A stretch of 64,000 nucleotides of DNA from contig OY725502.1 of the NCBI GenBank assembly GCA_963281255.1, positions 620,001-684,000 on the forward strand, given 5' to 3'. Positions 1 through 64,000 of the stretch are shown here, piece by piece. Made by a program: the position numbers and the translations under genes. How positions within the stretch are numbered: the stretch's first letter is position 1; every line of letters starts with the position of its first letter. The notes beneath the pieces were generated by a model. That model saw only the letters and a program-made list of their open reading frames with translations. It did not search any database and was not told the DNA's origin. This DNA is from Aphrocallistes beatrix (lineage: Eukaryota > Porifera > Hexactinellida > Sceptrulophora > Aphrocallistidae).

Positions 1-1
1 C

Positions 2-160
2 ACCTCTACACAGACTACTACCTCATCAGACAACTGTGCACTGTCCAGCTCATCAGACCATGATGGGTTGTGTGTAGGGATCGAAGAGATGTCTGCCTTG
101 CCACTGAACTCCTTCGAGACATCCTCCTGGAACTTAGGTCTGAGATGTCAGAAGAGATGA
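2..160 (+). CDS. Possible 3' terminal exon of a gene cut by the window edge
   Basis: Frame 2 is open from the first base to a TGA at 158-160 and encodes about 52 residues rich in Ser and Thr, with acidic stretches. There is no recognisable domain and no start codon inside the window. Codon-like composition and the higher GC content compared with the AT-rich sequence after position 240 are the only support. It could equally be untranslated or noncoding sequence. Confidence 0.2.
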   Translation, partial: TSTQTTTSSDNCALSSSSDHDGLCVGIEEMSALPLNSFETSSWNLGLRCQKR

Positions 161-642
161 GCTAAGGAGATTCACTCGTGTCAGGTCATTCGCGCCTCAC
201 CATTCAGGAGTTTACGAGCGCCATCTGGCTGAATGTGGATAAACTGAATTCTAGCGCCTGTTTTGTTTGAAATTATGAATCGATGTTCTTCCTATCTGAT
301 ATTCTATGTCAGTGGTACCCCTTGTTGCCAACATGAGGTTTCACGTACCCTCTCAATGCTGTTGAACTTAGTCATTGATAATAATGCTACGATTATCCTA
401 AACAAATAAACAAACAATAACTAATGACTTTATTAAGGTTCTACGTAGTAAACATTTTTGACAAGTTTGAATTCTCTGAATTTAGTGATACTGCTTTTTG
501 GGACTAATAATTCGATTCGAGGTGAAGTCATTGATAGAGACATTGTAGTTCCCTCCTGATTTTCTTACGCTTTTATTTGCAAGTTTATTGAGTTTTGATT
601 GTCTTTTTAGTGAACGTATTTAATTGATTATACAATTCTTGT
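161..642. other. Intergenic stretch upstream of the NHL gene
   Basis: I see no coding signal or repeat that recurs elsewhere in the window. The sequence becomes strongly AT-rich after about 340. The last 100 bp is the presumed 5' flank of the NHL-repeat gene, without a convincing TATA box. Confidence 0.4.
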
Positions 643-1845
643 ATGGCTGTTCGTCTACCTAACCTACCTGTCCACTCTGATAGAGATCCATTCTCTGATG
701 TAGAAGAAAATATTACTCTGAAATTCAACCAGCTGATCGAAGCTGTGATGGGAAGGAGAGATCAGCTGTTAACCGAGTTAAAAGTGTTGAGAAGAAAGCA
801 CAGAGATGAGGATTTTGAAATTCTACACCAAATTACAGAGCTAGAAACATCCAAAAATGAACTAACCCAAACCTGCGGTGAAGTGAGAACAAATGGAGCG
901 AAAATAGAAATGGAAAAGTCGATTCAGAATTTGGAAGAGCAAATTGATAATCTGAAACAGAAAATGTCTTCATCAACCGTAGGGATAGATTTGAGTTGTG
1001 ATACTCAGAAGTTGGAACAAACTATTAATTATCTCGGAAAGATAGAAGAAATAAAGCAACGTGACTACTCTCTCATCAAATCTCCTCTCTTCAAAGCTAG
1101 CGAGTTTGGAAGCCTTCAAAAGCAGTTGAACAATCCTATCGGACTGTACATTGACAATCCAACAGATCTCGTTTACATTGCGGACAGAGGCAATAGGAGA
1201 ATACAGGTGTGGAGCTTGGATGGAAATTATCGGAGGACTTTCGGTGAAAGCGTTTTGGAAAATCCTCATAAAATCACGATAACGAACAGAGCTTTGTTTG
1301 TAACTGATTATGATCAAAACAGTGTATTCAAATTTCAACTCTCCAACTTCCAAACATTAGCTAGTTATAATGAATTGGTATTTCCTAGCGCAATATGTTC
1401 CAGCACAGATAGAGTGTTTGTTGTTAGCGATAGAAATGCTATCATCGTACTCAACACTGATCTCCAGTTCATGGAAAGTTTTACAGAATATATCGAAAGG
1501 TGTTATGATATTAAAGTAAATAACTCTATTATTTATGCACTAGAAGTAAATACTAACAAAATCAAACTGCTTGACGCTGACACAGGTTGCCTGGTGAGGA
1601 TAGTCAATACTGATAGAGATGGGACAAAGTTTGAAAATGCTTGTCATTTCTGTTTGGATTTGAATGGGAACTTCTTGATTACGAATTGGACGACGAATCA
1701 GATCAAGATAATCAGTGGAGATGGAACTCTGTTACGTCTTATCGGTACTTCTAAATGGAAACTGGAGAAGCCTAGAGGTATAGAAGTAAGCAAAGCTAGC
1801 AAGATTGCGTTAGTTTTCGCAACTGGGATCTTTTGTCAGATATGA
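643..1845 (+). CDS. Coiled-coil / NHL-repeat propeller protein (TRIM-NHL-like without RING or B-box)
   Basis: A 400-residue intronless frame. Residues about 20-115 are charged and heptad-like (many E, K, L, Q), consistent with a coiled coil. From about residue 150 to the end the sequence shows repeated NHL blade signatures: N-P-x-G followed by VYIADRGNRRIQVW, then weaker copies such as LFVTDYDQNSVFKF, FLITNWTTNQIKII and LEKPRGIEV. This fits a six-bladed propeller. In TRIM2/3/71-type proteins such propellers bind RNA or protein partners. Here no RING or B-box cysteines precede the coiled coil, so ubiquitin-ligase activity is not supported. The start is the first ATG of the frame after a long AT-rich flank. 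Orphan coiled-coil plus NHL proteins are common in early animals, and the specific role is unknown. Confidence 0.75.
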   Translation: MAVRLPNLPVHSDRDPFSDVEENITLKFNQLIEAVMGRRDQLLTELKVLRRKHRDEDFEILHQITELETSKNELTQTCGEVRTNGAKIEMEKSIQNLEEQIDNLKQKMSSSTVGIDLSCDTQKLEQTINYLGKIEEIKQRDYSLIKSPLFKASEFGSLQKQLNNPIGLYIDNPTDLVYIADRGNRRIQVWSLDGNYRRTFGESVLENPHKITITNRALFVTDYDQNSVFKFQLSNFQTLASYNELVFPSAICSSTDRVFVVSDRNAIIVLNTDLQFMESFTEYIERCYDIKVNNSIIYALEVNTNKIKLLDADTGCLVRIVNTDRDGTKFENACHFCLDLNGNFLITNWTTNQIKIISGDGTLLRLIGTSKWKLEKPRGIEVSKASKIALVFATGIFCQI

Positions 1846-2488
1846 GATTCGGTTGCAAAATGATTATTGTATCATACCTTCAGAATTCAATCTCATATAT
1901 GTATGTGAATGTGCCTTGTATTCACCATTGGCTTGGTAGTATTCTATATTTAATTGTATCTATCAGTCTATCGTGATAAATGTGAAGGAATGTAATTATA
2001 AGATCACTAATTAAATATATTTTAATCACTAAAAATTATAACATCTATAAAATAAGGAATACAAAACATATAACTTCAAATCAGTATCTATCTCATAGTT
2101 CAATATATATATATACACACAAATAGAGTTTTATTATAAAAGCAAAGTTTGCATCCATCCATGTACCAATCAACTTCACAGGTGCGCTTAGCAGACTGTA
2201 GTCATATATAAGTATTGTAATTATGTTGTGCTGCTTGCCTGCTTGATGAAGTGAAGTTATTAAGTAATGTACATACGTGAAATTATTGGAATTATTCCGT
2301 AGCTTTGAATACTAAAGTTAACTGGAGACTGCTAGCAATGTTTATTAAAAAAATAATTAAGGTGTAAATTAAGCATTTTTTCTCGGAATTTTTACATAAA
2401 TTCGCCTACAATTTGTAACGATTTCCACAGCTCGGTCGTCGATAATATATAAGTAATGTCCTCAAAGGAATGCGGAACTAATATGATA
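1846..2488. other. AT-rich intergenic DNA and left end of receptor duplication unit 1
   Basis: No gene is seen. From about 2390 the sequence (TTCGCCTACAATTTGTA and following, to AATATGATA) is the same as 5553-5647. This marks the left part of the tandemly duplicated unit that carries the first 7TM gene family. Confidence 0.5.
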
Positions 2489-3038
2489 CAAGCGCGCTTC
2501 GCTTGCTTGCGCTGCGCGGCTGGCGGACACTTTGTGTCCGCCGGAGGTTCCCTTCGGTCGCCTGGGGTCACATTGGTTAATTATAAGGGAGATAACATCT
2601 CTAAATATGTCTATCCTAGTGTTAAAATCGATATCACTCGAAAAATCACCAAATTTGTCAATTTTAAAAAAATTGATGCTTAATGATGACGTCATAACAG
2701 AGTGATGAGTCATCATTTTTTATGATAGTTACATCATCTGTGAGGTATATTAATGTGCACATTTTATTAAAATTTCAGCCTCCTATCACTTAAAATGGCT
2801 GAGTTATGGTAGAAAAACTGAAATTTTTAATTATAAAAAAGGTGACAATGACATCATAATTCCATGATGAGCCGACATTTTCGTCTGAGCTCAGAACTTA
2901 GTGGAGCCATAGCCAAAAGACTCCCACATGCCAAAAATCAGCTTTCTGCGCCTGGCAGTTTCTTCAATCAATTCGTTACAGATATATATATATATTTATA
3001 CACATATATACACATTAATCGAGTTTTAATAGTAAGGA
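2489..3038 (-). mobile_element. Nonautonomous Helitron-like element, copy A (550 bp)
   Basis: On the minus strand the element begins TCCTTACTATTAAAACTCG and ends with a GC-rich hairpin segment, GCGCGCTTG. It sits exactly between A (2488) and T (3039). The duplicated receptor unit has the same locus without the element at 5641-5660 (AATATGATA^TTATG), so the insertion made no target-site duplication. A 5' TC, a terminal hairpin and A^T insertion are Helitron hallmarks. The 3' end reads CTTG rather than the canonical CTRR, so the class assignment is probable, not certain. There is no protein of its own; the short open frames inside it are incidental. Other copies are at 58503, 60018 and 56694, with an end fragment at 61141. 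Confidence 0.7.
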
Positions 3039-3339
3039 TTATGCACAATGCAATTTAATCCTTAACGTAAGTAGTAAAGTGATGACAAACATTATTTATA
3101 CAATCACTCTTTGTAATGATTAAACCATAAACTGATGGTCAAATGAAAATCTAGTAGCAACTGAAAGTATATTATTTATCCTTATCAAGCTTACTTCTTA
3201 TCCATTATGTTAGGTCATAATAGTCTGAATACTCGCGTAATGTTATTGCTAGAAGAAAGTATGAAATTAGCATTGACCATTATCTACCAAATTGATAATA
3301 TTTCCGCAATTGTAAGCCTAGTATCCCCAGGGAAGAATT

Positions 3340-3351
3340 CCTGTGTACAGG
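3340..3351. promoter_or_regulatory. Conserved inverted half-site CCTGT-GT-ACAGG upstream of 7TM gene 1
   Basis: The 12-bp inverted repeat CCTGTGTACAGG, in a longer conserved context CCCCAGGGAAGAA, lies about 108 bp upstream of the ATG. It recurs at 5965-5976 (109 bp upstream of gene 2) and 8309-8320 (143 bp upstream of gene 3), where the flanks have changed more. It could be a dimeric transcription-factor site; this is inference only. Confidence 0.35.
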
Positions 3352-3458
3352 ATTAAATATTTCAATCAAGTATTTAATAGACTGGAAGCATGTCATGATA
3401 ATTGTTTGAGAAAGCACTGAACGGATAAAATAATTCTGATAATCTGAAATATTTCAAA

Positions 3459-4626
3459 ATGAATGTTACTGACAGTGAGAAATATGAACAATTCCTTCAT
3501 TATTATAAAGTTGTGATAGTCTGTCTTGGTGTGGTGCTTGTCATATTTATACTTTGTCTCATGGTTTGTTGGTTGAGATGGACTATAGTGGATTGCTGGA
3601 GGAAGTATAAGGAATACAAGAAATGTCAGAACACTCCCAATCTACACCCTGTCCACGGAGGAGTCCAGTACATCTCTCAACAGAGACACCTGTATAACTT
3701 GCATACGCATCTAGTTAAGAATTTCCTCGTTATCACATGTTCTGGAGTGGAACTTTTGTGTGCAGTTTGGTTTATAGTTTCAATCTTGGTGACCAAGCAT
3801 GTAAAATCTAAACAAGTAAGCTATACAGCACAATGTACTGAAATATATTATAATTTTTTGCAATTCTTTCAAATTCCATATTGGATTGTTTTAGAAAATC
3901 TTAGTTATTCATTGTTTTTACTGTTTTTCGTTGTACTCTCAATCTTGACTCGTTATTTGTCAGCGAGATATCTGATCCATCCGTTCAGAAGAACTCTCTG
4001 CAAATACATTCTTTGGTACATCTTCCAGCTGGTAATCATTGCTCTCGTTTCAAACGTATACACATACATATTTTCCTTTTTGATATTTCCAGTTTTGGGC
4101 ATCGCTAACTGGATCATATTATGCAAAGATACCTCTAAACTCTCCTGCGTACTTTCCTCAAATCTCCGAGATATTTTACACTATTCTGATCATTTAAGTT
4201 TTTATAAGAAACAATACTCATTTTACGCATACTTTAGAGTTTATCGAATCTTCCTCTCATCATCGTTCATTCAAGTTTTAATTTGGTCGTGTCATTATAC
4301 AGAATATAGCTTGGATTTATTCATCAACGGAATTTGCATCATCAATTCGCTTTATCACACGAATATTCCTGAACCATTTCCTCAAAATAACTACCATTTT
4401 ATAATTCTTGATACTTCTTTCATTATCGGCTCAACTCTGGATAATTTACATACTTCTCATTGGTATCCCATTGGTGTGGGTAACTTTTACGCCACTCGTA
4501 TATCAATGCTACAAGAGGTGTACTGATAAGGAAGAATACTACAGGTTTAATAGTGAGAAGTTCCTCCGAATGAGACAGAAACTCTCAATTGAAGACCCTC
4601 TGATATTATGCGTAAATTACATTTAA
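3459..4626 (+). pseudogene. 7TM receptor-like gene, array 1 copy 1 (frameshifted)
   Basis: The ATG at 3459 gives MNVTDSEKY, the start shared by all three copies, with an N-glycosylation site at the very N terminus. The frame matches copy 2 through six hydrophobic segments. It then loses two bases near 4436 (CTCTGGATAA where copy 2 has CTCTGTGGATAA), so the frame runs out at 4526. The true seventh helix and the Cys-rich tail QCYKRCTDKEEYYRF continue in another frame to 4626. A further one-base loss near 4593 would change the last residues. There is also an in-frame 3-bp loss near 4250. It is either a recent pseudogene or carries sequencing errors, although the losses are not in long homopolymers. 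Confidence 0.65.
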
Positions 4627-5111
4627 CTTTTGTTTGCATACTTACTGTATGATTAATTGATTAACATATAGTTCGTTATATCGGAAATGTACAGAAATGC
4701 TGGAGCGGCGCTTGGCGATAATACTTCATAACATTTTTGGGGCAAATGTTGGCTTTGCCTCCCCCTGCCCTGCCCGAGATCCGCCTATGGAAATGTATGT
4801 AGATTGTATGCAATTTCTTAGTAACATTCCGACATTAATTGCCAAAATTCACCGCAGAATGGGCAACAATCTTACTTTATAGGATAGCGTCACATTTTAC
4901 TGTAGTACTACGTAGGTCTTAATTACGAGTATTGTTTATTATAACTTTTCAAGCAATTGTTATTTCCGGTACAAGTTCTGGTATTATTATAATCGAGACC
5001 CTTTGATTGCACATCGATAGGTACTAGGGTTTATCAGTATGTTTAAGGAACTACCGATCATGTAAAATTAACTTCATTGAAAAATCGCAGCTTGTCTTTT
5101 ATTCATTTATT
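4627..5111. other. 3' flank of 7TM copy 1
   Basis: Noncoding. The segment around 4690-4740 (GGAGCGGCGCTTGGCGATAA) recurs downstream of copies 2 (about 7340) and 3 (about 9775), which confirms that the 3' flanks were duplicated with the genes. I see no other structure. Confidence 0.45.
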
Positions 5112-5411
5112 CATAGGCGCTAAGTTTTGGAAAATAAAATAAAACCAGGGGGGCCAAGAGCGAGCGACGGTAAAAGGAGTCTCCCCTAAATTAAAAATGT
5201 TTTATCCGACGCTCAAATATCAATCTACAGCTATTGTTGTCACCTAGAGAAAAAGGGAAAAGAAAACCTCGGACTATAGTGGAATAAAAATGTAACTGGG
5301 ATATAGTATATATATCTAGACTCAATTTACATAATTTTGGTGTTTAGTAGTAACCAATAAGTTTGTGTCCCGGCACCACGCCCCCACAGGTACCCACACT
5401 TGGCGTCTATG
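5112..5411. mobile_element. hAT-type MITE with CATAGGCGCYAAGTTTTGG ends, copy 1
   Basis: The ends CATAGGCGCTAAGTTTTGG and CACACTTGGCGTCTATG form imperfect terminal inverted repeats. The flanking 8-mers CATTTATT and CTTATATT agree at six of eight bases. A better-preserved relative at 43396-43714 has a perfect 8-bp duplication. A right-half remnant lies at about 7905-8004 in the next duplication unit, where a second MITE is inserted. Confidence 0.6.
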
Positions 5412-6084
5412 CTTATATTCATCTAAAATTCTAAATAGTACCTACATTACTGTATGCTTTCCATAACAGGTTTTCGGGAATATCATAAATGTGAGATGAT
5501 TAGACCATGAACTGTTAGCCAAAGAAGAATCTACGTAGTTATCAAATTTTTCCATAAATTCGCCTACAATTTGTAGCGATCTCCACAGCTCGGTAGTCGA
5601 TAATATTATAAGTAATGTCCTCAAAGGAAAGCAGAACTAATATGATATTATGTGTACAATGCAATTTAGTCCCTAACGTAAGTAGTAAAGTGATGACAAA
5701 CATGACTTATATGATCACTCTTTGTAATGATTAAACCATAAACTGATGGTCAAATGAGAATCTAGTAGCAACTGAAAGTCTATTATTTATCCTATAGGAA
5801 GACCAAGCTACTTCTGCACTATTTATATATCTTGTTAGCTCATAATAGTCTGAATACTTACGTGATGTTATTGCTCGAAGAAAGTCTGAAGTTAGCATTG
5901 ACTATTCTCTAGCAAATTGATTATATTTCCACAATTGTAAGCCTAGTATCCCCAGGGAAGAATACCTGTGTACAGGATTAAGTATTTCAATGTAAGTATT
6001 TAATAAGCTGGAAGCATGTTATGATCATTGTTTGCGGAAGTACTCAACGAAGAAAATAATCCTGATAATCTGAAATATTTCAAA
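5412..6084. promoter_or_regulatory. Intergenic flank and 5' region of 7TM gene 2
   Basis: This is the homologue of 2390-3458 without the Helitron-like insert. The empty insertion site is A5647^T5648. It includes the conserved inverted half-site CCTGTGTACAGG at 5965-5976 and the block CTGAAATATTTCAAA directly before the ATG, which all three genes share. Confidence 0.4.
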
Positions 6085-7224
6085 ATGAATGTAACTGACA
6101 GTGAGAAATATATACAATTCGTTCATTATTATAAAGTTGTGATAGTCTGTCTTTGTGTGGTGCTTGTCATATCTATACTTTGTCTCATGGTTTGTTGGTT
6201 GGGATGGACTATAGTGGATTGCTGGAGGAAGTATAAGGAATACAAGAAATGTCAGAACACTCCCAATCTACACCCTGTCCACGGAGGAGTCCAGTACATC
6301 TCTCAACAGAGACACCTGTATAACTTGCATACGCATCTAGTTAAGAATTTCCTCGTTATCACATGTTCTGGAGTGGAATTTTTGTGTGGAGTTTGGTATT
6401 TAGTTTCAATCTTGATTACCCAGCATGTAAAACCTAAACAAGTAAGCTATACAGCACAATGTACTGAAATATATTATAAATTTTCGAAGTTTTTTCAATA
6501 TCCATACTGGATTATTTTTGTAAATCTTAGTTATTCATTGTTTTTACTGTTTTTTGTTATACTCTCAATCTTGACTCGTTATCTGTCAGCGAGATATCTG
6601 ATCCATCCGTTCAGAAGAACTCTCTGCAAATACATTATTTGGTACATCTTCCAGCTGGTAATCATTGCTCTCGTTTCAAACGTATACACATACATATTTT
6701 CCTTTTTTATATTTCCAATTTTGGGCATCGCTAACTGGATTATATTATGCAAAGATACCTCTAAACTCTCACGTGTACTTTCCTCAAATCTCCGAGATAT
6801 TTTACACTATTCTGATCATTTAAGTTTTTATAAGAAACAATACTCATTTTACGCTTACTTTAGAGTTTATCAAATCTTCCAACTATCATCATTGTTCATT
6901 CAAGTTTTAGTTTGGTTGTGCCATTATACAGAATATAGCTTGGATTTATTCATCAACGGAATTTGCATTATCAATTCACTTTATCACACTAATATTCCTG
7001 AACCATTTCCTGAAAATAACTACCATTTTATAATTATTGATACTTCTTTCATTATCGGCTCAACTCTGTGGATAATTTACATACTTCTCATTGGTATCCC
7101 ATTGGTGTGGGTAACTTTTACGCCACTCGTATATCAATGCTACAAGAGGTGTACTGATAAGGAAGAATACTACAGGTTTAATAGTGAGAAGTTCCTCCGA
7201 ATGAGACAGAAACTCATCAATTGA
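6085..7224 (+). CDS. 7TM receptor-like membrane protein, array 1 copy 2 (the intact copy)
   Basis: 379 residues from MNVTDSEKY at 6085. The frame is open 57 bp further upstream, but only this start is conserved in the other copies. Seven hydrophobic segments lie near residues 17-40, 87-110, 138-162, 180-202, 205-230, 272-300 and 330-358. An N-terminal NVT sequon predicts an outside N terminus. The first inner loop is long (about 45 residues, basic, with HPVHGGVQY). The tail is cytoplasmic with QCYKRC. No DRY, NPxxY or class F motif is visible, so I cannot place it in a known receptor class. It could also be a transporter or channel subunit, but seven helices, a short outside N terminus and clustering of near-identical intronless copies are typical of lineage-specific chemosensory-type receptors. 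Confidence 0.65.
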   Translation: MNVTDSEKYIQFVHYYKVVIVCLCVVLVISILCLMVCWLGWTIVDCWRKYKEYKKCQNTPNLHPVHGGVQYISQQRHLYNLHTHLVKNFLVITCSGVEFLCGVWYLVSILITQHVKPKQVSYTAQCTEIYYKFSKFFQYPYWIIFVNLSYSLFLLFFVILSILTRYLSARYLIHPFRRTLCKYIIWYIFQLVIIALVSNVYTYIFSFFIFPILGIANWIILCKDTSKLSRVLSSNLRDILHYSDHLSFYKKQYSFYAYFRVYQIFQLSSLFIQVLVWLCHYTEYSLDLFINGICIINSLYHTNIPEPFPENNYHFIIIDTSFIIGSTLWIIYILLIGIPLVWVTFTPLVYQCYKRCTDKEEYYRFNSEKFLRMRQKLIN

Positions 7225-7387
7225 AAACCCTCTGATATTATGCGTAAATTACTTAAAGCATTTAACTTTTGTTTGCATACTTACTGTTGATTAAATGATT
7301 AACATATAGTTCGTTATATCGGAAATGTACTGAATGCTGGAGCGGCGCTTGGCGATAATATTTCATAACATTTATATACTATATATA

Positions 7388-7785
7388 CAGGGTGGCTCAT
7401 AAGTTCTGATACAAGCTTCATTATGTATAAAATGATTTATACTCAAACAGTCTTAGCTATTATGGTCTTTAGAGATTCTAAATCGAATATTCTCGATGAT
7501 TTTCGAAGACTTTTCATTCATTTGATTTGAAAAGCAGTGGGTCCTGATACTCATTTGAAAAGCAGTGGGTCCTGATACTCGATTTTCGCTGCGTGCCAGG
7601 ACACATTTTTCCCCCATAAAAATCACCATATAAAACACAGTTCCAGGTCTTAGACTGGAAAAGTCTTCTAAAATCATTGAGAATATTCGATTTAGAATCT
7701 CTAAAGACCATAATAGCTAAGATTGTTTGAATATAAGAAATTTTATACCCAATGAAGCTTGTCACAGAACTTATGAGCCACCCTG
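7388..7785. mobile_element. Fold-back mariner-type MITE with CAGGGTGGC ends
   Basis: A 398-bp element whose halves are inverted repeats of about 130 bp. It starts CAGGGTGGCTCATAAGTTCT and ends in the complement, with the TA dinucleotide at 7386-7387 and 7786-7787. A larger relative (61284-62055) has the same ends. It carries no coding capacity; the small open frames across the arms are incidental. Confidence 0.75.
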
Positions 7786-7790
7786 TATAG

Positions 7791-7903
7791 TATATACACT
7801 CGAACCTCTCTTATCCGGACCTCTCCGATATCCGGGCAAATTCTGTTATCCGGGCACCCTCCGGTCCGGCGCTGCTCGGATAAGAGAGGTTCGAGTGTAT
7901 ATA
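7791..7903. mobile_element. Small pogo-like palindromic MITE
   Basis: Inverted repeats of about 27 bp (ACTCGAACCTCTCTTATCCG and its complement) enclose a GC-rich centre. 'Cnn-GAACCTCTC-TATCCG' ends are typical of nonautonomous pogo/Tigger elements, which use TA targets. It sits inside the remnant of the hAT-type MITE that is uninterrupted in unit 1 near 5305. Confidence 0.65.
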
Positions 7904-7904
7904 T

Positions 7905-8004
7905 ATCTAGACTCAATTAACATAATTTTGGTGTTTAGTTGTAACCTATAAGTTTGTGTCCCGGCACCACGCCCCCACAGGTACCCACACTTGGCGTCTA
8001 TGCT
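7905..8004. mobile_element. Right-end remnant of the CATAGGCG hAT-type MITE, copy 2
   Basis: The sequence from TATCTAGACTCAATT to the end ACTTGGCGTCTATG matches 5311-5411. The left half is missing in this duplication unit. Confidence 0.5.
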
Positions 8005-8462
8005 TTTATTAATCTAAAATTCTAAATAGTTCCTACATTACTGTATGCTTTCCATAACGGGTTTTCGGGAATCCCATAAATGTGGGATGATTAGACCATG
8101 AGCTGTTAGCCAAAGAAGAGTCTAGTTATCAAATCGAACTGAAAGTATATTATCCTATGGAAGACCAAGACTACTCACACATATTTATATATCATGTTAG
8201 GTCATAATAGTCTGAATCTTGCGTAATGTTATTGCTCGAAGAAAGTATGGAAATTAGCATTGACCATTCTCTAGCAAATGGATGATCTATATTCCCCAGG
8301 GAAGAATTCCTGTGTACAGGATATTTCCGTTGTACATAGTACTTAATAAGCTGGAAGCATGTTATGATAATTGTTTGTGAAAGCACCAGCATCTATATTA
8401 ATCAACTTCATAGACTGAGAGTATTGATTGAAAAGAATCCTGATCATCTGAAATATTTCAAA
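8005..8462. promoter_or_regulatory. 5' flank of 7TM gene 3
   Basis: Partly homologous to the flanks of genes 1 and 2, with several deletions. It retains the conserved inverted half-site at 8309-8320 and the pre-ATG block CTGAAATATTTCAAA. Confidence 0.35.
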
Positions 8463-9604
8463 ATGAATGTAACTGACAATGGAAAATATAGACAATTCGC
8501 TCATTATTATAAAGTTGTGATAGTCTGTCTTGGTGTGGTGCTTGGCATATTTATACTTTGTCTCATGGTTTGTTGGTTGAGATGGACTATAGTGGATTGC
8601 TGGAGGAAGTATAAGGAATACAAGAAATGTCAGAACACTCCCAATCTACACCCTGTCCACGGAGGAGTCCAGTACATCTCTCAACAGAGACACCTGTATA
8701 ACTTGCATACACATATAGTTAAGAATTTCATTGTTATCACATGTTCTGGAGTGGAATTTTTGTGTGGAGTTTGGTATATAGTTACAATCTTGATTACATC
8801 CCAGCATGTAAAACCTAAACAAGTAAGCTATACAGCACAATGTACTGAGACAAATATTAGATTTTTTAAGTTCTTTCAAAATCCACATTTGATTGTTGTT
8901 GGAAATCTTTGTTATTCATTGTTTTTCCTGTTTTCTGTTGTACTCTCAATTTTGACTCGTTATTTGTCAGCGAGATATCTGATCCATCCGTTCAGAAGAA
9001 CTCTCTGCAAATACATTCTTTGGTACATCTTCCAGTTTGTAATCATTGCTCTCGTTTCAAACGTATACACATACATATTTTCCTTTTTTATATTTCCAAT
9101 TTTGGGCATTGCTAACTGGATCATATTATGCAAAGATACCTCTAAACTCTCACGCGTACTTTCCTCAAATCTCCGAGATATTTTACACTATTCTGATCAT
9201 TTAAGTTTTTATAAGCAACAATACTCATTTTATGCATACTTTAGAGTTTATCGAATCTTCCAACTCTCTTCATTGTTCATTCAAGTTTTAATTTGGTCTC
9301 TCATTATACAGAATATAGCTTGGATTTATTCATCAACGGAATTTGCATAATTAATTCGCTTTATCACACTAATATTTCTGAACCATTTCCTCAAAATAAC
9401 TACCATTTCATAGTTGTTGATACTTCTCTCACTATAATCTCGACTCTGTGGATAATTTACATACTTCTCATTGGTATCCCATTGTTGTGGGTAACTTTTA
9501 CGCCACTCCTATATCAATGCTACAAGAGGTGTACTGATAAGGAAGAATACTACAGGTTTAATAGTGAGAAGTTCCTCCGAATGAGACAGAAACTCATCAA
9601 TTGA
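8463..9604 (+). pseudogene. 7TM receptor-like gene, array 1 copy 3 (single frameshift)
   Basis: Starts MNVTDNGKYRQF at 8463 and parallels copy 2 to about residue 278. There one base is missing near 9299 (GGTCTCTCATTATAC where copy 1 has GGTCGTGTCATTATAC), so the frame ends at 9350. The remaining frame (from 9293) encodes the end of the sixth helix, the last outer loop, the seventh helix and the tail ending QKLIN, identical in layout to copy 2. Except for this single base the gene would be complete. A real pseudogene, a segregating null allele and a sequencing error are all possible. Confidence 0.65.
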
Positions 9605-9960
9605 AGACCATTTGATATTATGTTAAATTCCTTTAATTAATAGTATTTCACATTTGTTTGATACTGCTATTTTACTGTATAATTAAATGATTAACATATA
9701 GTCCATACTACCTGTACCATTCCTCAGAAATATTCAAACCTGCTCCATTCGTTATTTCGGAAATGTACAAAATGCAGAAGCGGCTCTTGGCGACAAAATT
9801 TCATACATTTGTTGGGGGGCAAAACACAACTTTGAGGGCTTTGATCTTCCGAAGATCTGCCTTGGAATTGTAGACAGATTATATGCAATTGCATTCTGAA
9901 GATGCTAGTTATGCCCAGCACCTTAATTACTTAGTCAGCTACTAGCTCGTGTAGTGTGTT
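9605..9960. other. 3' flank of 7TM copy 3 and upstream region of ACS gene 1
   Basis: The segment near 9775-9800 (GCGGCTCTTGGCGACAAAAT) is a diverged copy of the 3' flank of the other 7TM genes and ends the duplicated array. The last 30 bp (AGTCAGCTACTAGCTCGTGT) is repeated upstream of ACS gene 2 at 14570-14590, so the second array starts here. Confidence 0.45.
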
Positions 9961-12900
9961 ATGGCGTCGCACATAACAGGAGAGGTGCATGCCCCCTCTA
10001 CTCAGGTAGTGCCGCACTCTCACGTCCCGTCGATGGAGGAGTACCAGAGGATGTACCAGCGGTCTGTGGAAGAACCGGCCCAGTTCTGGAGTGAGGTAGC
10101 GAGTGAGTTCTACTGGCAGCAGAAGTGGCAGGAGGGATCAGAGTTGAAGTGTAACTTTGACGTGAATAAGGGCAAGATCTGTGTGGAGTGGTTCAAAGGT
10201 GCAGTGACTAACATCTGCTACAACTGTCTGGACAAGCACGTGAAGAATGGACGAGGAGATGTGGTTGCATTCTATTGGTGCGTATCAAGTACAGGTGACT
10301 CCGCTTAATCGGGACACTGGTCCCGGATATTTTGTCCCGATTAAGCAGAGTTTCCAATTAACCGATGCAATTTAGTATTAGCTTCTATGTATGGGAACTA
10401 TTTCGTTCCTGGAGACTGGTCCCGATTAAGCGGAGTTTACTATATCTACTTTATTTAAACTGCAATTATACTATAGAATTATTTTTCTGAACTACGGTTT
10501 TACAAATTTCACTTTACTACACTCTTGCACTTCTCCCGGATCCTATACGTGTACTCCTGCTTAGGGAAGGCAACGATCCAGTTGATAGGAAAGAGATAAC
10601 TTACCAACAACTCTTGACGGATGTTTGCAAACTCTCTAACTCTCTTAAAAAGCTAGGTTTGTTCGAGTGAAAGAGAAACGAAATATCCATAACCTTGTTT
10701 TTTAAAAATTCCTCCTCCTCTATTATTCCAGGTGTGGGTAAGGGGGACAGAGTGGGGATATACATGCCCATGGTGATAGAGCTCGTTGTGGCAATGCTGG
10801 CCTGTGCTAGGATCGGAGCTATCCATTCTATAGTCGTGAGTTGTTCAGATATCTAAGCTAATTATTCTAGCTGGTTATACCACTCAATTAATTCTCCTTT
10901 AATTGGTTGTTTAGTTTGCTGGATTTTCTGCCAGCTCCCTTGCTGGTAGGATAGTTGACTCTAAGTGTGACCTCCTCATTACAGCAGGTAATCTGCGAAA
11001 TAGAGCCATTACAGTGTAGCATGTCGACATATTTCTAAAATAATTTCCTATTTCTAGATGGAGTCTTTAGAGGTGCCAAGTTTGTTAAACTTGAGGAAAT
11101 AGCAGATGAAGCTCTCCAGATTTGTGAATCTGGGTGAGACTGATTCGATTGTGAGAAATTGAGTTTAGTAGTCATGTCTTGATTAGAATGAATGTCCTAT
11201 AGAGAATTTGTACCCAAGAGTTGCATCGTTTTCAGAAACATGAAAACGAAGAAAGAAGAGGAAGACCAGTTTCCTGATTTCAAACCAAAGACAGCTGTAA
11301 GCGAAGTAATAATCTCATTTTTAGTGTAGCACTGTAGGGAGATGTCGCCCGACATTTCTATTAGAATATTCAGCTCTAATGGCTAACTGTTCTGTCATTC
11401 ATGTGTGCTGTTACAGACAGTGAGCTGGCTAGAATGGGGAGACTTGATGGATGTAGCAGCTGACTGGTGTGAGCCAGAATGGGTTGATGCAGAGACAGAA
11501 CTGTTCATGCTATACACCAGGTGCTAACTAGTTCCTAGCACGCATCTCTCTGCACATTTAAATTGATTAATTGAGTGAATGGATTGCTCGCTTCTGGACT
11601 GTTCATACTTACAATTCTGTTTAGTGGCTCTACTGGCAAACCGAAAGGAGTCGTGCACACGCATGGAGGCTATATGCTATACGCCGCAACTACCTTTAAG
11701 TGAGTTTGTATGATTTCTCAAAGTTTCATTCACGGTTTTTAAGATTTGGCCGCAAACATCTTTGGGGGCATTTCTACACATTATCGTATAGTGCAGTGGT
11801 TCCCAACCTGGGTCCCCTTAGTGATCCACAGAATAGAGAAAAAATTTTATTGGGGTCCACAGCCCAAAAAGGTTGAAAACCGCTGGTATAGTGGATATAA
11901 CTTTATCTTTATCGACTTTGCAATTCGATCACACATCCCTTGTTAAGTACCAATCTCTACTGCCCTACAGTAAATCTAACTTCACCACGTAGGTACGTAT
12001 TCGACTATCATCTGGATGAAGTTTATTTCTGCACTGCGGACATAGGCTGGGTGACTGGGCATTCCTACATCACCTACGGACCCTTGGCTACAGGAGCTAC
12101 TAGCGTCATTGTGAGTTAGGTTCATACTTATAATTCGAAGGCTTTTCTCAGAGTGAGGAGGCGAATACATCACTCATTAAGGCATGAAGCATCAAATCCG
12201 AATCCATCGAACAGTTGACTCTCTTTCTTTGAGTTCATTCAATTCTAGTTCGAGGGTGTCCCCACTCATCCTAGTCCTGGGAGGTTCTGGCAGCTGGTAG
12301 ACACATACAAAGTGAATAAATTCTACACAGCTCCCACTGCGATTCGGTTGCTGATGAAGTTTGGAGATGAAGTCGTGAAGAAGTAAGATATTATCTTAAT
12401 AATAAATAGAAGCCATGTAGGGACGTTTATCTGAATCCTGTGGATATATGCATACAGATATACGTATATAATCTATATCCGTTAGATATTCAAGGAATAG
12501 TTTAAAGGTTCTGGGAACAGTTGGAGAGCCCATCAATCCAGAGGTTTGGAATTGGTACTACAACGTAGTAGGAGAGAAGAGATGTTCCATAGTGGATACT
12601 TGGTGGCAGACAGAGACTGTGAGTGTTCTCTCTTCTATGCATGATTCATCTGATGGTGTCTGACTTCTGGTTGTATGCTAGGGTGGTCATATGATCAGTT
12701 CGCTACCAGGATGTACCCCACAGAAGCCCGGATCAGCTGTGAGTTTTGATATAAAAATGATGGAAGCTTTCAATCAATTAGATTCAATCACTTTGTTGTT
12801 CAATAGACGTTTCCTTTCTTCGGCATATCTCCAGCCATTCTGGACGAAGAAGGGAACGAGTTGGAAGGAGAAGGGTCTGGATACCTGGTTAGTGCTTCCA

Positions 12901-14266
12901 CTAAAGTGTATTTTCGAATTTGCTTGTACAGTTCTGACTGTGGTTTAGGTAATGAAGAAGCCTTGGCCTGGCATAATGAGGACTGTGTACGGGGACCATG
13001 AGCGCTTTGAGTCCACATACTTCAAGCCGTTTCCTGGTTACTACTTGAGTGGAGATGGTATGTTTGTAGATTGTGCATAGAGACGAGTACGTACGTATGG
13101 TATGCTAATAGAATTCTTACTCTTGGTATGGTCAGGGTGCTACCGAGATAAAGAAGGGTACTACTGGCTGACTGGTCGGATCGATGACATTCTGAACACG
13201 AGTGGACACAGACTAGGCACAGCGGAGATAGAGTCTGCTCTGGTGCAACACCTCGATGTAGTGGAGGCAGCTGTGGTGAGTTTATTTACTTTAATAAATA
13301 ATTGAATCTGAGTGGCTATTTATGGCTTTTAATAGCTAGCACACTCGTTTGGGGTTTCTGATGGTGGAAACCATTATTACTGGGGTTGCTAAGCAACCTC
13401 TTAGCTATGTCTATATATATGCATTTGTACAGGTTGGAGGTGAACATGGAGTGAAGGGGGAATCTATCTATTGCTTCGTGACTGTCAGGCAGGTAAGTAT
13501 GTGCTAGAGCTAAAAAGTATATGTCAGAATTAATAATTTTATCCATGACCTATTTTTGGGTGACACTTCAACCTTATAACTTAACTCTAGAAAGGGAGAG
13601 TCTTTTCTAGTCATTCTTTAATTCATTTATTCTGTATTAAATATTATATTCGATTCTCAAAATTTCAATTAATTTTTCCATCTTAATATAATATGCGTTT
13701 CTCGTACATATTTATACTATCTTATCACAGGGAGCCGAGTTTTCAGATAAAATTGCCAAAGAATTAAGAGAATTAGGTTGGTTTAATTTAATGTACCACG
13801 CATATGGAACCTTTTCGTACTTAGAAAGTTAAATTTCGAATATTTCATTAGTTGCAAGCGAGTTAGTCTCATTTGCGCTACTCAACTCCTTTTCCTCATT
13901 AGTGGCTCTTTCCATAAATTAATCCATATTTGTACATTTCAAGAATTGAAATTTCAGACTTAGAAATATCTAATATGAATATTTTGCATTGTATTAACAA
14001 TTTTTCTTTCCCCACCACACACTTACTGGAACTACGACATCACACATTTAAAAATCGTGTCTTCAGTGAGGAGTAAGATCGGTCCCTTCGCATCTCCTGA
14101 CGCTATCCACAACGCACCCGGCCTCCCCAAGACTCGCTCTGGCAAGATAATGCGCCGAGTTCTGAGGAAGGTAGCGAGAGGAGACAGAGACCTCGGTGAC
14201 GTCAGCACCATGGCGGATGCCACGGTTGTGGATCAGCTGTTCGCTCTCTCTCCTGTCAGATTCTGA
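9961..14266 (+). CDS. Acetyl-CoA synthetase (AMP-forming), gene 1, 18 exons
   Basis: Makes acetyl-CoA from acetate, ATP and CoA. Exons by GT-AG and frame: 9961-10277, 10565-10656, 10732-10835, 10915-10987, 11058-11133, 11203-11296, 11417-11520, 11625-11699, 11993-12110, 12249-12382, 12486-12618, 12682-12738, 12807-12887, 12949-13057, 13136-13275, 13433-13492, 13731-13776, 14067-14266, giving 670 residues, the usual family length. Motifs in order: N-terminal [22 protein letters not shown] loop [50 protein letters not shown] followed by [21 protein letters not shown]-terminal [17 protein letters not shown] containing the catalytic lysine that is regulated by acetylation in this family. It is an ACSS-type enzyme. 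I see no clear mitochondrial presequence, so a cytosolic/nuclear (ACSS2-like) location is more likely. Confidence 0.92.
10292..10440. mobile_element. Small MITE in ACS1 intron 1
   Basis: The ends are inverted repeats containing ACTCCGCTTAATCGGGAC, with TA beside the left end and TA near the right end. It has no coding capacity. The form resembles pogo/Tc1-type nonautonomous elements. Confidence 0.5.
11794..11885. mobile_element. 92-bp hAT-type MITE in ACS1 intron 8
   Basis: Ends CAGTGGTTCCCAACCTGGG and GGTTGAAAACCGCTG, the familiar hAT/Charlie-type terminus. It is flanked by a perfect 8-bp duplication GTATAGTG at 11786-11793 and 11886-11893. Confidence 0.85.
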
Positions 14267-14595
14267 TTTCGCTATTAATCCGTTTTAGTTATTCAACTCC
14301 GAAGAATTAGTATATTTATTTCATTTTCTTTTTATTCTCAATCCTTTCCTTTACATACGATTATTTAGTATTTATTTCGATTTTAACATTCAATTTTTTG
14401 TTTTAATCAATAGATTTCTAAATGACTAGTTTAGTTCGTTTGATAGTCAGTAGAAGATTCACTTGTGTAGATGTATACTTACATTTCTATGACCTGCACT
14501 TATAATAATACCTAAGTATTTATTCCGATCCAACTAGTCTTAAGTGAATGCTTATACCCATTACCATTAGTCAGCTACTAGCTCGTGTAGTGTGT
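14267..14595. other. Short intergenic region between the two ACS genes
   Basis: Very AT-rich 3' flank of gene 1 without obvious repeats. It ends in the AGTCAGCTACTAGCTCGTGT block shared with the flank upstream of gene 1, so about 30 bp of promoter-proximal sequence is common to both genes. Confidence 0.45.
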
Positions 14596-17500
14596 ATGGC
14601 GTCGCACATAACAGGAGAGGTGCATGCCCCCTCTACTCAGGTAGTGCCGCACTCTCACGTCCCGTCGATGGAGGAGTACCAGAGGATGTACCAGCGGTCT
14701 GTGGAAGAACCGGCCCAGTTCTGGAGTGAGGTAGCGAGTGAGTTCTACTGGCAGCAGAAGTGGCAGGAGGGATCAGAGTTGAAGTGCAACTTTGACGTGA
14801 ATAAGGGCAAGATCTGTGTGGAGTGGTTCAAAGGTGCAGTGACTAACATCTGCTACAACTGTCTGGACAAGCACGTGAAGAATGGACGAGGAGATGTGGT
14901 TGCATTCTATTGGTATGGAACTGTTGTCTAACAAACTCTGTGCATCACTAATAAAGATGGAATCTGATTAGTTCCACTCCGCACTTAGGGAGGGCAATGA
15001 TCCTGCTGACAAAGAAGAGATTACTTATGAACGACTCCTGCTTCAAGTCTGCAAGTTATCCAACTCTCTTAAGAAGCTAGGTTTGACTCAGGAACTGTAA
15101 GAAGTAGTTAGGACATGTCTCAATCCTCTGCTCGTCATCTCTAGGTGTGAAAAGAGGAGATCGAGTGGGTATCTATATGCCCATAGTGCCGGAGCTGGTA
15201 ACAGCTATGTTAGCTTGTGCGAGAATCGGAGCTATCCACTCTATTGTGGTGAGTTGACTCAATTAATTAATAAACAGATGCCATATATCCTCGAACAGTA
15301 GCCGGTGTGATTATTAATTCTTACCCCAATTACCACCTGAGGAGAATTGATATTTCATATATAAGAGAGTTTTCAATCAATATCATTGCACGAGTGAATC
15401 AAGAAATGGTCGAAGGGTGATTACCAATAACAGTTTTTTAAAAGGTACCAAAAATTCAGCACCCTTTTGGGGGGCGATATTCGAGTAAATACGGTATATA
15501 TGCTCAATGCACCATTTTGCATATTTCCTGGTTACTTAGTTCGCAGGATTCTCTGCTGTCTCTCTAGCCGATAGGATAATAGACTCTAGATGCGTTCTTC
15601 TCATCACAGCAGGTAATCTGTGTTATATTTGCATAGGACGGAATTAAACTTATTTAATGATCATTCTTTATTCTTAGACGCAGTGTATAAAGGCACTAAA
15701 TTCATCAAACTGGAAGAGATAGCAGACGACGCACTCATTCTATGCGAATCTAAGTACATAAATATTCTATTTCAGATTGAATGAAGTGTTTAAGGAATGG
15801 TGCATTCTTTTTGTAGAGGATTTCTCCCCAAGAACTGCATCGTATTCAGAAACATGGAGAAGAAGAAACAGGAAAAGTATCAGTCTCCTGACTTTAAATC
15901 AAAGTCAGCTGAAAACAAAGTAATTCATCACATTCTACTCAGTTATTGTTTTCTAATTCCCTAGTAACGGAATTAGAACGAAACTATTTCTGTCTAGACA
16001 GTGAGCTGGCTAGAATGGAGAGGCTTGATGGATGTAGCAGCTGACTGGTGTGAGCCAGAATGGGTTGATGCAGAGACAGAACTGTTCATGCTATACACCA
16101 GGTGATGGACAGTTAAAATTCTCTAAGCTAGAGCATCAAGATATTCCGGATCCAGGGAGGAATATACTGGCATTCTCAATTTATACGATACGAATGAACG
16201 TTTACTAGCTGACCTTATTTATGTAGTGGCTCTACAGGGAAGCCAAAAGGAGCAGTGCACACGCATGGAGGATATATGTTATATACTGCGACCGCATTTA
16301 AGTGAGTTGGTACTGGAGATACACAATTATTGAATTGAATTGAAACTTTACTATAAAGTGACCTGATAAGCATATAATGTTTGCTTATCTATCTTTTGTA
16401 AACACTTTGCGATATTGTACACGAAACAACAAAACACAAGTTTACTATAATCGAGTTTTGGAAAGACTACAATATTCAGAAGTGACATCGTCCAAAGCTC
16501 TAAATATATCATTGAAGGGAGCGAAAGCTAGTCTTTATTTAATATTTTTTAATCACATATTGCAAACAAATATCCATAAAATGATTGGTTGCTTTTCAGT
16601 GTATAAGCTTGCTTATGCTTCAGATATGTGTTCGACTATCATCCTGGAGATGTGTACTTCTGTACCGCGGACATAGGATGGGTGACTGGACACTCTCTGG
16701 TCACGTATGGTCCTCTTGCTACTGGCGCTACCAGCGTAATTGTGAGTTACAAGAATATGTAGCTTTTATTTGTTGAGCCATAGTCTACTTAAAATTCTCA
16801 AAAATATATTAGCTTAGCTTAGAAAGTCCTGTCCTGTTAAAGTCGTTGATATAAAATCTCGTCTAACTCAATCGAAAAATGTAGAGAAGTTTTAGAATGG
16901 AAAAGGATAAACCATAGCATTCTATATACTAAGGCAATGGCACTCACCAAAAGATTAGTACCATGGATTGGTTAAATACTTCAAAACCAATAATTTTGAT
17001 ATTGTAGATACGTATTTCAATTTTCCATCAATTTAGGCATTCACCCCCCTGACAAACTAACTATTATTTCAGAACAATTGAAATGAGATATATTATTTGG
17101 TTTTTAATGCACATAGTCGAATTATTTCATACTTAATACATACAAAATATCAAAAGAATAGTTAATCACAATATTGAGACTTGAGGGACAGACTTGACTT
17201 AGCTTGAGGGACAGACTTGACTTGACTTGACATGACTTGACTTGACATGACATGACATGACTTGACTTGACTTGACATGACATGACTTGACTTGACTTGA
17301 CATGACATGACATGACATGACATGACATGACATGACATGACATGACTTGACTTGACTTGACTTGACTTGACAAATAAACAAAGAATATATTAAATTAGTT
17401 CTTGAATTTAGCCAGTTTACTATTCTCTTGTTTCAATACTAGTGCATTATATATAGGTCTTAACTTTATTAGAAGTGTATACAATGTTTTAGTTCCATAG

Positions 17501-20500
17501 TAGCACATGCCAAATGAATAATATTAGTACGGGAAGAGCCAGAATAAATGTTTTAAATTTCTGCTGAGGGTGCAGATACATCGTCGTCATAGGTGTAACT
17601 CCAGGGGTGGCAGGGGTAGCGTGCCACCACAGACCTAAATGTTATGTTGACTTGGGGTGACATGCCACATTAGTTTGATATATGTTTACAAATCTCGCCA
17701 CCCCAGCTAACCATGAAAAAATCAAAATAGTTACGCCTATGATCGTCGTTAAACGACTATTCTTCCCTACCCAATTCACATTGAACATCTCCTAAACATC
17801 ATTAACGAATTTCAAGAACTCAACAGTTTAGTTCTGGTCTACACTGTTCTTATCCATCATATAAGCTAACAGTCCGGCTGAAGTTGACTAATAGAAATCT
17901 TAAGGGCCAAAATTACATTTCGCCTTTCCAACCTGACAACCAGCAGGCTTGTTAGGTTGGAAAGGCGAAATGTCCCGATGTTAATTTGGAGCACGTTTAG
18001 TTAAATTGCACTTGTCCGAATTTTTAAAAAAGGTATTTATGCCCACGTTTTTGTAGTAACGAGGATTGCATTTACTAAATTTGGGGAAGGCAACACTTTT
18101 TCTTGGTCTTTTAAATTCAGTCAATTGTTTCTACCCAACTTGAGTATGTATATATGCATGATTCTAGAATAATGAACTACATTACTTAAGAAATCACTCA
18201 CCCGTGATCTTGTTGTTCTGGTAGTATTCACACGTCTTGGAATGGCTCGATACCATTTTCACGACGAGCACCATCTTTAGGAAATTGAAAAACTTCATGA
18301 AGTGTTCTACTCCTCTGTAATTGGAAGTCGAGTCAGGCACGAGACAAGACATCTCGTCCAAATGATTTATGCAATTAGTATTGTCAAGTGAGGTATTATA
18401 AATGAGTAATAGAAATAATATGCAGCAAACAATACATTATTGTAATCCACTAGTGTTGTATGTGAAGTAAATATAAATATTGTGGTTACATAATATTTTC
18501 AAAATGAATATTTAAACAACCATGAACTCACAATATAATTATATAGTTGATAATAACAGTTATTTAATTAACGGTTTTAGGATTGAAGTATTTAACCAAT
18601 CCATGGTACCAATTTTTTGGTGAGTGCCATTGCCTTAGTATATATGTTATGGACCAAAGTGTAAACTGGCCAAGATTTTAGAATCTTGGCTAAATCTTGG
18701 CTAAAAGCAACTTTGGCTGAGCCAAATATTTGGCTCAACCAAAGTGTTGAGTTAACCTAAATTTGATGGGAGCATAATACATCATGGGTTGACAAGAAAT
18801 TGTAGATTTATTTAATCTTATTGCGTTATGCGTTATGCGTGAGAGTAGTATAGAATATGATTACCAGTTGAGAAAATCCAATATAAAACTCATTCATGTT
18901 AACAGTAATTAGCAATGCACAATAATTAATTAAAAATATTAACAATTCAACAAAGGTATGAGTCATTCGTACTAGTTACTTGCTCTGTTGTGAGGGACAG
19001 GGTGTAATTCAGTTGTTACTTGCTCTGTTGTGAGGGACAGGGTGTAATTCAGTTGTTACTTGCTCTGTTATGAGGGACAGGGTGTAATTCAGTTGTTACT
19101 GGCTCTGTTGTGAGGGACAGGGTGTAATTCAGTTATCACTTGTTCTGTTATAAGGGACAGGGTGTAATTCAGTTGTTACTTGCTCTGTAATGAGGGACAG
19201 GGTGTAATTCAGTTGTTACTGGCTCTGTTGTGAGGGACAGGGTGTAATTCAGTTATCACTTGTTCTGTTATAAGGGACAGGGTGTAATTCAGTTGTTACT
19301 TGCTCTGTTATGAGGGACAGGGTGTAATTCAGTTGTTACTTGCTCTGTTATAAGGGACAGGGTGTAATTCAGTTGTTACTTGCTCTGTTATGAAGGACAG
19401 GGTGTAATTCAGTTGTCACTTGCTCTGTTATGAGGGACAGGGTGTAATTCAGTTGTTACTTGCTCTGTTATAAGGGACAGGGTGTAATTCAGTTGGTACT
19501 TGCTCTGTTATAAGGGACAGGGTGTAGTTCAGTTGTCCTTGCTCTGTTACGAGGGACAGGGTGTAATTCAGTTGTTACTTGCTCTGTTATGAAGGACAGG
19601 GTGTAATTCAGTTGTCACTTGCTCTGTTATGAGGGACAGGGTGTAATTCAGTTGTCACTTGCTCTGTTATGAGGGACAGGATGTAATTCAGTTGTTACTT
19701 GCTCTGTTACGAGGGACAGGGTGTAATTCAGTTGTTACTGGCTCTGTTATAAGGGACAGGGTGTAGTTTAGTTGTCACTTGATCTGTTATAAGGGACAGA
19801 GTGTAGTTCAAATATGTTCAATATACTAAGAATACTGTCAAACAGTTTACATTTGGACGTACTCCCCTTGAGGTGCACTTTAGGAGGACCCCCCTGATCT
19901 ATCTGTAGATTTGATGCTACCCCAAGAGTTGATAGACTCGCTCAATATGATGTAGATGACGCCCTACAGATGGGTGGCGAGATCATCGAATTCTCTACTC
20001 AAACTACCGAGGCTACAACAGTTCCTGTCCCACGATCGAGCACGCCTACTCTCCTCCTCCTCCCACTCTCTCGCATGACTCTATGTCAGCCGGATGTGAC
20101 GATTCCTTCAGCCGATGTTGCTAACCAAGTGGATCGAGACCAACAGCCTCAGCCATGTTCTTCATATAGCCCAGAACCTGTCCACGAGTACACCAAAGTT
20201 GAAGTTCCCTCCTCGTCTCTCTCTTCTACTGACGAGCTGGATGAAGCAATCTTACACGACTTGGAGGTTAGACCGCTTATTAGGACTGATATTACATCAT
20301 TTGTTAACCTAGACAATATACTCTGGTGCTCTAATCACTGTTTGTAAGGTTAAATGTTCTTCATTTCCCTTCCCAACACTTCCCTCACTCACTCCTTCCT
20401 TCCTCGAGTCAAGCCTGTCGTTCCTGATTACAAAACTAAACGACTTCCTATTGATTACTCCTGTAAGAGATCTACGAACAAGAAAGCTCCAGGAGATTTT

Positions 20501-23500
20501 AACAGTCCCAGAATTCTAGCTATTCGCTATCAAACTGGAAACATTTACATAGCAGACATTAAATGAAGAGCATTTAACCTTACAATACAGCGATTAGTAC
20601 TAGAGTATATCGTCTAGGTTAACAGATGATGTAATATCAGTCCTAATAAGCGGTCTAACCTCCAAGTCGTGTAAGATTGCTTCATCCAGCTCGTCAGTAG
20701 AAGAGAGAGACGAGGAGGGAACTTCAACTTTGGTGTACTCGTGGACAGGTTCTGGGCTATATGAAGAACATGGCTGAGGCTGTTGGTCTCTATCCACTTG
20801 GTTAGCAACATCGGCTGAAGGAATCGTCACATCCGGCTGACATAGAGTCATGCGAGAGAGTGGGAGGAGGAGGAGAGTAGGCGTGCTCGATCGTGGGACA
20901 GGAACTGTTGTAGCCTCGGTAGTTTGAGTAGAGAATTCGATGATCTCGCCACCCATCTGTAGGGCGTCATCTACATCATATTGAGCGAGTCTATCAACTC
21001 TTGGGGTAGCATCAAATCTACAGATAGATCAGGGGGGTCCTCCTAAAGTGCACCTCAAGGGGAGTACGTCCAAATGTAGACTGTTTGACAGTATTCTTAG
21101 TACTACGGAAGTTCAATAAGTTCTGATCATTATTAGATAACATTACTAGATTTTACTAGTACCTTAATTCGCTCATAGAATATGTTTATTTTATCAATTA
21201 CCTAAAAGCCAGTTTTTACTTGGTTCAAGTCTATGGTATGAAAGGTGCTCTATCTTATACTGGAGTCAGACGATGGGCCCAGCGCTTTAGGGTAGGTAGA
21301 GAGTCTGTGGAAGATGACCCTCGGGCTGGAGCACCTGTTACGGCGGTTGTCCCCAAATATTCCAGTGCTATTAAGGAACTCGTTGATTCAGATCCTCATA
21401 TCACTGTTAAAGAGTTAGTTCATATTATTGGGATCTCAACGGGAAGTGTTGGCCACATTCTAAAGTCAAAACTAAATATATCAAAGGTTTGTGCTCGATG
21501 GGTCCTTCATTGCTTAACAAAGGCCTGTCAGGCCAAAATTGGTCTGAGGGATCAGTTTTGGCTGCCAAATCTAGTCTGGAGGACCATTTTTAGTGCAGTT
21601 TCTGCAGAGAGATGCCCCTATGGCAATGACGGTGTACCACATCCGTCCATATGTATGTATGTATCTCCGTACGCTGCGAAATTTGAGTTTTCAAAAATTT
21701 AGTAGCCCGATGTATTACAATATTCATATCTCGCCTGCCAAGTCAGCTGCACTATCGGTCTACCGACATACATTTTTCTTAACTTGAATAATGCCAACTT
21801 GAGTCATGATCAAAGCGGGCGCAGCGTTGAAGGGAAATGGCGGGAAGCAATAGTAAAACTTCTACATACTTGTAGAATCAAAAAAAGTGGACAGAATAAA
21901 ACTTAATATAAAAGCGGGACATTCAATGCAAAAAACGTGTAGTTGGCATATATTGAATAGACTCCCTATTAATAGAGACCTCCTAGAGTGATTGTAATGT
22001 CATCACATCCTATGAGGAGAGGACTACTTTAGTGTACGTAATTAAATGGCACAAAATTTAACCCGGACCAATTTTGGCATGGGGGGAAGCAGGTCAAAGC
22101 CAAAATTGCAAGCATGGGGATGGTTGAGCTTGAGCATCCACCCTACAGTCCAGACCTAGCTCCTTGTGACTTTTATTTATTCCCGAAGCTAAAAGAGTAC
22201 CTTTCTGGTCGTCATTTCGACACAAATGCAGGACTGGGTTCGGCGATTTTCTAGTATCTAAACCTTATACCTCCTGAGGACTATGAAAAAGTATTTGTAC
22301 AATGATTAGAACTTTTACAACGCTGTATCGATAATCGTGGGAGTATTTTGAAAAAATAGAACATTAATTACTTGTTTATCGTGTATTTTAAATGTTTTAC
22401 AGTGTACTGATCAGAACTTATTGAACACCCGTAGTATATTGAACATATTTTAATTCACTCACCCATTGGTCCAGTGGCTTTTTCAATGATCTGAGGCGGG
22501 CAAAGAGCAGCTCGACATCCTGGTTGGCTCGCTCAATGCTTCCTTGATCTGTGGATTTCCTAGGCCTTCCATGTACGAACCGTGTGCTCTTCCACTCATT
22601 GCGAGAGTATTTGTACCTGTTATCCTCTTGCATTCGTAAATCAATCAGGTCAGACTGTGCACACTGGCCAACAGTTGGAGGAATTATTGGCTTGTGTGGA
22701 CAATCCTTTTCGTAGTCACCTTCCCCTTCTTCTCCTGGTATATAGGGCAGAGTCGTCAAAATAATTCCAAGCGAGCGAGTAATGTGCAGTTTATTCTTCT
22801 CCAAATAGGCCCACATTCTAAACCTCCCTGCATGACAGAGCTTGTCGTGTGCTTTGCAGAGAGTCTCGTAAACCTTGGCAACTACTAATGCGCGGGCTCT
22901 CTCTTTTCCTCGAAACTCTCCACCTATGTATACAGCTCGAAAATATCACCAAACCGACAGACGCTGTACTTCTCAGCTGCTCGGAGGTGGAAGCTTTTGC
23001 CAAAATCGTCAGAAGAATTAACTAACAAACTTATCATCTCTTCAATATCCCCTGGGTTAAAGGCTGCTTAGATTTGGGGAGTTAATCTAACTCCCCATAA
23101 AATCTTTTGGTGTTGGAAATGTGATGTTGGTGATGGCAAGTACACTCGGGCAGCTTTTCAACATTATATACTGCGAAAAACTACTTCATACAATAGGCAT
23201 AGTTAAATGAAACTAAAATTACATTCCTACAATTACTTTATCCGTTGCCAAGTACTTACAGTTCTCAATATTTAGAATGTAGTTAGTGGACATTCCAAAC
23301 TCACTTGACTGATAGTAATTGTTTGATGGTAATTCCACACTAACTAGACTGTAGTTACGGATTCGATAAATTCATTAGTTGATTACTTATTCAGAATCAT
23401 TGTAGCCTTCTGTGAATGTGAAACTACTATTTCTATCTAATAAGAGCTTATATTTGTTATATTTATTGTCATAAATTAGTTTTATTAGTAATAAATTGAT

Positions 23501-26021
23501 TAATAACATTTAGAATTAAATCTACAATTTCTTATCAACCCATGATGTATTATGCTCCCATCAAATTTAGGTTAACTCAACACTTTGGCTCAGCTTGGCT
23601 GAGCCAAAGTTGCTTTTAGCCAAGATTTAGCCAAGATTCACAAATCTTGGCCAGTTTACACTTTGGTCCATGACATATAGAATGCTATGGATAAACATTT
23701 GTGTAATAAATAAATAAACAAATATTTTAATTAACAAACAAATCGGTTAAAAATGTGTGGAACCTACACTCACCGTGAATTTCATGTAAAAAGGTTATCT
23801 CTACTAATAATTCCCTCCTTTACATCCCTAGTCCAAATTTTTGAGGTTGATATACTAGACCTTATGTAGAATCTTTGGTATTCGTGTGAGGAGTTCCTTT
23901 CTATTCTAGTTCGAGGGTATCCCCACCTATCCAGATGCTGGGAGGTTGTGGCAACTCATTGACACCTACTCAGTGAGTAGATTCTACACAGCTCCAACTG
24001 TCATTAGACTCCTCATGAAGTATGGAGATAGTCTCGTGAAGAAGTAAGCTCATCTAGCTCGAATAGGCTCATAGCTATCAATAATTCTTTCACATTAGTC
24101 ATGTTAGGAGGGAATGTAGACTGTAGATTTGGGGACTGAAGAAGAACCCATTCAAAAATATTTCGTGATACATACTTCTGTTAGCCTCTTTTACTTAACT
24201 AAGAAATTCATTGACGATATTTCTCCATACTTTGTTAGATATTCAAGAAAAAGCTTAAAGATTCTGGGAACAGCTGGAGAGCCAATCAATCCAGAGGCTT
24301 GGAATTGGTACTACAACGTAGTAGGAGAGAAGAGATGTTCTATAGTGGATACTTGGTGGCAGACAGAGACTGTGAGTCATTCTAACATCCTCTACGAGCA
24401 TCCTAGTACATCCTAGTACATTCTAGTACATTCTAGTACATCCTAATACATTCTAGTACATTCTAGTACATTCTAGTACATCCTAATACATTCTAGTACA
24501 TTATAGTACATCCTAATACATTCTAGTACATTCTAGTACATTATAGTACATTCTAGTACATTCTAGTACATTCTAGTACATCCTAATACATTCTAGTACA
24601 TTCTAGTACATCCTAGTACATTCTAGTACATTCTAGTACATCCTAGTACATCCTAGTACATTCTAGTACATTCTAGTACATCCTAGTACATTCTAGTACA
24701 TCCTAGTACATTCTAGTACATCCTAGTACATTCTAGTACATTCTAGTACATTCTAATACATTCTAGTACATTATAGTACATTCTAGTACATTCTAGTACA
24801 TCCTAGTACATTCTAGTACATTCTAGTACATTATAGTACATCCTAGTACATTATAGTACATTGTGAGATCTTGATACTTGTATTACAGGGCGGACCATTG
24901 ATCACGTCTCTCCCTGGATGTACTCCTCAGAAGCCTGGATCAGCTGTGAGTAGTTACCAGCCAGTGTACCGTCCTAGCCTGTTTAATCTGATCGCATGCT
25001 TTGTTAGACGTTTCCTTTCTTCGGCATATCTCCAGCCATTCTGGACGAAGAAGGGAACGAGTTGGAAGGAGAAGGGTCTGGATACCTGGTTAGTGCTTCC
25101 ACTAAAGTGTATTTTCGAATTTGCATGTACAGTTCTGACTGTGGTTTAGGTGATGAAGAAGCCTTGGCCTGGCATAATGAGGACTGTGTATGGGGACCAT
25201 GAGCGCTTTGAGTCCACATACTTCAAGCCGTTTCCTGGTTACTACTTGAGTGGAGATGGTATGTTTGTAGATTGTGCATAGAGACGAGTACGTACGTATG
25301 GTATGCTAGTATAATTCTTACTCTTGGTGTGGTCAGGGTGTTATCGAGATAAAGAAGGGTACTACTGGCTGACTGGTCGGATCGATGACATTCTGAACAC
25401 GAGTGGACACAGACTAGGCACAGCGGAGATAGAGTCTGCTCTGGTGCAACACCTCGATGTAGTGGAGGCAGCTGTGGTGAGATAACTCATTCCTGATTCT
25501 TGATGCAATATTACTATGAACGGTGTTATATTGTGTATTAGGTTGGTGGTGAGCATGAAGTGAAGGGAGAAAGCATTTACTGCTTTATCACACTTCGGCA
25601 GGTGTTAAAAGATATTTTAACAATCAATGTTACATTTAAATATATTGTTATTGGTGAAGTGAACATTAATTTAATTCCAGGGAGTTGATTTCTCAGAAAC
25701 CATTGCGAAGGAGGTGAGAGAACTTGGTGAGTACATTGTATATCATGGCTGCTGTTCTGTTTATAGAAATTTCTGAGACAAATTCGTATATTTTTATCCA
25801 TTTTAAAAATCGTGTCTTCAGTGAGGAGTAAGGTCGGTCCCTTCGCATCTCCTGACGCTATCCACAACGCACCCGGCCTCCCCAAGACTCGCTCTGGCAA
25901 GATAATGCGCCGAGTTCTGAGGAAGGTAGCGAGAGGAGACAGAGACCTCGGTGACGTCAGCACCATGGCGGATGCCACGGTTGTGGATCAGCTGTTCGCT
26001 CTCTCTCCTGTCAGATTCTGA
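14596..26021 (+). CDS. Acetyl-CoA synthetase (AMP-forming), gene 2, 18 exons with a giant intron 9
   Basis: A tandem duplicate of the preceding gene. Exons: 14596-14912, 14989-15080, 15145-15248, 15540-15612, 15678-15753, 15817-15919, 15998-16101, 16227-16301, 16624-16741, 23910-24043, 24239-24371, 24889-24945, 25008-25088, 25150-25258, 25337-25476, 25542-25601, 25681-25726, 25822-26021. The frame stays open for 673 residues, and all catalytic motifs, including the final [11 protein letters not shown] lysine, are present. Exon 6 uses a donor 9 bp further on than gene 1. Exons 1, 13-15 and 18 are almost identical to gene 1 while the others differ at many silent sites. Intron 9 (16742-23909) holds nested transposons, and intron 11 is filled by a 10-bp minisatellite. 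Whether the 7.2-kb intron is spliced efficiently cannot be seen here. Confidence 0.88.
17165..17370. repeat. Pentanucleotide microsatellite (TTGAC/ATGAC)n
   Basis: An uninterrupted run of 5-bp units alternating between TTGAC and ATGAC in blocks, preceded by two GAGGGACAGAC units. It lies inside TIR element 1. The apparent long minus-strand frames here are translations of the repeat. Confidence 0.9.
17588..17741. mobile_element. 154-bp hAT-type MITE
   Basis: Ends CATAGGTGTAACT and AGTTACGCCTATG, flanked by a perfect 8-bp duplication ATCGTCGT (17580-17587 and 17742-17749). It lies inside TIR element 1. Confidence 0.85.
17919..17974. repeat. Hairpin: near-perfect inverted repeat
   Basis: ACATTTCGCCTTTCCAACCT and its complement are separated by about 10 bp, forming a stem of about 23 bp. 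It may be a tiny MITE or an RNA-level hairpin. No further evidence. Confidence 0.6.
18975..19808. repeat. 40-bp minisatellite, about 21 copies
   Basis: The unit contains TTGCTCTGTTATGAGGGACA followed by GGGTGTAATTCAGTTGTTAC. Copies differ by a few substitutions, and one copy near 19530 is shortened. It lies inside the Ginger-like element, next to the left palindrome arm. Confidence 0.92.
19813..20335. repeat. Left arm of a large palindrome inside the Ginger-like element
   Basis: About 520 bp, nearly identical in inverted orientation to 20586-21102 plus 22435-22449. Both arms encode the same Ser/Thr/Pro-rich open frame (118 shared residues starting MGGEIIEFS), plus strand here and minus strand in the right arm. 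The right-arm orientation continues the integrase reading of the transposon. This arm is therefore an inverted duplication of the end of the transposase gene, not a separate gene. Confidence 0.8.
20586..21102 (-). pseudogene. Right palindrome arm: C-terminal part of the Ginger-like transposase
   Basis: On the minus strand this continues the integrase reading that stops at the mariner insertion, starting with the segment [13 protein letters not shown] and then stop codons. A Ser/Thr-rich open frame follows at 20956-20600. In the KRBA2/Ginger integrase group a similar GxxPxExxFG segment follows the core. It is broken by stops and by the mariner insertion. Confidence 0.5.
21103..22434 (+). mobile_element. 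Decayed mariner element inserted in the right palindrome arm
   Basis: Ends CTACGG...GTTCAATAAGTTCTGATCA and its complement, with TA at 21101-21102 and 22435-22436. The left palindrome arm preserves the empty site (CTTAGTATATTGAAC). The interior encodes a mariner-type transposase in pieces: an N-terminal helix-turn-helix part near 21220-21520 ([20 protein letters not shown]) and the C-terminal catalytic block [16 protein letters not shown] near 22140-22190. The middle is lost, and there are frameshifts and stops. A MITE lies within it near 21790-21950. Confidence 0.85.
21790..21950. mobile_element. MITE with ATGCCAACTTGAGTCATG end, nested in the mariner element
   Basis: The left end ATGCCAACTTGAGTCATGAT is the inverse of the right end of the MITE at 30759-30964. 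The right end AGTTGGCATA matches the family terminus. It contains the same 'AAAGCGGG' and 'GCGGGACA' motifs. Confidence 0.6.
24401..24860. repeat. 10-bp minisatellite in ACS2 intron 11, 46 units in perfect register
   Basis: Forty-six consecutive decamers of form T[TC][CA]TA[GA]TACA without one insertion or deletion. Three unit types (TTCTAGTACA, TCCTAGTACA or TCCTAATACA, and TTATAGTACA) are interspersed. It occupies most of the intron between exons 11 and 12. Confidence 0.95.
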
Positions 26022-26385
26022 TTCACGAATTTCAGTGAAACTACACAAATACACAAGATTGTGTTTCTAATGTAAATTTGTTCGTTTTCTCGAATTTTAT
26101 TATTTATTCTGCAGTTAATCGCGGTTAATCATATTATAGAGCTATTTTATTTTCGAAATACTTCTTGTTCATTTCGGGTGATAATATGATTCTTTTCTCC
26201 CCATAAAGTGAGATAAAATGCGGGGCGTCCCGCCAAACCGAGACAGTTGGCATGTATCATATCTTAGAATTTAGACAAATATTTTAATCGGAACGAAGCT
26301 ATTCGTACGTATATAGTGTATCTCTTGCATTTCAATAGTATTTAATAATATCAGATCTTAATAATACTACGTAAGTCAGTAGCAA
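26022..26385. other. Intergenic region between ACS gene 2 and the KH gene
   Basis: Noncoding. Around 26222-26262 (GCGTCCCGCC ... AGTTGGCATGTATCAT) is one end of the CATACTTGCCAACT MITE family. I see nothing else. Confidence 0.4.
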
Positions 26386-29300
26386 ATGTACTCAAGTTTT
26401 GACACACGTCCGATACGGGACCGGATGATCGAGGAGGACAAGCAGGTGTACGATCAGCTGGTAGCAGAGAGGGACAGTCTGGACAGTTCCTTTGTGAACG
26501 CCATCCGCCTCCTGGACGACGAGATAGCTAACCTCAAAGCTAAAGCAACAGGACTGGCACCCGGCGAAGTGGTGCTGACTGAGAAGATATTCGTTCCAGT
26601 GGACGAGAACCCTGGAGTAAGTTTATGGATATTTATTCGCTTAACTAATTGGAATGATGAGTGCAGAATCTAGATTGTTACATCACCATTTACTACTTTT
26701 TAGGTCAAATTATGACGAATTCTGATCATTTTTTATTTAATAAACTCTAGTTACTTACGTCGCTTATCTGAATCTAAATTCAGGTGCATAGCACACCGGA
26801 CCAAAGTTGTCCGTTAATGGCTGCTACGCCTATGAATGGATCTCGATACGGAGGGAGTTGATTAATTGTTTTTATTCAGTACAACTTCGTTGGGAAGCTC
26901 CTGGGTCCTAAAGGCATCACTCTGAAGAGCATGCAGGGGGACACGGGGACGAAGATGACCATCCTAGGAAAGGGGTCTGTGCGTAACAGAATCAAGGTAG
27001 TTCAATCTGAAATCTGAAAGATTTGCAAGGTAGAATCGATTCTTTTAACAACGATTTCGTTCCGAAGGAGGACGAGCTGAGAGAGACTGGGAACAAGGAG
27101 TGGGAGCACTTGAACGAGCAGCTGCATGTGTTCGTGGAGGCGAGGGGACCTCCTAACATTGCTAAGGCCAAGATGGCAGCAGCAATCGCAGAAGTGAAGA
27201 AAATGCTGATTCCTCAGGTTGACTTAAAATTACGAAATTTTGAAATGATTCTGAAAATTAAAATATTCTATTTTTCTTAATAAATATTTTGGCCAACGAA
27301 CTATGTCTCAATAATTAACTGAACTTGTAACGCTGAACTGAACTGTCAGGTTAAAACCCTAAGATGACTTGGGGTCAAAGGTATAAATAGAAAAAACCCC
27401 ACTTTCATTTTCAATTTCAATTCACTTTCACTTTCAATTCAACATTCCTAGCCAAAGTAAGTTAACAAAATGAATGCATCGGTTTTCCTTTTCCAGCCAG
27501 TGCGAACAATTATGTTTACACTGCGAAATGGATTTTTTGATGTGCTAGCGCCTTAGCTTTGTTACCGCTTCGCGGATTGCAAACACTTTCGTTTCAAAAT
27601 CAGAGATTTTCCCAGTCTAAAATTGGATATTATTGCTACAAATTTTCACAATTCTGGCTCTTATCGTCTCTTCAATCATTCCAGACGCAGCAACAATCAA
27701 GATTTTATGATATAGTTGTTAGTACTCTAGTACATTCCATCATATGCCAGTCATCACACAAACAACCAAGAGAGTATAATATAGTCATATGGTGTATACC
27801 CTGGATTCCTGGGTAAAAAGAACTGTATAAAAGCGTTGGAACTTTCAATATCACAAAACTCGCTATGGACTTCTACTTGCCTTCATGGTTGTTTATCATC
27901 GTCGGGCTCTCGATATTCCTAATTGGTAACATCGTTACCTATTCAATTGGAGCTGGGCTTGGACATATCAGACCGATCCTCCCTTTTATCAGCTCTACTG
28001 GAACCCAAGCTCCAGAAAACGGTATATTTGTCATCAATTTTGCCCTCACAGCTTTCTTCTTTTTCTTTACATTTTACATCCGCTATTTGCATGCTAAAAA
28101 AGTGGTAAAGAAAACCCTATTATTCAGCATTGCTAACTTCATTGTATTGTTGGCGGGGTTTGTATCGATATTCGCTTTATTAGCTGTCGCGGCATTTGAA
28201 GGAGACGACGCTTACTGGCCGCACTATATCGCAGCTTTGATTTCAATTTTCGCCAACTACATTTATGCACTAGCGCAAGCCTTTATCGGACTTAGGCTAC
28301 CTCCTCGTAACACGATCTGGAAATGGGCCATCTTCCTTATTCAAATTGGTCTGACACTAATCGGGTTCGTTTCATTCCTCTACTTTGTCGCGATCGTTTA
28401 TGCCCCACAGGTGAGAGTGTATGACACGTACAATGATAACCTCACAGCATTGGCGAACAATTCTGCGCTAACCGCCCAGTTCTATCAAGGACAGATTTTA
28501 CACCACTCCAGCGCGTTAGCAGAATGGATATTATTTATTGAGATCATTATTTTCTATCTGACTTTCATCCCAGATTTCCACAGAATTCGCTTCAGTATGA
28601 GCGTAGAGCTCCGCTATGATGAAGACAAGCAGACAGTTAACATGGAAAATCGAGCGGCCAAATAGGAACATTACGGATTCATTTACTTATTATTTTTCTT
28701 TATATCCATTTCATATTCTATCTTATCTTAGCTCATAGGGCATAGTCTCTACGTATATGCTTGTACTTCAGTGTAGTTTTGAATTAATTGAATGTTTTAT
28801 GTTAGTACGTTGGTCTGTTGATAAGTCATCATTCATTTCTAGGACCCGCACTTTGATCCGATTCGCCATGAACAGCGCTTTATGATGGGGTTCATTCCTC
28901 CCCCCGGCCAGATGGTGCCTCCTCCTCCTGAGCCCATCGCCCCCATCCGAGGGCGTGGAAGGGGGCGTGGCCGTGGGGGACCTCCTCGCGGAATGAGAGG
29001 GAGAGGGGTGAGTCATGGGAACAACGGTCCAATGTCTCCTGGACACCACAACATGTCTTCTGGCGGAGGGAGGAATTCAGAATCTGGGAGAGTGAGTGAA
29101 ATTACGATTCATGATTCGTTCTATTTGATTAAGTTTTTAATGTTTTTTTCTATGCGATAGGGACACGAGGGCAGATTCTCTTCTCCTCATTTGTGAGTCC
29201 TTCTTAAACGTTCCATATTTATAAATTTTATGTATAACCTCTTCTCTTCTCGTTACTAGTAACAGCTCCATGGAAGGCAATTATAAATCGGGAGGTCAGT

Positions 29301-29499
29301 GACTACTCAACAATACACTACAATATACTCCTATGCAAGATTTACTTCTGCGTTCATTCATCCGTGTGTTTAACCGTTCTAATGTTTAGCTAGCGGAGGT
29401 TGGAAGTCCCCTGGGCGTAGCCGTAGCAGCTACAGAGACCATCCCTACGAAAGACCGATGAAGCAAGAATACGGACACGACCCTCATCACCCTTACTAG
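26386..29499 (+). CDS. KHDRBS/Sam68-like STAR-family RNA-binding protein, 7 exons
   Basis: Exons 26386-26616, 26880-26996, 27068-27217, 28843-29091, 29161-29192, 29260-29294 and 29390-29499 give 307 residues. An N-terminal QUA1-like helical segment ([19 protein letters not shown]) precedes the KH domain: [19 protein letters not shown], then [15 protein letters not shown], then [17 protein letters not shown] and [11 protein letters not shown]. Next come the Sam68-type PPP and RG-rich stretch ([16 protein letters not shown]) and a C-terminal Tyr/Arg-rich tail ending DPHHPY. Proteins of this family dimerise through QUA1, bind U/A-rich RNA and regulate alternative splicing in the nucleus; the tail is a tyrosine-kinase/SH3 target in vertebrates. 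A GTGAGT inside exon 4 (near 29008) could serve as an alternative donor. Intron 3 contains a whole other gene. Confidence 0.9.
27355..27461. mobile_element. piggyBac-type MITE with an internal TATA box (copy 1)
   Basis: A 107-bp element flanked by TTAA (27351-27354 and 27462-27465). It contains GGGGTCAAAGGTATAAATAG and a pyrimidine-rich CCCCACTTTCATTTTCAATT block, both shared with 46409-46525 and 51724-51835. TTAA targets and CCCT/GGG ends match piggyBac-type elements. It lies about 400 bp upstream of the DRAM-like gene. Confidence 0.75.
27824..27831 (+). promoter_or_regulatory. TATA box of the nested DRAM-family gene
   Basis: TATAAAAG lies 41 bp upstream of the ATG at 27865. The position fits a short-leader transcript starting inside KHDRBS intron 3. 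Inferred from sequence and spacing only. Confidence 0.5.
27865..28665 (+). CDS. DRAM/TMEM150 (Frag1/Sfk1) family membrane protein, nested in an intron
   Basis: 266 residues, intronless, with six hydrophobic segments (near 8-28, 52-72, 85-108, 120-142, 150-175 and 220-240). The family signatures are clear: [23 protein letters not shown] after the first helix, here split as [12 protein letters not shown] and [10 protein letters not shown], and AEWILF followed by [15 protein letters not shown] at the last helix. These parallel the HxNPxLPYISDTGTxxPExxxF and FYLTFIxDF blocks of DRAM proteins. DRAM1/2 are lysosomal regulators of autophagy, while the TMEM150 relatives act at the plasma membrane in PI4-kinase recruitment, so family membership alone does not fix the function. 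Two NxT/S sequons (NLT, NNS) lie in the large loop before the last helix. The gene sits wholly within KHDRBS intron 3 on the same strand, with its own TATA box. Confidence 0.88.
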   Translation: MDFYLPSWLFIIVGLSIFLIGNIVTYSIGAGLGHIRPILPFISSTGTQAPENGIFVINFALTAFFFFFTFYIRYLHAKKVVKKTLLFSIANFIVLLAGFVSIFALLAVAAFEGDDAYWPHYIAALISIFANYIYALAQAFIGLRLPPRNTIWKWAIFLIQIGLTLIGFVSFLYFVAIVYAPQVRVYDTYNDNLTALANNSALTAQFYQGQILHHSSALAEWILFIEIIIFYLTFIPDFHRIRFSMSVELRYDEDKQTVNMENRAAK

Positions 29500-30758
29500 C
29501 TGTGAGTTAGTTTCTCTCTTCGATGGAATGTTTACTTGCCTCTTCCTTTAGACTCATTCCACGAATTTTAAGCATCTAAAATCTTTTAAAATAACGGAAA
29601 TAGTTATCATTATGGTATAATGAGAAAAAGTCATCTTCAAAATAAATAAACTAAGAAAACTTAAAAGTGTATTTTAAGTAAGAAATTTAAATTTATTAAA
29701 TCCATGCATGTACGCTTGCTTGTGCTGTGTGGATTGCAGACACTTTTCGTCCACTTAAGCCACATTTATCAGAAGTGTTCAGATTCAGAACAAACAAACA
29801 AAATGCATTGAGTTTTAATTCTTAGGATTATATCTGACTTACTAATAATACTAGTCGATCTTCAAAATAATATTTAAGGCGAACTGTGTTAATTATAACA
29901 TAATTCTCTCAAGATTAGCATTTGAATAATACAACAGCATTAACATTATATAATTAATTGTGATATAAATTTGTTTCTATCCCACATAGCTATCTCATCT
30001 TCACTGATAACTTAAATAGAAGCTGCGGACACTAACTACCCATTAACTAGTTACAGATAGTAGATCCCGACCTTCTGATGGATAACATCCACAATAGTGC
30101 CTCTCCTAACTAGATACTCAGTACTTGATAGGATGATAGTCAAATTAATTTTAGTGCGTAGAGTAAACTGTATTTCTATTCGATACCTATTTATATAAAT
30201 AAATATTTTCCATTATTCACTAACTAGAAATGGGATATAAACTATAATATATATATATTGCAAGTGAATGGGATATGATTCAAGTAAAAGTTTTGGAGAT
30301 AATTTTGTCAGTCTGCATATCTAACTAAATCGATGGTAGCATGTAGCAAACCGTGAGATATGGTAAAATAGTACTACGAACATTCTAGAATCTAAATCGT
30401 GAGAATAGTGAGTAATGGTCTCATATAACAGCGAAAATCATGAGAGTTGACAGGCCTAAGTCTATTATTGAACAGGCTATGAGCGCTAACACAGTTTAAA
30501 CATTATTTATTTAATTCAATAATTTCAACAAAAATCTCTCAACATATTATCTCGAACTACATTAAGCACGAAGGAGTGCTGTGATAAGATACTGTTTATT
30601 AACAATTATACAAATATAAACATTGGTTCTAAAGGTAACATCAAAACATTTTAAATCATATATTTGATAAATGATAATCAAATAAATGTTGATAAACTTT
30701 CGGCTATATGATTGTAGATATACATACGTAAATAATGCCACTCATTACGGATCCCTAG
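29500..30758. other. Intergenic, AT-rich; includes a possible old Helitron-like copy
   Basis: No gene is seen. Around 29712-29827 there is a short, strongly diverged copy of the Helitron-like family: a GCTTGCTTGTGCTGTGTGG start, then ACACTTTTCGTCC, ending ATTGAGTTTTAATTCTTAGGA. The remainder is unstructured AT-rich sequence. Confidence 0.35.
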
Positions 30759-30964
30759 CATACTTGCCAACTGTCCCGTTTTGGCGAGACATCCCGCCTT
30801 TTTCACTCTTCTATTAGAGCTAATTTTCACGAGTGTCCCGCTTTTATATGAAATTTCTCCATTATGTCCCGCTTTTTTAATTCTATGTATAATATTTTTC
30901 CATTGCATCCCGCGAAATTCAACGCTGCGTCCCGCTTTTATCATGGCTCAAGTTGGCATGTATG
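30759..30964. mobile_element. 206-bp MITE with CATACTTGCCAACT ends
   Basis: Ends CATACTTGCCAACTGTCCCG and AGTTGGCATGTATG, flanked by CCCTAG on both sides (30753-30758 and 30965-30970). The interior repeats the phrase GTCCCGCTTTT four or five times. Relatives are at 21790-21950 and, as an end fragment, near 26250. Superfamily uncertain. Confidence 0.75.
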
Positions 30965-31065
30965 CCCTAGCTACGATAGACTCTCATTGATACAATTCAT
31001 CACGTCTCCAATCCATTGCTTCATAGCTTAAATCCTAAGTCTCATCCATCCGCATTTGATATAAA

Positions 31066-31875
31066 ATGGCCTCAGAACCTAGGACCCGCCGCAGTAGCCG
31101 CGGGAGTTATTCAGACCCCCCACACCCCTCCTCTCCTACCCCCACCCCTACCTCTTCAACCGCAGGCTCCGTCTCCTGCACCCTGTGCAACACCTCAGAA
31201 AGTCTGGTGTGGCTGCCTCACGTCAACACAGCCACAAACCCGCCTCCTCACTCCAGTGAACAAGTGGTCCTATGCACCACGTGCGCTGCGGCCCAGCACT
31301 CTGTCCTACACAACACGCGTCTCAGCAGCAGTAAGAGACAGCGGCACAGCTCTGCCAGCAGCACAGCCAGCAATCTCACAGCTGCTAAAGAGAAGGTGCG
31401 CGCTACCCCGACTACCTCGACCCCCCAAGAAGATACAGCCGCACCTACTGATGATGATATTGAAACTCGCAAATCCAACCCATTTCGTTACCCACGAAAG
31501 AGCAAGCCTTCTCGTGTGTACATGCAGCCCTCGACCAGTGTGTGCGACCGTGTCTACCATCACGGCGTGAGGTTCGAGCCAGGAGACATCGTGTCTGTGG
31601 TGGACAGGGACAATCAAGGATTCTACTTTGCATTCGTGCGGGGACTTATGAGTGACATTGAGGCGAATAAATTCGCATTTCTCACATGGTTACTACCGTT
31701 TGAACCAACACTCGTAAAATGCGCTACGAAACCCTCTTTCGTGCCCAGTAAATACTGCATGGGTCCGCAGGACTACTACCCTAGGCCTATCGAATGTCTG
31801 CGATTCGAATGCAGTTCTCCGCTCTCAGCTTCTTACAGATATCCGAAGAGTAAAGTGGACTCTCCTTTCATGTGA
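31066..31875 (+). CDS. GATAD1: GATAD1 homologue (GATA-type zinc finger, chromatin reader complex subunit)
   Basis: 269 residues, single exon. After a Ser/Pro-rich N terminus there is a zinc finger of four cysteines, C38-x2-C41 ... C70-x2-C73, in the GATAD1-like setting CTLCNTSESLVW and VVLCTTCAAA. The middle is low-complexity and basic. The C-terminal half carries the family-specific domain: GDIVSVVDRDNQGFYFAFVR, FLTWLLP, SKYCMGPQDYYPRP and LRFECSSPL. In vertebrates GATAD1 belongs to an H3K4me3-associated SIN3/KDM5A/EMSY complex. The finger spacing is longer than in the vertebrate protein. The ATG at 31066 follows a frame with no better start. Confidence 0.85.
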   Translation: MASEPRTRRSSRGSYSDPPHPSSPTPTPTSSTAGSVSCTLCNTSESLVWLPHVNTATNPPPHSSEQVVLCTTCAAAQHSVLHNTRLSSSKRQRHSSASSTASNLTAAKEKVRATPTTSTPQEDTAAPTDDDIETRKSNPFRYPRKSKPSRVYMQPSTSVCDRVYHHGVRFEPGDIVSVVDRDNQGFYFAFVRGLMSDIEANKFAFLTWLLPFEPTLVKCATKPSFVPSKYCMGPQDYYPRPIECLRFECSSPLSASYRYPKSKVDSPFM

Positions 31876-32277
31876 TTTCTGTTAATACATTTATGTATAA
31901 AGTGTTTCAAATTGATGGAATTATACAATTTAATTTCTGTCAGCAGACGCTGTTTGTATTCGATTGTAGGTTCTCCGCTACAAAGTGGATATTTAGTTTA
32001 AAAGTGTTTTTGATTTCAGTTTCGCTCCTTCGTTTCTTTTTCTCCACTTTCGTAATCCTTTTTGAGAGATTTGATGTCGAATTTTGCTCATAATACAACG
32101 CGATAAGGGCTGCACAATTCTGAATTTGCATCATGTCAAATGGTAAATTATGCACTAAAGTATAGAAGTTGATTTCGATTAGCTAAAAATTTTGCTCTCT
32201 CTCTCTCTATGTATATTTTCAATATATTTTAGCTCAGGATTTTATTCAATACTACGATACTTAACTACCGCAGCGGA
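31876..32277. other. Intergenic region between GATAD1 and sortilin genes
   Basis: Noncoding AT-rich DNA with a short CT dinucleotide run near 32197. It must contain the GATAD1 3' end and the sortilin promoter, but no element stands out. Confidence 0.4.
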
Positions 32278-34593
32278 ATGAAGACATTCTTTGCCTGTTT
32301 TGCTGATCTTTTGATATTTATTATTTTAATAAAATACGTAAACTCAACTCACGAATTCGACAAAAGTCAGATTTCATCACAAAAAGTTGATCTTTCCTCA
32401 GAATTACAAAAGAGCAGTGAATTCAAGTATCGTGAGAGACGTGGTGGAACATGCAATACAGAATTTCAGGCCACAATAGACCCTCCCTTGAATAAGCTCG
32501 ATGAAGAGAAGAATCGCATCAGTTTGCAATGGATGGAAGGAGACAAAGTCATTATACTCGCTGATAACGGGTCTGATACTTCTGTATGGTTGATAGACGC
32601 AACAGTTCCCACTTCTCTCGTCATCCAAGAATTAAATTATATCAATCAGAATATAGTGGCTGTGGTAGTTAATCCTGCGAACAAAGATAACGTTGTATTG
32701 ATTGCTGCAGACCTGAAGACATTGTACATTGTGATGGGTGGAATGGTGGTGAAGAAGAAAACTTTCCCCAATACATTGCATCTTTCCCTAGAAGATGTGG
32801 AGCTTCCATATGATTTATTTCACCCTACCAAACCTAGCTACATAACAGTAGTGAGTGGAAACCGCTTTTACTATTCCACTGATTTGGGCTATCAATGGTT
32901 GGAGGGTCCTGAAAATGTGGTCAGGTACCAATGGGGAGAAAGCGACACACTCTTCTATGGGATCAGAGAAGACAGCAACAGATATTATCACACCTTGTAT
33001 CGCACTGATGATCTTTTCAAGACACAGAAACCCCTTCAAAAATACGTCTATTCATTCGTCTTCAATAAAATACTGTTTATTTCCAAAATAGACGCAAATG
33101 ACGAAACTAACTCGAGTAGGATGGTTTGGGTCTCCTCCGACAATGGAGACCACTTCGCTCAGGCGCGTATCCCCTCAGCTGCACCAGAGCAGACGTACCA
33201 TGTGATGGCAGTGACACATAGTTATGCCATGCTGCACTTCGGAAATGCGTCAAGCAGCGGACAGCTGTATATCTCAGACAGCAAGTTCACTAGCTACACC
33301 CTCTCCCTCCACGACTGTCTCCTCCAAGGATTCTATCAGGTCCAGTCCATGCGAGGAGTTTACATCGCTTCAGTCTCTGTTCCGGATAAAATCAGTAACA
33401 TCAAAACTCTGATCACTTACAACGCTGGAGCAGAATGGAATACAATCTCTCACGTTGATTGCACCACCAAGGAATGCCAATTAAACTTGTACTTAAGTGA
33501 TCACTTAAATAGGAACGTTGAAGAGCCTCAGTCGAGTGCTAGCGCTACAGGGTTGATTCTAGCCCACGGGATGGTTGGTTCAAGTTTAGACTTAACCACG
33601 ACTAGCAATCTAGAGATGTACATGTCCAATGATGGAGGGTATCATTGGGAAAAATCTCCCTATCCCGATTCTCATTTCACTCTTGGGAACTTTGGAAATC
33701 TTATCGTGTCTATTAGTCCTGATTTGATTGGGGACGGCTGTGGTCCCATTTCTTCCGTGAGGTATAAACAGGGAGGTTGCTGGGGGAATGTTCCAGCTAG
33801 TAAATTTAGTGGATTTAACTATTGCGGTTTCGCTATGGAGCCTGGAGCAAGTAGCTTGAGAACGTTCCTTTGGGGCTACCACAGTGATTTGGCCAACTGG
33901 GAATTTTATGTTATAGATTTTGAAAGTGCTCTAGACAGGGTTTGTTCCTCAGAAGATTTTGAGGATTTCACCCCGCATGTCCTTACAGGCTGTCTGTTGG
34001 GATTTAATGAAACATTCCAACGAGTGAAGAGTGACAGTTACTGTTACATATCCACTACTGAAGCTCAGCTCTCTTCTCGCAAAGTAAATCCATGTAAATG
34101 CAAAAAGGATAATGATTTTGATTGTGACTTCGGTTATGAGCGCAAACCTGGCCCCAACACGACGTGCTTTCCCATCCCAGGCTACGAGGTAGCCCAGCAC
34201 TGTCTCCTCGGCGAAGACACGTATGAGTTCAATGAACTCGGCCTTAGACTCATTCCAGGAGACTTGTGTACTAATCCGGATAGCATTCTCAACAAGGTTA
34301 ACAAGTCTTGTTCAAACTGGGACAGGACTGTTAACGATGTTGTCAACTTTTTGCAATCGCACCAGAATGGTTCAATCGCAGCTGGAGTCGTCGTTCTATT
34401 TATTTTGCTATTTTGCACATTTCTGGCTTGTTTCTTCGTTGCTAGGATGTGGTTGCGTAGAACCAAGACCAAAGAGCCGGTAGCATACATGAGCCTACTG
34501 AATGCGACAGAAGAAGAGGACAACTCTCTGATAGAGTCGGATCTAGAGAAAGAGAAAAAAGATGAGGATGACTGTGAGCCTTTGAAAGTTTGA
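32278..34593 (+). CDS. Sortilin-like VPS10-domain sorting receptor
   Basis: 771 residues in one exon. It has a signal peptide (about 1-22) and a short propeptide ending in a furin-type RERR at 52-55, as in sortilin. A VPS10 ten-bladed propeller follows with Asp-box turns (STDLGYQW, SSDNGDHF, SNDGGYHW), then a cysteine-rich 10CC module (CKCKKDNDFDCDFGYERKP and later cysteines). One transmembrane helix lies near 698-722, with a tail of about 47 residues. The tail holds YMSLL (a YxxPhi endocytosis signal) and acidic clusters, but no terminal acidic-dileucine GGA signal of the vertebrate kind; it ends DDCEPLKV. Such receptors bind ligands in the Golgi or at the surface and carry them to endosomes and lysosomes. 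There is no fibronectin or LDL-receptor module, so it is sortilin-type rather than SorLA. Confidence 0.9.
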   Translation: MKTFFACFADLLIFIILIKYVNSTHEFDKSQISSQKVDLSSELQKSSEFKYRERRGGTCNTEFQATIDPPLNKLDEEKNRISLQWMEGDKVIILADNGSDTSVWLIDATVPTSLVIQELNYINQNIVAVVVNPANKDNVVLIAADLKTLYIVMGGMVVKKKTFPNTLHLSLEDVELPYDLFHPTKPSYITVVSGNRFYYSTDLGYQWLEGPENVVRYQWGESDTLFYGIREDSNRYYHTLYRTDDLFKTQKPLQKYVYSFVFNKILFISKIDANDETNSSRMVWVSSDNGDHFAQARIPSAAPEQTYHVMAVTHSYAMLHFGNASSSGQLYISDSKFTSYTLSLHDCLLQGFYQVQSMRGVYIASVSVPDKISNIKTLITYNAGAEWNTISHVDCTTKECQLNLYLSDHLNRNVEEPQSSASATGLILAHGMVGSSLDLTTTSNLEMYMSNDGGYHWEKSPYPDSHFTLGNFGNLIVSISPDLIGDGCGPISSVRYKQGGCWGNVPASKFSGFNYCGFAMEPGASSLRTFLWGYHSDLANWEFYVIDFESALDRVCSSEDFEDFTPHVLTGCLLGFNETFQRVKSDSYCYISTTEAQLSSRKVNPCKCKKDNDFDCDFGYERKPGPNTTCFPIPGYEVAQHCLLGEDTYEFNELGLRLIPGDLCTNPDSILNKVNKSCSNWDRTVNDVVNFLQSHQNGSIAAGVVVLFILLFCTFLACFFVARMWLRRTKTKEPVAYMSLLNATEEEDNSLIESDLEKEKKDEDDCEPLKV

Positions 34594-35114
34594 TTTATTG
34601 GTTTATGATTCCTTGTAAATACTGTGTAGATTTGTGTCATCCTCCTCTACTGAATAATAAATACAAATATTTATAGTATAAACTTCATACTAAGGTTATT
34701 CTGGGTTTATAATATTAAGGGAAAGGGTTATGAGGAAATTACTAATATTAAATTGATTGGAGCCCTTCTGGACTATACATCAGCTGGGATCCTACCAGAT
34801 ATATCAGAAAATATAGCTGTTAAGGAATGTCATACGTGTATACAGTATATAATCACTTCTTTATTCATTCAACATGATAGCATGTTTGATAAATATTTAG
34901 AAATATTGGCCGTTTTGGTCCTACCAACCATTATCTGTCATCAAGATTATATCCTTTCGTTAAATTCTTGGGCAGATTAGTATATAGACTGTTAATTTCA
35001 TGATACCAAATGGATATGTATGCTTATACTCGTATTCAGTATAAGTCCGTAGGAAATGTACACGATATATAAATTATAAATTCATTTACTTGTCAAGTCT
35101 TCGCTATACTTGTG
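34594..35114. other. Intergenic region upstream of receptor array 2
   Basis: Contains a polyadenylation-like AATAATAAATA shortly after the sortilin stop and AT-rich sequence. A 75-codon open frame at 34753-34980 has no recognisable feature and is probably chance. Confidence 0.4.
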
Positions 35115-36644
35115 ATGAAGAGTGAACGAATTTCCAACAATGAAATAATCTTGATTAGTAATCAGCATGTGAAGGGAGCAGAAACAGGAGTGAGGCAATC
35201 CGTTCAACTAAAAAGTAATAGCAAATGGAAATTGTTAGACGGTAAGAAATCCTGTATTGTATTGAGTGTTGTTAGTAGCCTAGCAATCTGGACTATATTG
35301 CTTGTTCCCCTCATCGTCTTGATTGTAAAGGTTGGAACCAATTTAGAGTTAGCGAGTACCAATAACACTATTTTCAATCTCCTCCCTCCCATTAATGTCA
35401 CTTCCAACTACTCTAACTTTACAATAGAGCGTGTAGAGTGTGTGGATAACTTTGTTTATGTGCCTGGAGATGAAATCTGCTATCCGGAATGTGATTGGAA
35501 TCCTTCAGGAGATGATAGTGTCAAAATTGTTGGATTGTTTTTGGGTATTTTGAGCGTTTTCAGTATTGTGCTGTGTACAGCTACACTGATAGCCTGGTTA
35601 CTGTTAAGTTGCATTGATTGGAAGAAATTTCGATTCCATTACGATTTCCAACTTCCTCGTACTTCTCTGTTCATGGTAGTGATGAGCAGTTTGTTCCTCG
35701 TAGTTATCAACGCTTCAATTGATCTTATGCAGAGAGATTTTTTTTTCTGTCAATTCACAAAAGATGGGCAGTCGTATCTTCTTCCTCACATGTTCAACTC
35801 AGTCAGCAACGTTCTTGACATTAAAATAATCACAAACGTCATCGGTGCTCTAAATAATTATTCATTTTTAGTTACCATTGGTTGGATCTTACTGTCTTTG
35901 CTGAATATCATGGTTGTTGTTTTCTTCCCGCAATTGAGAAATAGTTTCAGGAAGAGGATATTTATTTTTTTGGTTCAATGTTTCTGTTGTTTTGGGTTGA
36001 ATATAATTCCAATCGTTATAGCAATAAGTGTGAATCCAGAGTCTCCATATGTAGTTAATATTCTAGCATCTTTTATTGGCATTTCCAATCCATTGGTCTT
36101 TTTCTTATTCTTCGCTTTCCCTCATTTCCTCACTCCTTCGTTAGTTATCTCACTGATTATCATCATTATCACAAAATTACGCTTAGTTTCTCTAAGATCT
36201 AAGGAAATGACAGGACAGGCAATCAAGTTGACGGATCTTGAGAAGAGATTGATTATTTATAGTTTTGGACTGATGGTACTTTTACTTGTTCATGGAATTG
36301 ACATCATTCTCTTGGCCTTCCTTACTCCTGGGTACTTCGAGTCTGTAACCAAGTTCATCCTCTGCATGACTGTCAACAGTCCCATACTGACTCTACCTTC
36401 TAACTTCACTGGCAGCAATGCTACCTTGAATAACACAGTACCTGTGTACAGAGAGAACCCGTATGGAGATGTGGATGCTTGTAGGATGTTGGAGTCAGAA
36501 GCTGATAGGTATCTTCCCCATTCTATTATCCTTTCACTGACAATATACTTACGCCTGATTTGGATACCCGTATTTTTCGTTCTCATCCCACTTATCACAC
36601 CGAAAATTTTGAGAAATTGGATCAGAACATTACGAACTAAATAA
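35115..36644 (+). CDS. Class F-like (Frizzled-type core) receptor, array 2 gene 1
   Basis: 509 residues from the ATG at 35115, one codon after an adjacent ATG, because MK-(x)2-RI is the start seen in the sister genes. The basic cytoplasmic tail is about 45 residues. It is followed by a hydrophobic segment (about 48-74), an ectodomain of about 65 residues with three sequons (NVT, NYS, NFT) and the cysteine cluster ECVDNF...CYPECDW, then seven helices. Class F-like marks: IDWKKFRFHYDFQLPRTSLF after the first core helix, a cysteine in the first outer loop (FFFCQ), ITKLRLVSLRS and KLTDLEKRLIIY flanking the sixth, and a glycosylated last outer loop with NFTGSNATLNNTV. There is no cysteine-rich domain. 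Predicted plasma-membrane receptor with unknown ligand. Confidence 0.7.
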   Translation: MKSERISNNEIILISNQHVKGAETGVRQSVQLKSNSKWKLLDGKKSCIVLSVVSSLAIWTILLVPLIVLIVKVGTNLELASTNNTIFNLLPPINVTSNYSNFTIERVECVDNFVYVPGDEICYPECDWNPSGDDSVKIVGLFLGILSVFSIVLCTATLIAWLLLSCIDWKKFRFHYDFQLPRTSLFMVVMSSLFLVVINASIDLMQRDFFFCQFTKDGQSYLLPHMFNSVSNVLDIKIITNVIGALNNYSFLVTIGWILLSLLNIMVVVFFPQLRNSFRKRIFIFLVQCFCCFGLNIIPIVIAISVNPESPYVVNILASFIGISNPLVFFLFFAFPHFLTPSLVISLIIIIITKLRLVSLRSKEMTGQAIKLTDLEKRLIIYSFGLMVLLLVHGIDIILLAFLTPGYFESVTKFILCMTVNSPILTLPSNFTGSNATLNNTVPVYRENPYGDVDACRMLESEADRYLPHSIILSLTIYLRLIWIPVFFVLIPLITPKILRNWIRTLRTK

Positions 36645-37856
36645 AGAATAATTCAGAAAACAACCGGAATTTCTCTAATACAAAAGCATTGGTCAATTCT
36701 TGTTTGATTCGCATATATTTACCCAGAAGAAGATCCGGACTCATTGATCATATTGTGTGTGTGTGGTAGTATTGATAATCTGAATTTATAACAGTTGTGT
36801 ACAGTACAAATAAAGTGATATTCCTTATGCTTCTATAGTTGTAAACGAAACGACTAGATCAACATCAATAAACTACTTTTCTTAATATTTCCCGTTCTTA
36901 AACGTATGCTTGCACCTTCGCATGCGATGTATTGATATTTTGTGATGACCCAAGTAATCGGGAATCCTTTCTTCTAATTTGATTTGAAATTATTAAAACA
37001 TAACAAACATCAGAATAACTTTATAGCCTCGAAGATCCTGAATGACGTTGATTGCTCTCTCTAGCATACATTTGCAAATTGCTCACTTGGATATCTTATA
37101 TATTGAAACGCTAGGATTTTTATGTATTTGTTTGTCCGAATTGAATAAAGTCGTGTAGAGATACGAAAATTGGCATTTAGGTGTTAAATGATGAGTCTAG
37201 GATTAAGTTCGAAGATCAAGCAAATTTTCACACCTCTGCAAATAAACACTTTTAGCTTAATTAAATAAGAATTTTTACAAAAGGTGTGAAAATATGTGTA
37301 CATATATGCATATGTAGAATTTCCGCATTATTACTTTCAAAGTGCGAAAATCGGAATCTACACATTATAATACCCAACATTAGCCTTAAAAGTGTGGAAA
37401 TAATGCTTTTGTTCGAGATTGTCCTTAGGAATAGGACCCTTAATCACAATTAATATACTTGAAGTAGTCTATTAATTGAAATATAATATTATTGAATATA
37501 AATTTCCAATTTGAACAAACGAACAAACACATATAAACATTTTATTTTTAAAATAACTGTTTGCAGCCAACCTACAGAATTAATAATGACTACATACATA
37601 CACAAACTAGATATGCTTATTCATAGACAAAACTAGTCCATTTTAGAGGACACTGGCACAATTACACATCCTGGTTTATAATACAAAGTGTAAGGCCTTC
37701 CCACTTTGCTCTAAGTAATATGCTCACCCAGCAATTAGAGCCTATAGTTGCTATATATTATTAATAACTGAAGTATTACATTATTTTCCAATATAAAGTG
37801 TCTCTATAAATCTTTCTCAGTAGTTTTGTTTGCATTTTGTTACTTTTTATTTTGTG
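36645..37856. other. Intergenic, AT-rich, between array 2 genes 1 and 2
   Basis: No coding sequence or clear element. The section 37170-37400 has several GTGTGAAAAT/GTGCGAAAAT-like phrases but no defined repeat. Confidence 0.35.
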
Positions 37857-39395
37857 ATGAAAACGGGACGATTCATCAGCACTAGTAGTGAAATAGAATT
37901 GATTGATAATGATTTTAACCAATCTGAATCGCAGACAACAACTCATCCAATTGTTAGGAAGAAGTTAAGGTTAGGAAGTAAGGAAGTTTGTATTGGTTTG
38001 AGTGTCATTAGCATTATAATAGTATGGATAATCCTGCTCACCCCAATCTGTGTAAGGCTTGGAACGAATCGAGATCAGACACCTGTGACTAACACTATCT
38101 TCAATCTCCTCCCTCCCATTAATGTCACTTCCAACTACTCTAACTTTACAATAGAGCGTGTAGAGTGTGTGGATAACTTTGTTTATGTGCCTGGAGACGA
38201 GATGTGCTATCCGGAATGTGATTGGAATCCTTCAGGAGATATTAGTAAAAAAATTATTCGATTGTTTTTAGACATTTTGAGTGTTTTCAGTATTGTGCTG
38301 TGTACAACTACACTGATAGCCTGGTTACTGTTAAGCTGCATTGATTGGAAGAAATTTCGATTCCATTACGATTTCCAACTTCCTCGTACTTCTCTGTTCA
38401 TGGTAGTGATGAGCAGTTTGTTCCTCGTAGTTATCAACGCTTCTATTGATCTGACGTCTCGAGATTTCTTTTTCTGTCAATCCACGAAAGAAGGGAAATC
38501 CTATCTTCTCGCACACCTCTTCTATTCAATCAGCAATGTGTACTATAGGAAAGTTGTTACGTGGGTGATTGGTGCACTTTTCCAGTATTTTTTATTCGTC
38601 ACTTTATCTTGGATTGTATTTTCACTGATAAACATTAATGTTGTCATTTTCTTTCCACATTTGAGAGAAAGTTTGAGAAAGCGAATACTCTTTTTCTTGT
38701 TTCAGTGCCTGGTTTGTTTTGGATTAAACATAATCCCTGTGGTCATAGTGATTGCTGCGAATCCAGAGTCTCCATATTTTGCTGCGTACCTAATAGATGT
38801 TTTCAATATATTCAACATTTGGGGAAGCATATTTTTCGTTGATATACCTTTTTTCTTGATCCCTGGAATTTTGATTTCGTTGATTATCGTGACTGTTACG
38901 AAACTCCGCATCACATCTCTACAGTCTAGAGAGACTACGGGTAGGGCATTCAAGTTGACAGATCTCGAGAAGAGATTGATTATATATAGCATTGTGTTGA
39001 TGCTCCTGTTGCTTCTTCAGGGAGTTAATTTTATTCTGTTCCGTATTATTATTATTCAAAACTTTTTCGCGTTTGTAACCAAGTTCATCCTCTGCATGAC
39101 TGTCAACAGTCCCATACTGACTCTGCCTTCTAACTTCACTGGCAGCAATGCTACCTTGAATGACACAGTACCTGTGTACAGAGAGAACCCGTATGGAGAT
39201 GTGGATGCTTGTAGAATGCTGGAGTCAGAAGCTTTTAGATTATATCCTCATTACCTCGTTATATCATTTCCAATATACCTACGCTTAGGTTGGATACTTG
39301 TTTTTTTCGTTCTTGTACCCCTTTGCACCCCAAAATCTTTAATTGATTGGATCAGAAGAATGAAAGACAGACTGAAATCTGATATATTAAATTAA
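37857..39395 (+). CDS. Class F-like receptor, array 2 gene 2
   Basis: 512 residues from MKTGRFIS; an upstream in-frame ATG at 37830 would add nine hydrophobic residues that the sisters lack. Same layout as gene 1, with a shorter first extracellular stretch before the invariant TNTIFNLLPPINVTSNYSNF block. The third-loop motif reads TKLRITSLQS then FKLTDLEKRLIIYS. The C terminus carries TPKSLIDWIRRMKD. The tail and helices are among the most divergent of the array, while both outer blocks match the sisters almost base for base. Confidence 0.7.
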   Translation: MKTGRFISTSSEIELIDNDFNQSESQTTTHPIVRKKLRLGSKEVCIGLSVISIIIVWIILLTPICVRLGTNRDQTPVTNTIFNLLPPINVTSNYSNFTIERVECVDNFVYVPGDEMCYPECDWNPSGDISKKIIRLFLDILSVFSIVLCTTTLIAWLLLSCIDWKKFRFHYDFQLPRTSLFMVVMSSLFLVVINASIDLTSRDFFFCQSTKEGKSYLLAHLFYSISNVYYRKVVTWVIGALFQYFLFVTLSWIVFSLININVVIFFPHLRESLRKRILFFLFQCLVCFGLNIIPVVIVIAANPESPYFAAYLIDVFNIFNIWGSIFFVDIPFFLIPGILISLIIVTVTKLRITSLQSRETTGRAFKLTDLEKRLIIYSIVLMLLLLLQGVNFILFRIIIIQNFFAFVTKFILCMTVNSPILTLPSNFTGSNATLNDTVPVYRENPYGDVDACRMLESEAFRLYPHYLVISFPIYLRLGWILVFFVLVPLCTPKSLIDWIRRMKDRLKSDILN

Positions 39396-39650
39396 GCAGA
39401 AACACTACGTATATGATTTGCACATTCCTCGTATTTACGCCAATATAATCTGATGTATCTATGAACGATTTAGCTTGTTCTGAATACCCCTCTACTTAGA
39501 GTCCAAGATACGACACTGATTAGCCTCCGAGCAGAACTGAATTTTCTCGTGTTAATAGAGAGTGAATTGTTGAAGAATTTTTCTATGTTTGTAGTAATGT
39601 TTGCATTTTACTAATTAAATGTTTTATAGTATATCTACTTATATACATTA

Positions 39651-40946
39651 TGTCCAATAATTATTGCAACACTAGGGAGATTTCTTAGTGTAACCCAGTA
39701 ACAATAAATATGAAAGTATATGATCTAGTTTTTTGTCTACTTGTTGAGAATACACTAGAGATTAATATTTGATCTTATTTCCATCGTTTTCTACGACCAT
39801 CTGACATCTACGCCTCATAGACTTCCAATAAGGTTCCAAAAATTCGGGTGTGAGAGAATCCCAAATTGCTTGGATACACTTTTCAAGCTCAGTTAGTGAT
39901 TTGGGATGTTGTTTTGAGACTTGATTTTTCAACCAGCCGAATAGATTTTCTATCGGATTAAGGTCTGGTGATTGACTGGGCCATTGAAAGACATTATTTG
40001 GCATTTTTTCTGAGATCCATTGTTGGGCTAATTTTGACCGGTGCTTTGGATCATTATCCTGGACGAGAAACCATCTATTTCCGTGGAAAGTCTCAGCCTG
40101 TGTAAGAAGGGAAGGTACCGAAAGACGAAAATGCAGCCCATATGTGTAATTTCGGTGAGTGTTTGGTAGCTTTTTGTGATCGTTTTTTTCCCGATTTTGT
40201 CCACATTCGAACCTTCCCACGATTAAGCCAGAAAGAGGCTTCATCTGCAAACACAGCTCTACACCACAGTTTAAATTTGTTTTTCTGTGCCCATTCAATT
40301 CTGAAGAGGCGGTTTTTTTCAGACAGCAATGGAATCTGGACAGGAAATGGCTTAGAGTATTTCAGTTTCTGAAGAGTAAGATGGACTGTACTTTTACTGA
40401 CAGTCAGTTTCTTTGTTTTAGCTATCCTGGTTGTAAGTTTACGTACACTAGTCTCTGGATCCGATTTGATGAACTGAGCAGCTGTATATTTTATTGAATC
40501 GCTGAGTAAATTTGGTCTACCACCGCCTCTTTTGTGTTTAAGGGTCATATTTGTTTGGAGCCTTTTTTTGACCCTGTAAACTGTCCCTCGATCAACATCT
40601 AAAATGCGTGAGATTTCAGTAGGTGTATGTTTATCGCCAATCAATAGAGTTTTGATCTTTTCTCTCATCACCTCTTGAGCCATATCAACGCTAAATACTA
40701 AATTATTCAGCTAAAAGGTAAGAGAATTTTCTAATTTATGATGAAAGGTACTAAAATGATGACGTCATCGTATATTATGACGTCATCCCTCATTAGCAAA
40801 TATATAATCCCATTGTGTTTACCCAGATTTATCTTCAAATAGATACCAATTAACTTTATATATTAGTACAATAACTACTACTTATCAAATAGAACTATAG
40901 CAGTGGTTGAAATAGAAATAATGATGTGTTGCAATAATTATTGGAC
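39651..40946 (-). mobile_element. Tc1-like transposon with broken transposase
   Basis: Inverted ends TGTCCAATAATTATTGCAAC (39651) and its complement (to 40946). The transposase lies on the minus strand, 40683 to 39762. It has a helix-turn-helix N terminus (TEISRILDVDRGTVYRVKK), a GGGRPN linker, the first catalytic block FADEASFW, then a deletion of roughly 20 codons with a frame change near 40110, then QDNDPKH and SPDLNPIENLFGWLK (DD34E type). It is inactive as encoded. It lies between array 2 genes 2 and 3. A related but intact element is at 47235. Confidence 0.88.
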
Positions 40947-41624
40947 ATTATTGGACGTAAGTATTTATCCATGCTAGATTAGATATTTGCAAATTTCTTA
41001 GTCTTTTAATGACGGATTTGATGATTGATCATGGCTGAAATCGGACTAGTTATAAAGTAGCTTTACCTGTACTTGCTTGCACGTATGTCGTATACAGTGG
41101 CGTAGCCAGCTTGAGTGATTGCCCAGGCATACACTGGACACAATCTGAAATCTTATTGATAGGAAAATTAACACAGAATTTATATTATCTTCAGAACTCT
41201 GATTCATCTTCTTTATACTCTCAAATATAGTTAGCTAGCATTTGTTTCAATGTTGGATTGCCTTGTCACACATACTAATAGTCACAATTATGTTGTATTA
41301 TAAACACGCACAAACAGAGATGCTAACCTTTGAAACTGAAAATCCGTGAGAGTCAAGAAAAATTAAATACTACTTAGTATATTTGAAGAAACATCTGTTG
41401 GAATATTATCTTCAGTGAATTTAAGAATCATGCTTAGTTGTAAAAGTATCCTTTTCAGTCATCATTACTAATTAGCAGAATAGGATGGAGCTAAGTGCAA
41501 ATTCGTAGTAACGGCATTGATAGTCTTTACCTCTTGATATAGCCTATAACAGCGTTCAATTGAACCAAGTTAGTAATAATTCAGTATTCTTGTTGGATTA
41601 GTATACTCAGTTTATATTTTTGAA
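40947..41624. promoter_or_regulatory. 5' region of array 2 gene 3 with a block shared by genes 3-5
   Basis: At about 41394-41440 the sequence TGGAATATTATCTTCAGTGA, followed by TTAAGAATCATGCTTAGTTG, recurs 200-240 bp upstream of gene 4 (43977-44015) and gene 5 (48580-48620). It is a candidate shared promoter element. Near 41096, CAGTGGCGTAGCCAGC resembles one end of a hAT-type MITE, but its partner is not clear. Confidence 0.4.
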
Positions 41625-43148
41625 ATGGAAAATGAGAGAATTACCGGCAGTGTGATAGAGTTGATCGATAATAAACATGAGAAGGAGAGAGAAAAAAAGA
41701 CGACCATTCATCGGATTGTTAAGTGGGAGAAGTTAAGGTTAGGAGGTAAGAAGTTCTGTATTGGTTTGAGTATCATTAGTATTATAATGGTATGGATAAT
41801 CATGTTGATCCCTTTTACTGTAATTACAGTGCAGCTTGCTGATAATGCTGTCATTACAACTGTGACTAACACTATATTCAATCTCCTCCCTCCCATTAAT
41901 GTCACTTCCAACTACTCTAACTTTACAATAGAGCGTGTAGAGTGTGTGGATAACTTTGTTTATGTGCCTGGAGATGAGATGTGTTATCCGGAATGTGATT
42001 GGAATCCTTCAGGAGATGACAGTGTCAGAATTGTTCGATTGTTTTTGGGTATTTTGAACGTTTTTAGTATTGTGTTGTGTACAGCTACACTGATAGCCTG
42101 GTTACTGTTAAGTTGCATTGATTGGAAGAAATTTCGATTCCATTACGATTTTCAACTTCCTCGTACTTCTCTGTTCATGGTAGTGCTGACCAGTTTGTTC
42201 CTCGTAGTTATCAACGCTTCAATGGATCTCATGTCTCGAGATTTCTTTTTCTGTCAATCCACTCAAGATGGACAATCCTATCTTCTCGCACAAATGTTCT
42301 ACTCAATCAGTGATGTGCGTTCTAGGAAGATTGTTACTTTCGTGACTGGGGCACTGAGTCATTACATATTCCTAGTGACGATATCTTGGATTGTAATCTC
42401 ACTGATAAACATAATTTTCATTGTTTTTTTCCCTCAAGTAAGAAAAAGTTTTAGAAAACGTATACTTGTTTTTTTGCTTCAATGTCTCATCTGCTTTGGG
42501 CTCAATATAATCCCTGTAGCTATAGCGATTGCTTCAAATTCTGATACTCCATATGCTGTCGTTTATTTACTAAATAATAACATTATTTTTAATCGCTGGT
42601 CTTTTTTATTACTCTCTGAAATGCCTTTTTTCTTAGTTCCTGGAATTACCATTTCGTTGACTATCGTGATTATTGCAAAGTTGCGTATCACATCTCTAGA
42701 ATCAGAAGAAACGACAGGACACTCATTCAAATTAACAGATCTCGAGAAGAGATTGATTGTGTATGGAATTGTGCTGATGTTCCTAATGCTGGCTCAAGGA
42801 ATTAATTCTATTCCATTGAGTTTTATTTCTCGCGAATACTTCGAGTCTGTAACCAAGTTCATCCTCTGCATAACTGTCAACAGTCCCATACTGACTCTGC
42901 CTTCTAACTTCACTGGCAGCAATGCTACCTTGAATGACACAGTACCTGTGTACAGAGAGAACCCTTATGGAGATGTGGATGCTTGTAGGATGTTTGAGTC
43001 AAGAGCTTTTGAACTTTATCCTCAATCCAGTTTCATAATTTTTTCTTTAACATTTCGCTTGATCTGGTTGCCGATTTTCTTTGTCCTAGTTCCTATTACC
43101 ACGCCGAAACAATTGAAGAAATTGTTTAACAGTTTAGGGAGAAAATGA
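41625..43148 (+). CDS. Class F-like receptor, array 2 gene 3
   Basis: 507 residues starting MENERITGSVIELID. It has a charged tail, then a basic anchor LRLGGKKFCIGLSIISI, the glycosylated ectodomain with CYPECDWNPSGDDS and seven helices. From about residue 205 to 385 (the FFFCQ loop to the LEKRL motif) it is nearly identical to genes 4 and 5, at silent sites too, and distinct from the other genes. This marks a subgroup or recent conversion. The C-terminal segment TPKQLKKLFNSLGRK lacks the tryptophan found in the others. Confidence 0.7.
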   Translation: MENERITGSVIELIDNKHEKEREKKTTIHRIVKWEKLRLGGKKFCIGLSIISIIMVWIIMLIPFTVITVQLADNAVITTVTNTIFNLLPPINVTSNYSNFTIERVECVDNFVYVPGDEMCYPECDWNPSGDDSVRIVRLFLGILNVFSIVLCTATLIAWLLLSCIDWKKFRFHYDFQLPRTSLFMVVLTSLFLVVINASMDLMSRDFFFCQSTQDGQSYLLAQMFYSISDVRSRKIVTFVTGALSHYIFLVTISWIVISLINIIFIVFFPQVRKSFRKRILVFLLQCLICFGLNIIPVAIAIASNSDTPYAVVYLLNNNIIFNRWSFLLLSEMPFFLVPGITISLTIVIIAKLRITSLESEETTGHSFKLTDLEKRLIVYGIVLMFLMLAQGINSIPLSFISREYFESVTKFILCITVNSPILTLPSNFTGSNATLNDTVPVYRENPYGDVDACRMFESRAFELYPQSSFIIFSLTFRLIWLPIFFVLVPITTPKQLKKLFNSLGRK

Positions 43149-43395
43149 ACCCTTTTTTAATCTTTTTCTTTTCTCTCAATTTTTTGAAGTGACGTTTTGT
43201 ATTTATAAATTATATAACCTCTTTACTGTTTGAATTTAGTTGAATTCAATATTTACTTCCTATTCTATGAACTTGTTATATGTGTATACTCCCCTACCGA
43301 AGGTATTCGTACACTACAATGTTTTCCATTCAAATAGTCGATTACTTTGGATTTAGAATTCTATACACTAGTGTATAGAATGCTATGCTTTGAGT
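43149..43395. other. 3' flank of array 2 gene 3
   Basis: AT-rich, with no element seen apart from the duplicated CTTTGAGT target of the MITE that follows. Confidence 0.4.
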
Positions 43396-43714
43396 CATAG
43401 GCGCCAAGTTTTGGAAAATTAAATAAAACCTGGGGGGGGCTCAAGTGCGAGCAAATCGAGCGACAGTAAAAATTTTATAAAAATCGTAGACGCTCAAATA
43501 TCGATCTACAGCAATGTCACCTAGGGAAAAGAAAATCTCGGACTATAGTGGAATAAAAATGTAATTGAGATACAGTATATATCTAGACTCAATTAATTTT
43601 GGGGTTTAGTTGTAACCTATAAGTTTGTGTGAAGTCCTGCCATACCACAACTCTCTCTACTGCTCCACTGTCCGACACCACGGCCTCCCCTGGTACCCAA
43701 ACTTGGCACCTATG
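43396..43714. mobile_element. hAT-type MITE, CATAGGCGCCAAGTTTTGG family, best-preserved copy
   Basis: 319 bp with ends CATAGGCGCCAAGTTTTGG and CCAAACTTGGCACCTATG. It has a perfect 8-bp duplication CTTTGAGT at 43388-43395 and 43715-43722. It is related to 5112-5411 and the remnant at 7905-8004, linking the two receptor arrays only by transposition. Confidence 0.88.
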
Positions 43715-44210
43715 CTTTGAGTAATTAATTAACATAGTTGGATCAATTTGAATATTTAGACAAACATATTTTCCAATTCACAGCATAAATGCGATGTACA
43801 AGCGATCAAAGCGCGCTTGTTAATGCTATAACTTTAATCACACATTCGATTACAGTGCGATATGACTAGCCAATGAATAAGTCGAGTTTGAATGTATAAA
43901 TACTCTTGTATTATTACCATTTTTATCACGTCTGCTTAATGGAGTAATAATTAATTCCTAGAAAAAAGTCTATCTGTTGAAATATTATCTCCTGTAAAAC
44001 TTAAGAATCATCTTAATCGCGTCAAAGTTATTATTTCCATTCAACACCAGGAATGAGAGATTGGTAAGTACAATTTGGATATGCTCATATACTAAGTGAA
44101 ATGGAGTACAAATACACTGATTGTAGACTTTAAATATACTGAAGTACACAATTGAATTAATGTTTGTTCCTGTGTGATTACTCTACCTATATTAAGCTAA
44201 ATACTTTCCA
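43715..44210. promoter_or_regulatory. 5' region of array 2 gene 4
   Basis: Carries the shared block TGAAATATTATCTCC plus CTTAAGAATCAT at 43977-44015, about 200 bp before the ATG, as in genes 3 and 5. No TATA box is evident. Confidence 0.35.
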
Positions 44211-45734
44211 ATGAAAAAAGATCGAATTACCAGCAGTGAACTGGGCATGCTTGATGATAAACATGAGAAAAAGAAAGAAAAACAGACAACAACTTTTTCA
44301 GTTGTTAAAAAAACAAAGTTAAGGTTAGGAGGTAAGAAGTTCTGTATTAATTTGAGTATCATTAGCATTATAATGGTATGGATAATCATGCTAATCCCTT
44401 TTACTGTAATTACAGTACAGCTTGCAAAGACTGATGTCAATACAACTGTGACTAACACTATATTCAATCTCCTCCCTCCCATTAATGTCACTTCCAACTA
44501 CTCTAACTTTACAATAGAGCGTATAGAATGTGTGGATAACTTTGTTTATGAACCTAGAGACGAGATCTGTTATCCGGAATGTGATTGGAATCCCTCAGGG
44601 GATGACACAATCAGAAATGTTGGATATGTGGTAGGTACTTTCAGCGTTTTCAGTATTGTGCTGTGTACAGCTACACTGATAGCCTGGTTACTGTTAAGCT
44701 GCATTGATTGGAAGAAATTTCGATTTCATTACGATTTTCAACTTCCTCGTACTTCTCTGTTCATGGTAGTGATGAGCAGTTTGTTCCTCGTAGTTATCAA
44801 CGCTTCTATTGATCTCACTTCTCGAGATTTCTTTTTCTGTCAATCCACTCAAGATGGACAATCCTATCTTCTCGCACAAATGTTCTACTCAATCAGTAAT
44901 GTGCGTTCTAGGAAGATTGTTACTTTCGTGACTGGGGCACTGAGTCATTACATATTCCTAGTGACGATATCTTGGATTGTAATCTCACTGATAAACATAA
45001 TTTTCATTGTTTTTTTCCCTCAAGTAAGAAAAAGTTTTAGAAAACGTATACTTGTTTTTTTGCTTCAATGTCTCATCTGCTTTGGGCTCAATATAATCTT
45101 TGTAGCTATAGCGATTGCTTCAAATTCTGATACTCCATTTACTGTCATTTATTTACTAAACACAAACATTATTTTTAATCGCTGGTCTTTTTTATTACTC
45201 TCTGAAATGCCTTTTTTCTTAGTTCCTGGAATTACCATTTCGTTGACTATCGTGATTATTGCAAAGTTGCGTATCACATCTCTAGAATCAGAAGAAACGA
45301 CAGGACACTCATTCAAATTAACAGATCTCGAGAAGAGATTGATTGTGTATGGAATTGTGCTGATGTTCCTAATGCTTTTTCAAGGAATTAGTTCCATTTC
45401 TTTAAGTTTTATTTCTCCTGAATACTTCCAGTTTGTAACCAAGTTCATCCTCTGCATGACTGTCAACAGTCCCATACTGACTCTGCCTTCTAACTTCACT
45501 GGCAGCAATGCTACCTTGAATGACACAGTACCTGTGTACAGAGAGAACCCTTATGGAGATGTGGATGCTTGTAGAATGTTTGAGTTAGAAGCTTTTCAAT
45601 TTTATCCTCAATTCAGTATCATAATCTTTGCTTTAATATTTCGCTTGATCTGGTTGCCAATTTTCTTTGTCTTAGTCCCGAATCCCACGGTAGCACAACT
45701 GAGGAAATGGTTTAAGTGTTTGAGGGCGAGGTAA
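44211..45734 (+). CDS. Class F-like receptor, array 2 gene 4
   Basis: 507 residues starting MKKDRITSSELGMLDD. It has the standard array layout: basic tail, N-terminal anchor, ectodomain with the variant VYEPRDEICYPECDW (PGDE in most sisters), and a core almost identical to gene 3 between the first outer loop and the LEKRL motif. The last helix is followed by PTVAQLRKWFKCLRAR. It is intact, with all outer-loop cysteines and sequons present. Confidence 0.7.
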   Translation: MKKDRITSSELGMLDDKHEKKKEKQTTTFSVVKKTKLRLGGKKFCINLSIISIIMVWIIMLIPFTVITVQLAKTDVNTTVTNTIFNLLPPINVTSNYSNFTIERIECVDNFVYEPRDEICYPECDWNPSGDDTIRNVGYVVGTFSVFSIVLCTATLIAWLLLSCIDWKKFRFHYDFQLPRTSLFMVVMSSLFLVVINASIDLTSRDFFFCQSTQDGQSYLLAQMFYSISNVRSRKIVTFVTGALSHYIFLVTISWIVISLINIIFIVFFPQVRKSFRKRILVFLLQCLICFGLNIIFVAIAIASNSDTPFTVIYLLNTNIIFNRWSFLLLSEMPFFLVPGITISLTIVIIAKLRITSLESEETTGHSFKLTDLEKRLIVYGIVLMFLMLFQGISSISLSFISPEYFQFVTKFILCMTVNSPILTLPSNFTGSNATLNDTVPVYRENPYGDVDACRMFELEAFQFYPQFSIIIFALIFRLIWLPIFFVLVPNPTVAQLRKWFKCLRAR

Positions 45735-46151
45735 TCTTCTCAAAATCCTTGTTTGATTTGCTGTTTTTCTCTATTTTTGAAATGTCTTTTGTATTTATGG
45801 ATTTTATAATTTCTTGTCTCGTATGATTATAGAGTATGAATTTCAAAATTTAGTTCTCATTTTATGACTTGATGCGTAGCGGCGAAAGATTACTTATGCC
45901 GATAATACTTATCTTATGGAGTGGTGTTAGAGTTTTTTTGGGTCGATAGAAATCAAAAATTATAAATAGTTTATACTTGTAGCTGTAGGGTGTTTTAAGC
46001 TTTTAGTTTCTATCATCAATACTTAGAACATTTAATAACAGATTTAGGCATTTGACCGAAACTGAATCGGAATTATTCATTATAGATTTCTCTTTCTAGT
46101 TTATCTGTGCGTACCCATCCTGTACCGTCTGTTTAAAATATGAATACATAG
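45735..46151. other. 3' flank of array 2 gene 4
   Basis: Noncoding AT-rich DNA with no repeat recognised until the pogo-like element that starts at 46154. Confidence 0.35.
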
Positions 46152-46253
46152 TACAGTAGACCCTCGATTATCCGACACCTCGATTATCCGAACAGTGTGT
46201 TCGAGTACCACTCATTTTATCAAATACTTTTCAATCGAATTTGTGAAAATGAT

Positions 46254-46400
46254 GTGTTCGGATAACTAAAATAATGTGTTCGGATAACTGAAATATGTGT
46301 TCGGATAACTGAAATATGTGTTCGGATAACTGAAATATGTGTTCGGATAACTGAAATATGTGTTCGGATAACTGAAATATGTGTTCGGATAACTGAAATA
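46254..46400. repeat. 19-20 bp minisatellite derived from the transposon end motif
   Basis: About seven units of GTGTTCGGATAACTGAAATA. The core TGTTCGGATAAC is the same as the terminal motif of the host element. The minus-strand frame encoding repeated FSYPNTY is a translation of this array. Confidence 0.9.
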
Positions 46401-46408
46401 ATGTTTAA

Positions 46409-46525
46409 CCCTAATTTGACGTGGGGTCAAAGGTATAAATAGAAATGACCCCACTTTCATTTTCAATTTCAATTCACTTTCAATTAACTTTCACTTTCAA
46501 TTCAACATTCCTCGTCAAGTTGGGG
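46409..46525. mobile_element. piggyBac-type MITE with internal TATA box (copy 2)
   Basis: 117 bp between TTAA (46405-46408) and TTAA (46526-46529). Ends CCCTAATTTGACG and CGTCAAGTTGGGG. It shares GGGGTCAAAGGTATAAATAG with the copy at 27355. Confidence 0.85.
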
Positions 46526-46768
46526 TTAATAAATCAATTCCTTAAAAATGTATGTTCCAAAATTGTGCGTAGCATTGTCAATTTGTTTGGCTATACATAC
46601 GTGTAAGTAGTATTCAAATCATAATACGTTCTTTAATAACATCTAAGTTGGTACATGTGCATTTAAGAGCGTAAAATACGTATTTCGCTTATCCGAACGA
46701 TTTCACTTATCCGAACACCAATCTTTGAACTAACAAACGGAGGTGTTCGGATAACCGAGGGTGTACTG

Positions 46769-47234
46769 TATATACTTTAAAAACCCGAAAGTGATGGAAC
46801 ATGGCCTACTTAAACTAAGACTACCGAAATGTACCACGGCACAGTGGTACAACTTTATGGCTTCTTTCCCATTGAAAATGGCTGGAGACATCCGATATCG
46901 CGAATTTTCGATAATCTAGGGTTAATACACTGCCGTGTATTAAGTAAGCCATGGATGGAATTTCTAAAAAAAATATGAATAGTGCACATCTACACCATAC
47001 AGAGATCCTATATGCGAAATCTGGTAGGAAATCAGACTGTTATATTTCGCAGCAGCGCGTGTACATATTTCATACGTAATACGCCGTCCATGCTACAAAT
47101 GCACATCTCCCTATAGGAGCTGCACTAATTAGAATTTTGATATATAAGATACCCTGACGACATCACAACTTCAATCACGTTTGCTTAATTAAATAATTAT
47201 TCATTTCTCCGAAGAAATTGTCTGTTGACACATA
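46769..47234. other. Intergenic DNA between the pogo-like and Tc1-like elements
   Basis: Noncoding. The last 30 bp before the Tc1-like element (GAAGAAATTGTCTGTTGACA) belongs to the conserved block upstream of genes 3-5, which the transposon has split. Confidence 0.4.
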
Positions 47235-48579
47235 CAGTCTGTCACATAATTATTAAGAATCTTACCCAATTTCTATATGACCATAATCTTTTAAAATATC
47301 ATTGGTCAAGTTGATTCAATGCAATTTCACCTTAATTTGAAGTGTTTATATTGCAAATATGTCATGATATTGGTATATTATGTTATTAATTCGTGTGAAC
47401 GCTAATAATTTCAGAGATGATTCGTGTTTTTACCTATTTTAGACTTTTATAACATTGATTTAATATTTCTACATGAATTAGCACTTATTTTTACCACAAA
47501 TGGCTCAAAAACTTAAGCGAGAGCAAATAGATTTGTTACTAGAAACAACAGACCTGTCAATAAAGGAAATTGCTGAAAAATTAGGAGTCAGTGTCTCAAC
47601 GGTCTATTTAGTGAAATCGAGAAAATCACGCGACGTTGGATTAGGACATGGTAGTGGTGGCGGAAGACCCAGAACATTTACCAAGTCAACGATGAGGTGT
47701 GTAACCCAACAAATTCGACGCAAACCTTATCTTTCATTACGTACCTTAGCACAAATTGCTCCTGGAAAGCCCTCATATGAGACGGTTCGACGAAACCTAA
47801 AGGAGATGAAATACTCCAAGATCTACCCGACTAATTCACCGATGGTGAGCGAAAAGAATCGTCAGAGTAGAATACAATGGGCAAAGAAACACAAGTATCC
47901 TAAATCATCATGGTCTAAAACCGTTTTCATTGATGAGATGTCCATCTGGCTCTCTAGGGGTCGGATACAGATGTGGACGAAATCAGGAAAAAAACGGGTC
48001 GCTCCAACCACTAAGCACGCCCCTAAAATTAATGTTTGGGCTGGTTTTAGCTCTATGGGAACATTTCCCCTCTGTGTTTTCACTACAAATATGGATAGCC
48101 TGAAGTTTATTGAGATTTTGGAAGGTCATTTACTGGAGCAGGCAAAGGTTTTCCATCAAGATGACTGGCGGTTAGTGATGGATAACGACCCCAAGCACAC
48201 CTCGAAAATCGTGAGGGCCTTCATCGACAAAAACGTGCCTATGCAACTTCCTTGGCCTTCTCAAAGCCCAGATCTAAACCCTATTGAAAATTTATTTGCT
48301 TGGGTGAAGAGGGAATTGATTAAAAAAGGGCCTAGAACAATTTCTGAGCTAAAAAGGATGCTCGAAGATACTTGGTCAGGGATAAGTTCCGAATTCTTAC
48401 AACCATATTGCCAGTCAATGCCTGAAAGATGTAAAATGGTGATTGCATCCGAAGGTTTTCCTATAAATTATTGATTAATAGCTATTTATCTTACTAAAAA
48501 TTAATTTTGAAGTCAATTACTTATACCTTGTGAGTACTGTGATTTATTGAGTAATTCTTAATAATTATGTGACAGACTG
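47235..48579 (+). mobile_element. Intact Tc1-like transposon
   Basis: 1345 bp with inverted ends CAGTCTGTCACATAATTATT and complement, and TA at 47233-47234 and 48580-48581. It carries a full transposase. The insertion split the promoter block conserved between array 2 genes 3, 4 and 5, whose uninterrupted forms are at 41394 and 43977. It lies about 240 bp upstream of gene 5. Confidence 0.92.
47500..48474 (+). CDS. Tc1-family transposase (DD34E), complete
   Basis: 324 residues, the usual Tc1 length. N-terminal helix-turn-helix domains (IKEIAEKLGVSVSTVYLVKS), the linker GGGRPRT, a second DNA-binding part with YSKIYPTNSPMVSEKNRQ, then the catalytic triad: D in FIDEMSIW, D in VMDNDPKHTS and E in SPDLNPIENLFAWVK. 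The usual GRP and WPSQSPDLNP blocks are present. There is no stop or frameshift, so it could encode an active enzyme that cuts and pastes its own 1.3-kb element. A cousin at 39651 is inactivated. Confidence 0.95.
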   Translation: MAQKLKREQIDLLLETTDLSIKEIAEKLGVSVSTVYLVKSRKSRDVGLGHGSGGGRPRTFTKSTMRCVTQQIRRKPYLSLRTLAQIAPGKPSYETVRRNLKEMKYSKIYPTNSPMVSEKNRQSRIQWAKKHKYPKSSWSKTVFIDEMSIWLSRGRIQMWTKSGKKRVAPTTKHAPKINVWAGFSSMGTFPLCVFTTNMDSLKFIEILEGHLLEQAKVFHQDDWRLVMDNDPKHTSKIVRAFIDKNVPMQLPWPSQSPDLNPIENLFAWVKRELIKKGPRTISELKRMLEDTWSGISSEFLQPYCQSMPERCKMVIASEGFPINY

Positions 48580-48819
48580 TACATTATCTTCTGTGAATCT
48601 TAAGAATCATGCTTCGTTGTCTAAATTATTGTTTCCATTTCTGACCACTAATTAGAGATAGGTAACAATTCACTGATATACGCATACATATAACATTAAA
48701 CATGCGTATATCATTGATAGCTTTCTCTCTTTATATTGCTTGTATAGCATGCAATTCAACTTCATAATAGTTCTTTATTCTTGTCGAGGATTCCTATATC
48801 TTGAGTTAAATACTTTGAA

Positions 48820-50370
48820 ATGAAAATTGATCGAATCACCACAAGTGAAATTGACTTGCTTGATGATAAATCTGAGAAGAAGATAGAGAAACAGACAGCA
48901 ATTCAACCGACTGTTAAAAATAAGAAGTTAAGGTTAGGAGGTAAGAAGGTCTGTGTTGGTGTAAGTATCATTAGCATCGCACTAGTATGGATAGTCTTAC
49001 TTTCGCCCATCGGTGCGCTAACCATACAAATTGCTATGGCTAATCTGACTGCAACTACGACTGTGACTAACACTATATTCAATCTCCTCCCTCCCATTAA
49101 TGTCACTTCCAACTACTCTAACTTTACAATAGAGCGTGTAGAGTGTCTGGATAACTTTGTTTATGAACCTAGAGATGGGGTGTGTTATCCGAAATGTAAT
49201 TGGAATCCTTCGAGAGATGACAGTGTCAGAATTGTTCGACTGTTTTTAGGTATTTTGAGCGTTTTCAGTATTGTTCTGTGTACAACTACACTGATAGCCT
49301 GGTTACTGTTAAGCTGTATTGATTGGAAGAAATTTCGATTCCATTACGATTTCCAACTTCCTCGTACTTCTCTGTTCATGGTAGTGATGAGCAGTTTGTT
49401 CCTCGTAGTCCTCAACGCGTCTATTGATCTCACGTCTCGAGATTTCTTTTTCTGTCAATCCACTCAAGATGGACAATCCTATCTTCTCGCACAAATGTTC
49501 TACTCAATCAGTAATGTGCGTTCTAGGAAGATTGTTACTTTCGTGACTGGGGCACTGAGTCATTACTTATTCCTAGTGACGATATCTTGGATTGTAATCT
49601 CACTGATAAACATAATTTTCATTGTTTTTCTCCCTCAAGTAAGAAAAAGTTTTAGAAAACGTATACTTGTTTTTTTGCTTCAATGTCTCATCTGCTTTGG
49701 GCTCAATATAATCCCTGTAGCTATAGCGATTGCTTCAAATTCTGATACTCCATATGCTGTCGTTTATTTACTAAATACTAACATTCTTTTGAATTTCTGG
49801 TCTTTTTTAATACTCTTTGAAATGCCTAATTTTTTAGTTCCTGGAATTATCATTTCGTTGACTATCGTGATTATTGCAAAGTTGCGTATCACATCTCTAG
49901 AATCAGAAGAAACGACAGGACACTCATTCAAATTAACAGATCTCGAGAAGAGATTGATTGTGTATGGAATTGTGCTGATGGTCCTAATACTGGTTCAAGG
50001 AATTAGTTCCATTTCTTTAAGTTTTATTTCTCCTGAATACTTCCAGTTTGTAACCAAGTTCATCCTCTGCATAACTGTCAACAGTCCCATACTGACTCTG
50101 CCTTCTAACCTCACTGGCAGCGATGCTACCTTGAATGACACAGTACCTGTGTACAGAGAGAACCCTTATGGAGATGTGGATGCTTGTAGAATGTTTGAGT
50201 CAAGAGCTTTGGAACTTTATCCTCAATTCACTCCTATAATTTTTACTTTATTATATCGCTTGATCTGGTTGCCGATTTTCTTTGTCCTCGTCCCGCAGCC
50301 CACAGTGACACAATTGAGAAAATGGTTTAAATGTTTAAAGGAGTGGCAATTTTCTCAGAATTTTGTTTGA
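48820..50370 (+). CDS. Class F-like receptor, array 2 gene 5
   Basis: 516 residues starting MKIDRITTSEIDLLDD. Core region nearly identical to genes 3 and 4. It differs in the normally constant blocks: ECLDNFVYEPRDGVCYPKCNW (acidic residues changed) and, in the last outer loop, SNLTGSDATLN, where NFT and NAT become NLT and DAT. The second change removes one sequon. The C terminus is PTVTQLRKWFKCLKEW plus a short extension. It is intact. Its upstream region is interrupted by the Tc1-like insertion. Confidence 0.7.
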   Translation: MKIDRITTSEIDLLDDKSEKKIEKQTAIQPTVKNKKLRLGGKKVCVGVSIISIALVWIVLLSPIGALTIQIAMANLTATTTVTNTIFNLLPPINVTSNYSNFTIERVECLDNFVYEPRDGVCYPKCNWNPSRDDSVRIVRLFLGILSVFSIVLCTTTLIAWLLLSCIDWKKFRFHYDFQLPRTSLFMVVMSSLFLVVLNASIDLTSRDFFFCQSTQDGQSYLLAQMFYSISNVRSRKIVTFVTGALSHYLFLVTISWIVISLINIIFIVFLPQVRKSFRKRILVFLLQCLICFGLNIIPVAIAIASNSDTPYAVVYLLNTNILLNFWSFLILFEMPNFLVPGIIISLTIVIIAKLRITSLESEETTGHSFKLTDLEKRLIVYGIVLMVLILVQGISSISLSFISPEYFQFVTKFILCITVNSPILTLPSNLTGSDATLNDTVPVYRENPYGDVDACRMFESRALELYPQFTPIIFTLLYRLIWLPIFFVLVPQPTVTQLRKWFKCLKEWQFSQNFV

Positions 50371-51541
50371 TTTTGTTTGTTTTCTTTGCTCCTTTGTATT
50401 GTTTATGCCTGCATGCATTTATGGATTTGTGATTGCTTTAATGTTGAATAGTGGAGAATGACTTTCGATACTTTTATTTTTAGATTAGGCGCTAATCCTT
50501 ATGAATGCACGTTTATGTAAATAATGTAAGAATTAGTGGTACTTTGAGAGGGGAGCAGTGGACCCATCAATCTGTGAGCCCACCATAGGGCTGGGTTCTG
50601 TTCAGAATTAACTTTCTGTTTTGGGGATAGTTGATAAATAAATTCACAACTTTACTTCGAAACAGCCCACCCTAAAATTTAGTTTGCCTGACGGACAGCT
50701 TCCCCCTGCCTAAATGAGCTGGCGCGCCGCTTCTGTGTGTCTGTATAGAGGTATGTACTAAGTAGCTAGTGGATTCTTGTCACATAGTTCTTGTATATAC
50801 GAAAATATAACCTCAAATAAGTCAAGTTGAAACATAATCTATACGAAACAGCATTCAGTTCATATTTAAAATACTATTTTTGAACTCAAAATGTGTTTAT
50901 GTAGCCCTTCCTTACATGCGCCCATCTCCAGCAATATATGATGATGTATCAAATACACTTGTACAAGTAAACCTATTTAATGTTGTCCATTTAAATCTTT
51001 GTCTACGTATAGCAATTCTGCATGTTAAAAGTCAATTTTTTTAATCCTGTTGCCAGCCTTCAGACTGAGATCTTGAGGGCTCGCTCTAATATTCTTCATT
51101 GAGAATTATTCATGAATAAAATGATTCGCTTCAAGGAGTTTACCTTTCACTCTATAATTGATCAAAATTAGTTTTTTGCTGGCAAAACTTCAACCGAATA
51201 ACCTACGTGAGACCTATGAGCTATGCATTTTAACCCATTGGGATAATTACGAGTATAGCTAGTAATTGTCTATCGGATAAGATAACACCATTCCTCATCA
51301 ATTCTAACCAGCTAGAAATACTAGAACGGTTTAATTATCAAAATAATTGTCTATCATCTTCCTACGCATACCACATGATTAATTTGGCTGCATTGTGCAA
51401 CTAGAATTCTTATGTGAAATGTAACGAGAGCGTTTGTTGTTCCAATCTCTGATATACTCGCATGTACTACATGTCAATCCTTGGTCTGATTCCTATTTCC
51501 ACCGACGGGTCGGTGTCAATAGCTCCACGCATATTATACTA
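50371..51541. other. Long intergenic region downstream of gene 5
   Basis: About 1.2 kb without a gene. The part near 50560-50730 is less AT-rich than its surroundings but has no recognisable repeat partner in this window. It may be an old transposon fragment. Confidence 0.35.
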
Positions 51542-51680
51542 CAGTGAACCTTCGATAGCGAACACCTCTGTTTAGTGAACACCCTATTTTAAACACAACC
51601 TACTTATACTAATTAAAATGAACCATATACTGAACAAAAACTCTGGTCCCGAATGTGTTCAATATAGAGAGGTTTGACTG
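51542..51680. mobile_element. 139-bp pogo-like MITE
   Basis: Ends CAGTGAACCTTCGATAGCGA and complement of ATAGAGAGGTTTGACTG, with TA at 51540-51541 and 51681-51682. Confidence 0.75.
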
Positions 51681-51723
51681 TATATAAATACTTTAAATAA
51701 ATAATATTTAATTAATTAATTAA

Positions 51724-51835
51724 CCCTCGCCTGGCTAGGTCTCAAAAGTATAAATAGAGAAAACCCCACTTTCACTTTCAGTTCACTTTCAATGTACTTT
51801 CATTTTCACTTTCAACATTCCTAGCCAACCGCGGG
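51724..51835. mobile_element. piggyBac-type MITE with internal TATA box (copy 3)
   Basis: 112 bp between TTAA (51720-51723) and TTAA (51836-51839). Ends CCCTCGCCTGGCTAGG and CCTAGCCAACCGCGGG form about 16-bp inverted repeats. It contains AAAGTATAAATAGAGAAAAC and the CTTTCA-rich block of the family. Confidence 0.85.
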
Positions 51836-51839
51836 TTAA

Positions 51840-52648
51840 ATACATAAAATACAAAATAGTACGTTTGTATTTAACCGCAACCCTGCATATATAGCATAAA
51901 CCAACTATTTCCCCACATTTACTAAAAATTTAAAACACGAAATTATTGCCAACTCCAGAATTAATATTCTAAAACTCTTCATGCTTCCTACTTTGCAGCC
52001 TAGATAAGAATGACCATGTTGCCATATTACAAGCTCATTAATAGTAATAATAATAAATAAAAATAAATAAATTCTCAACAATTATCCTAGGGTTGTTCAC
52101 AATCAGTTTCAACTTCAGACTGATTCAGCAATACATTTTTATTTCAACTTATTGAGCAATCATTAAGAACGCTTGATCTGCTTAGATATACAGCTTACAG
52201 ACATGTATATCCCCCTTCTGCAGTTTCACCATAGTATCCACTCCTATTAATAGTATCTTACTTGGGTTAGGTAGTCACTACTAGTTCTAACTGAAATTTC
52301 TAACTGTAATGTTGATCAGCGTATGTAAGCAATCTGATTCAATAATGTCAAGTAGACAACTCTACTCACTGTTAAATCATGATCGCTTAAACTAATAATA
52401 GCTTATTAGACTGGTAAAGATTCGTTTATCAGTTGAAATATCATCCATTCTGATATGTATTTAAGGATGCATTCCCTGGTTGTTTCAATTAACTAGATCG
52501 ACTGGTGTTCCCATCTACATTCTTAAGAGTTAAATAGTAGTAAATCAAGATCCTCTCATTATAAGTTTAACAAAGAGCTGATCAAAGTATACCTATTAGT
52601 TCTGAGATCCTTGAATTACAGCATACGTGTACTTACTAAAATTTTGCA
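51840..52648. promoter_or_regulatory. Intergenic and 5' region of array 2 gene 6
   Basis: Noncoding. Near 52434 the phrase AGTTGAAATATCATCCATTC, followed by TTTAAGGATGCAT, is a diverged form of the block upstream of genes 3-5, at a comparable distance (about 210 bp) from the ATG. Confidence 0.35.
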
Positions 52649-54211
52649 ATGGAAAATCAACAAAATTCTAACACTGAAATGGATATGTTTGGTGCAGATC
52701 CAAACATTGAAGCTGAACAAAAGAGTACCATGAATCTGGTTATGAAGAAGAAGAAGTTAAGGCTGGGAGGTAAGAAGGTTTGTATTGCTATAAGTGTCAT
52801 TAGCATTATAATAGTTTGGATAACCTTACTTACCCCACTTAATGCAGTTGGCATAAGAATTGTAACTTCTAATCTGACTTCTGTTGCAACTGCGACTAAC
52901 ACTATATTCAATCTCCTCCCTCCCATTAATGTCACTTCCAACTACTCTAACTTTACAATAGAGCGTGTAGAGTGTGCAGATAACTTTGTTTATGTGCCTG
53001 GAGATGAAATGTGCTATCCGGAATGTGATTGGAATCCTTCGAGAGATGACAGTGTCAGAATTGTCCGATTATTCTTAAATATTTTCAGCATTGTTAGCAT
53101 TGTGCTGTGTACAACTACACTGATAGTCTGGTTACTGTTAAGCTGCATTGACTGGAAAAAGGTACGATTCCATTACGATTTCCAACTTCCTCGTACTTCT
53201 CTGTTCATGGTAGTGATGAGCAGTTTGTTCCTCGTAGTCCTCAACGCGTCTATTGACCTAATGTCTCGAGATTTCTTTTTCTGTCAATCCACTGAAAATG
53301 GACAATCCTATCTTCTCGCCCACATATTCTATTCAATCAGTAACATTACTTATAACAAACTGGTTACAAATGTGATTGGAGCGCTCTACCATTATCTATT
53401 TCTAGTAATTGTTTCCTGGATTATATTCTCACTAATTAATATCATTGTCATTATTTTCTGGCCTCATTTTAGAGAAAGTTTTAAGAGAAGAGTTTTGGCT
53501 TTTTCTATTCAATGTCTGATCTGTTTCGGGTTTAATTTGATCCCAGTGGCCATAGTCATCGCTCAGAATCACGAGTTGCCCTACGTAGCGTCTTATCTAA
53601 TCAATAATGTAAGCATTCTAGACTCTTTTGCATTTTTGATCCTCTTCGAAATTCCCTTTTTCTTAACTCCAGGAGTATTGATTTCATTGATCATAATAAT
53701 TGTTGCAAAATTGCGTATCACATCTCTAAAATCCACAAAAACGACAGGACGTGCTATCAAATTGACAGATCTCGAGAAGAGATTGATTGCATATGGCATT
53801 GTACTGATGTCCCTAATGTCGCTTCAAGGAATTAATCTCATTTTCTTGAGCTTAGTTTCACTCGAATACTTTGAGGTTGTAACCAAGTTCATCCTCTGCA
53901 TAACTGTCAACAGTCCCATACTGACTCTACCTTCTAACTTCACTGGCAGCAATGCTACCTTGAATGACACAGTACCTGTGTACAGAGAGAACCCTTATGG
54001 AGATTTGGACGCCTGTAAAATGTTTGAATCAGAAGCCGATAGACTGTTCCCTCAATTTACCCTCATACTTGTTAATGTGTTATTTCGCTTGATTTGGGTA
54101 CCTGTGTTTTTCGTGCTTATCCCTAATGTCACGCCGAAACTCCTGAAGAAATGGTATACATGTTTGAAAGAGAAGTACTCTTCTCGAATTACATTCATTT
54201 TCTCCCCTTAA
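52649..54211 (+). CDS. Class F-like receptor, array 2 gene 6
   Basis: 520 residues starting MENQQNSNTEMDMFGAD, with the most divergent cytoplasmic tail of the array. The ectodomain reads ECADNFVYVPGDEMCYPECDW. The core has IDWKKVRFHYDFQLPRTSLF and AKLRITSLKSTKTTGRAIKL, then DLEKRLIAYG. The C-terminal extension beyond TPKLLKKWYTCLKEK is longer than in the others (ends FIFSP). The segment from IDWKKV to the fourth core helix reappears in broken gene 8, and its 3' end reappears in broken gene 9. Confidence 0.7.
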   Translation: MENQQNSNTEMDMFGADPNIEAEQKSTMNLVMKKKKLRLGGKKVCIAISVISIIIVWITLLTPLNAVGIRIVTSNLTSVATATNTIFNLLPPINVTSNYSNFTIERVECADNFVYVPGDEMCYPECDWNPSRDDSVRIVRLFLNIFSIVSIVLCTTTLIVWLLLSCIDWKKVRFHYDFQLPRTSLFMVVMSSLFLVVLNASIDLMSRDFFFCQSTENGQSYLLAHIFYSISNITYNKLVTNVIGALYHYLFLVIVSWIIFSLINIIVIIFWPHFRESFKRRVLAFSIQCLICFGFNLIPVAIVIAQNHELPYVASYLINNVSILDSFAFLILFEIPFFLTPGVLISLIIIIVAKLRITSLKSTKTTGRAIKLTDLEKRLIAYGIVLMSLMSLQGINLIFLSLVSLEYFEVVTKFILCITVNSPILTLPSNFTGSNATLNDTVPVYRENPYGDLDACKMFESEADRLFPQFTLILVNVLFRLIWVPVFFVLIPNVTPKLLKKWYTCLKEKYSSRITFIFSP

Positions 54212-54682
54212 CACAATTTCCAGTTAATGCTTTATGGCTCTTACATAACAATTAGTTTGGTTTCCTTTTGTTGTATGCAGGAAATATGTGCTTGTAAATA
54301 TGCTATGTGTATTATTGTTGTTATTATTGTTATTTGTTGTCTTAGTATATTTGAATTCAATAATTGCTTGAATATTGAACTTGAAATACTTTTTTATAGT
54401 AAATTAATTTAGTATTGTTATGCTGTTAACAAATTATGAAAAACTTTTTGTCTCTTATCTCTTTTTCTATGATATAACTATGCACTCATTTCCCTATGGC
54501 TATTATCCCCTACCCCAATCTAAATCTCCAATGGTATAGTTCAAATATATAACATTCATTGTCCTTATCTTGAACTATCGAGCAGATGATAGTGTATTAA
54601 AATATGTATGCTTATAGTAATAAGTTCATATAAAACTGATTAGTTGTTAATTTGGACCTTGAATTACATTCTATACTCTGCA
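54212..54682. promoter_or_regulatory. 3' flank of gene 6 and 5' flank of gene 7
   Basis: The stretch from TTTCCCTATGGCTATTATCC (about 54488) to the gene 7 ATG is repeated upstream of gene 8 (56877-57065) and gene 10 (61250-62225, with a MITE inserted). It includes CTTGAACTATCGAGCAGATG. It is a duplicated promoter. The site TTTAGTA^TTGTTATG at 54413-54418 is the empty form of a Helitron-like insertion site occupied in the two other duplicates. Confidence 0.5.
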
Positions 54683-56087
54683 ATGGAAAATGAATCAACT
54701 ACCACCAATGCAATGGAATTGGCTGAAAGTAAACAAGAGAAAAAAGTAAATAAACAGACGACTATTCATCCAGTTGTTAAAAGGAAGAAGTTAAGGTTAG
54801 GAGGTAAGAAAGTTTGTGTTGGTTTGAGTATCATTAGTATCATATTCATATGGATAGTCTTACTTATTCCAATCACTATGATCATCATAAACGTTGCAGG
54901 CAATAATCAAAGTGCTTTTTTGACTGTGACTAACACTATATTCAATCTCCTCCCTCCCATTAATGTCACTTCCAACTACTCTAACTTTACAATAGAGCGT
55001 GTAGAGTGTGTGGATAACTTTGTTTATGTGCCTGGAGATGAGATGTGCTATCCGGAATGTGATTGGAATCCTTCGAGAGATGATAGCGTGAGAATTGTCC
55101 ATTTGATTTTGAAAATTTTGAGTGTTTTCAGTGTTGTGCTGTGTACAACTACACTGATAGCCTGGTTACTGTTAAGCTGCATTGATTGGAAGAAATTTCG
55201 ATTCCATTACGATTTCCAACTTCCTCGTACTTCTCTGTTCATGGTAGTGAGCAGTTTGTTCATCGTAGCCCTCACCGCGTCTATTGACTTAATGCCTCGA
55301 GAGTTCTTTTTCTGTCAATTCACTGAAAATGGACAATCCTACTCACTTCCTCACTTGTTCTACTCAATCAGTAACATTTCTTACAACAAAATAGTTTTGA
55401 ATGTGATTGGTGCGCTCTACCATTATCTATTCCTAGTGACTATATGTTGGGTTATATTGTCACTAATTAACGTCAATATTATTCTATTCTTTCCTTTTTG
55501 GAGAGGAAGTTTCAGGAAAAAACTTTTCATTTTCTTGATTCAATGCCTAATTTGTTTTGGAATCAATTTGATCCCTGTGGTTATTCTGATTGCTGTGAAT
55601 CCACAGTTGCCTTACGTAGCTTCCTCTTTAATACTTTCTTTCAGTACTCTAAATATTTGGGCGTATATATTCCTCATCAATATGCCACTTTTCGTAGCAC
55701 CTGGACTGTTGATTTCATTGACTATAGTGATTGTCACGAAATTACGGATAACATCTATAGAATCCCAAAAGCAGACAGGCCACAAGATTAAACTGACAGA
55801 TCTCGAGAAGAAATTGATTGTATATGCCATTGTTTTGATGACTTTATTGCTTTTTCAAGCAATTAATTCTATTTTCTTGACGATATTTCCTCCTGAATAC
55901 TTCCAGTTTGTAACCAAGTTCATCCTCTGCATGACTGTCAACAGTCCCATACTGACTCTACCTTCTAACTTCACTGGCAGCAATGCTACCTTGAATGACA
56001 CAGTACCTGTGTACAGAGAGAACCCTTATGGACAGTTTGGACGCCTGTAAAATGTTTGAATCAGAAGCCGATAGACTGTTCCCTCAA
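54683..56087 (+). pseudogene. Class F-like receptor, array 2 gene 7 (frameshifted, 3' end replaced)
   Basis: Starts MENESTTTNAMELAES at 54683, as in gene 10. It is intact through seven core features up to the last outer loop. There TTATGGACAGTTTGGAC replaces TTATGGAGATTTGGAC, a net one-base gain. This ends the frame at 56050 and removes the last helix. Sequence after 56087 is a GATC-rich insertion in place of the remaining exon. One in-frame codon is also missing in the second core helix (VVSSLF). If translated it would be a receptor lacking its last helix; pseudogene is the simplest reading. Confidence 0.7.
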
Positions 56088-56507
56088 TCCAGATCCAGAT
56101 CTCTATTCTAACTTATAAAAAGATCTTCGATCCGGTCACGATCCCCAAAAAGATCCTTTCAATGATAGTCAGAGGACTATCATTTTTAGTACAGCTCCTG
56201 GAAGAGATGCCTTATGGCATGGACGGCGTGCAATGTCCGTTCGTCTGCGGCAGCCTGGGGCATACTTAGTGCTTAAGTTAGTATTCAAACCATTAAACAC
56301 ATTAAAATATATATTGCATCAACATAAATTTCAACACTTTCACCTCCAACTTAATTAAAAAGAAAAAGGATCGGATCGAATTCAGTAAAAGATTCGATCC
56401 GATCCCGATCCTATTTTTAAAAAGGATCGTCGATCCGATCTCGATCCTCAAAAAAAGGATCGCGATCCGGGTCTTTCCGATCATGGATCGAAAGATCCTA
56501 ATGCCCT
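56088..56507. mobile_element. GATCC-rich repeat element replacing the end of gene 7
   Basis: About 420 bp with many GATCGATCC/GGATCG phrases in both orientations (such as AAAAAGATCTTCGATCC and AAAAGGATCGTCGATCC) and a unique centre. After it the sequence rejoins the gene 6 type 3' flank (TTTATGGATCTTACATAACA). The left terminus is not clear, and the right ends near GATCCTAATGCCCTA. Possibly a truncated hAT-type element. Confidence 0.5.
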
Positions 56508-56693
56508 ACTTTATGGATCTTACATAACAGTTAGTTAGATTTCCTTTTGTTGAATTCAGGAAATATTTACTTCTAAATATGGTATATGTATTATTGTTGT
56601 TATTATTATTAATTGTTGTCTTGGTATATTTGAATTCAATAATTTCTTGAATATTGAACTTTAAAAACTTTTTTATAGTAAATTAATTTAGTA

Positions 56694-56865
56694 CAAGCAC
56701 GCTTCGTTTGCTTGCACTGCGCGGCTGGCGACACTTTGTGTCGCCGGAGGCGCCCTTAGGGCGCCTGGGCCCGCATTTATTAATCATAGAGATTTCGAGA
56801 TGTAGAAAACATCTCTAAATACGATTGCCTTGCTGTTATAATCGATATCACTCGAAAAATCACAC
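56694..56865 (-). mobile_element. Helitron-like element, copy D (truncated)
   Basis: Begins CAAGCACGCTTCGTTTGC directly after TTTAGTA, the same target as in the other duplicate (61175). It matches the family for about 170 bp, then switches to the promoter segment of gene 8. Only the minus-strand 3' part is left. Confidence 0.6.
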
Positions 56866-57065
56866 AATAAGTTTCCCTATGACTACCATCCCCTGGCCCT
56901 TTTTAATCTCCAATGGTATAGTTTAAATATAGAACATTCATTGTCCTTATCTTGAACTATCGAGCAGATGATAGTGTATTAAAATATGTATGCTTATAGT
57001 AATAAGCTCATATATAACTGATTAGTTGTTAAATTGGATCTTAAATTACATTCTATACTCTGCAA

Positions 57066-59127
57066 TATGAATCAACTAATGAATCAACTACCACCAGTGC
57101 AATGGAATTACTTGAAAGTAAACAAGAGAAAAAAGTGAGTAAACAGACGACTATTCATCCAGTTGTTAAAAGGAAGAAGTTAAGGTTAGGAGGTAAGAAA
57201 GTTTGCATTGGTTTGAGTATCATTAGTATCATATTCATATGGATAGTCTTACTTATTCCAAGCACTGTGATCATCATAAACGTTCTAGGCAATAATCAAA
57301 GTGACAATACAACTGTGAATAACACTATATTCAACCTCCTCCCTCCCATTAATGTCACTTCCAACTACTCTAACTTTACAATAGAGCGTGTAGAGTGTGT
57401 GGATAACTTTGTTTATGTGTCTGGAGATGAAATATGCTATCCGGAATGTGATTGGAATCCTTCAAGAGATGATAGCGTGAGAATTGTCCATTTGATTTTG
57501 AAAATTTTGAGTATTTTGAGTATTGTGCTGTGTACAACTACACTGATAGCCTGGTTACTGTTAAGCTGCATTGACTGGAAAAAGGTACGATTCCATTACG
57601 ATTTCCAACTTCCTCGTACTTCTCTGTTCATGGTAGTGATGAGCAGTTTGTTCCTCGTAGTCCTCAACGCGTCTATTGACCTAATGTCTCGAGATTTCTT
57701 TTTCTGTCAATCCACTGAAAATGGACAATCCTATCTTCTCGCCCACATATTCTATTCAATCAGTAACAATACTTATAACAAACTGGTTACAAATGTGATT
57801 GGTGCGCTCTACCATTATCTATTCCTAGTAACTATATTTTGGGTTATATTGTCACTAATTAACGTCAATATCATTCTATTCTTTCCTTTTTGGAGAGGAA
57901 GTTTCAAGAAAAAACTTTCAATTTTCTTGATCCAGTGCTTTGTTTGTTTTGGAATCAATTTGATCCCTGTGGTTATTCTGATTGTTGTGAATCCACAGTT
58001 GCCTTACGTAGCTTCCTCTTTAATACTTTCTTTCAGTACTCTCAATATTTGGGCGTATATATTCTTCATCAATATGCCACTTTTCATAGCACCTGGAATG
58101 TTGATTTCATTAACTATAGTGATTGTCACGAAATTACGGATAACATCTATAGAATCCCAAAAGAGGACAGGCCACAAGATTAAACTGACAGATCTCGAGA
58201 AGAGATTGATTGTGTATATGCCATTGTTTTAATCACTTTACTGCTATTTCAAGCAATTAATGCCATTTTCTTAACAACATTTCCTCCTGAATACTTCGAG
58301 TTTGTAACCAAGTTCATCCTCTGCATGACTGTCAACAGTCCCATACTGACTCTACCTTCTAACTTCACTGGCAGCAATGCTACCTTGAATGACACAGTAC
58401 CTGTGTACAGAGAGAACCCTTATGGAGATGTGGATGCTTGTAGGATGCTGGAGTCAGAAGCTAGCGTACTTCTTCCTAAATTCAGTTTCATTTTATATGT
58501 TACAAGCGCGCTTCGCTTGCTTGCGCTGCGCGGCTGGCGGACACTTTGTGTCCCATTGGTTAATTATAGGGGAGATAGCATCTCTAAATATGTCTGTCCT
58601 ACTGTTATAATCGATATCACTCAAGAAGTCACCAAATTTGTCAATTATAAAATTTTTGATGCGTAATGATGACGTCATAACAAAGTGATGACTCATCATT
58701 TTTTGACGATAGTTGTATCATATGTGACGCATGATAGTATACAGATTCTATTAAAATTTCAGCCTTCTATCTCCTATAATGGCTGAGTTATAACTGTATT
58801 GCTTATAAAAATGTGACAATGACGTCATAATTCCATGATGAGTCGACATTTTCGTCTGAGCTCAGAACTTACTGGAGCCATAGCCAAAAAACTCCCACAT
58901 GCCAAAAATCAGCTTTCTACACCCGGCAGTTTCTTCAATCAATTCGTTACAGATATATATATATATATACACAAACAAACAATAATCGAGTTTTAATAGT
59001 AAGGATATTATCTCGCTTAATTTGGTTGCCTTTTTTTTTTGTTCTCGTTCCACAAATTACTTTGAGGCATTTGAAAACGTTGTACAAAAGTGTAAAGAAT
59101 TCTATTCTCAAAATGTACGTTCCATAA
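57066..59127 (+). pseudogene. Class F-like receptor, array 2 gene 8 (three lesions, Helitron-like insertion)
   Basis: Homologous to gene 10 but (1) the usual start codon is lost, so the first in-frame ATG is at 57102 (MELLESKQEKK), 16 residues late. (2) A two-base gain near 58215 (GTGTATATGCC for GTATATGCC) shifts the frame, which stops at 58232. (3) A 503-bp Helitron-like element sits in the last helix at 58503-59005, after which the coding remnant resumes (59006-59127). The middle (about 57560-57800) is almost identical to gene 6 rather than gene 10, so the gene is a mosaic. Not functional as a full receptor. Confidence 0.8.
58503..59005 (-). mobile_element. Helitron-like element, copy B (503 bp), inside receptor gene 8
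   Basis: Minus-strand ends TCCTTACTATTAAAACTCG and GCGCGCTTG. The flanks A (58502) and T (59006) rejoin to a sequence of exactly the length of gene 10 at 63640-63660, so there is no target duplication. It shares AATGACGTCATAATTCCATG and CATTTTCGTCTGAGCTCAGA with copies A and C. Confidence 0.75.
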
Positions 59128-59457
59128 CAATGTATAATTCTTTATTCCGTGTTTATTTTTTTTGTTTATTTGTCTGTACGTGTATATACTCGTTAAAGAT
59201 TTAAAATAGTTTGATTTCGTTTAATAATGTCTATTTTGCTTGTATATATAATCTTGTTGGATATTCTAGTTAAAAGTTTGTTTTTACTTTTTTGCTATTA
59301 TAGGAGATCTCTGAACGGTGAATAATCCAGTATGTATATCCATTTGCTCTTTCCTAGGAAATATAATGGGCTTAAAATTGCATCAAATCTGACCATATTC
59401 TTTATGTAGTAAATATTTGCAACTAAATGCAACTTTTGGTTTCACTCTTTAACCGAA
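59128..59457. other. 3' flank of broken gene 8
   Basis: Matches the 3' flank of gene 10 (63777 onward), including CTATTATAGGAGATCTCTGA near 59298, then diverges before the gene 9 fragment. Confidence 0.5.
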
Positions 59458-59866
59458 GTTGTTGCCTTAATGTTGTTTCAAGGAATTAATCTCATTTTCT
59501 TGAGCTTAGTTTCACTCGAATACTTCCAGTGTGTAACCAAGTTCATCCTCTGCATAACTGTCAACAGTCCCATACTGACTCTACCTTCTAACTTCACTGG
59601 CAGCAATGCTACCTTGAATGACACAGTACCTGTGTACAGAGAGAACCCTTATGAACAGTTTGGACGCCTGTAAAATGTTTGAATCAGAAGCCGATAGACT
59701 GTTCCCTCAATTTACCCTCATACTTGTTAATGTGTTATTTCGCTTGATTTGGGTACCTGTGTTTTTCGTGTTTATCACTCATGTCACACCGAAAATCCTG
59801 AAGAAATGGTATACATGTTTGAATGAGAAGTACTCTTCCCGAATTACATTCATTTTCTCCCCTTAA
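59458..59866 (+). pseudogene. Class F-like receptor, array 2 fragment 9 (3' end only, frameshifted)
   Basis: Only the last third of a gene 6-like receptor remains: the seventh-helix region (LFQGINLIFLSLVSLEYF), the last outer loop, the last helix and the tail KKWYTCLNEKYSS. The outer loop carries the same ACAGTTTGGAC change as gene 7 (TTATGAACAGTTTGGAC), so the frame breaks at the same codon. The 5' part is absent, with a sharp start at about 59458. Confidence 0.75.
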
Positions 59867-60017
59867 CACGATTTCCAGTTGATGCTTCATGGATCTTACA
59901 TAACAATTAGTTAGATTTCCTTTTGTTGAAATTCAGGAAATATTTGCTTGTAAATATGCTATATGTATTATTATTGGTATTATTATTAATTGTTTTCTTG
60001 GGATATATATATATATA

Positions 60018-60341
60018 CAAGCGTGCTGAGTCATCATTTTTTGATGATAGTTGCATAATATGTGAGGTATGTTAGTATACAGATTTTATTAAAATTTCAG
60101 CCTTCTATCTCCTATAATGGCTGAGTTATAACTGTATTGCTTATAAAAATGTGACAATGACGTCATAATTCCATGATGAGTCGACATTTTCGTCTGAGCT
60201 CAGAACTTACTGGAACCATAGCTAAAAGACTCCTACATGCCAAAAATCAGCTTTCTGTGCCTGGCAGTTTCTTCAATCAATTCGTTACAGATATATATAT
60301 ATATATATATACACACATTAATCGAGTTTTAATAGTAAGGA
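60018..60341 (-). mobile_element. Helitron-like element, copy C (internally deleted, 324 bp)
   Basis: Same termini as copies A and B, but about 180 bp next to the CAAGCG end is missing (GCGTGCTGAGTCATC junction). The flank is an AT dinucleotide run on the left and T on the right. Confidence 0.65.
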
Positions 60342-60346
60342 TATAT

Positions 60347-60551
60347 CATAGGCGTCGGATCCACCCGGTTATGGGCTGGATAGGCCCAGAGGGCCTACCT
60401 GACTGGATAAAAGCTTACCCGATACATTCCCAAAGTACTAGAGCCGTGTATCAGGCAGTATGATGTATTATGCCGTGAATGTAGCGGCCCCAGAATCGAT
60501 TGGGCCGACCCCGGAGCCTTCGGGCCGGCGGGCCCATTTCCGATGCCTATG
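60347..60551. mobile_element. GC-rich hAT-type MITE
   Basis: 205 bp. Ends CATAGGCGTCGGA and TCCGATGCCTATG, with flanking 8-mers GGATATAT (60339-60346) and AGATATAT (60552-60559). It is unusually GC-rich for this region. Confidence 0.7.
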
Positions 60552-60557
60552 AGATAT

Positions 60558-60725
60558 ATATAGTCAGCAAAGGACAACAAACGGGTGGCCGCTGGCCGCG
60601 TTGTGCAGGTGACCGCTATACACAGGTTCAATATTATGGAATTTCGGACGGGACTGTTCATTAGTGACCGTTATAAACAGGTGACCATTATATAGAGTGG
60701 CCTTATAGCAGGTTCAAGTGTATAT
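60558..60725. mobile_element. pogo-like MITE, inverted partial copy
   Basis: Reverse complement of 60733-60900 with about 5% differences, ending CAGGTTCAAGTG. It stands head to head with the next element, forming a palindrome centred near 60729. The other end is missing. Confidence 0.7.
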
Positions 60726-60732
60726 ATAAATG

Positions 60733-61135
60733 CAGTCGAACCTGCTATAACGGCCACTCTATATAACGGTCACCTGTCTATAGCGGTCATCAATGAACAG
60801 TCCCGTCCGAAATTCCATAGTATTGAACCTGTGTATAGCGGTCACCTGCTCAACGCGGCCAGCGGCCACCCGTTTGTTGTCCCTTACTGACCCTAAAATT
60901 GTGTATAACGGCTATCACCTTTTCACCCTTTATGTTTTATTACAAGACCTGTTAAGAATAATAATCAAGTTTCATAAAATTATTTTAACTAATGGATATC
61001 TATAAACTTGTTATTTATTGCACTACGTTGATACCTTTTGGGGATTAAGACAATCACCTGTATATAACGGTCACCTGTGTATAACGGCCAATTTTGTTCA
61101 GTCCCTTGGGTGGCCGTTATATACAGGTTCCACTG
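60733..61135. mobile_element. pogo-like nonautonomous element (403 bp)
   Basis: Ends CAGTCGAACCTGCTATAACG and the complement ATATACAGGTTCCACTG, followed by TA on the right. It contains many copies of the phrase TATAACGGTCACCTGT. No coding sequence. Confidence 0.75.
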
Positions 61136-61140
61136 TACTT

Positions 61141-61175
61141 GTATATACACATTGATCGAGTTTTAATAGTAAGGA
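61141..61175 (-). mobile_element. Helitron-like element, copy E (terminal fragment)
   Basis: Only the TC end is present (complement of TCGAGTTTTAATAGTAAGGA), followed by TTGTTATGC. This is the same target as copy D (56694) and as the empty site at 54418. Confidence 0.6.
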
Positions 61176-61283
61176 TTGTTATGCTGGTAACAAATTATGA
61201 AAAGCGTTTTGTCTCTTGTCTCTTTTTCTATTGTGTAACTATGCACTCCTTTCCCTATGGCTATCACCCCCTACCCCAATCTA

Positions 61284-62055
61284 CAGGGTGGCTTTTAAGT
61301 TCTTTCCCAAGCTTGATTAGGTATAAAATTTCTTATACTCAAACAATATTAGTTATTATGGTCTTTAGAGATTGTAATTCAAATATTCTCAATGATTCTA
61401 AAAGATTTTTCGAGTCTAAGACCTATAACTGTGTTTTGTATGATGAGTTTTGTGGAGAAAATATGTGTCCTGGCGCGCAGCGAAATTCGAGAATCAGGGT
61501 CACTGCTTCTGTAAAAAATGTCTCTATAATCGATGTTCCATGACGATTTAGCACCAGATACCTTTCATTCACCAAGGAAATATTTCACAAATCCATTGAA
61601 TTCATTATCAGAAACGAGATAAATTATTATTTCACGTGTTCAAATTAGCTATATTTTGCAAAATCACCCAAAATGGCACTTTTTTTCACATCACCAAAAA
61701 TCTGATCCAAATGGTTCTCAATATATACTGATCTAAACATCCTATATTTCTACAAATTTAGAGTGTTCGAGGAAAATGTGAGAGCTAATTTGTCCTAGAA
61801 TTTGAAGACTCTAGAAATATAATTTGAAAAGCAGTGGGCCCTGATTCTCGAATTTCGCTGCGCGCCAGGACACATATTTTCTCCACAAAACTCACCATAC
61901 AAAACACAGTTCTAGGTCTTAGACTCGAAAAATCTTTTAAAATTATTAAGGAATATTTGAATTACAATCTCTAAAGACCATAATAACTAAGATTGTTTGA
62001 GTATAATAAATTTTATACCTAATCAAGCTTGGGAAAGAACTTAAAAGCCACCCTG
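61284..62055. mobile_element. Fold-back mariner-type element with CAGGGTGGC ends (772 bp)
   Basis: Inverted repeats of about 230 bp, starting CAGGGTGGCTTTTAAGTTCT, enclose a unique 300-bp centre. TA stands at 61282-61283 and 62056-62057. The paralogous promoter of gene 7 (54510-54520, CCCAATCTAAATCTC) is the empty site, which confirms a TA duplication. It lies in the promoter region of gene 10. Confidence 0.85.
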
Positions 62056-62225
62056 TAAATCTTCAATGGTATAGTTTAAATATGTAACATTCATTGTCCT
62101 TATCTTGAACTATCGAGCAAATGATAGTGCATTAAAATATGTATGCTTATAGTAATAAGTTCATATATAACTGATTAGTTGTTAAATTGGATCTTGAATT
62201 ACATTATTTTCATCTATACTCTGCA

Positions 62226-63776
62226 ATGGAAAATGAATCAACTACCACCAGTGCAATGGAATTATTTGAAAGTAAACAAGAGAAAAAAGTGAATAAACAG
62301 ACGACTATTCATCCAGTTGTTAAAAGGAAGAAGTTAAGGTTAGGAGGTAAGAAAGTTTGTGTTGGTTTGAGTATCATTAGTATCATATTCATATGGATAG
62401 TCTTACTTATTCCAATCACTGTGATCACCATACATTTTGCAGACAATAATCAAAGTGATTTTTTGACTGTGACTAACACTATATTCAATCTCCTCCCTCC
62501 CATTAATGTCACTTCCAACTACTCTAACTTTACAATAGAGCGTGTAGAGTGTGTGGATAACTTTGTTTATGAACCTAGAGACGAGATCTGTTATCCGGAA
62601 TGTAATTGGAATCCTTCAAGAGATGATAGCGTGAGAATTGTCCATTTGATTTTGAAAATTTTGAGCGTTTTCAGTATTGTGCTGTGTACAGCTACACTGA
62701 TAGCCTGGTTACTGTTAAGCTGCATTGATTGGAAGAAATTTCGATTCCATTACGATTTCCAACTTTCTCGTACTTCTCTGTTCATGGTAGTGATGAGCAG
62801 TTTGTTCATCGTAGCCCTCACCGCGTCTATTGACCTAATGCCTCGAGAGTTCTTTTTCTGTCAATTCACTGAAAATGGACAATCCTACTCACTTCCTCAC
62901 TTGTTCTACTCAATCAGTAACATTTCTTACAACAAAATAGTTTTAAATGTGATTGGTGCGCTCTACCATTATCTATTCCTAGTAACTATATTTTGGGTTA
63001 TATTGTCACTAATCAACGTCAATATCATTCTATTCTTTCCTTTTTGGAGAGGAAGTTTCAAGAAAAAACTTTCAATTTTCTTGATCCAGTGCTTTGTTTG
63101 TTTTGGGATCAATTTAATCCCTGTGGTTATTCTGATTGCAGTGAATCCACAGTTACCTTACGTAGCTTCCTCTTTAATACTTTTTTTCAGTACTCTGAAT
63201 ATTTGGGCGTATTTATTCCTCATCAATATGCCACTTTTCCTAGCACCTGGAATGTTGATTTCATTGGCTATGGTGAGTGTCACGAAATTACGGATAACAT
63301 CTCTAGAATCCCAAAAGCAGACAGGCCACAAGATTAAACTGACAGGTCTCGAGAAGAGATTGATTGTATATGCCATTGTTTTAATGACTTTATTGATTTT
63401 TCAAGCAATTAATACTATTTTCTTGACCTTCCTTACTCCTGAATACTTCCAGTTTGTAACCAAGTTCATCCTCTGCATGACTGTCAACAGTCCCATACTG
63501 ACTCTGCCTTCTAACTTCACTGGCAGCAATGCTACCTTGAATGACACAGTACCTGTGTACAGAGAGAACCCTTATGGAGATGTGGATGCTTGTAGGATGT
63601 TGGAGTCAGAAGCTAGCTTACTTCTTCCTAAATTCAATTTCATTTTTTATGTTTTATTATCTCGCTTAATTTGGTTGCCTATTTTTTTTGTTCTCGTTCC
63701 ACAAATTACCTTGAGGCAGTTGAAAACGTGGTTCAAAAGTGTAAAGGATTCTATTCTCAAAATGCACGTTCCATAA
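62226..63776 (+). CDS. Class F-like receptor, array 2 gene 10 (intact)
   Basis: 516 residues starting MENESTTTSAMELFES at 62226; an upstream ATG at 62187 would add a hydrophobic 13-mer and is not conserved in gene 8. Layout as in the other genes: basic tail (KRKKLRLGGKKV), N-terminal anchor, ectodomain with VYEPRDEICYPECNW, seven helices, third-loop TKLRITSLES then IKLTGLEKRLIVYA (the usual Asp before LEKRL is Gly here), and an outer loop with four sequons. The C terminus is ITLRQLKTWFKSVKDS. It is the only intact member of the gene 7/8/10 subgroup. A 772-bp fold-back element sits about 170 bp upstream. Confidence 0.72.
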   Translation: MENESTTTSAMELFESKQEKKVNKQTTIHPVVKRKKLRLGGKKVCVGLSIISIIFIWIVLLIPITVITIHFADNNQSDFLTVTNTIFNLLPPINVTSNYSNFTIERVECVDNFVYEPRDEICYPECNWNPSRDDSVRIVHLILKILSVFSIVLCTATLIAWLLLSCIDWKKFRFHYDFQLSRTSLFMVVMSSLFIVALTASIDLMPREFFFCQFTENGQSYSLPHLFYSISNISYNKIVLNVIGALYHYLFLVTIFWVILSLINVNIILFFPFWRGSFKKKLSIFLIQCFVCFGINLIPVVILIAVNPQLPYVASSLILFFSTLNIWAYLFLINMPLFLAPGMLISLAMVSVTKLRITSLESQKQTGHKIKLTGLEKRLIVYAIVLMTLLIFQAINTIFLTFLTPEYFQFVTKFILCMTVNSPILTLPSNFTGSNATLNDTVPVYRENPYGDVDACRMLESEASLLLPKFNFIFYVLLSRLIWLPIFFVLVPQITLRQLKTWFKSVKDSILKMHVP

Positions 63777-64000
63777 CAATGTATAGTTCTTTATTCCGTG
63801 TTTATTTTTTGTGTTTATTTGTCTGTATATACTCATTAAAGATTTAAAATAGTTTGATTTCGTTTAATAATGTCTATTTTGCCTGTATATATAATCTTGT
63901 TGGATATTCTAGTTAAAGGTTTGTTTTTTCTCTTTAGTTCAGTTCCTATTATAGGAGATATCTGAACGGTGAATAATCCGTTCAGATATCTCCTATAATA
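63777..64000. other. 3' flank of gene 10, ending in a palindrome at the window edge
   Basis: The sequence parallels the 3' flank of gene 8. At 63948-64000 TATTATAGGAGATATCTGAA is followed after about 10 bp by its complement, running to the last base. In the gene 8 copy only the first half is present. Confidence 0.6.

Follow-up and report, generated by a model that had tools for sequence, protein, structure and literature searches.

A tandem array of ten receptor copies lies on the forward strand between positions 35115 and 63776 of the window, the 64,000-nucleotide stretch of DNA analysed here (C16:620001-684000). Open reading frames and homology together confirm the count given in the first-pass annotation, seven intact genes and three broken copies, and Tc1/mariner-like transposase sequences are interspersed among them:

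35115..36644, + strand, intact receptor gene 1, ORF of 509 aa
37857..39395, + strand, intact receptor gene 2, ORF of 512 aa
39762..40683, - strand, Tc1/mariner-like transposase remnant between genes 2 and 3, two overlapping ORFs, resembling by eye the element at 47500
41625..43148, + strand, intact receptor gene 3, ORF of 507 aa; its protein was used for the AlphaFold2 model
44211..45734, + strand, intact receptor gene 4, ORF of 507 aa
47500..48474, + strand, Tc1/mariner-like transposase ORF between genes 4 and 5, 324 aa long (DDE_3 4.3e-21, HTH_Tnp_Tc3_2 5.2e-12)
48820..50370, + strand, intact receptor gene 5, ORF of 516 aa
52649..54211, + strand, intact receptor gene 6, ORF of 520 aa
54683..56050, + strand, broken copy; its homology stays in a single frame until about residue 451, where the ORF departs from it
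57102..58663, + strand, broken copy whose frame breaks near 58214 (TM6)
59458..59830, + strand, broken 3' fragment covering part of TM6-ECL3-TM7, with an internal frame break
62226..63776, + strand, intact receptor gene 7, ORF of 516 aa; the array goes on beyond the window

The seven intact ORFs encode proteins of 507-520 aa, and the other six share 60-66% identity with the first. Each is one uninterrupted ORF, so that the earlier term "intronless" is apt for the ORF alone and does not extend to introns in the UTRs. Past 63776 the array continues with further copies to about C16:698826, one of those beyond the window being on the opposite strand.

The proteins comprise an N-terminal membrane anchor, a glycosylated ectodomain of about 60 residues that contains three cysteines, and then seven helices, the fold and membrane topology being model predictions; the earlier description, in which an extra anchor precedes a short glycosylated ectodomain and the CRD is absent, is supported. 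Hydropathy gives the proposed eight hydrophobic segments in five of the seven proteins but nine in the other two, which have an additional one before TM5. Most sequons lie in two places, 3-4 per protein in the ectodomain and 2-3 in ECL3. ECL3 carries two cysteines in all seven window genes, and ECL2 carries a cysteine in none of them; a TM3-ECL2 disulfide is a class F feature. In an alignment of 35 sequences, from which the FzdB row was left out, hinge cysteines 1-3 are present in 35, 35 and 33 sequences and the ECL1 cysteine in 33, while the first ECL3 cysteine is found in 30 and the second in 18, the remaining 17 being gaps. The motifs reported as shared occur in all seven intact genes, except that the ICL1 spacing is x4 rather than x5; the corrected motif is D-W-K-K-[FV]-R-F-x4-Q-L-[PS]-R-T, with the variant QLSRT in the gene at 62226. 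KTxxxW is missing from all seven, as had been noted, and the looser T-x6-W is found in six, the W being absent from the gene at 41625. At the KTxxxW position, eight C19-like relatives have [ED]TxxxW (six), VTxxxW (one) or neither (one).

A Pfam scan of six of the seven intact proteins returned no domain above cut-off: there was no match to the Fz CRD (PF01392) at E<=10, to the Frizzled 7TM model (PF01534; 0/6) or to PF00001, and no GAIN/GPS match in the array proteins scanned. The Frizzled 7TM model does match the relative L011, at 3.2e-9; in two sets of superfamily members it matched 1 of 34, at 0.0058, and 0 of 37. The same 34 and 37 members gave no match to PF00002 at E<=0.1 and none to PF00001, which has one match in this genome. 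Class A was also rejected, hhalign to the sponge's own class A receptor L079 giving just 0.3-0.7%. The lack of Pfam domains in the proteins scanned would be in keeping with non-receptor membrane proteins, such as a transporter or an enzyme, and a first structural model (pLDDT 55.6, pTM 0.48), too weak to be used alone, likewise returned some unrelated helical rows. We consider this reading highly improbable: the hinge cysteines and ICL1 are class F-like, and for a better model, obtained with AlphaFold2 without template from the protein of the gene at 41625 (pLDDT 75, pTM 0.73), the best 50 VIA rows are all GPCRs.

Comparison of this predicted model with known structures, which the first-pass annotation had proposed, places Frizzled and Smoothened in rows 1-20 of the best 50, with Z up to 21.4 against 19.6 for the best other structure; class A chains lie lower down, and adhesion receptors are not among the 50 rows listed. 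In the model the ectodomain aligns to the class F hinge. Foldseek gave class F in 9 of 11 matches, with adhesion receptors at ranks 10 and 11. The structural lead of class F over other GPCRs is small for this predicted model.

Profile comparisons bring the adhesion receptors closer. In a balanced profile-profile test of the whole superfamily, class F (4 human and 2 own sequences) reached E 7.7e-12 and adhesion receptors (3 human and 2 own) E 1.2e-10; an unbalanced test ranked adhesion first, and the window clade on its own is nearer to adhesion receptors than to class F. Searches of PDB sequences returned nothing at E<=10 for profile A1, adhesion E1 as the sole match for A2 (E 1.5), and archaerhodopsin as the sole match for A4 (E 0.42). 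Because the Pfam Frizzled model is unmatched by the array proteins scanned, the window clade lies nearer adhesion and the lead over adhesion is modest, the sequence support for class F is weaker than the first-pass annotation had claimed in calling these proteins class F relatives, while the structural ranking and the hinge uphold that assignment. The closeness of the two E values, the leaning of the window clade and a TM3 motif, HYxFLxxxxW, that resembles adhesion TM3 would suit a separate GPCR lineage that branches close to both class F and adhesion/class B yet outside class F proper, and in which the hinge-like ectodomain was kept or arose by convergence. Set against these, the adhesion match lies mainly in TM2-ECL2, whereas the class F alignment starts at the hinge; the structural ranking and the cysteine layout favour class F, and PF00002 is unmatched in the members scanned. 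We regard a separate lineage as the less likely reading, though a serious rival. "Class F-like, without a CRD" is the label that fits best, and the evidence supports the view that the array proteins form a GPCR family particular to this lineage, built on a class F-like core.

The superfamily to which the array belongs numbers at least 71 loci in the 100.5-Mb animal genome, and the only relatives bearing an organism name are proteins of the glass sponge Oopsacas minuta; the host is itself probably a glass sponge. The figure of 71 is an undercount, since merging fused some separate fragments with a neighbouring gene; six merged loci are flagged for a stop within the match, one of these flags stemming from such a fused fragment. 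In the accessible text of the literature on CRD-less class F receptors and sponge GPCR expansions, we found no description of this receptor family.

Divergence between copies is mosaic. Silent sites were compared in 12 window-clade genes: of the 14 that are near-complete, C16:691773, which a locus border truncates, and the shorter C16:697570 were left out, and the broken copies were likewise set aside. Within the contig, fourfold-degenerate divergence is 0.06-0.11 for two blocks, ectodomain-TM2 and ECL3, versus 0.38 elsewhere; the contrast is similar against copies on C1 and weaker against the copy on C3. This block-wise low silent-site divergence suggests concerted evolution, and gene conversion is, we infer, the cause. 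Constraint at the nucleotide level, through RNA, regulatory or other signals, could also produce the mosaic, and the recurrence of the same two low-divergence blocks in all four between-contig comparisons is in keeping with it. Ectodomain protein identity is 91% when own copies are compared, 96% within P0016-18 and 52% across the two groups; this counts against strict constraint, under which the groups should be alike too. Moreover, isolated 3' fragments carrying ECL3 occur at the array locus, as pieces copied there. Constraint seems an improbable account of the mosaic. Direct comparison also revealed 713-bp units at the locus, which Tandem Repeats Finder missed with its longest period of 500. 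A literature search on gene conversion in chemoreceptor arrays found nothing and carries little weight. Much of the side that faces outward seems to be held alike from copy to copy, and most of the membrane core diverges.

Together, these results lead us to read the array, with a probability of roughly two in three, as having arisen by local expansion within a sponge superfamily of CRD-less, class F-like GPCRs, with a hinge-like ectodomain, a lid and pocket mechanism, and gene conversion among copies. In the proposed mechanism, a cytosolic N-terminal tail and a signal-anchor helix would precede a short ectodomain, the putative counterpart of the Frizzled/Smoothened hinge, with its three cysteines and 3-4 N-glycosylation sequons; seven helices, a long glycosylated ECL3 with two cysteines and a short C-terminal tail without KTxxxW would follow. 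Hinge and ECL3 may form a disulfide-braced lid above the helix bundle, which would meet a shared partner or gate access, and gene conversion would hold the lid and a TM1-TM2 block alike across paralogs while other helices diverge. For ligand and G protein coupling we infer that specificity for small or lipid ligands would reside in the divergent helices, by analogy with sterols in the Smoothened core, and that output would pass through heterotrimeric G proteins, not Dishevelled.

If the host is a glass sponge, so large a class F-like superfamily would show the role of a Frizzled-type core once freed from Wnt, and naturally CRD-less receptors would offer a way to study the sensing done by the 7TM core and hinge alone; block-wise concerted evolution predicts that the receptors share a partner on the outside and vary in their membrane pocket. 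According to the accessible text of PMC5684314 and PMC10280926, glass sponges have lost Wnt, Wntless, Dishevelled and FzdA and kept FzdB; an Amphimedon survey first found 9 Frizzled receptors and kept 3 full-length ones (PMC4302439, accessible text). More tentatively, a sponge lineage without detected Wnt or Dishevelled may have made the Frizzled-type core into a distinct GPCR class that stands between class F and adhesion receptors, with eight membrane segments and no CRD, and whose two lid blocks gene conversion keeps nearly uniform even between contigs as most helices diversify. Such a class might serve, in place of rhodopsin-like receptors, as an environmental or self-sensing repertoire in which a common co-receptor or ligand-presenting partner is combined with a variable membrane pocket.

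Among known systems, adhesion GPCRs (class B2, PF00002) share the TM2-ECL2 profile similarity and the TM3 motif; the array proteins differ in their ectodomain and in matching neither GAIN/GPS nor PF00002. Frizzled/Smoothened receptors (PF01534 and PF01392) share the predicted 7TM fold with hinge, the three hinge cysteines and the ECL1 cysteine, a long ECL3 with two cysteines and an F-x-x-P-R-like ICL1 segment; the array proteins differ in lacking the CRD, KTxxxW, an ECL2 cysteine (window genes) and a match to the Pfam model, and in having the extra anchor. TM6 also shares the class F arginine at its 6.32-like place; the tryptophan at the 7.55-like place is, by eye and with numbering taken in part from the accessible text of PMC8225760, absent from the array. 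The sponge's own Frizzled L009, probably the FzdB of glass sponges as presented in the accessible text of PMC5684314 and PMC10280926, also has a class F core; unlike the array proteins it has a CRD (PF01392, 8e-13), and its KTxxxW is divergent, STxxxW. CRD-less class F expansion is already known from the Dictyostelium Fsc receptors, which are Frizzled/Smoothened-like, and among the Fsl receptors of D. discoideum KTxxxW is kept only in FslJ and FslK (PMC10445921, accessible text). As described there, Fsc receptors resemble the array proteins in being class F-like, in the loss of the CRD, in a shorter N-terminus and in lineage-specific amplification; they are amoebozoan, and the likeness drawn here is one of description. 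The extra anchor and block-wise concerted evolution are array features that the accessible text of that source does not mention for Fsc, and the block-wise mosaic divergence among these CRD-less receptors is new here.

The tandem array claimed in the first-pass annotation holds: the forward strand at 35115-63776 of the window carries seven open reading frames of 507-520 aa together with three broken copies, the six other intact proteins are 60-66% identical to the first, and the motifs listed for them are found in all seven, with one small correction needed. A whole-genome search (100.5 Mb, 28 contigs) extends the array to about C16:698826 on the same contig and reveals close copies on contigs C1 and C3. 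A short way past the window is a series of 713-bp tandem units (C16:687755-690606; L062:3755-6606), of which three are identical and a fourth is 79% alike; every unit contains a TM6-ECL3-TM7 piece of the receptor gene, and the identical ones may also be an assembly artefact. The window also holds:

3429-4526, 6025-7224 and 8340-9601, forward strand: a second tandem family of ~380 aa, orphan receptor-like
19898-20347, forward strand, and 20600-21028, reverse strand: an inverted repeat carrying nearly the same open reading frame twice
27817-28665, forward strand: a Frag1/DRAM/Sfk1 family protein (1.4e-25)
32278-34593, forward strand: a sortilin/VPS10 gene in a single open reading frame (Sortilin-Vps10 1.6e-51, Sortilin_C 1.6e-28)

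The ~380-aa family has 106 matches genome-wide, fragments included; the one protein tested has seven hydrophobic segments, and its Pfam scan gave nothing above cut-off. At E<=1e-5 the genome has 117 matches to PF00002 (adhesion), including fragments, versus a single one to PF00001 (rhodopsin-like); an Amphimedon survey reports 126 Rhodopsins (PMC4302439).

The array is a single branch of a larger superfamily. With a window protein, a relative on contig C19 and three others as queries, the merged result is 84 rows in at least 71 loci on 13 contigs, a lower bound because only top-ranking candidates are scored and because merging attached some fragments to neighbouring genes; 59 keep a reading frame open over 440 aa or more, six of these flagged with a stop. 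Among the matches listed, the only relatives from a named organism are two Oopsacas minuta proteins, LOD99_14034, 43% identical to a window protein, and LOD99_9675, 49% identical to a C19 relative; the others come from ENA, apart from one 'hypothetical protein' from JGI.

The claim of a class F core stands in part. A genome search with the Frizzled 7TM model (PF01534) returns three proteins above cut-off: L009 (1e-53), probably the FzdB of glass sponges, which has a CRD (PF01392, 8e-13); L010 (4.4e-30), without a CRD; and L011 (C19:353265-354443; 3.2e-9), a superfamily member 24-29% identical to the window-array proteins (best E 6e-10). None of six scanned array proteins matches this model. 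A precomputed PF01534 match is also found for the database relative P0030, its sole carrier among 24 matches of one relative search. None of the 37 sequences in family alignment A4 reaches E 0.1, and since these include relatives 59-65% identical to L011, the bridge through L011 is not robust alone. Against PDB sequences, a profile of 34 superfamily members (A3) gives 24 matches at E<=10, of which 20 are Frizzled or Smoothened; the five below 0.01 are four Frizzleds (best 2.9e-4) and adhesion E1 (0.0017). The other family profiles gave no match (A1), one to adhesion E1 (A2, 1.5) and one to archaerhodopsin (A4, 0.42).

In profile-profile comparisons with balanced sets (class F, four human FZDs with L009 and L010; adhesion, three human and two own proteins), the superfamily matches class F at 97.5% (E 7.7e-12) over 278 columns from the hinge onward, versus adhesion at 97.0% (E 1.2e-10) over 179. 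Without the window clade (the array genes and their close copies) the values are 3.6e-13 (337 columns) versus 6.4e-10 (182). The window clade by itself lies nearer adhesion (52-83%, class F 0.7-11%), and an unbalanced comparison, in which two class F and four adhesion proteins of this genome were used, also puts adhesion ahead, 6.6e-11 vs 1.4e-6; a separate lineage near both classes is thus possible. Class A was ruled out (0.3-0.7%).

The cysteine layout was counted over 35 members, A3 plus L011. The three hinge cysteines occur in 35, 35 and 33 of these, the ECL1 cysteine in 33, and the ECL3 cysteines in 30 and 18, the latter in a column with 17 gaps; no ECL2 cysteine is present in any of the seven window genes. 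As described in sections of PMC7442489, class F subclasses except Fzd5/8 have three hinge cysteines, and Smoothened and most Frizzleds two in ECL3. At the place resembling 6.32, one side of the R6.32-W7.55 switch described in PMC8225760, 29 members have R, five Q and one K; the tryptophan ten residues ahead of the helix-8 tryptophan is found in L009 and FZDs and, by eye, is absent from the window genes. Because of match length, cysteine layout and structure, with fold and topology as predicted, class F is the better home, and we put the probability of a class F-like identity at about two in three.

Divergence along the genes is mosaic. At fourfold-degenerate sites of 12 genes, differences within C16 (36 pairs) number 185/1723 (0.11) in residues 81-220, 47/821 (0.06) in 411-460 and 886/2304 (0.38) elsewhere; the corresponding values are 0.09, 0.10 and 0.36 for C16 vs C1 (18 pairs), 0.20, 0.10 and 0.35 for C16 vs C3 (nine pairs), and 0.21, 0.08 and 0.50 for C1 vs C3 (two pairs). 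A run test on 66 non-independent pairs places 27 below 0.05/66 and 41 below 0.01, with 25 not below 0.01; some of the longest runs fall beyond both low-divergence blocks, which recent duplication would explain. Ectodomain protein identity is 91% among own copies, 96% among relatives P0016-18 (treated as one species; P0021 begins at TM1) and 52% between groups; for ECL3 it is 92%, 79% and 51%, and since ICL3 identity within P0016-18 is 78%, ECL3 is not set apart there from, for example, ICL3. The sequence pattern suggests concerted evolution, clearest in the ectodomain-TM2 block, which is not purely extracellular because it includes TM1, ICL1 and TM2; we infer conversion as the cause.

Such receptors would signal via G proteins, independently of Dishevelled. 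The hinge and ECL3 might form a lid common to the copies, and the variable core might bind small or lipid ligands, by analogy with sterol binding by Smoothened; this shared-lid, variable-pocket idea is tentative, at less than even odds. No Wnt match at E<=0.01 came from a genome search whose control gave no signal anywhere either; two DIX matches are, by eye, DIXDC1-like and axin-like. This picture agrees with published losses in glass sponges, which, in the portions of PMC5684314 and PMC10280926 that treat them, retain fzdB and are missing wnt, wls, dvl and fzdA. The host is an animal and most likely a glass sponge.

Our literature search on CRD-less class F receptors and sponge GPCR expansions found no account of this sponge family, which is possibly a class of its own. 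In Amphimedon, the survey retained three of nine Frizzled-like sequences (PMC4302439). Because Frizzled/Smoothened membership is defined by CRD plus KTxxxW in the relevant section of PMC10445921, the array proteins are not members and are filed as class F-like; the same section describes the Dictyostelium Fsc proteins, CRD-less class F receptors present in lineage-specific numbers.
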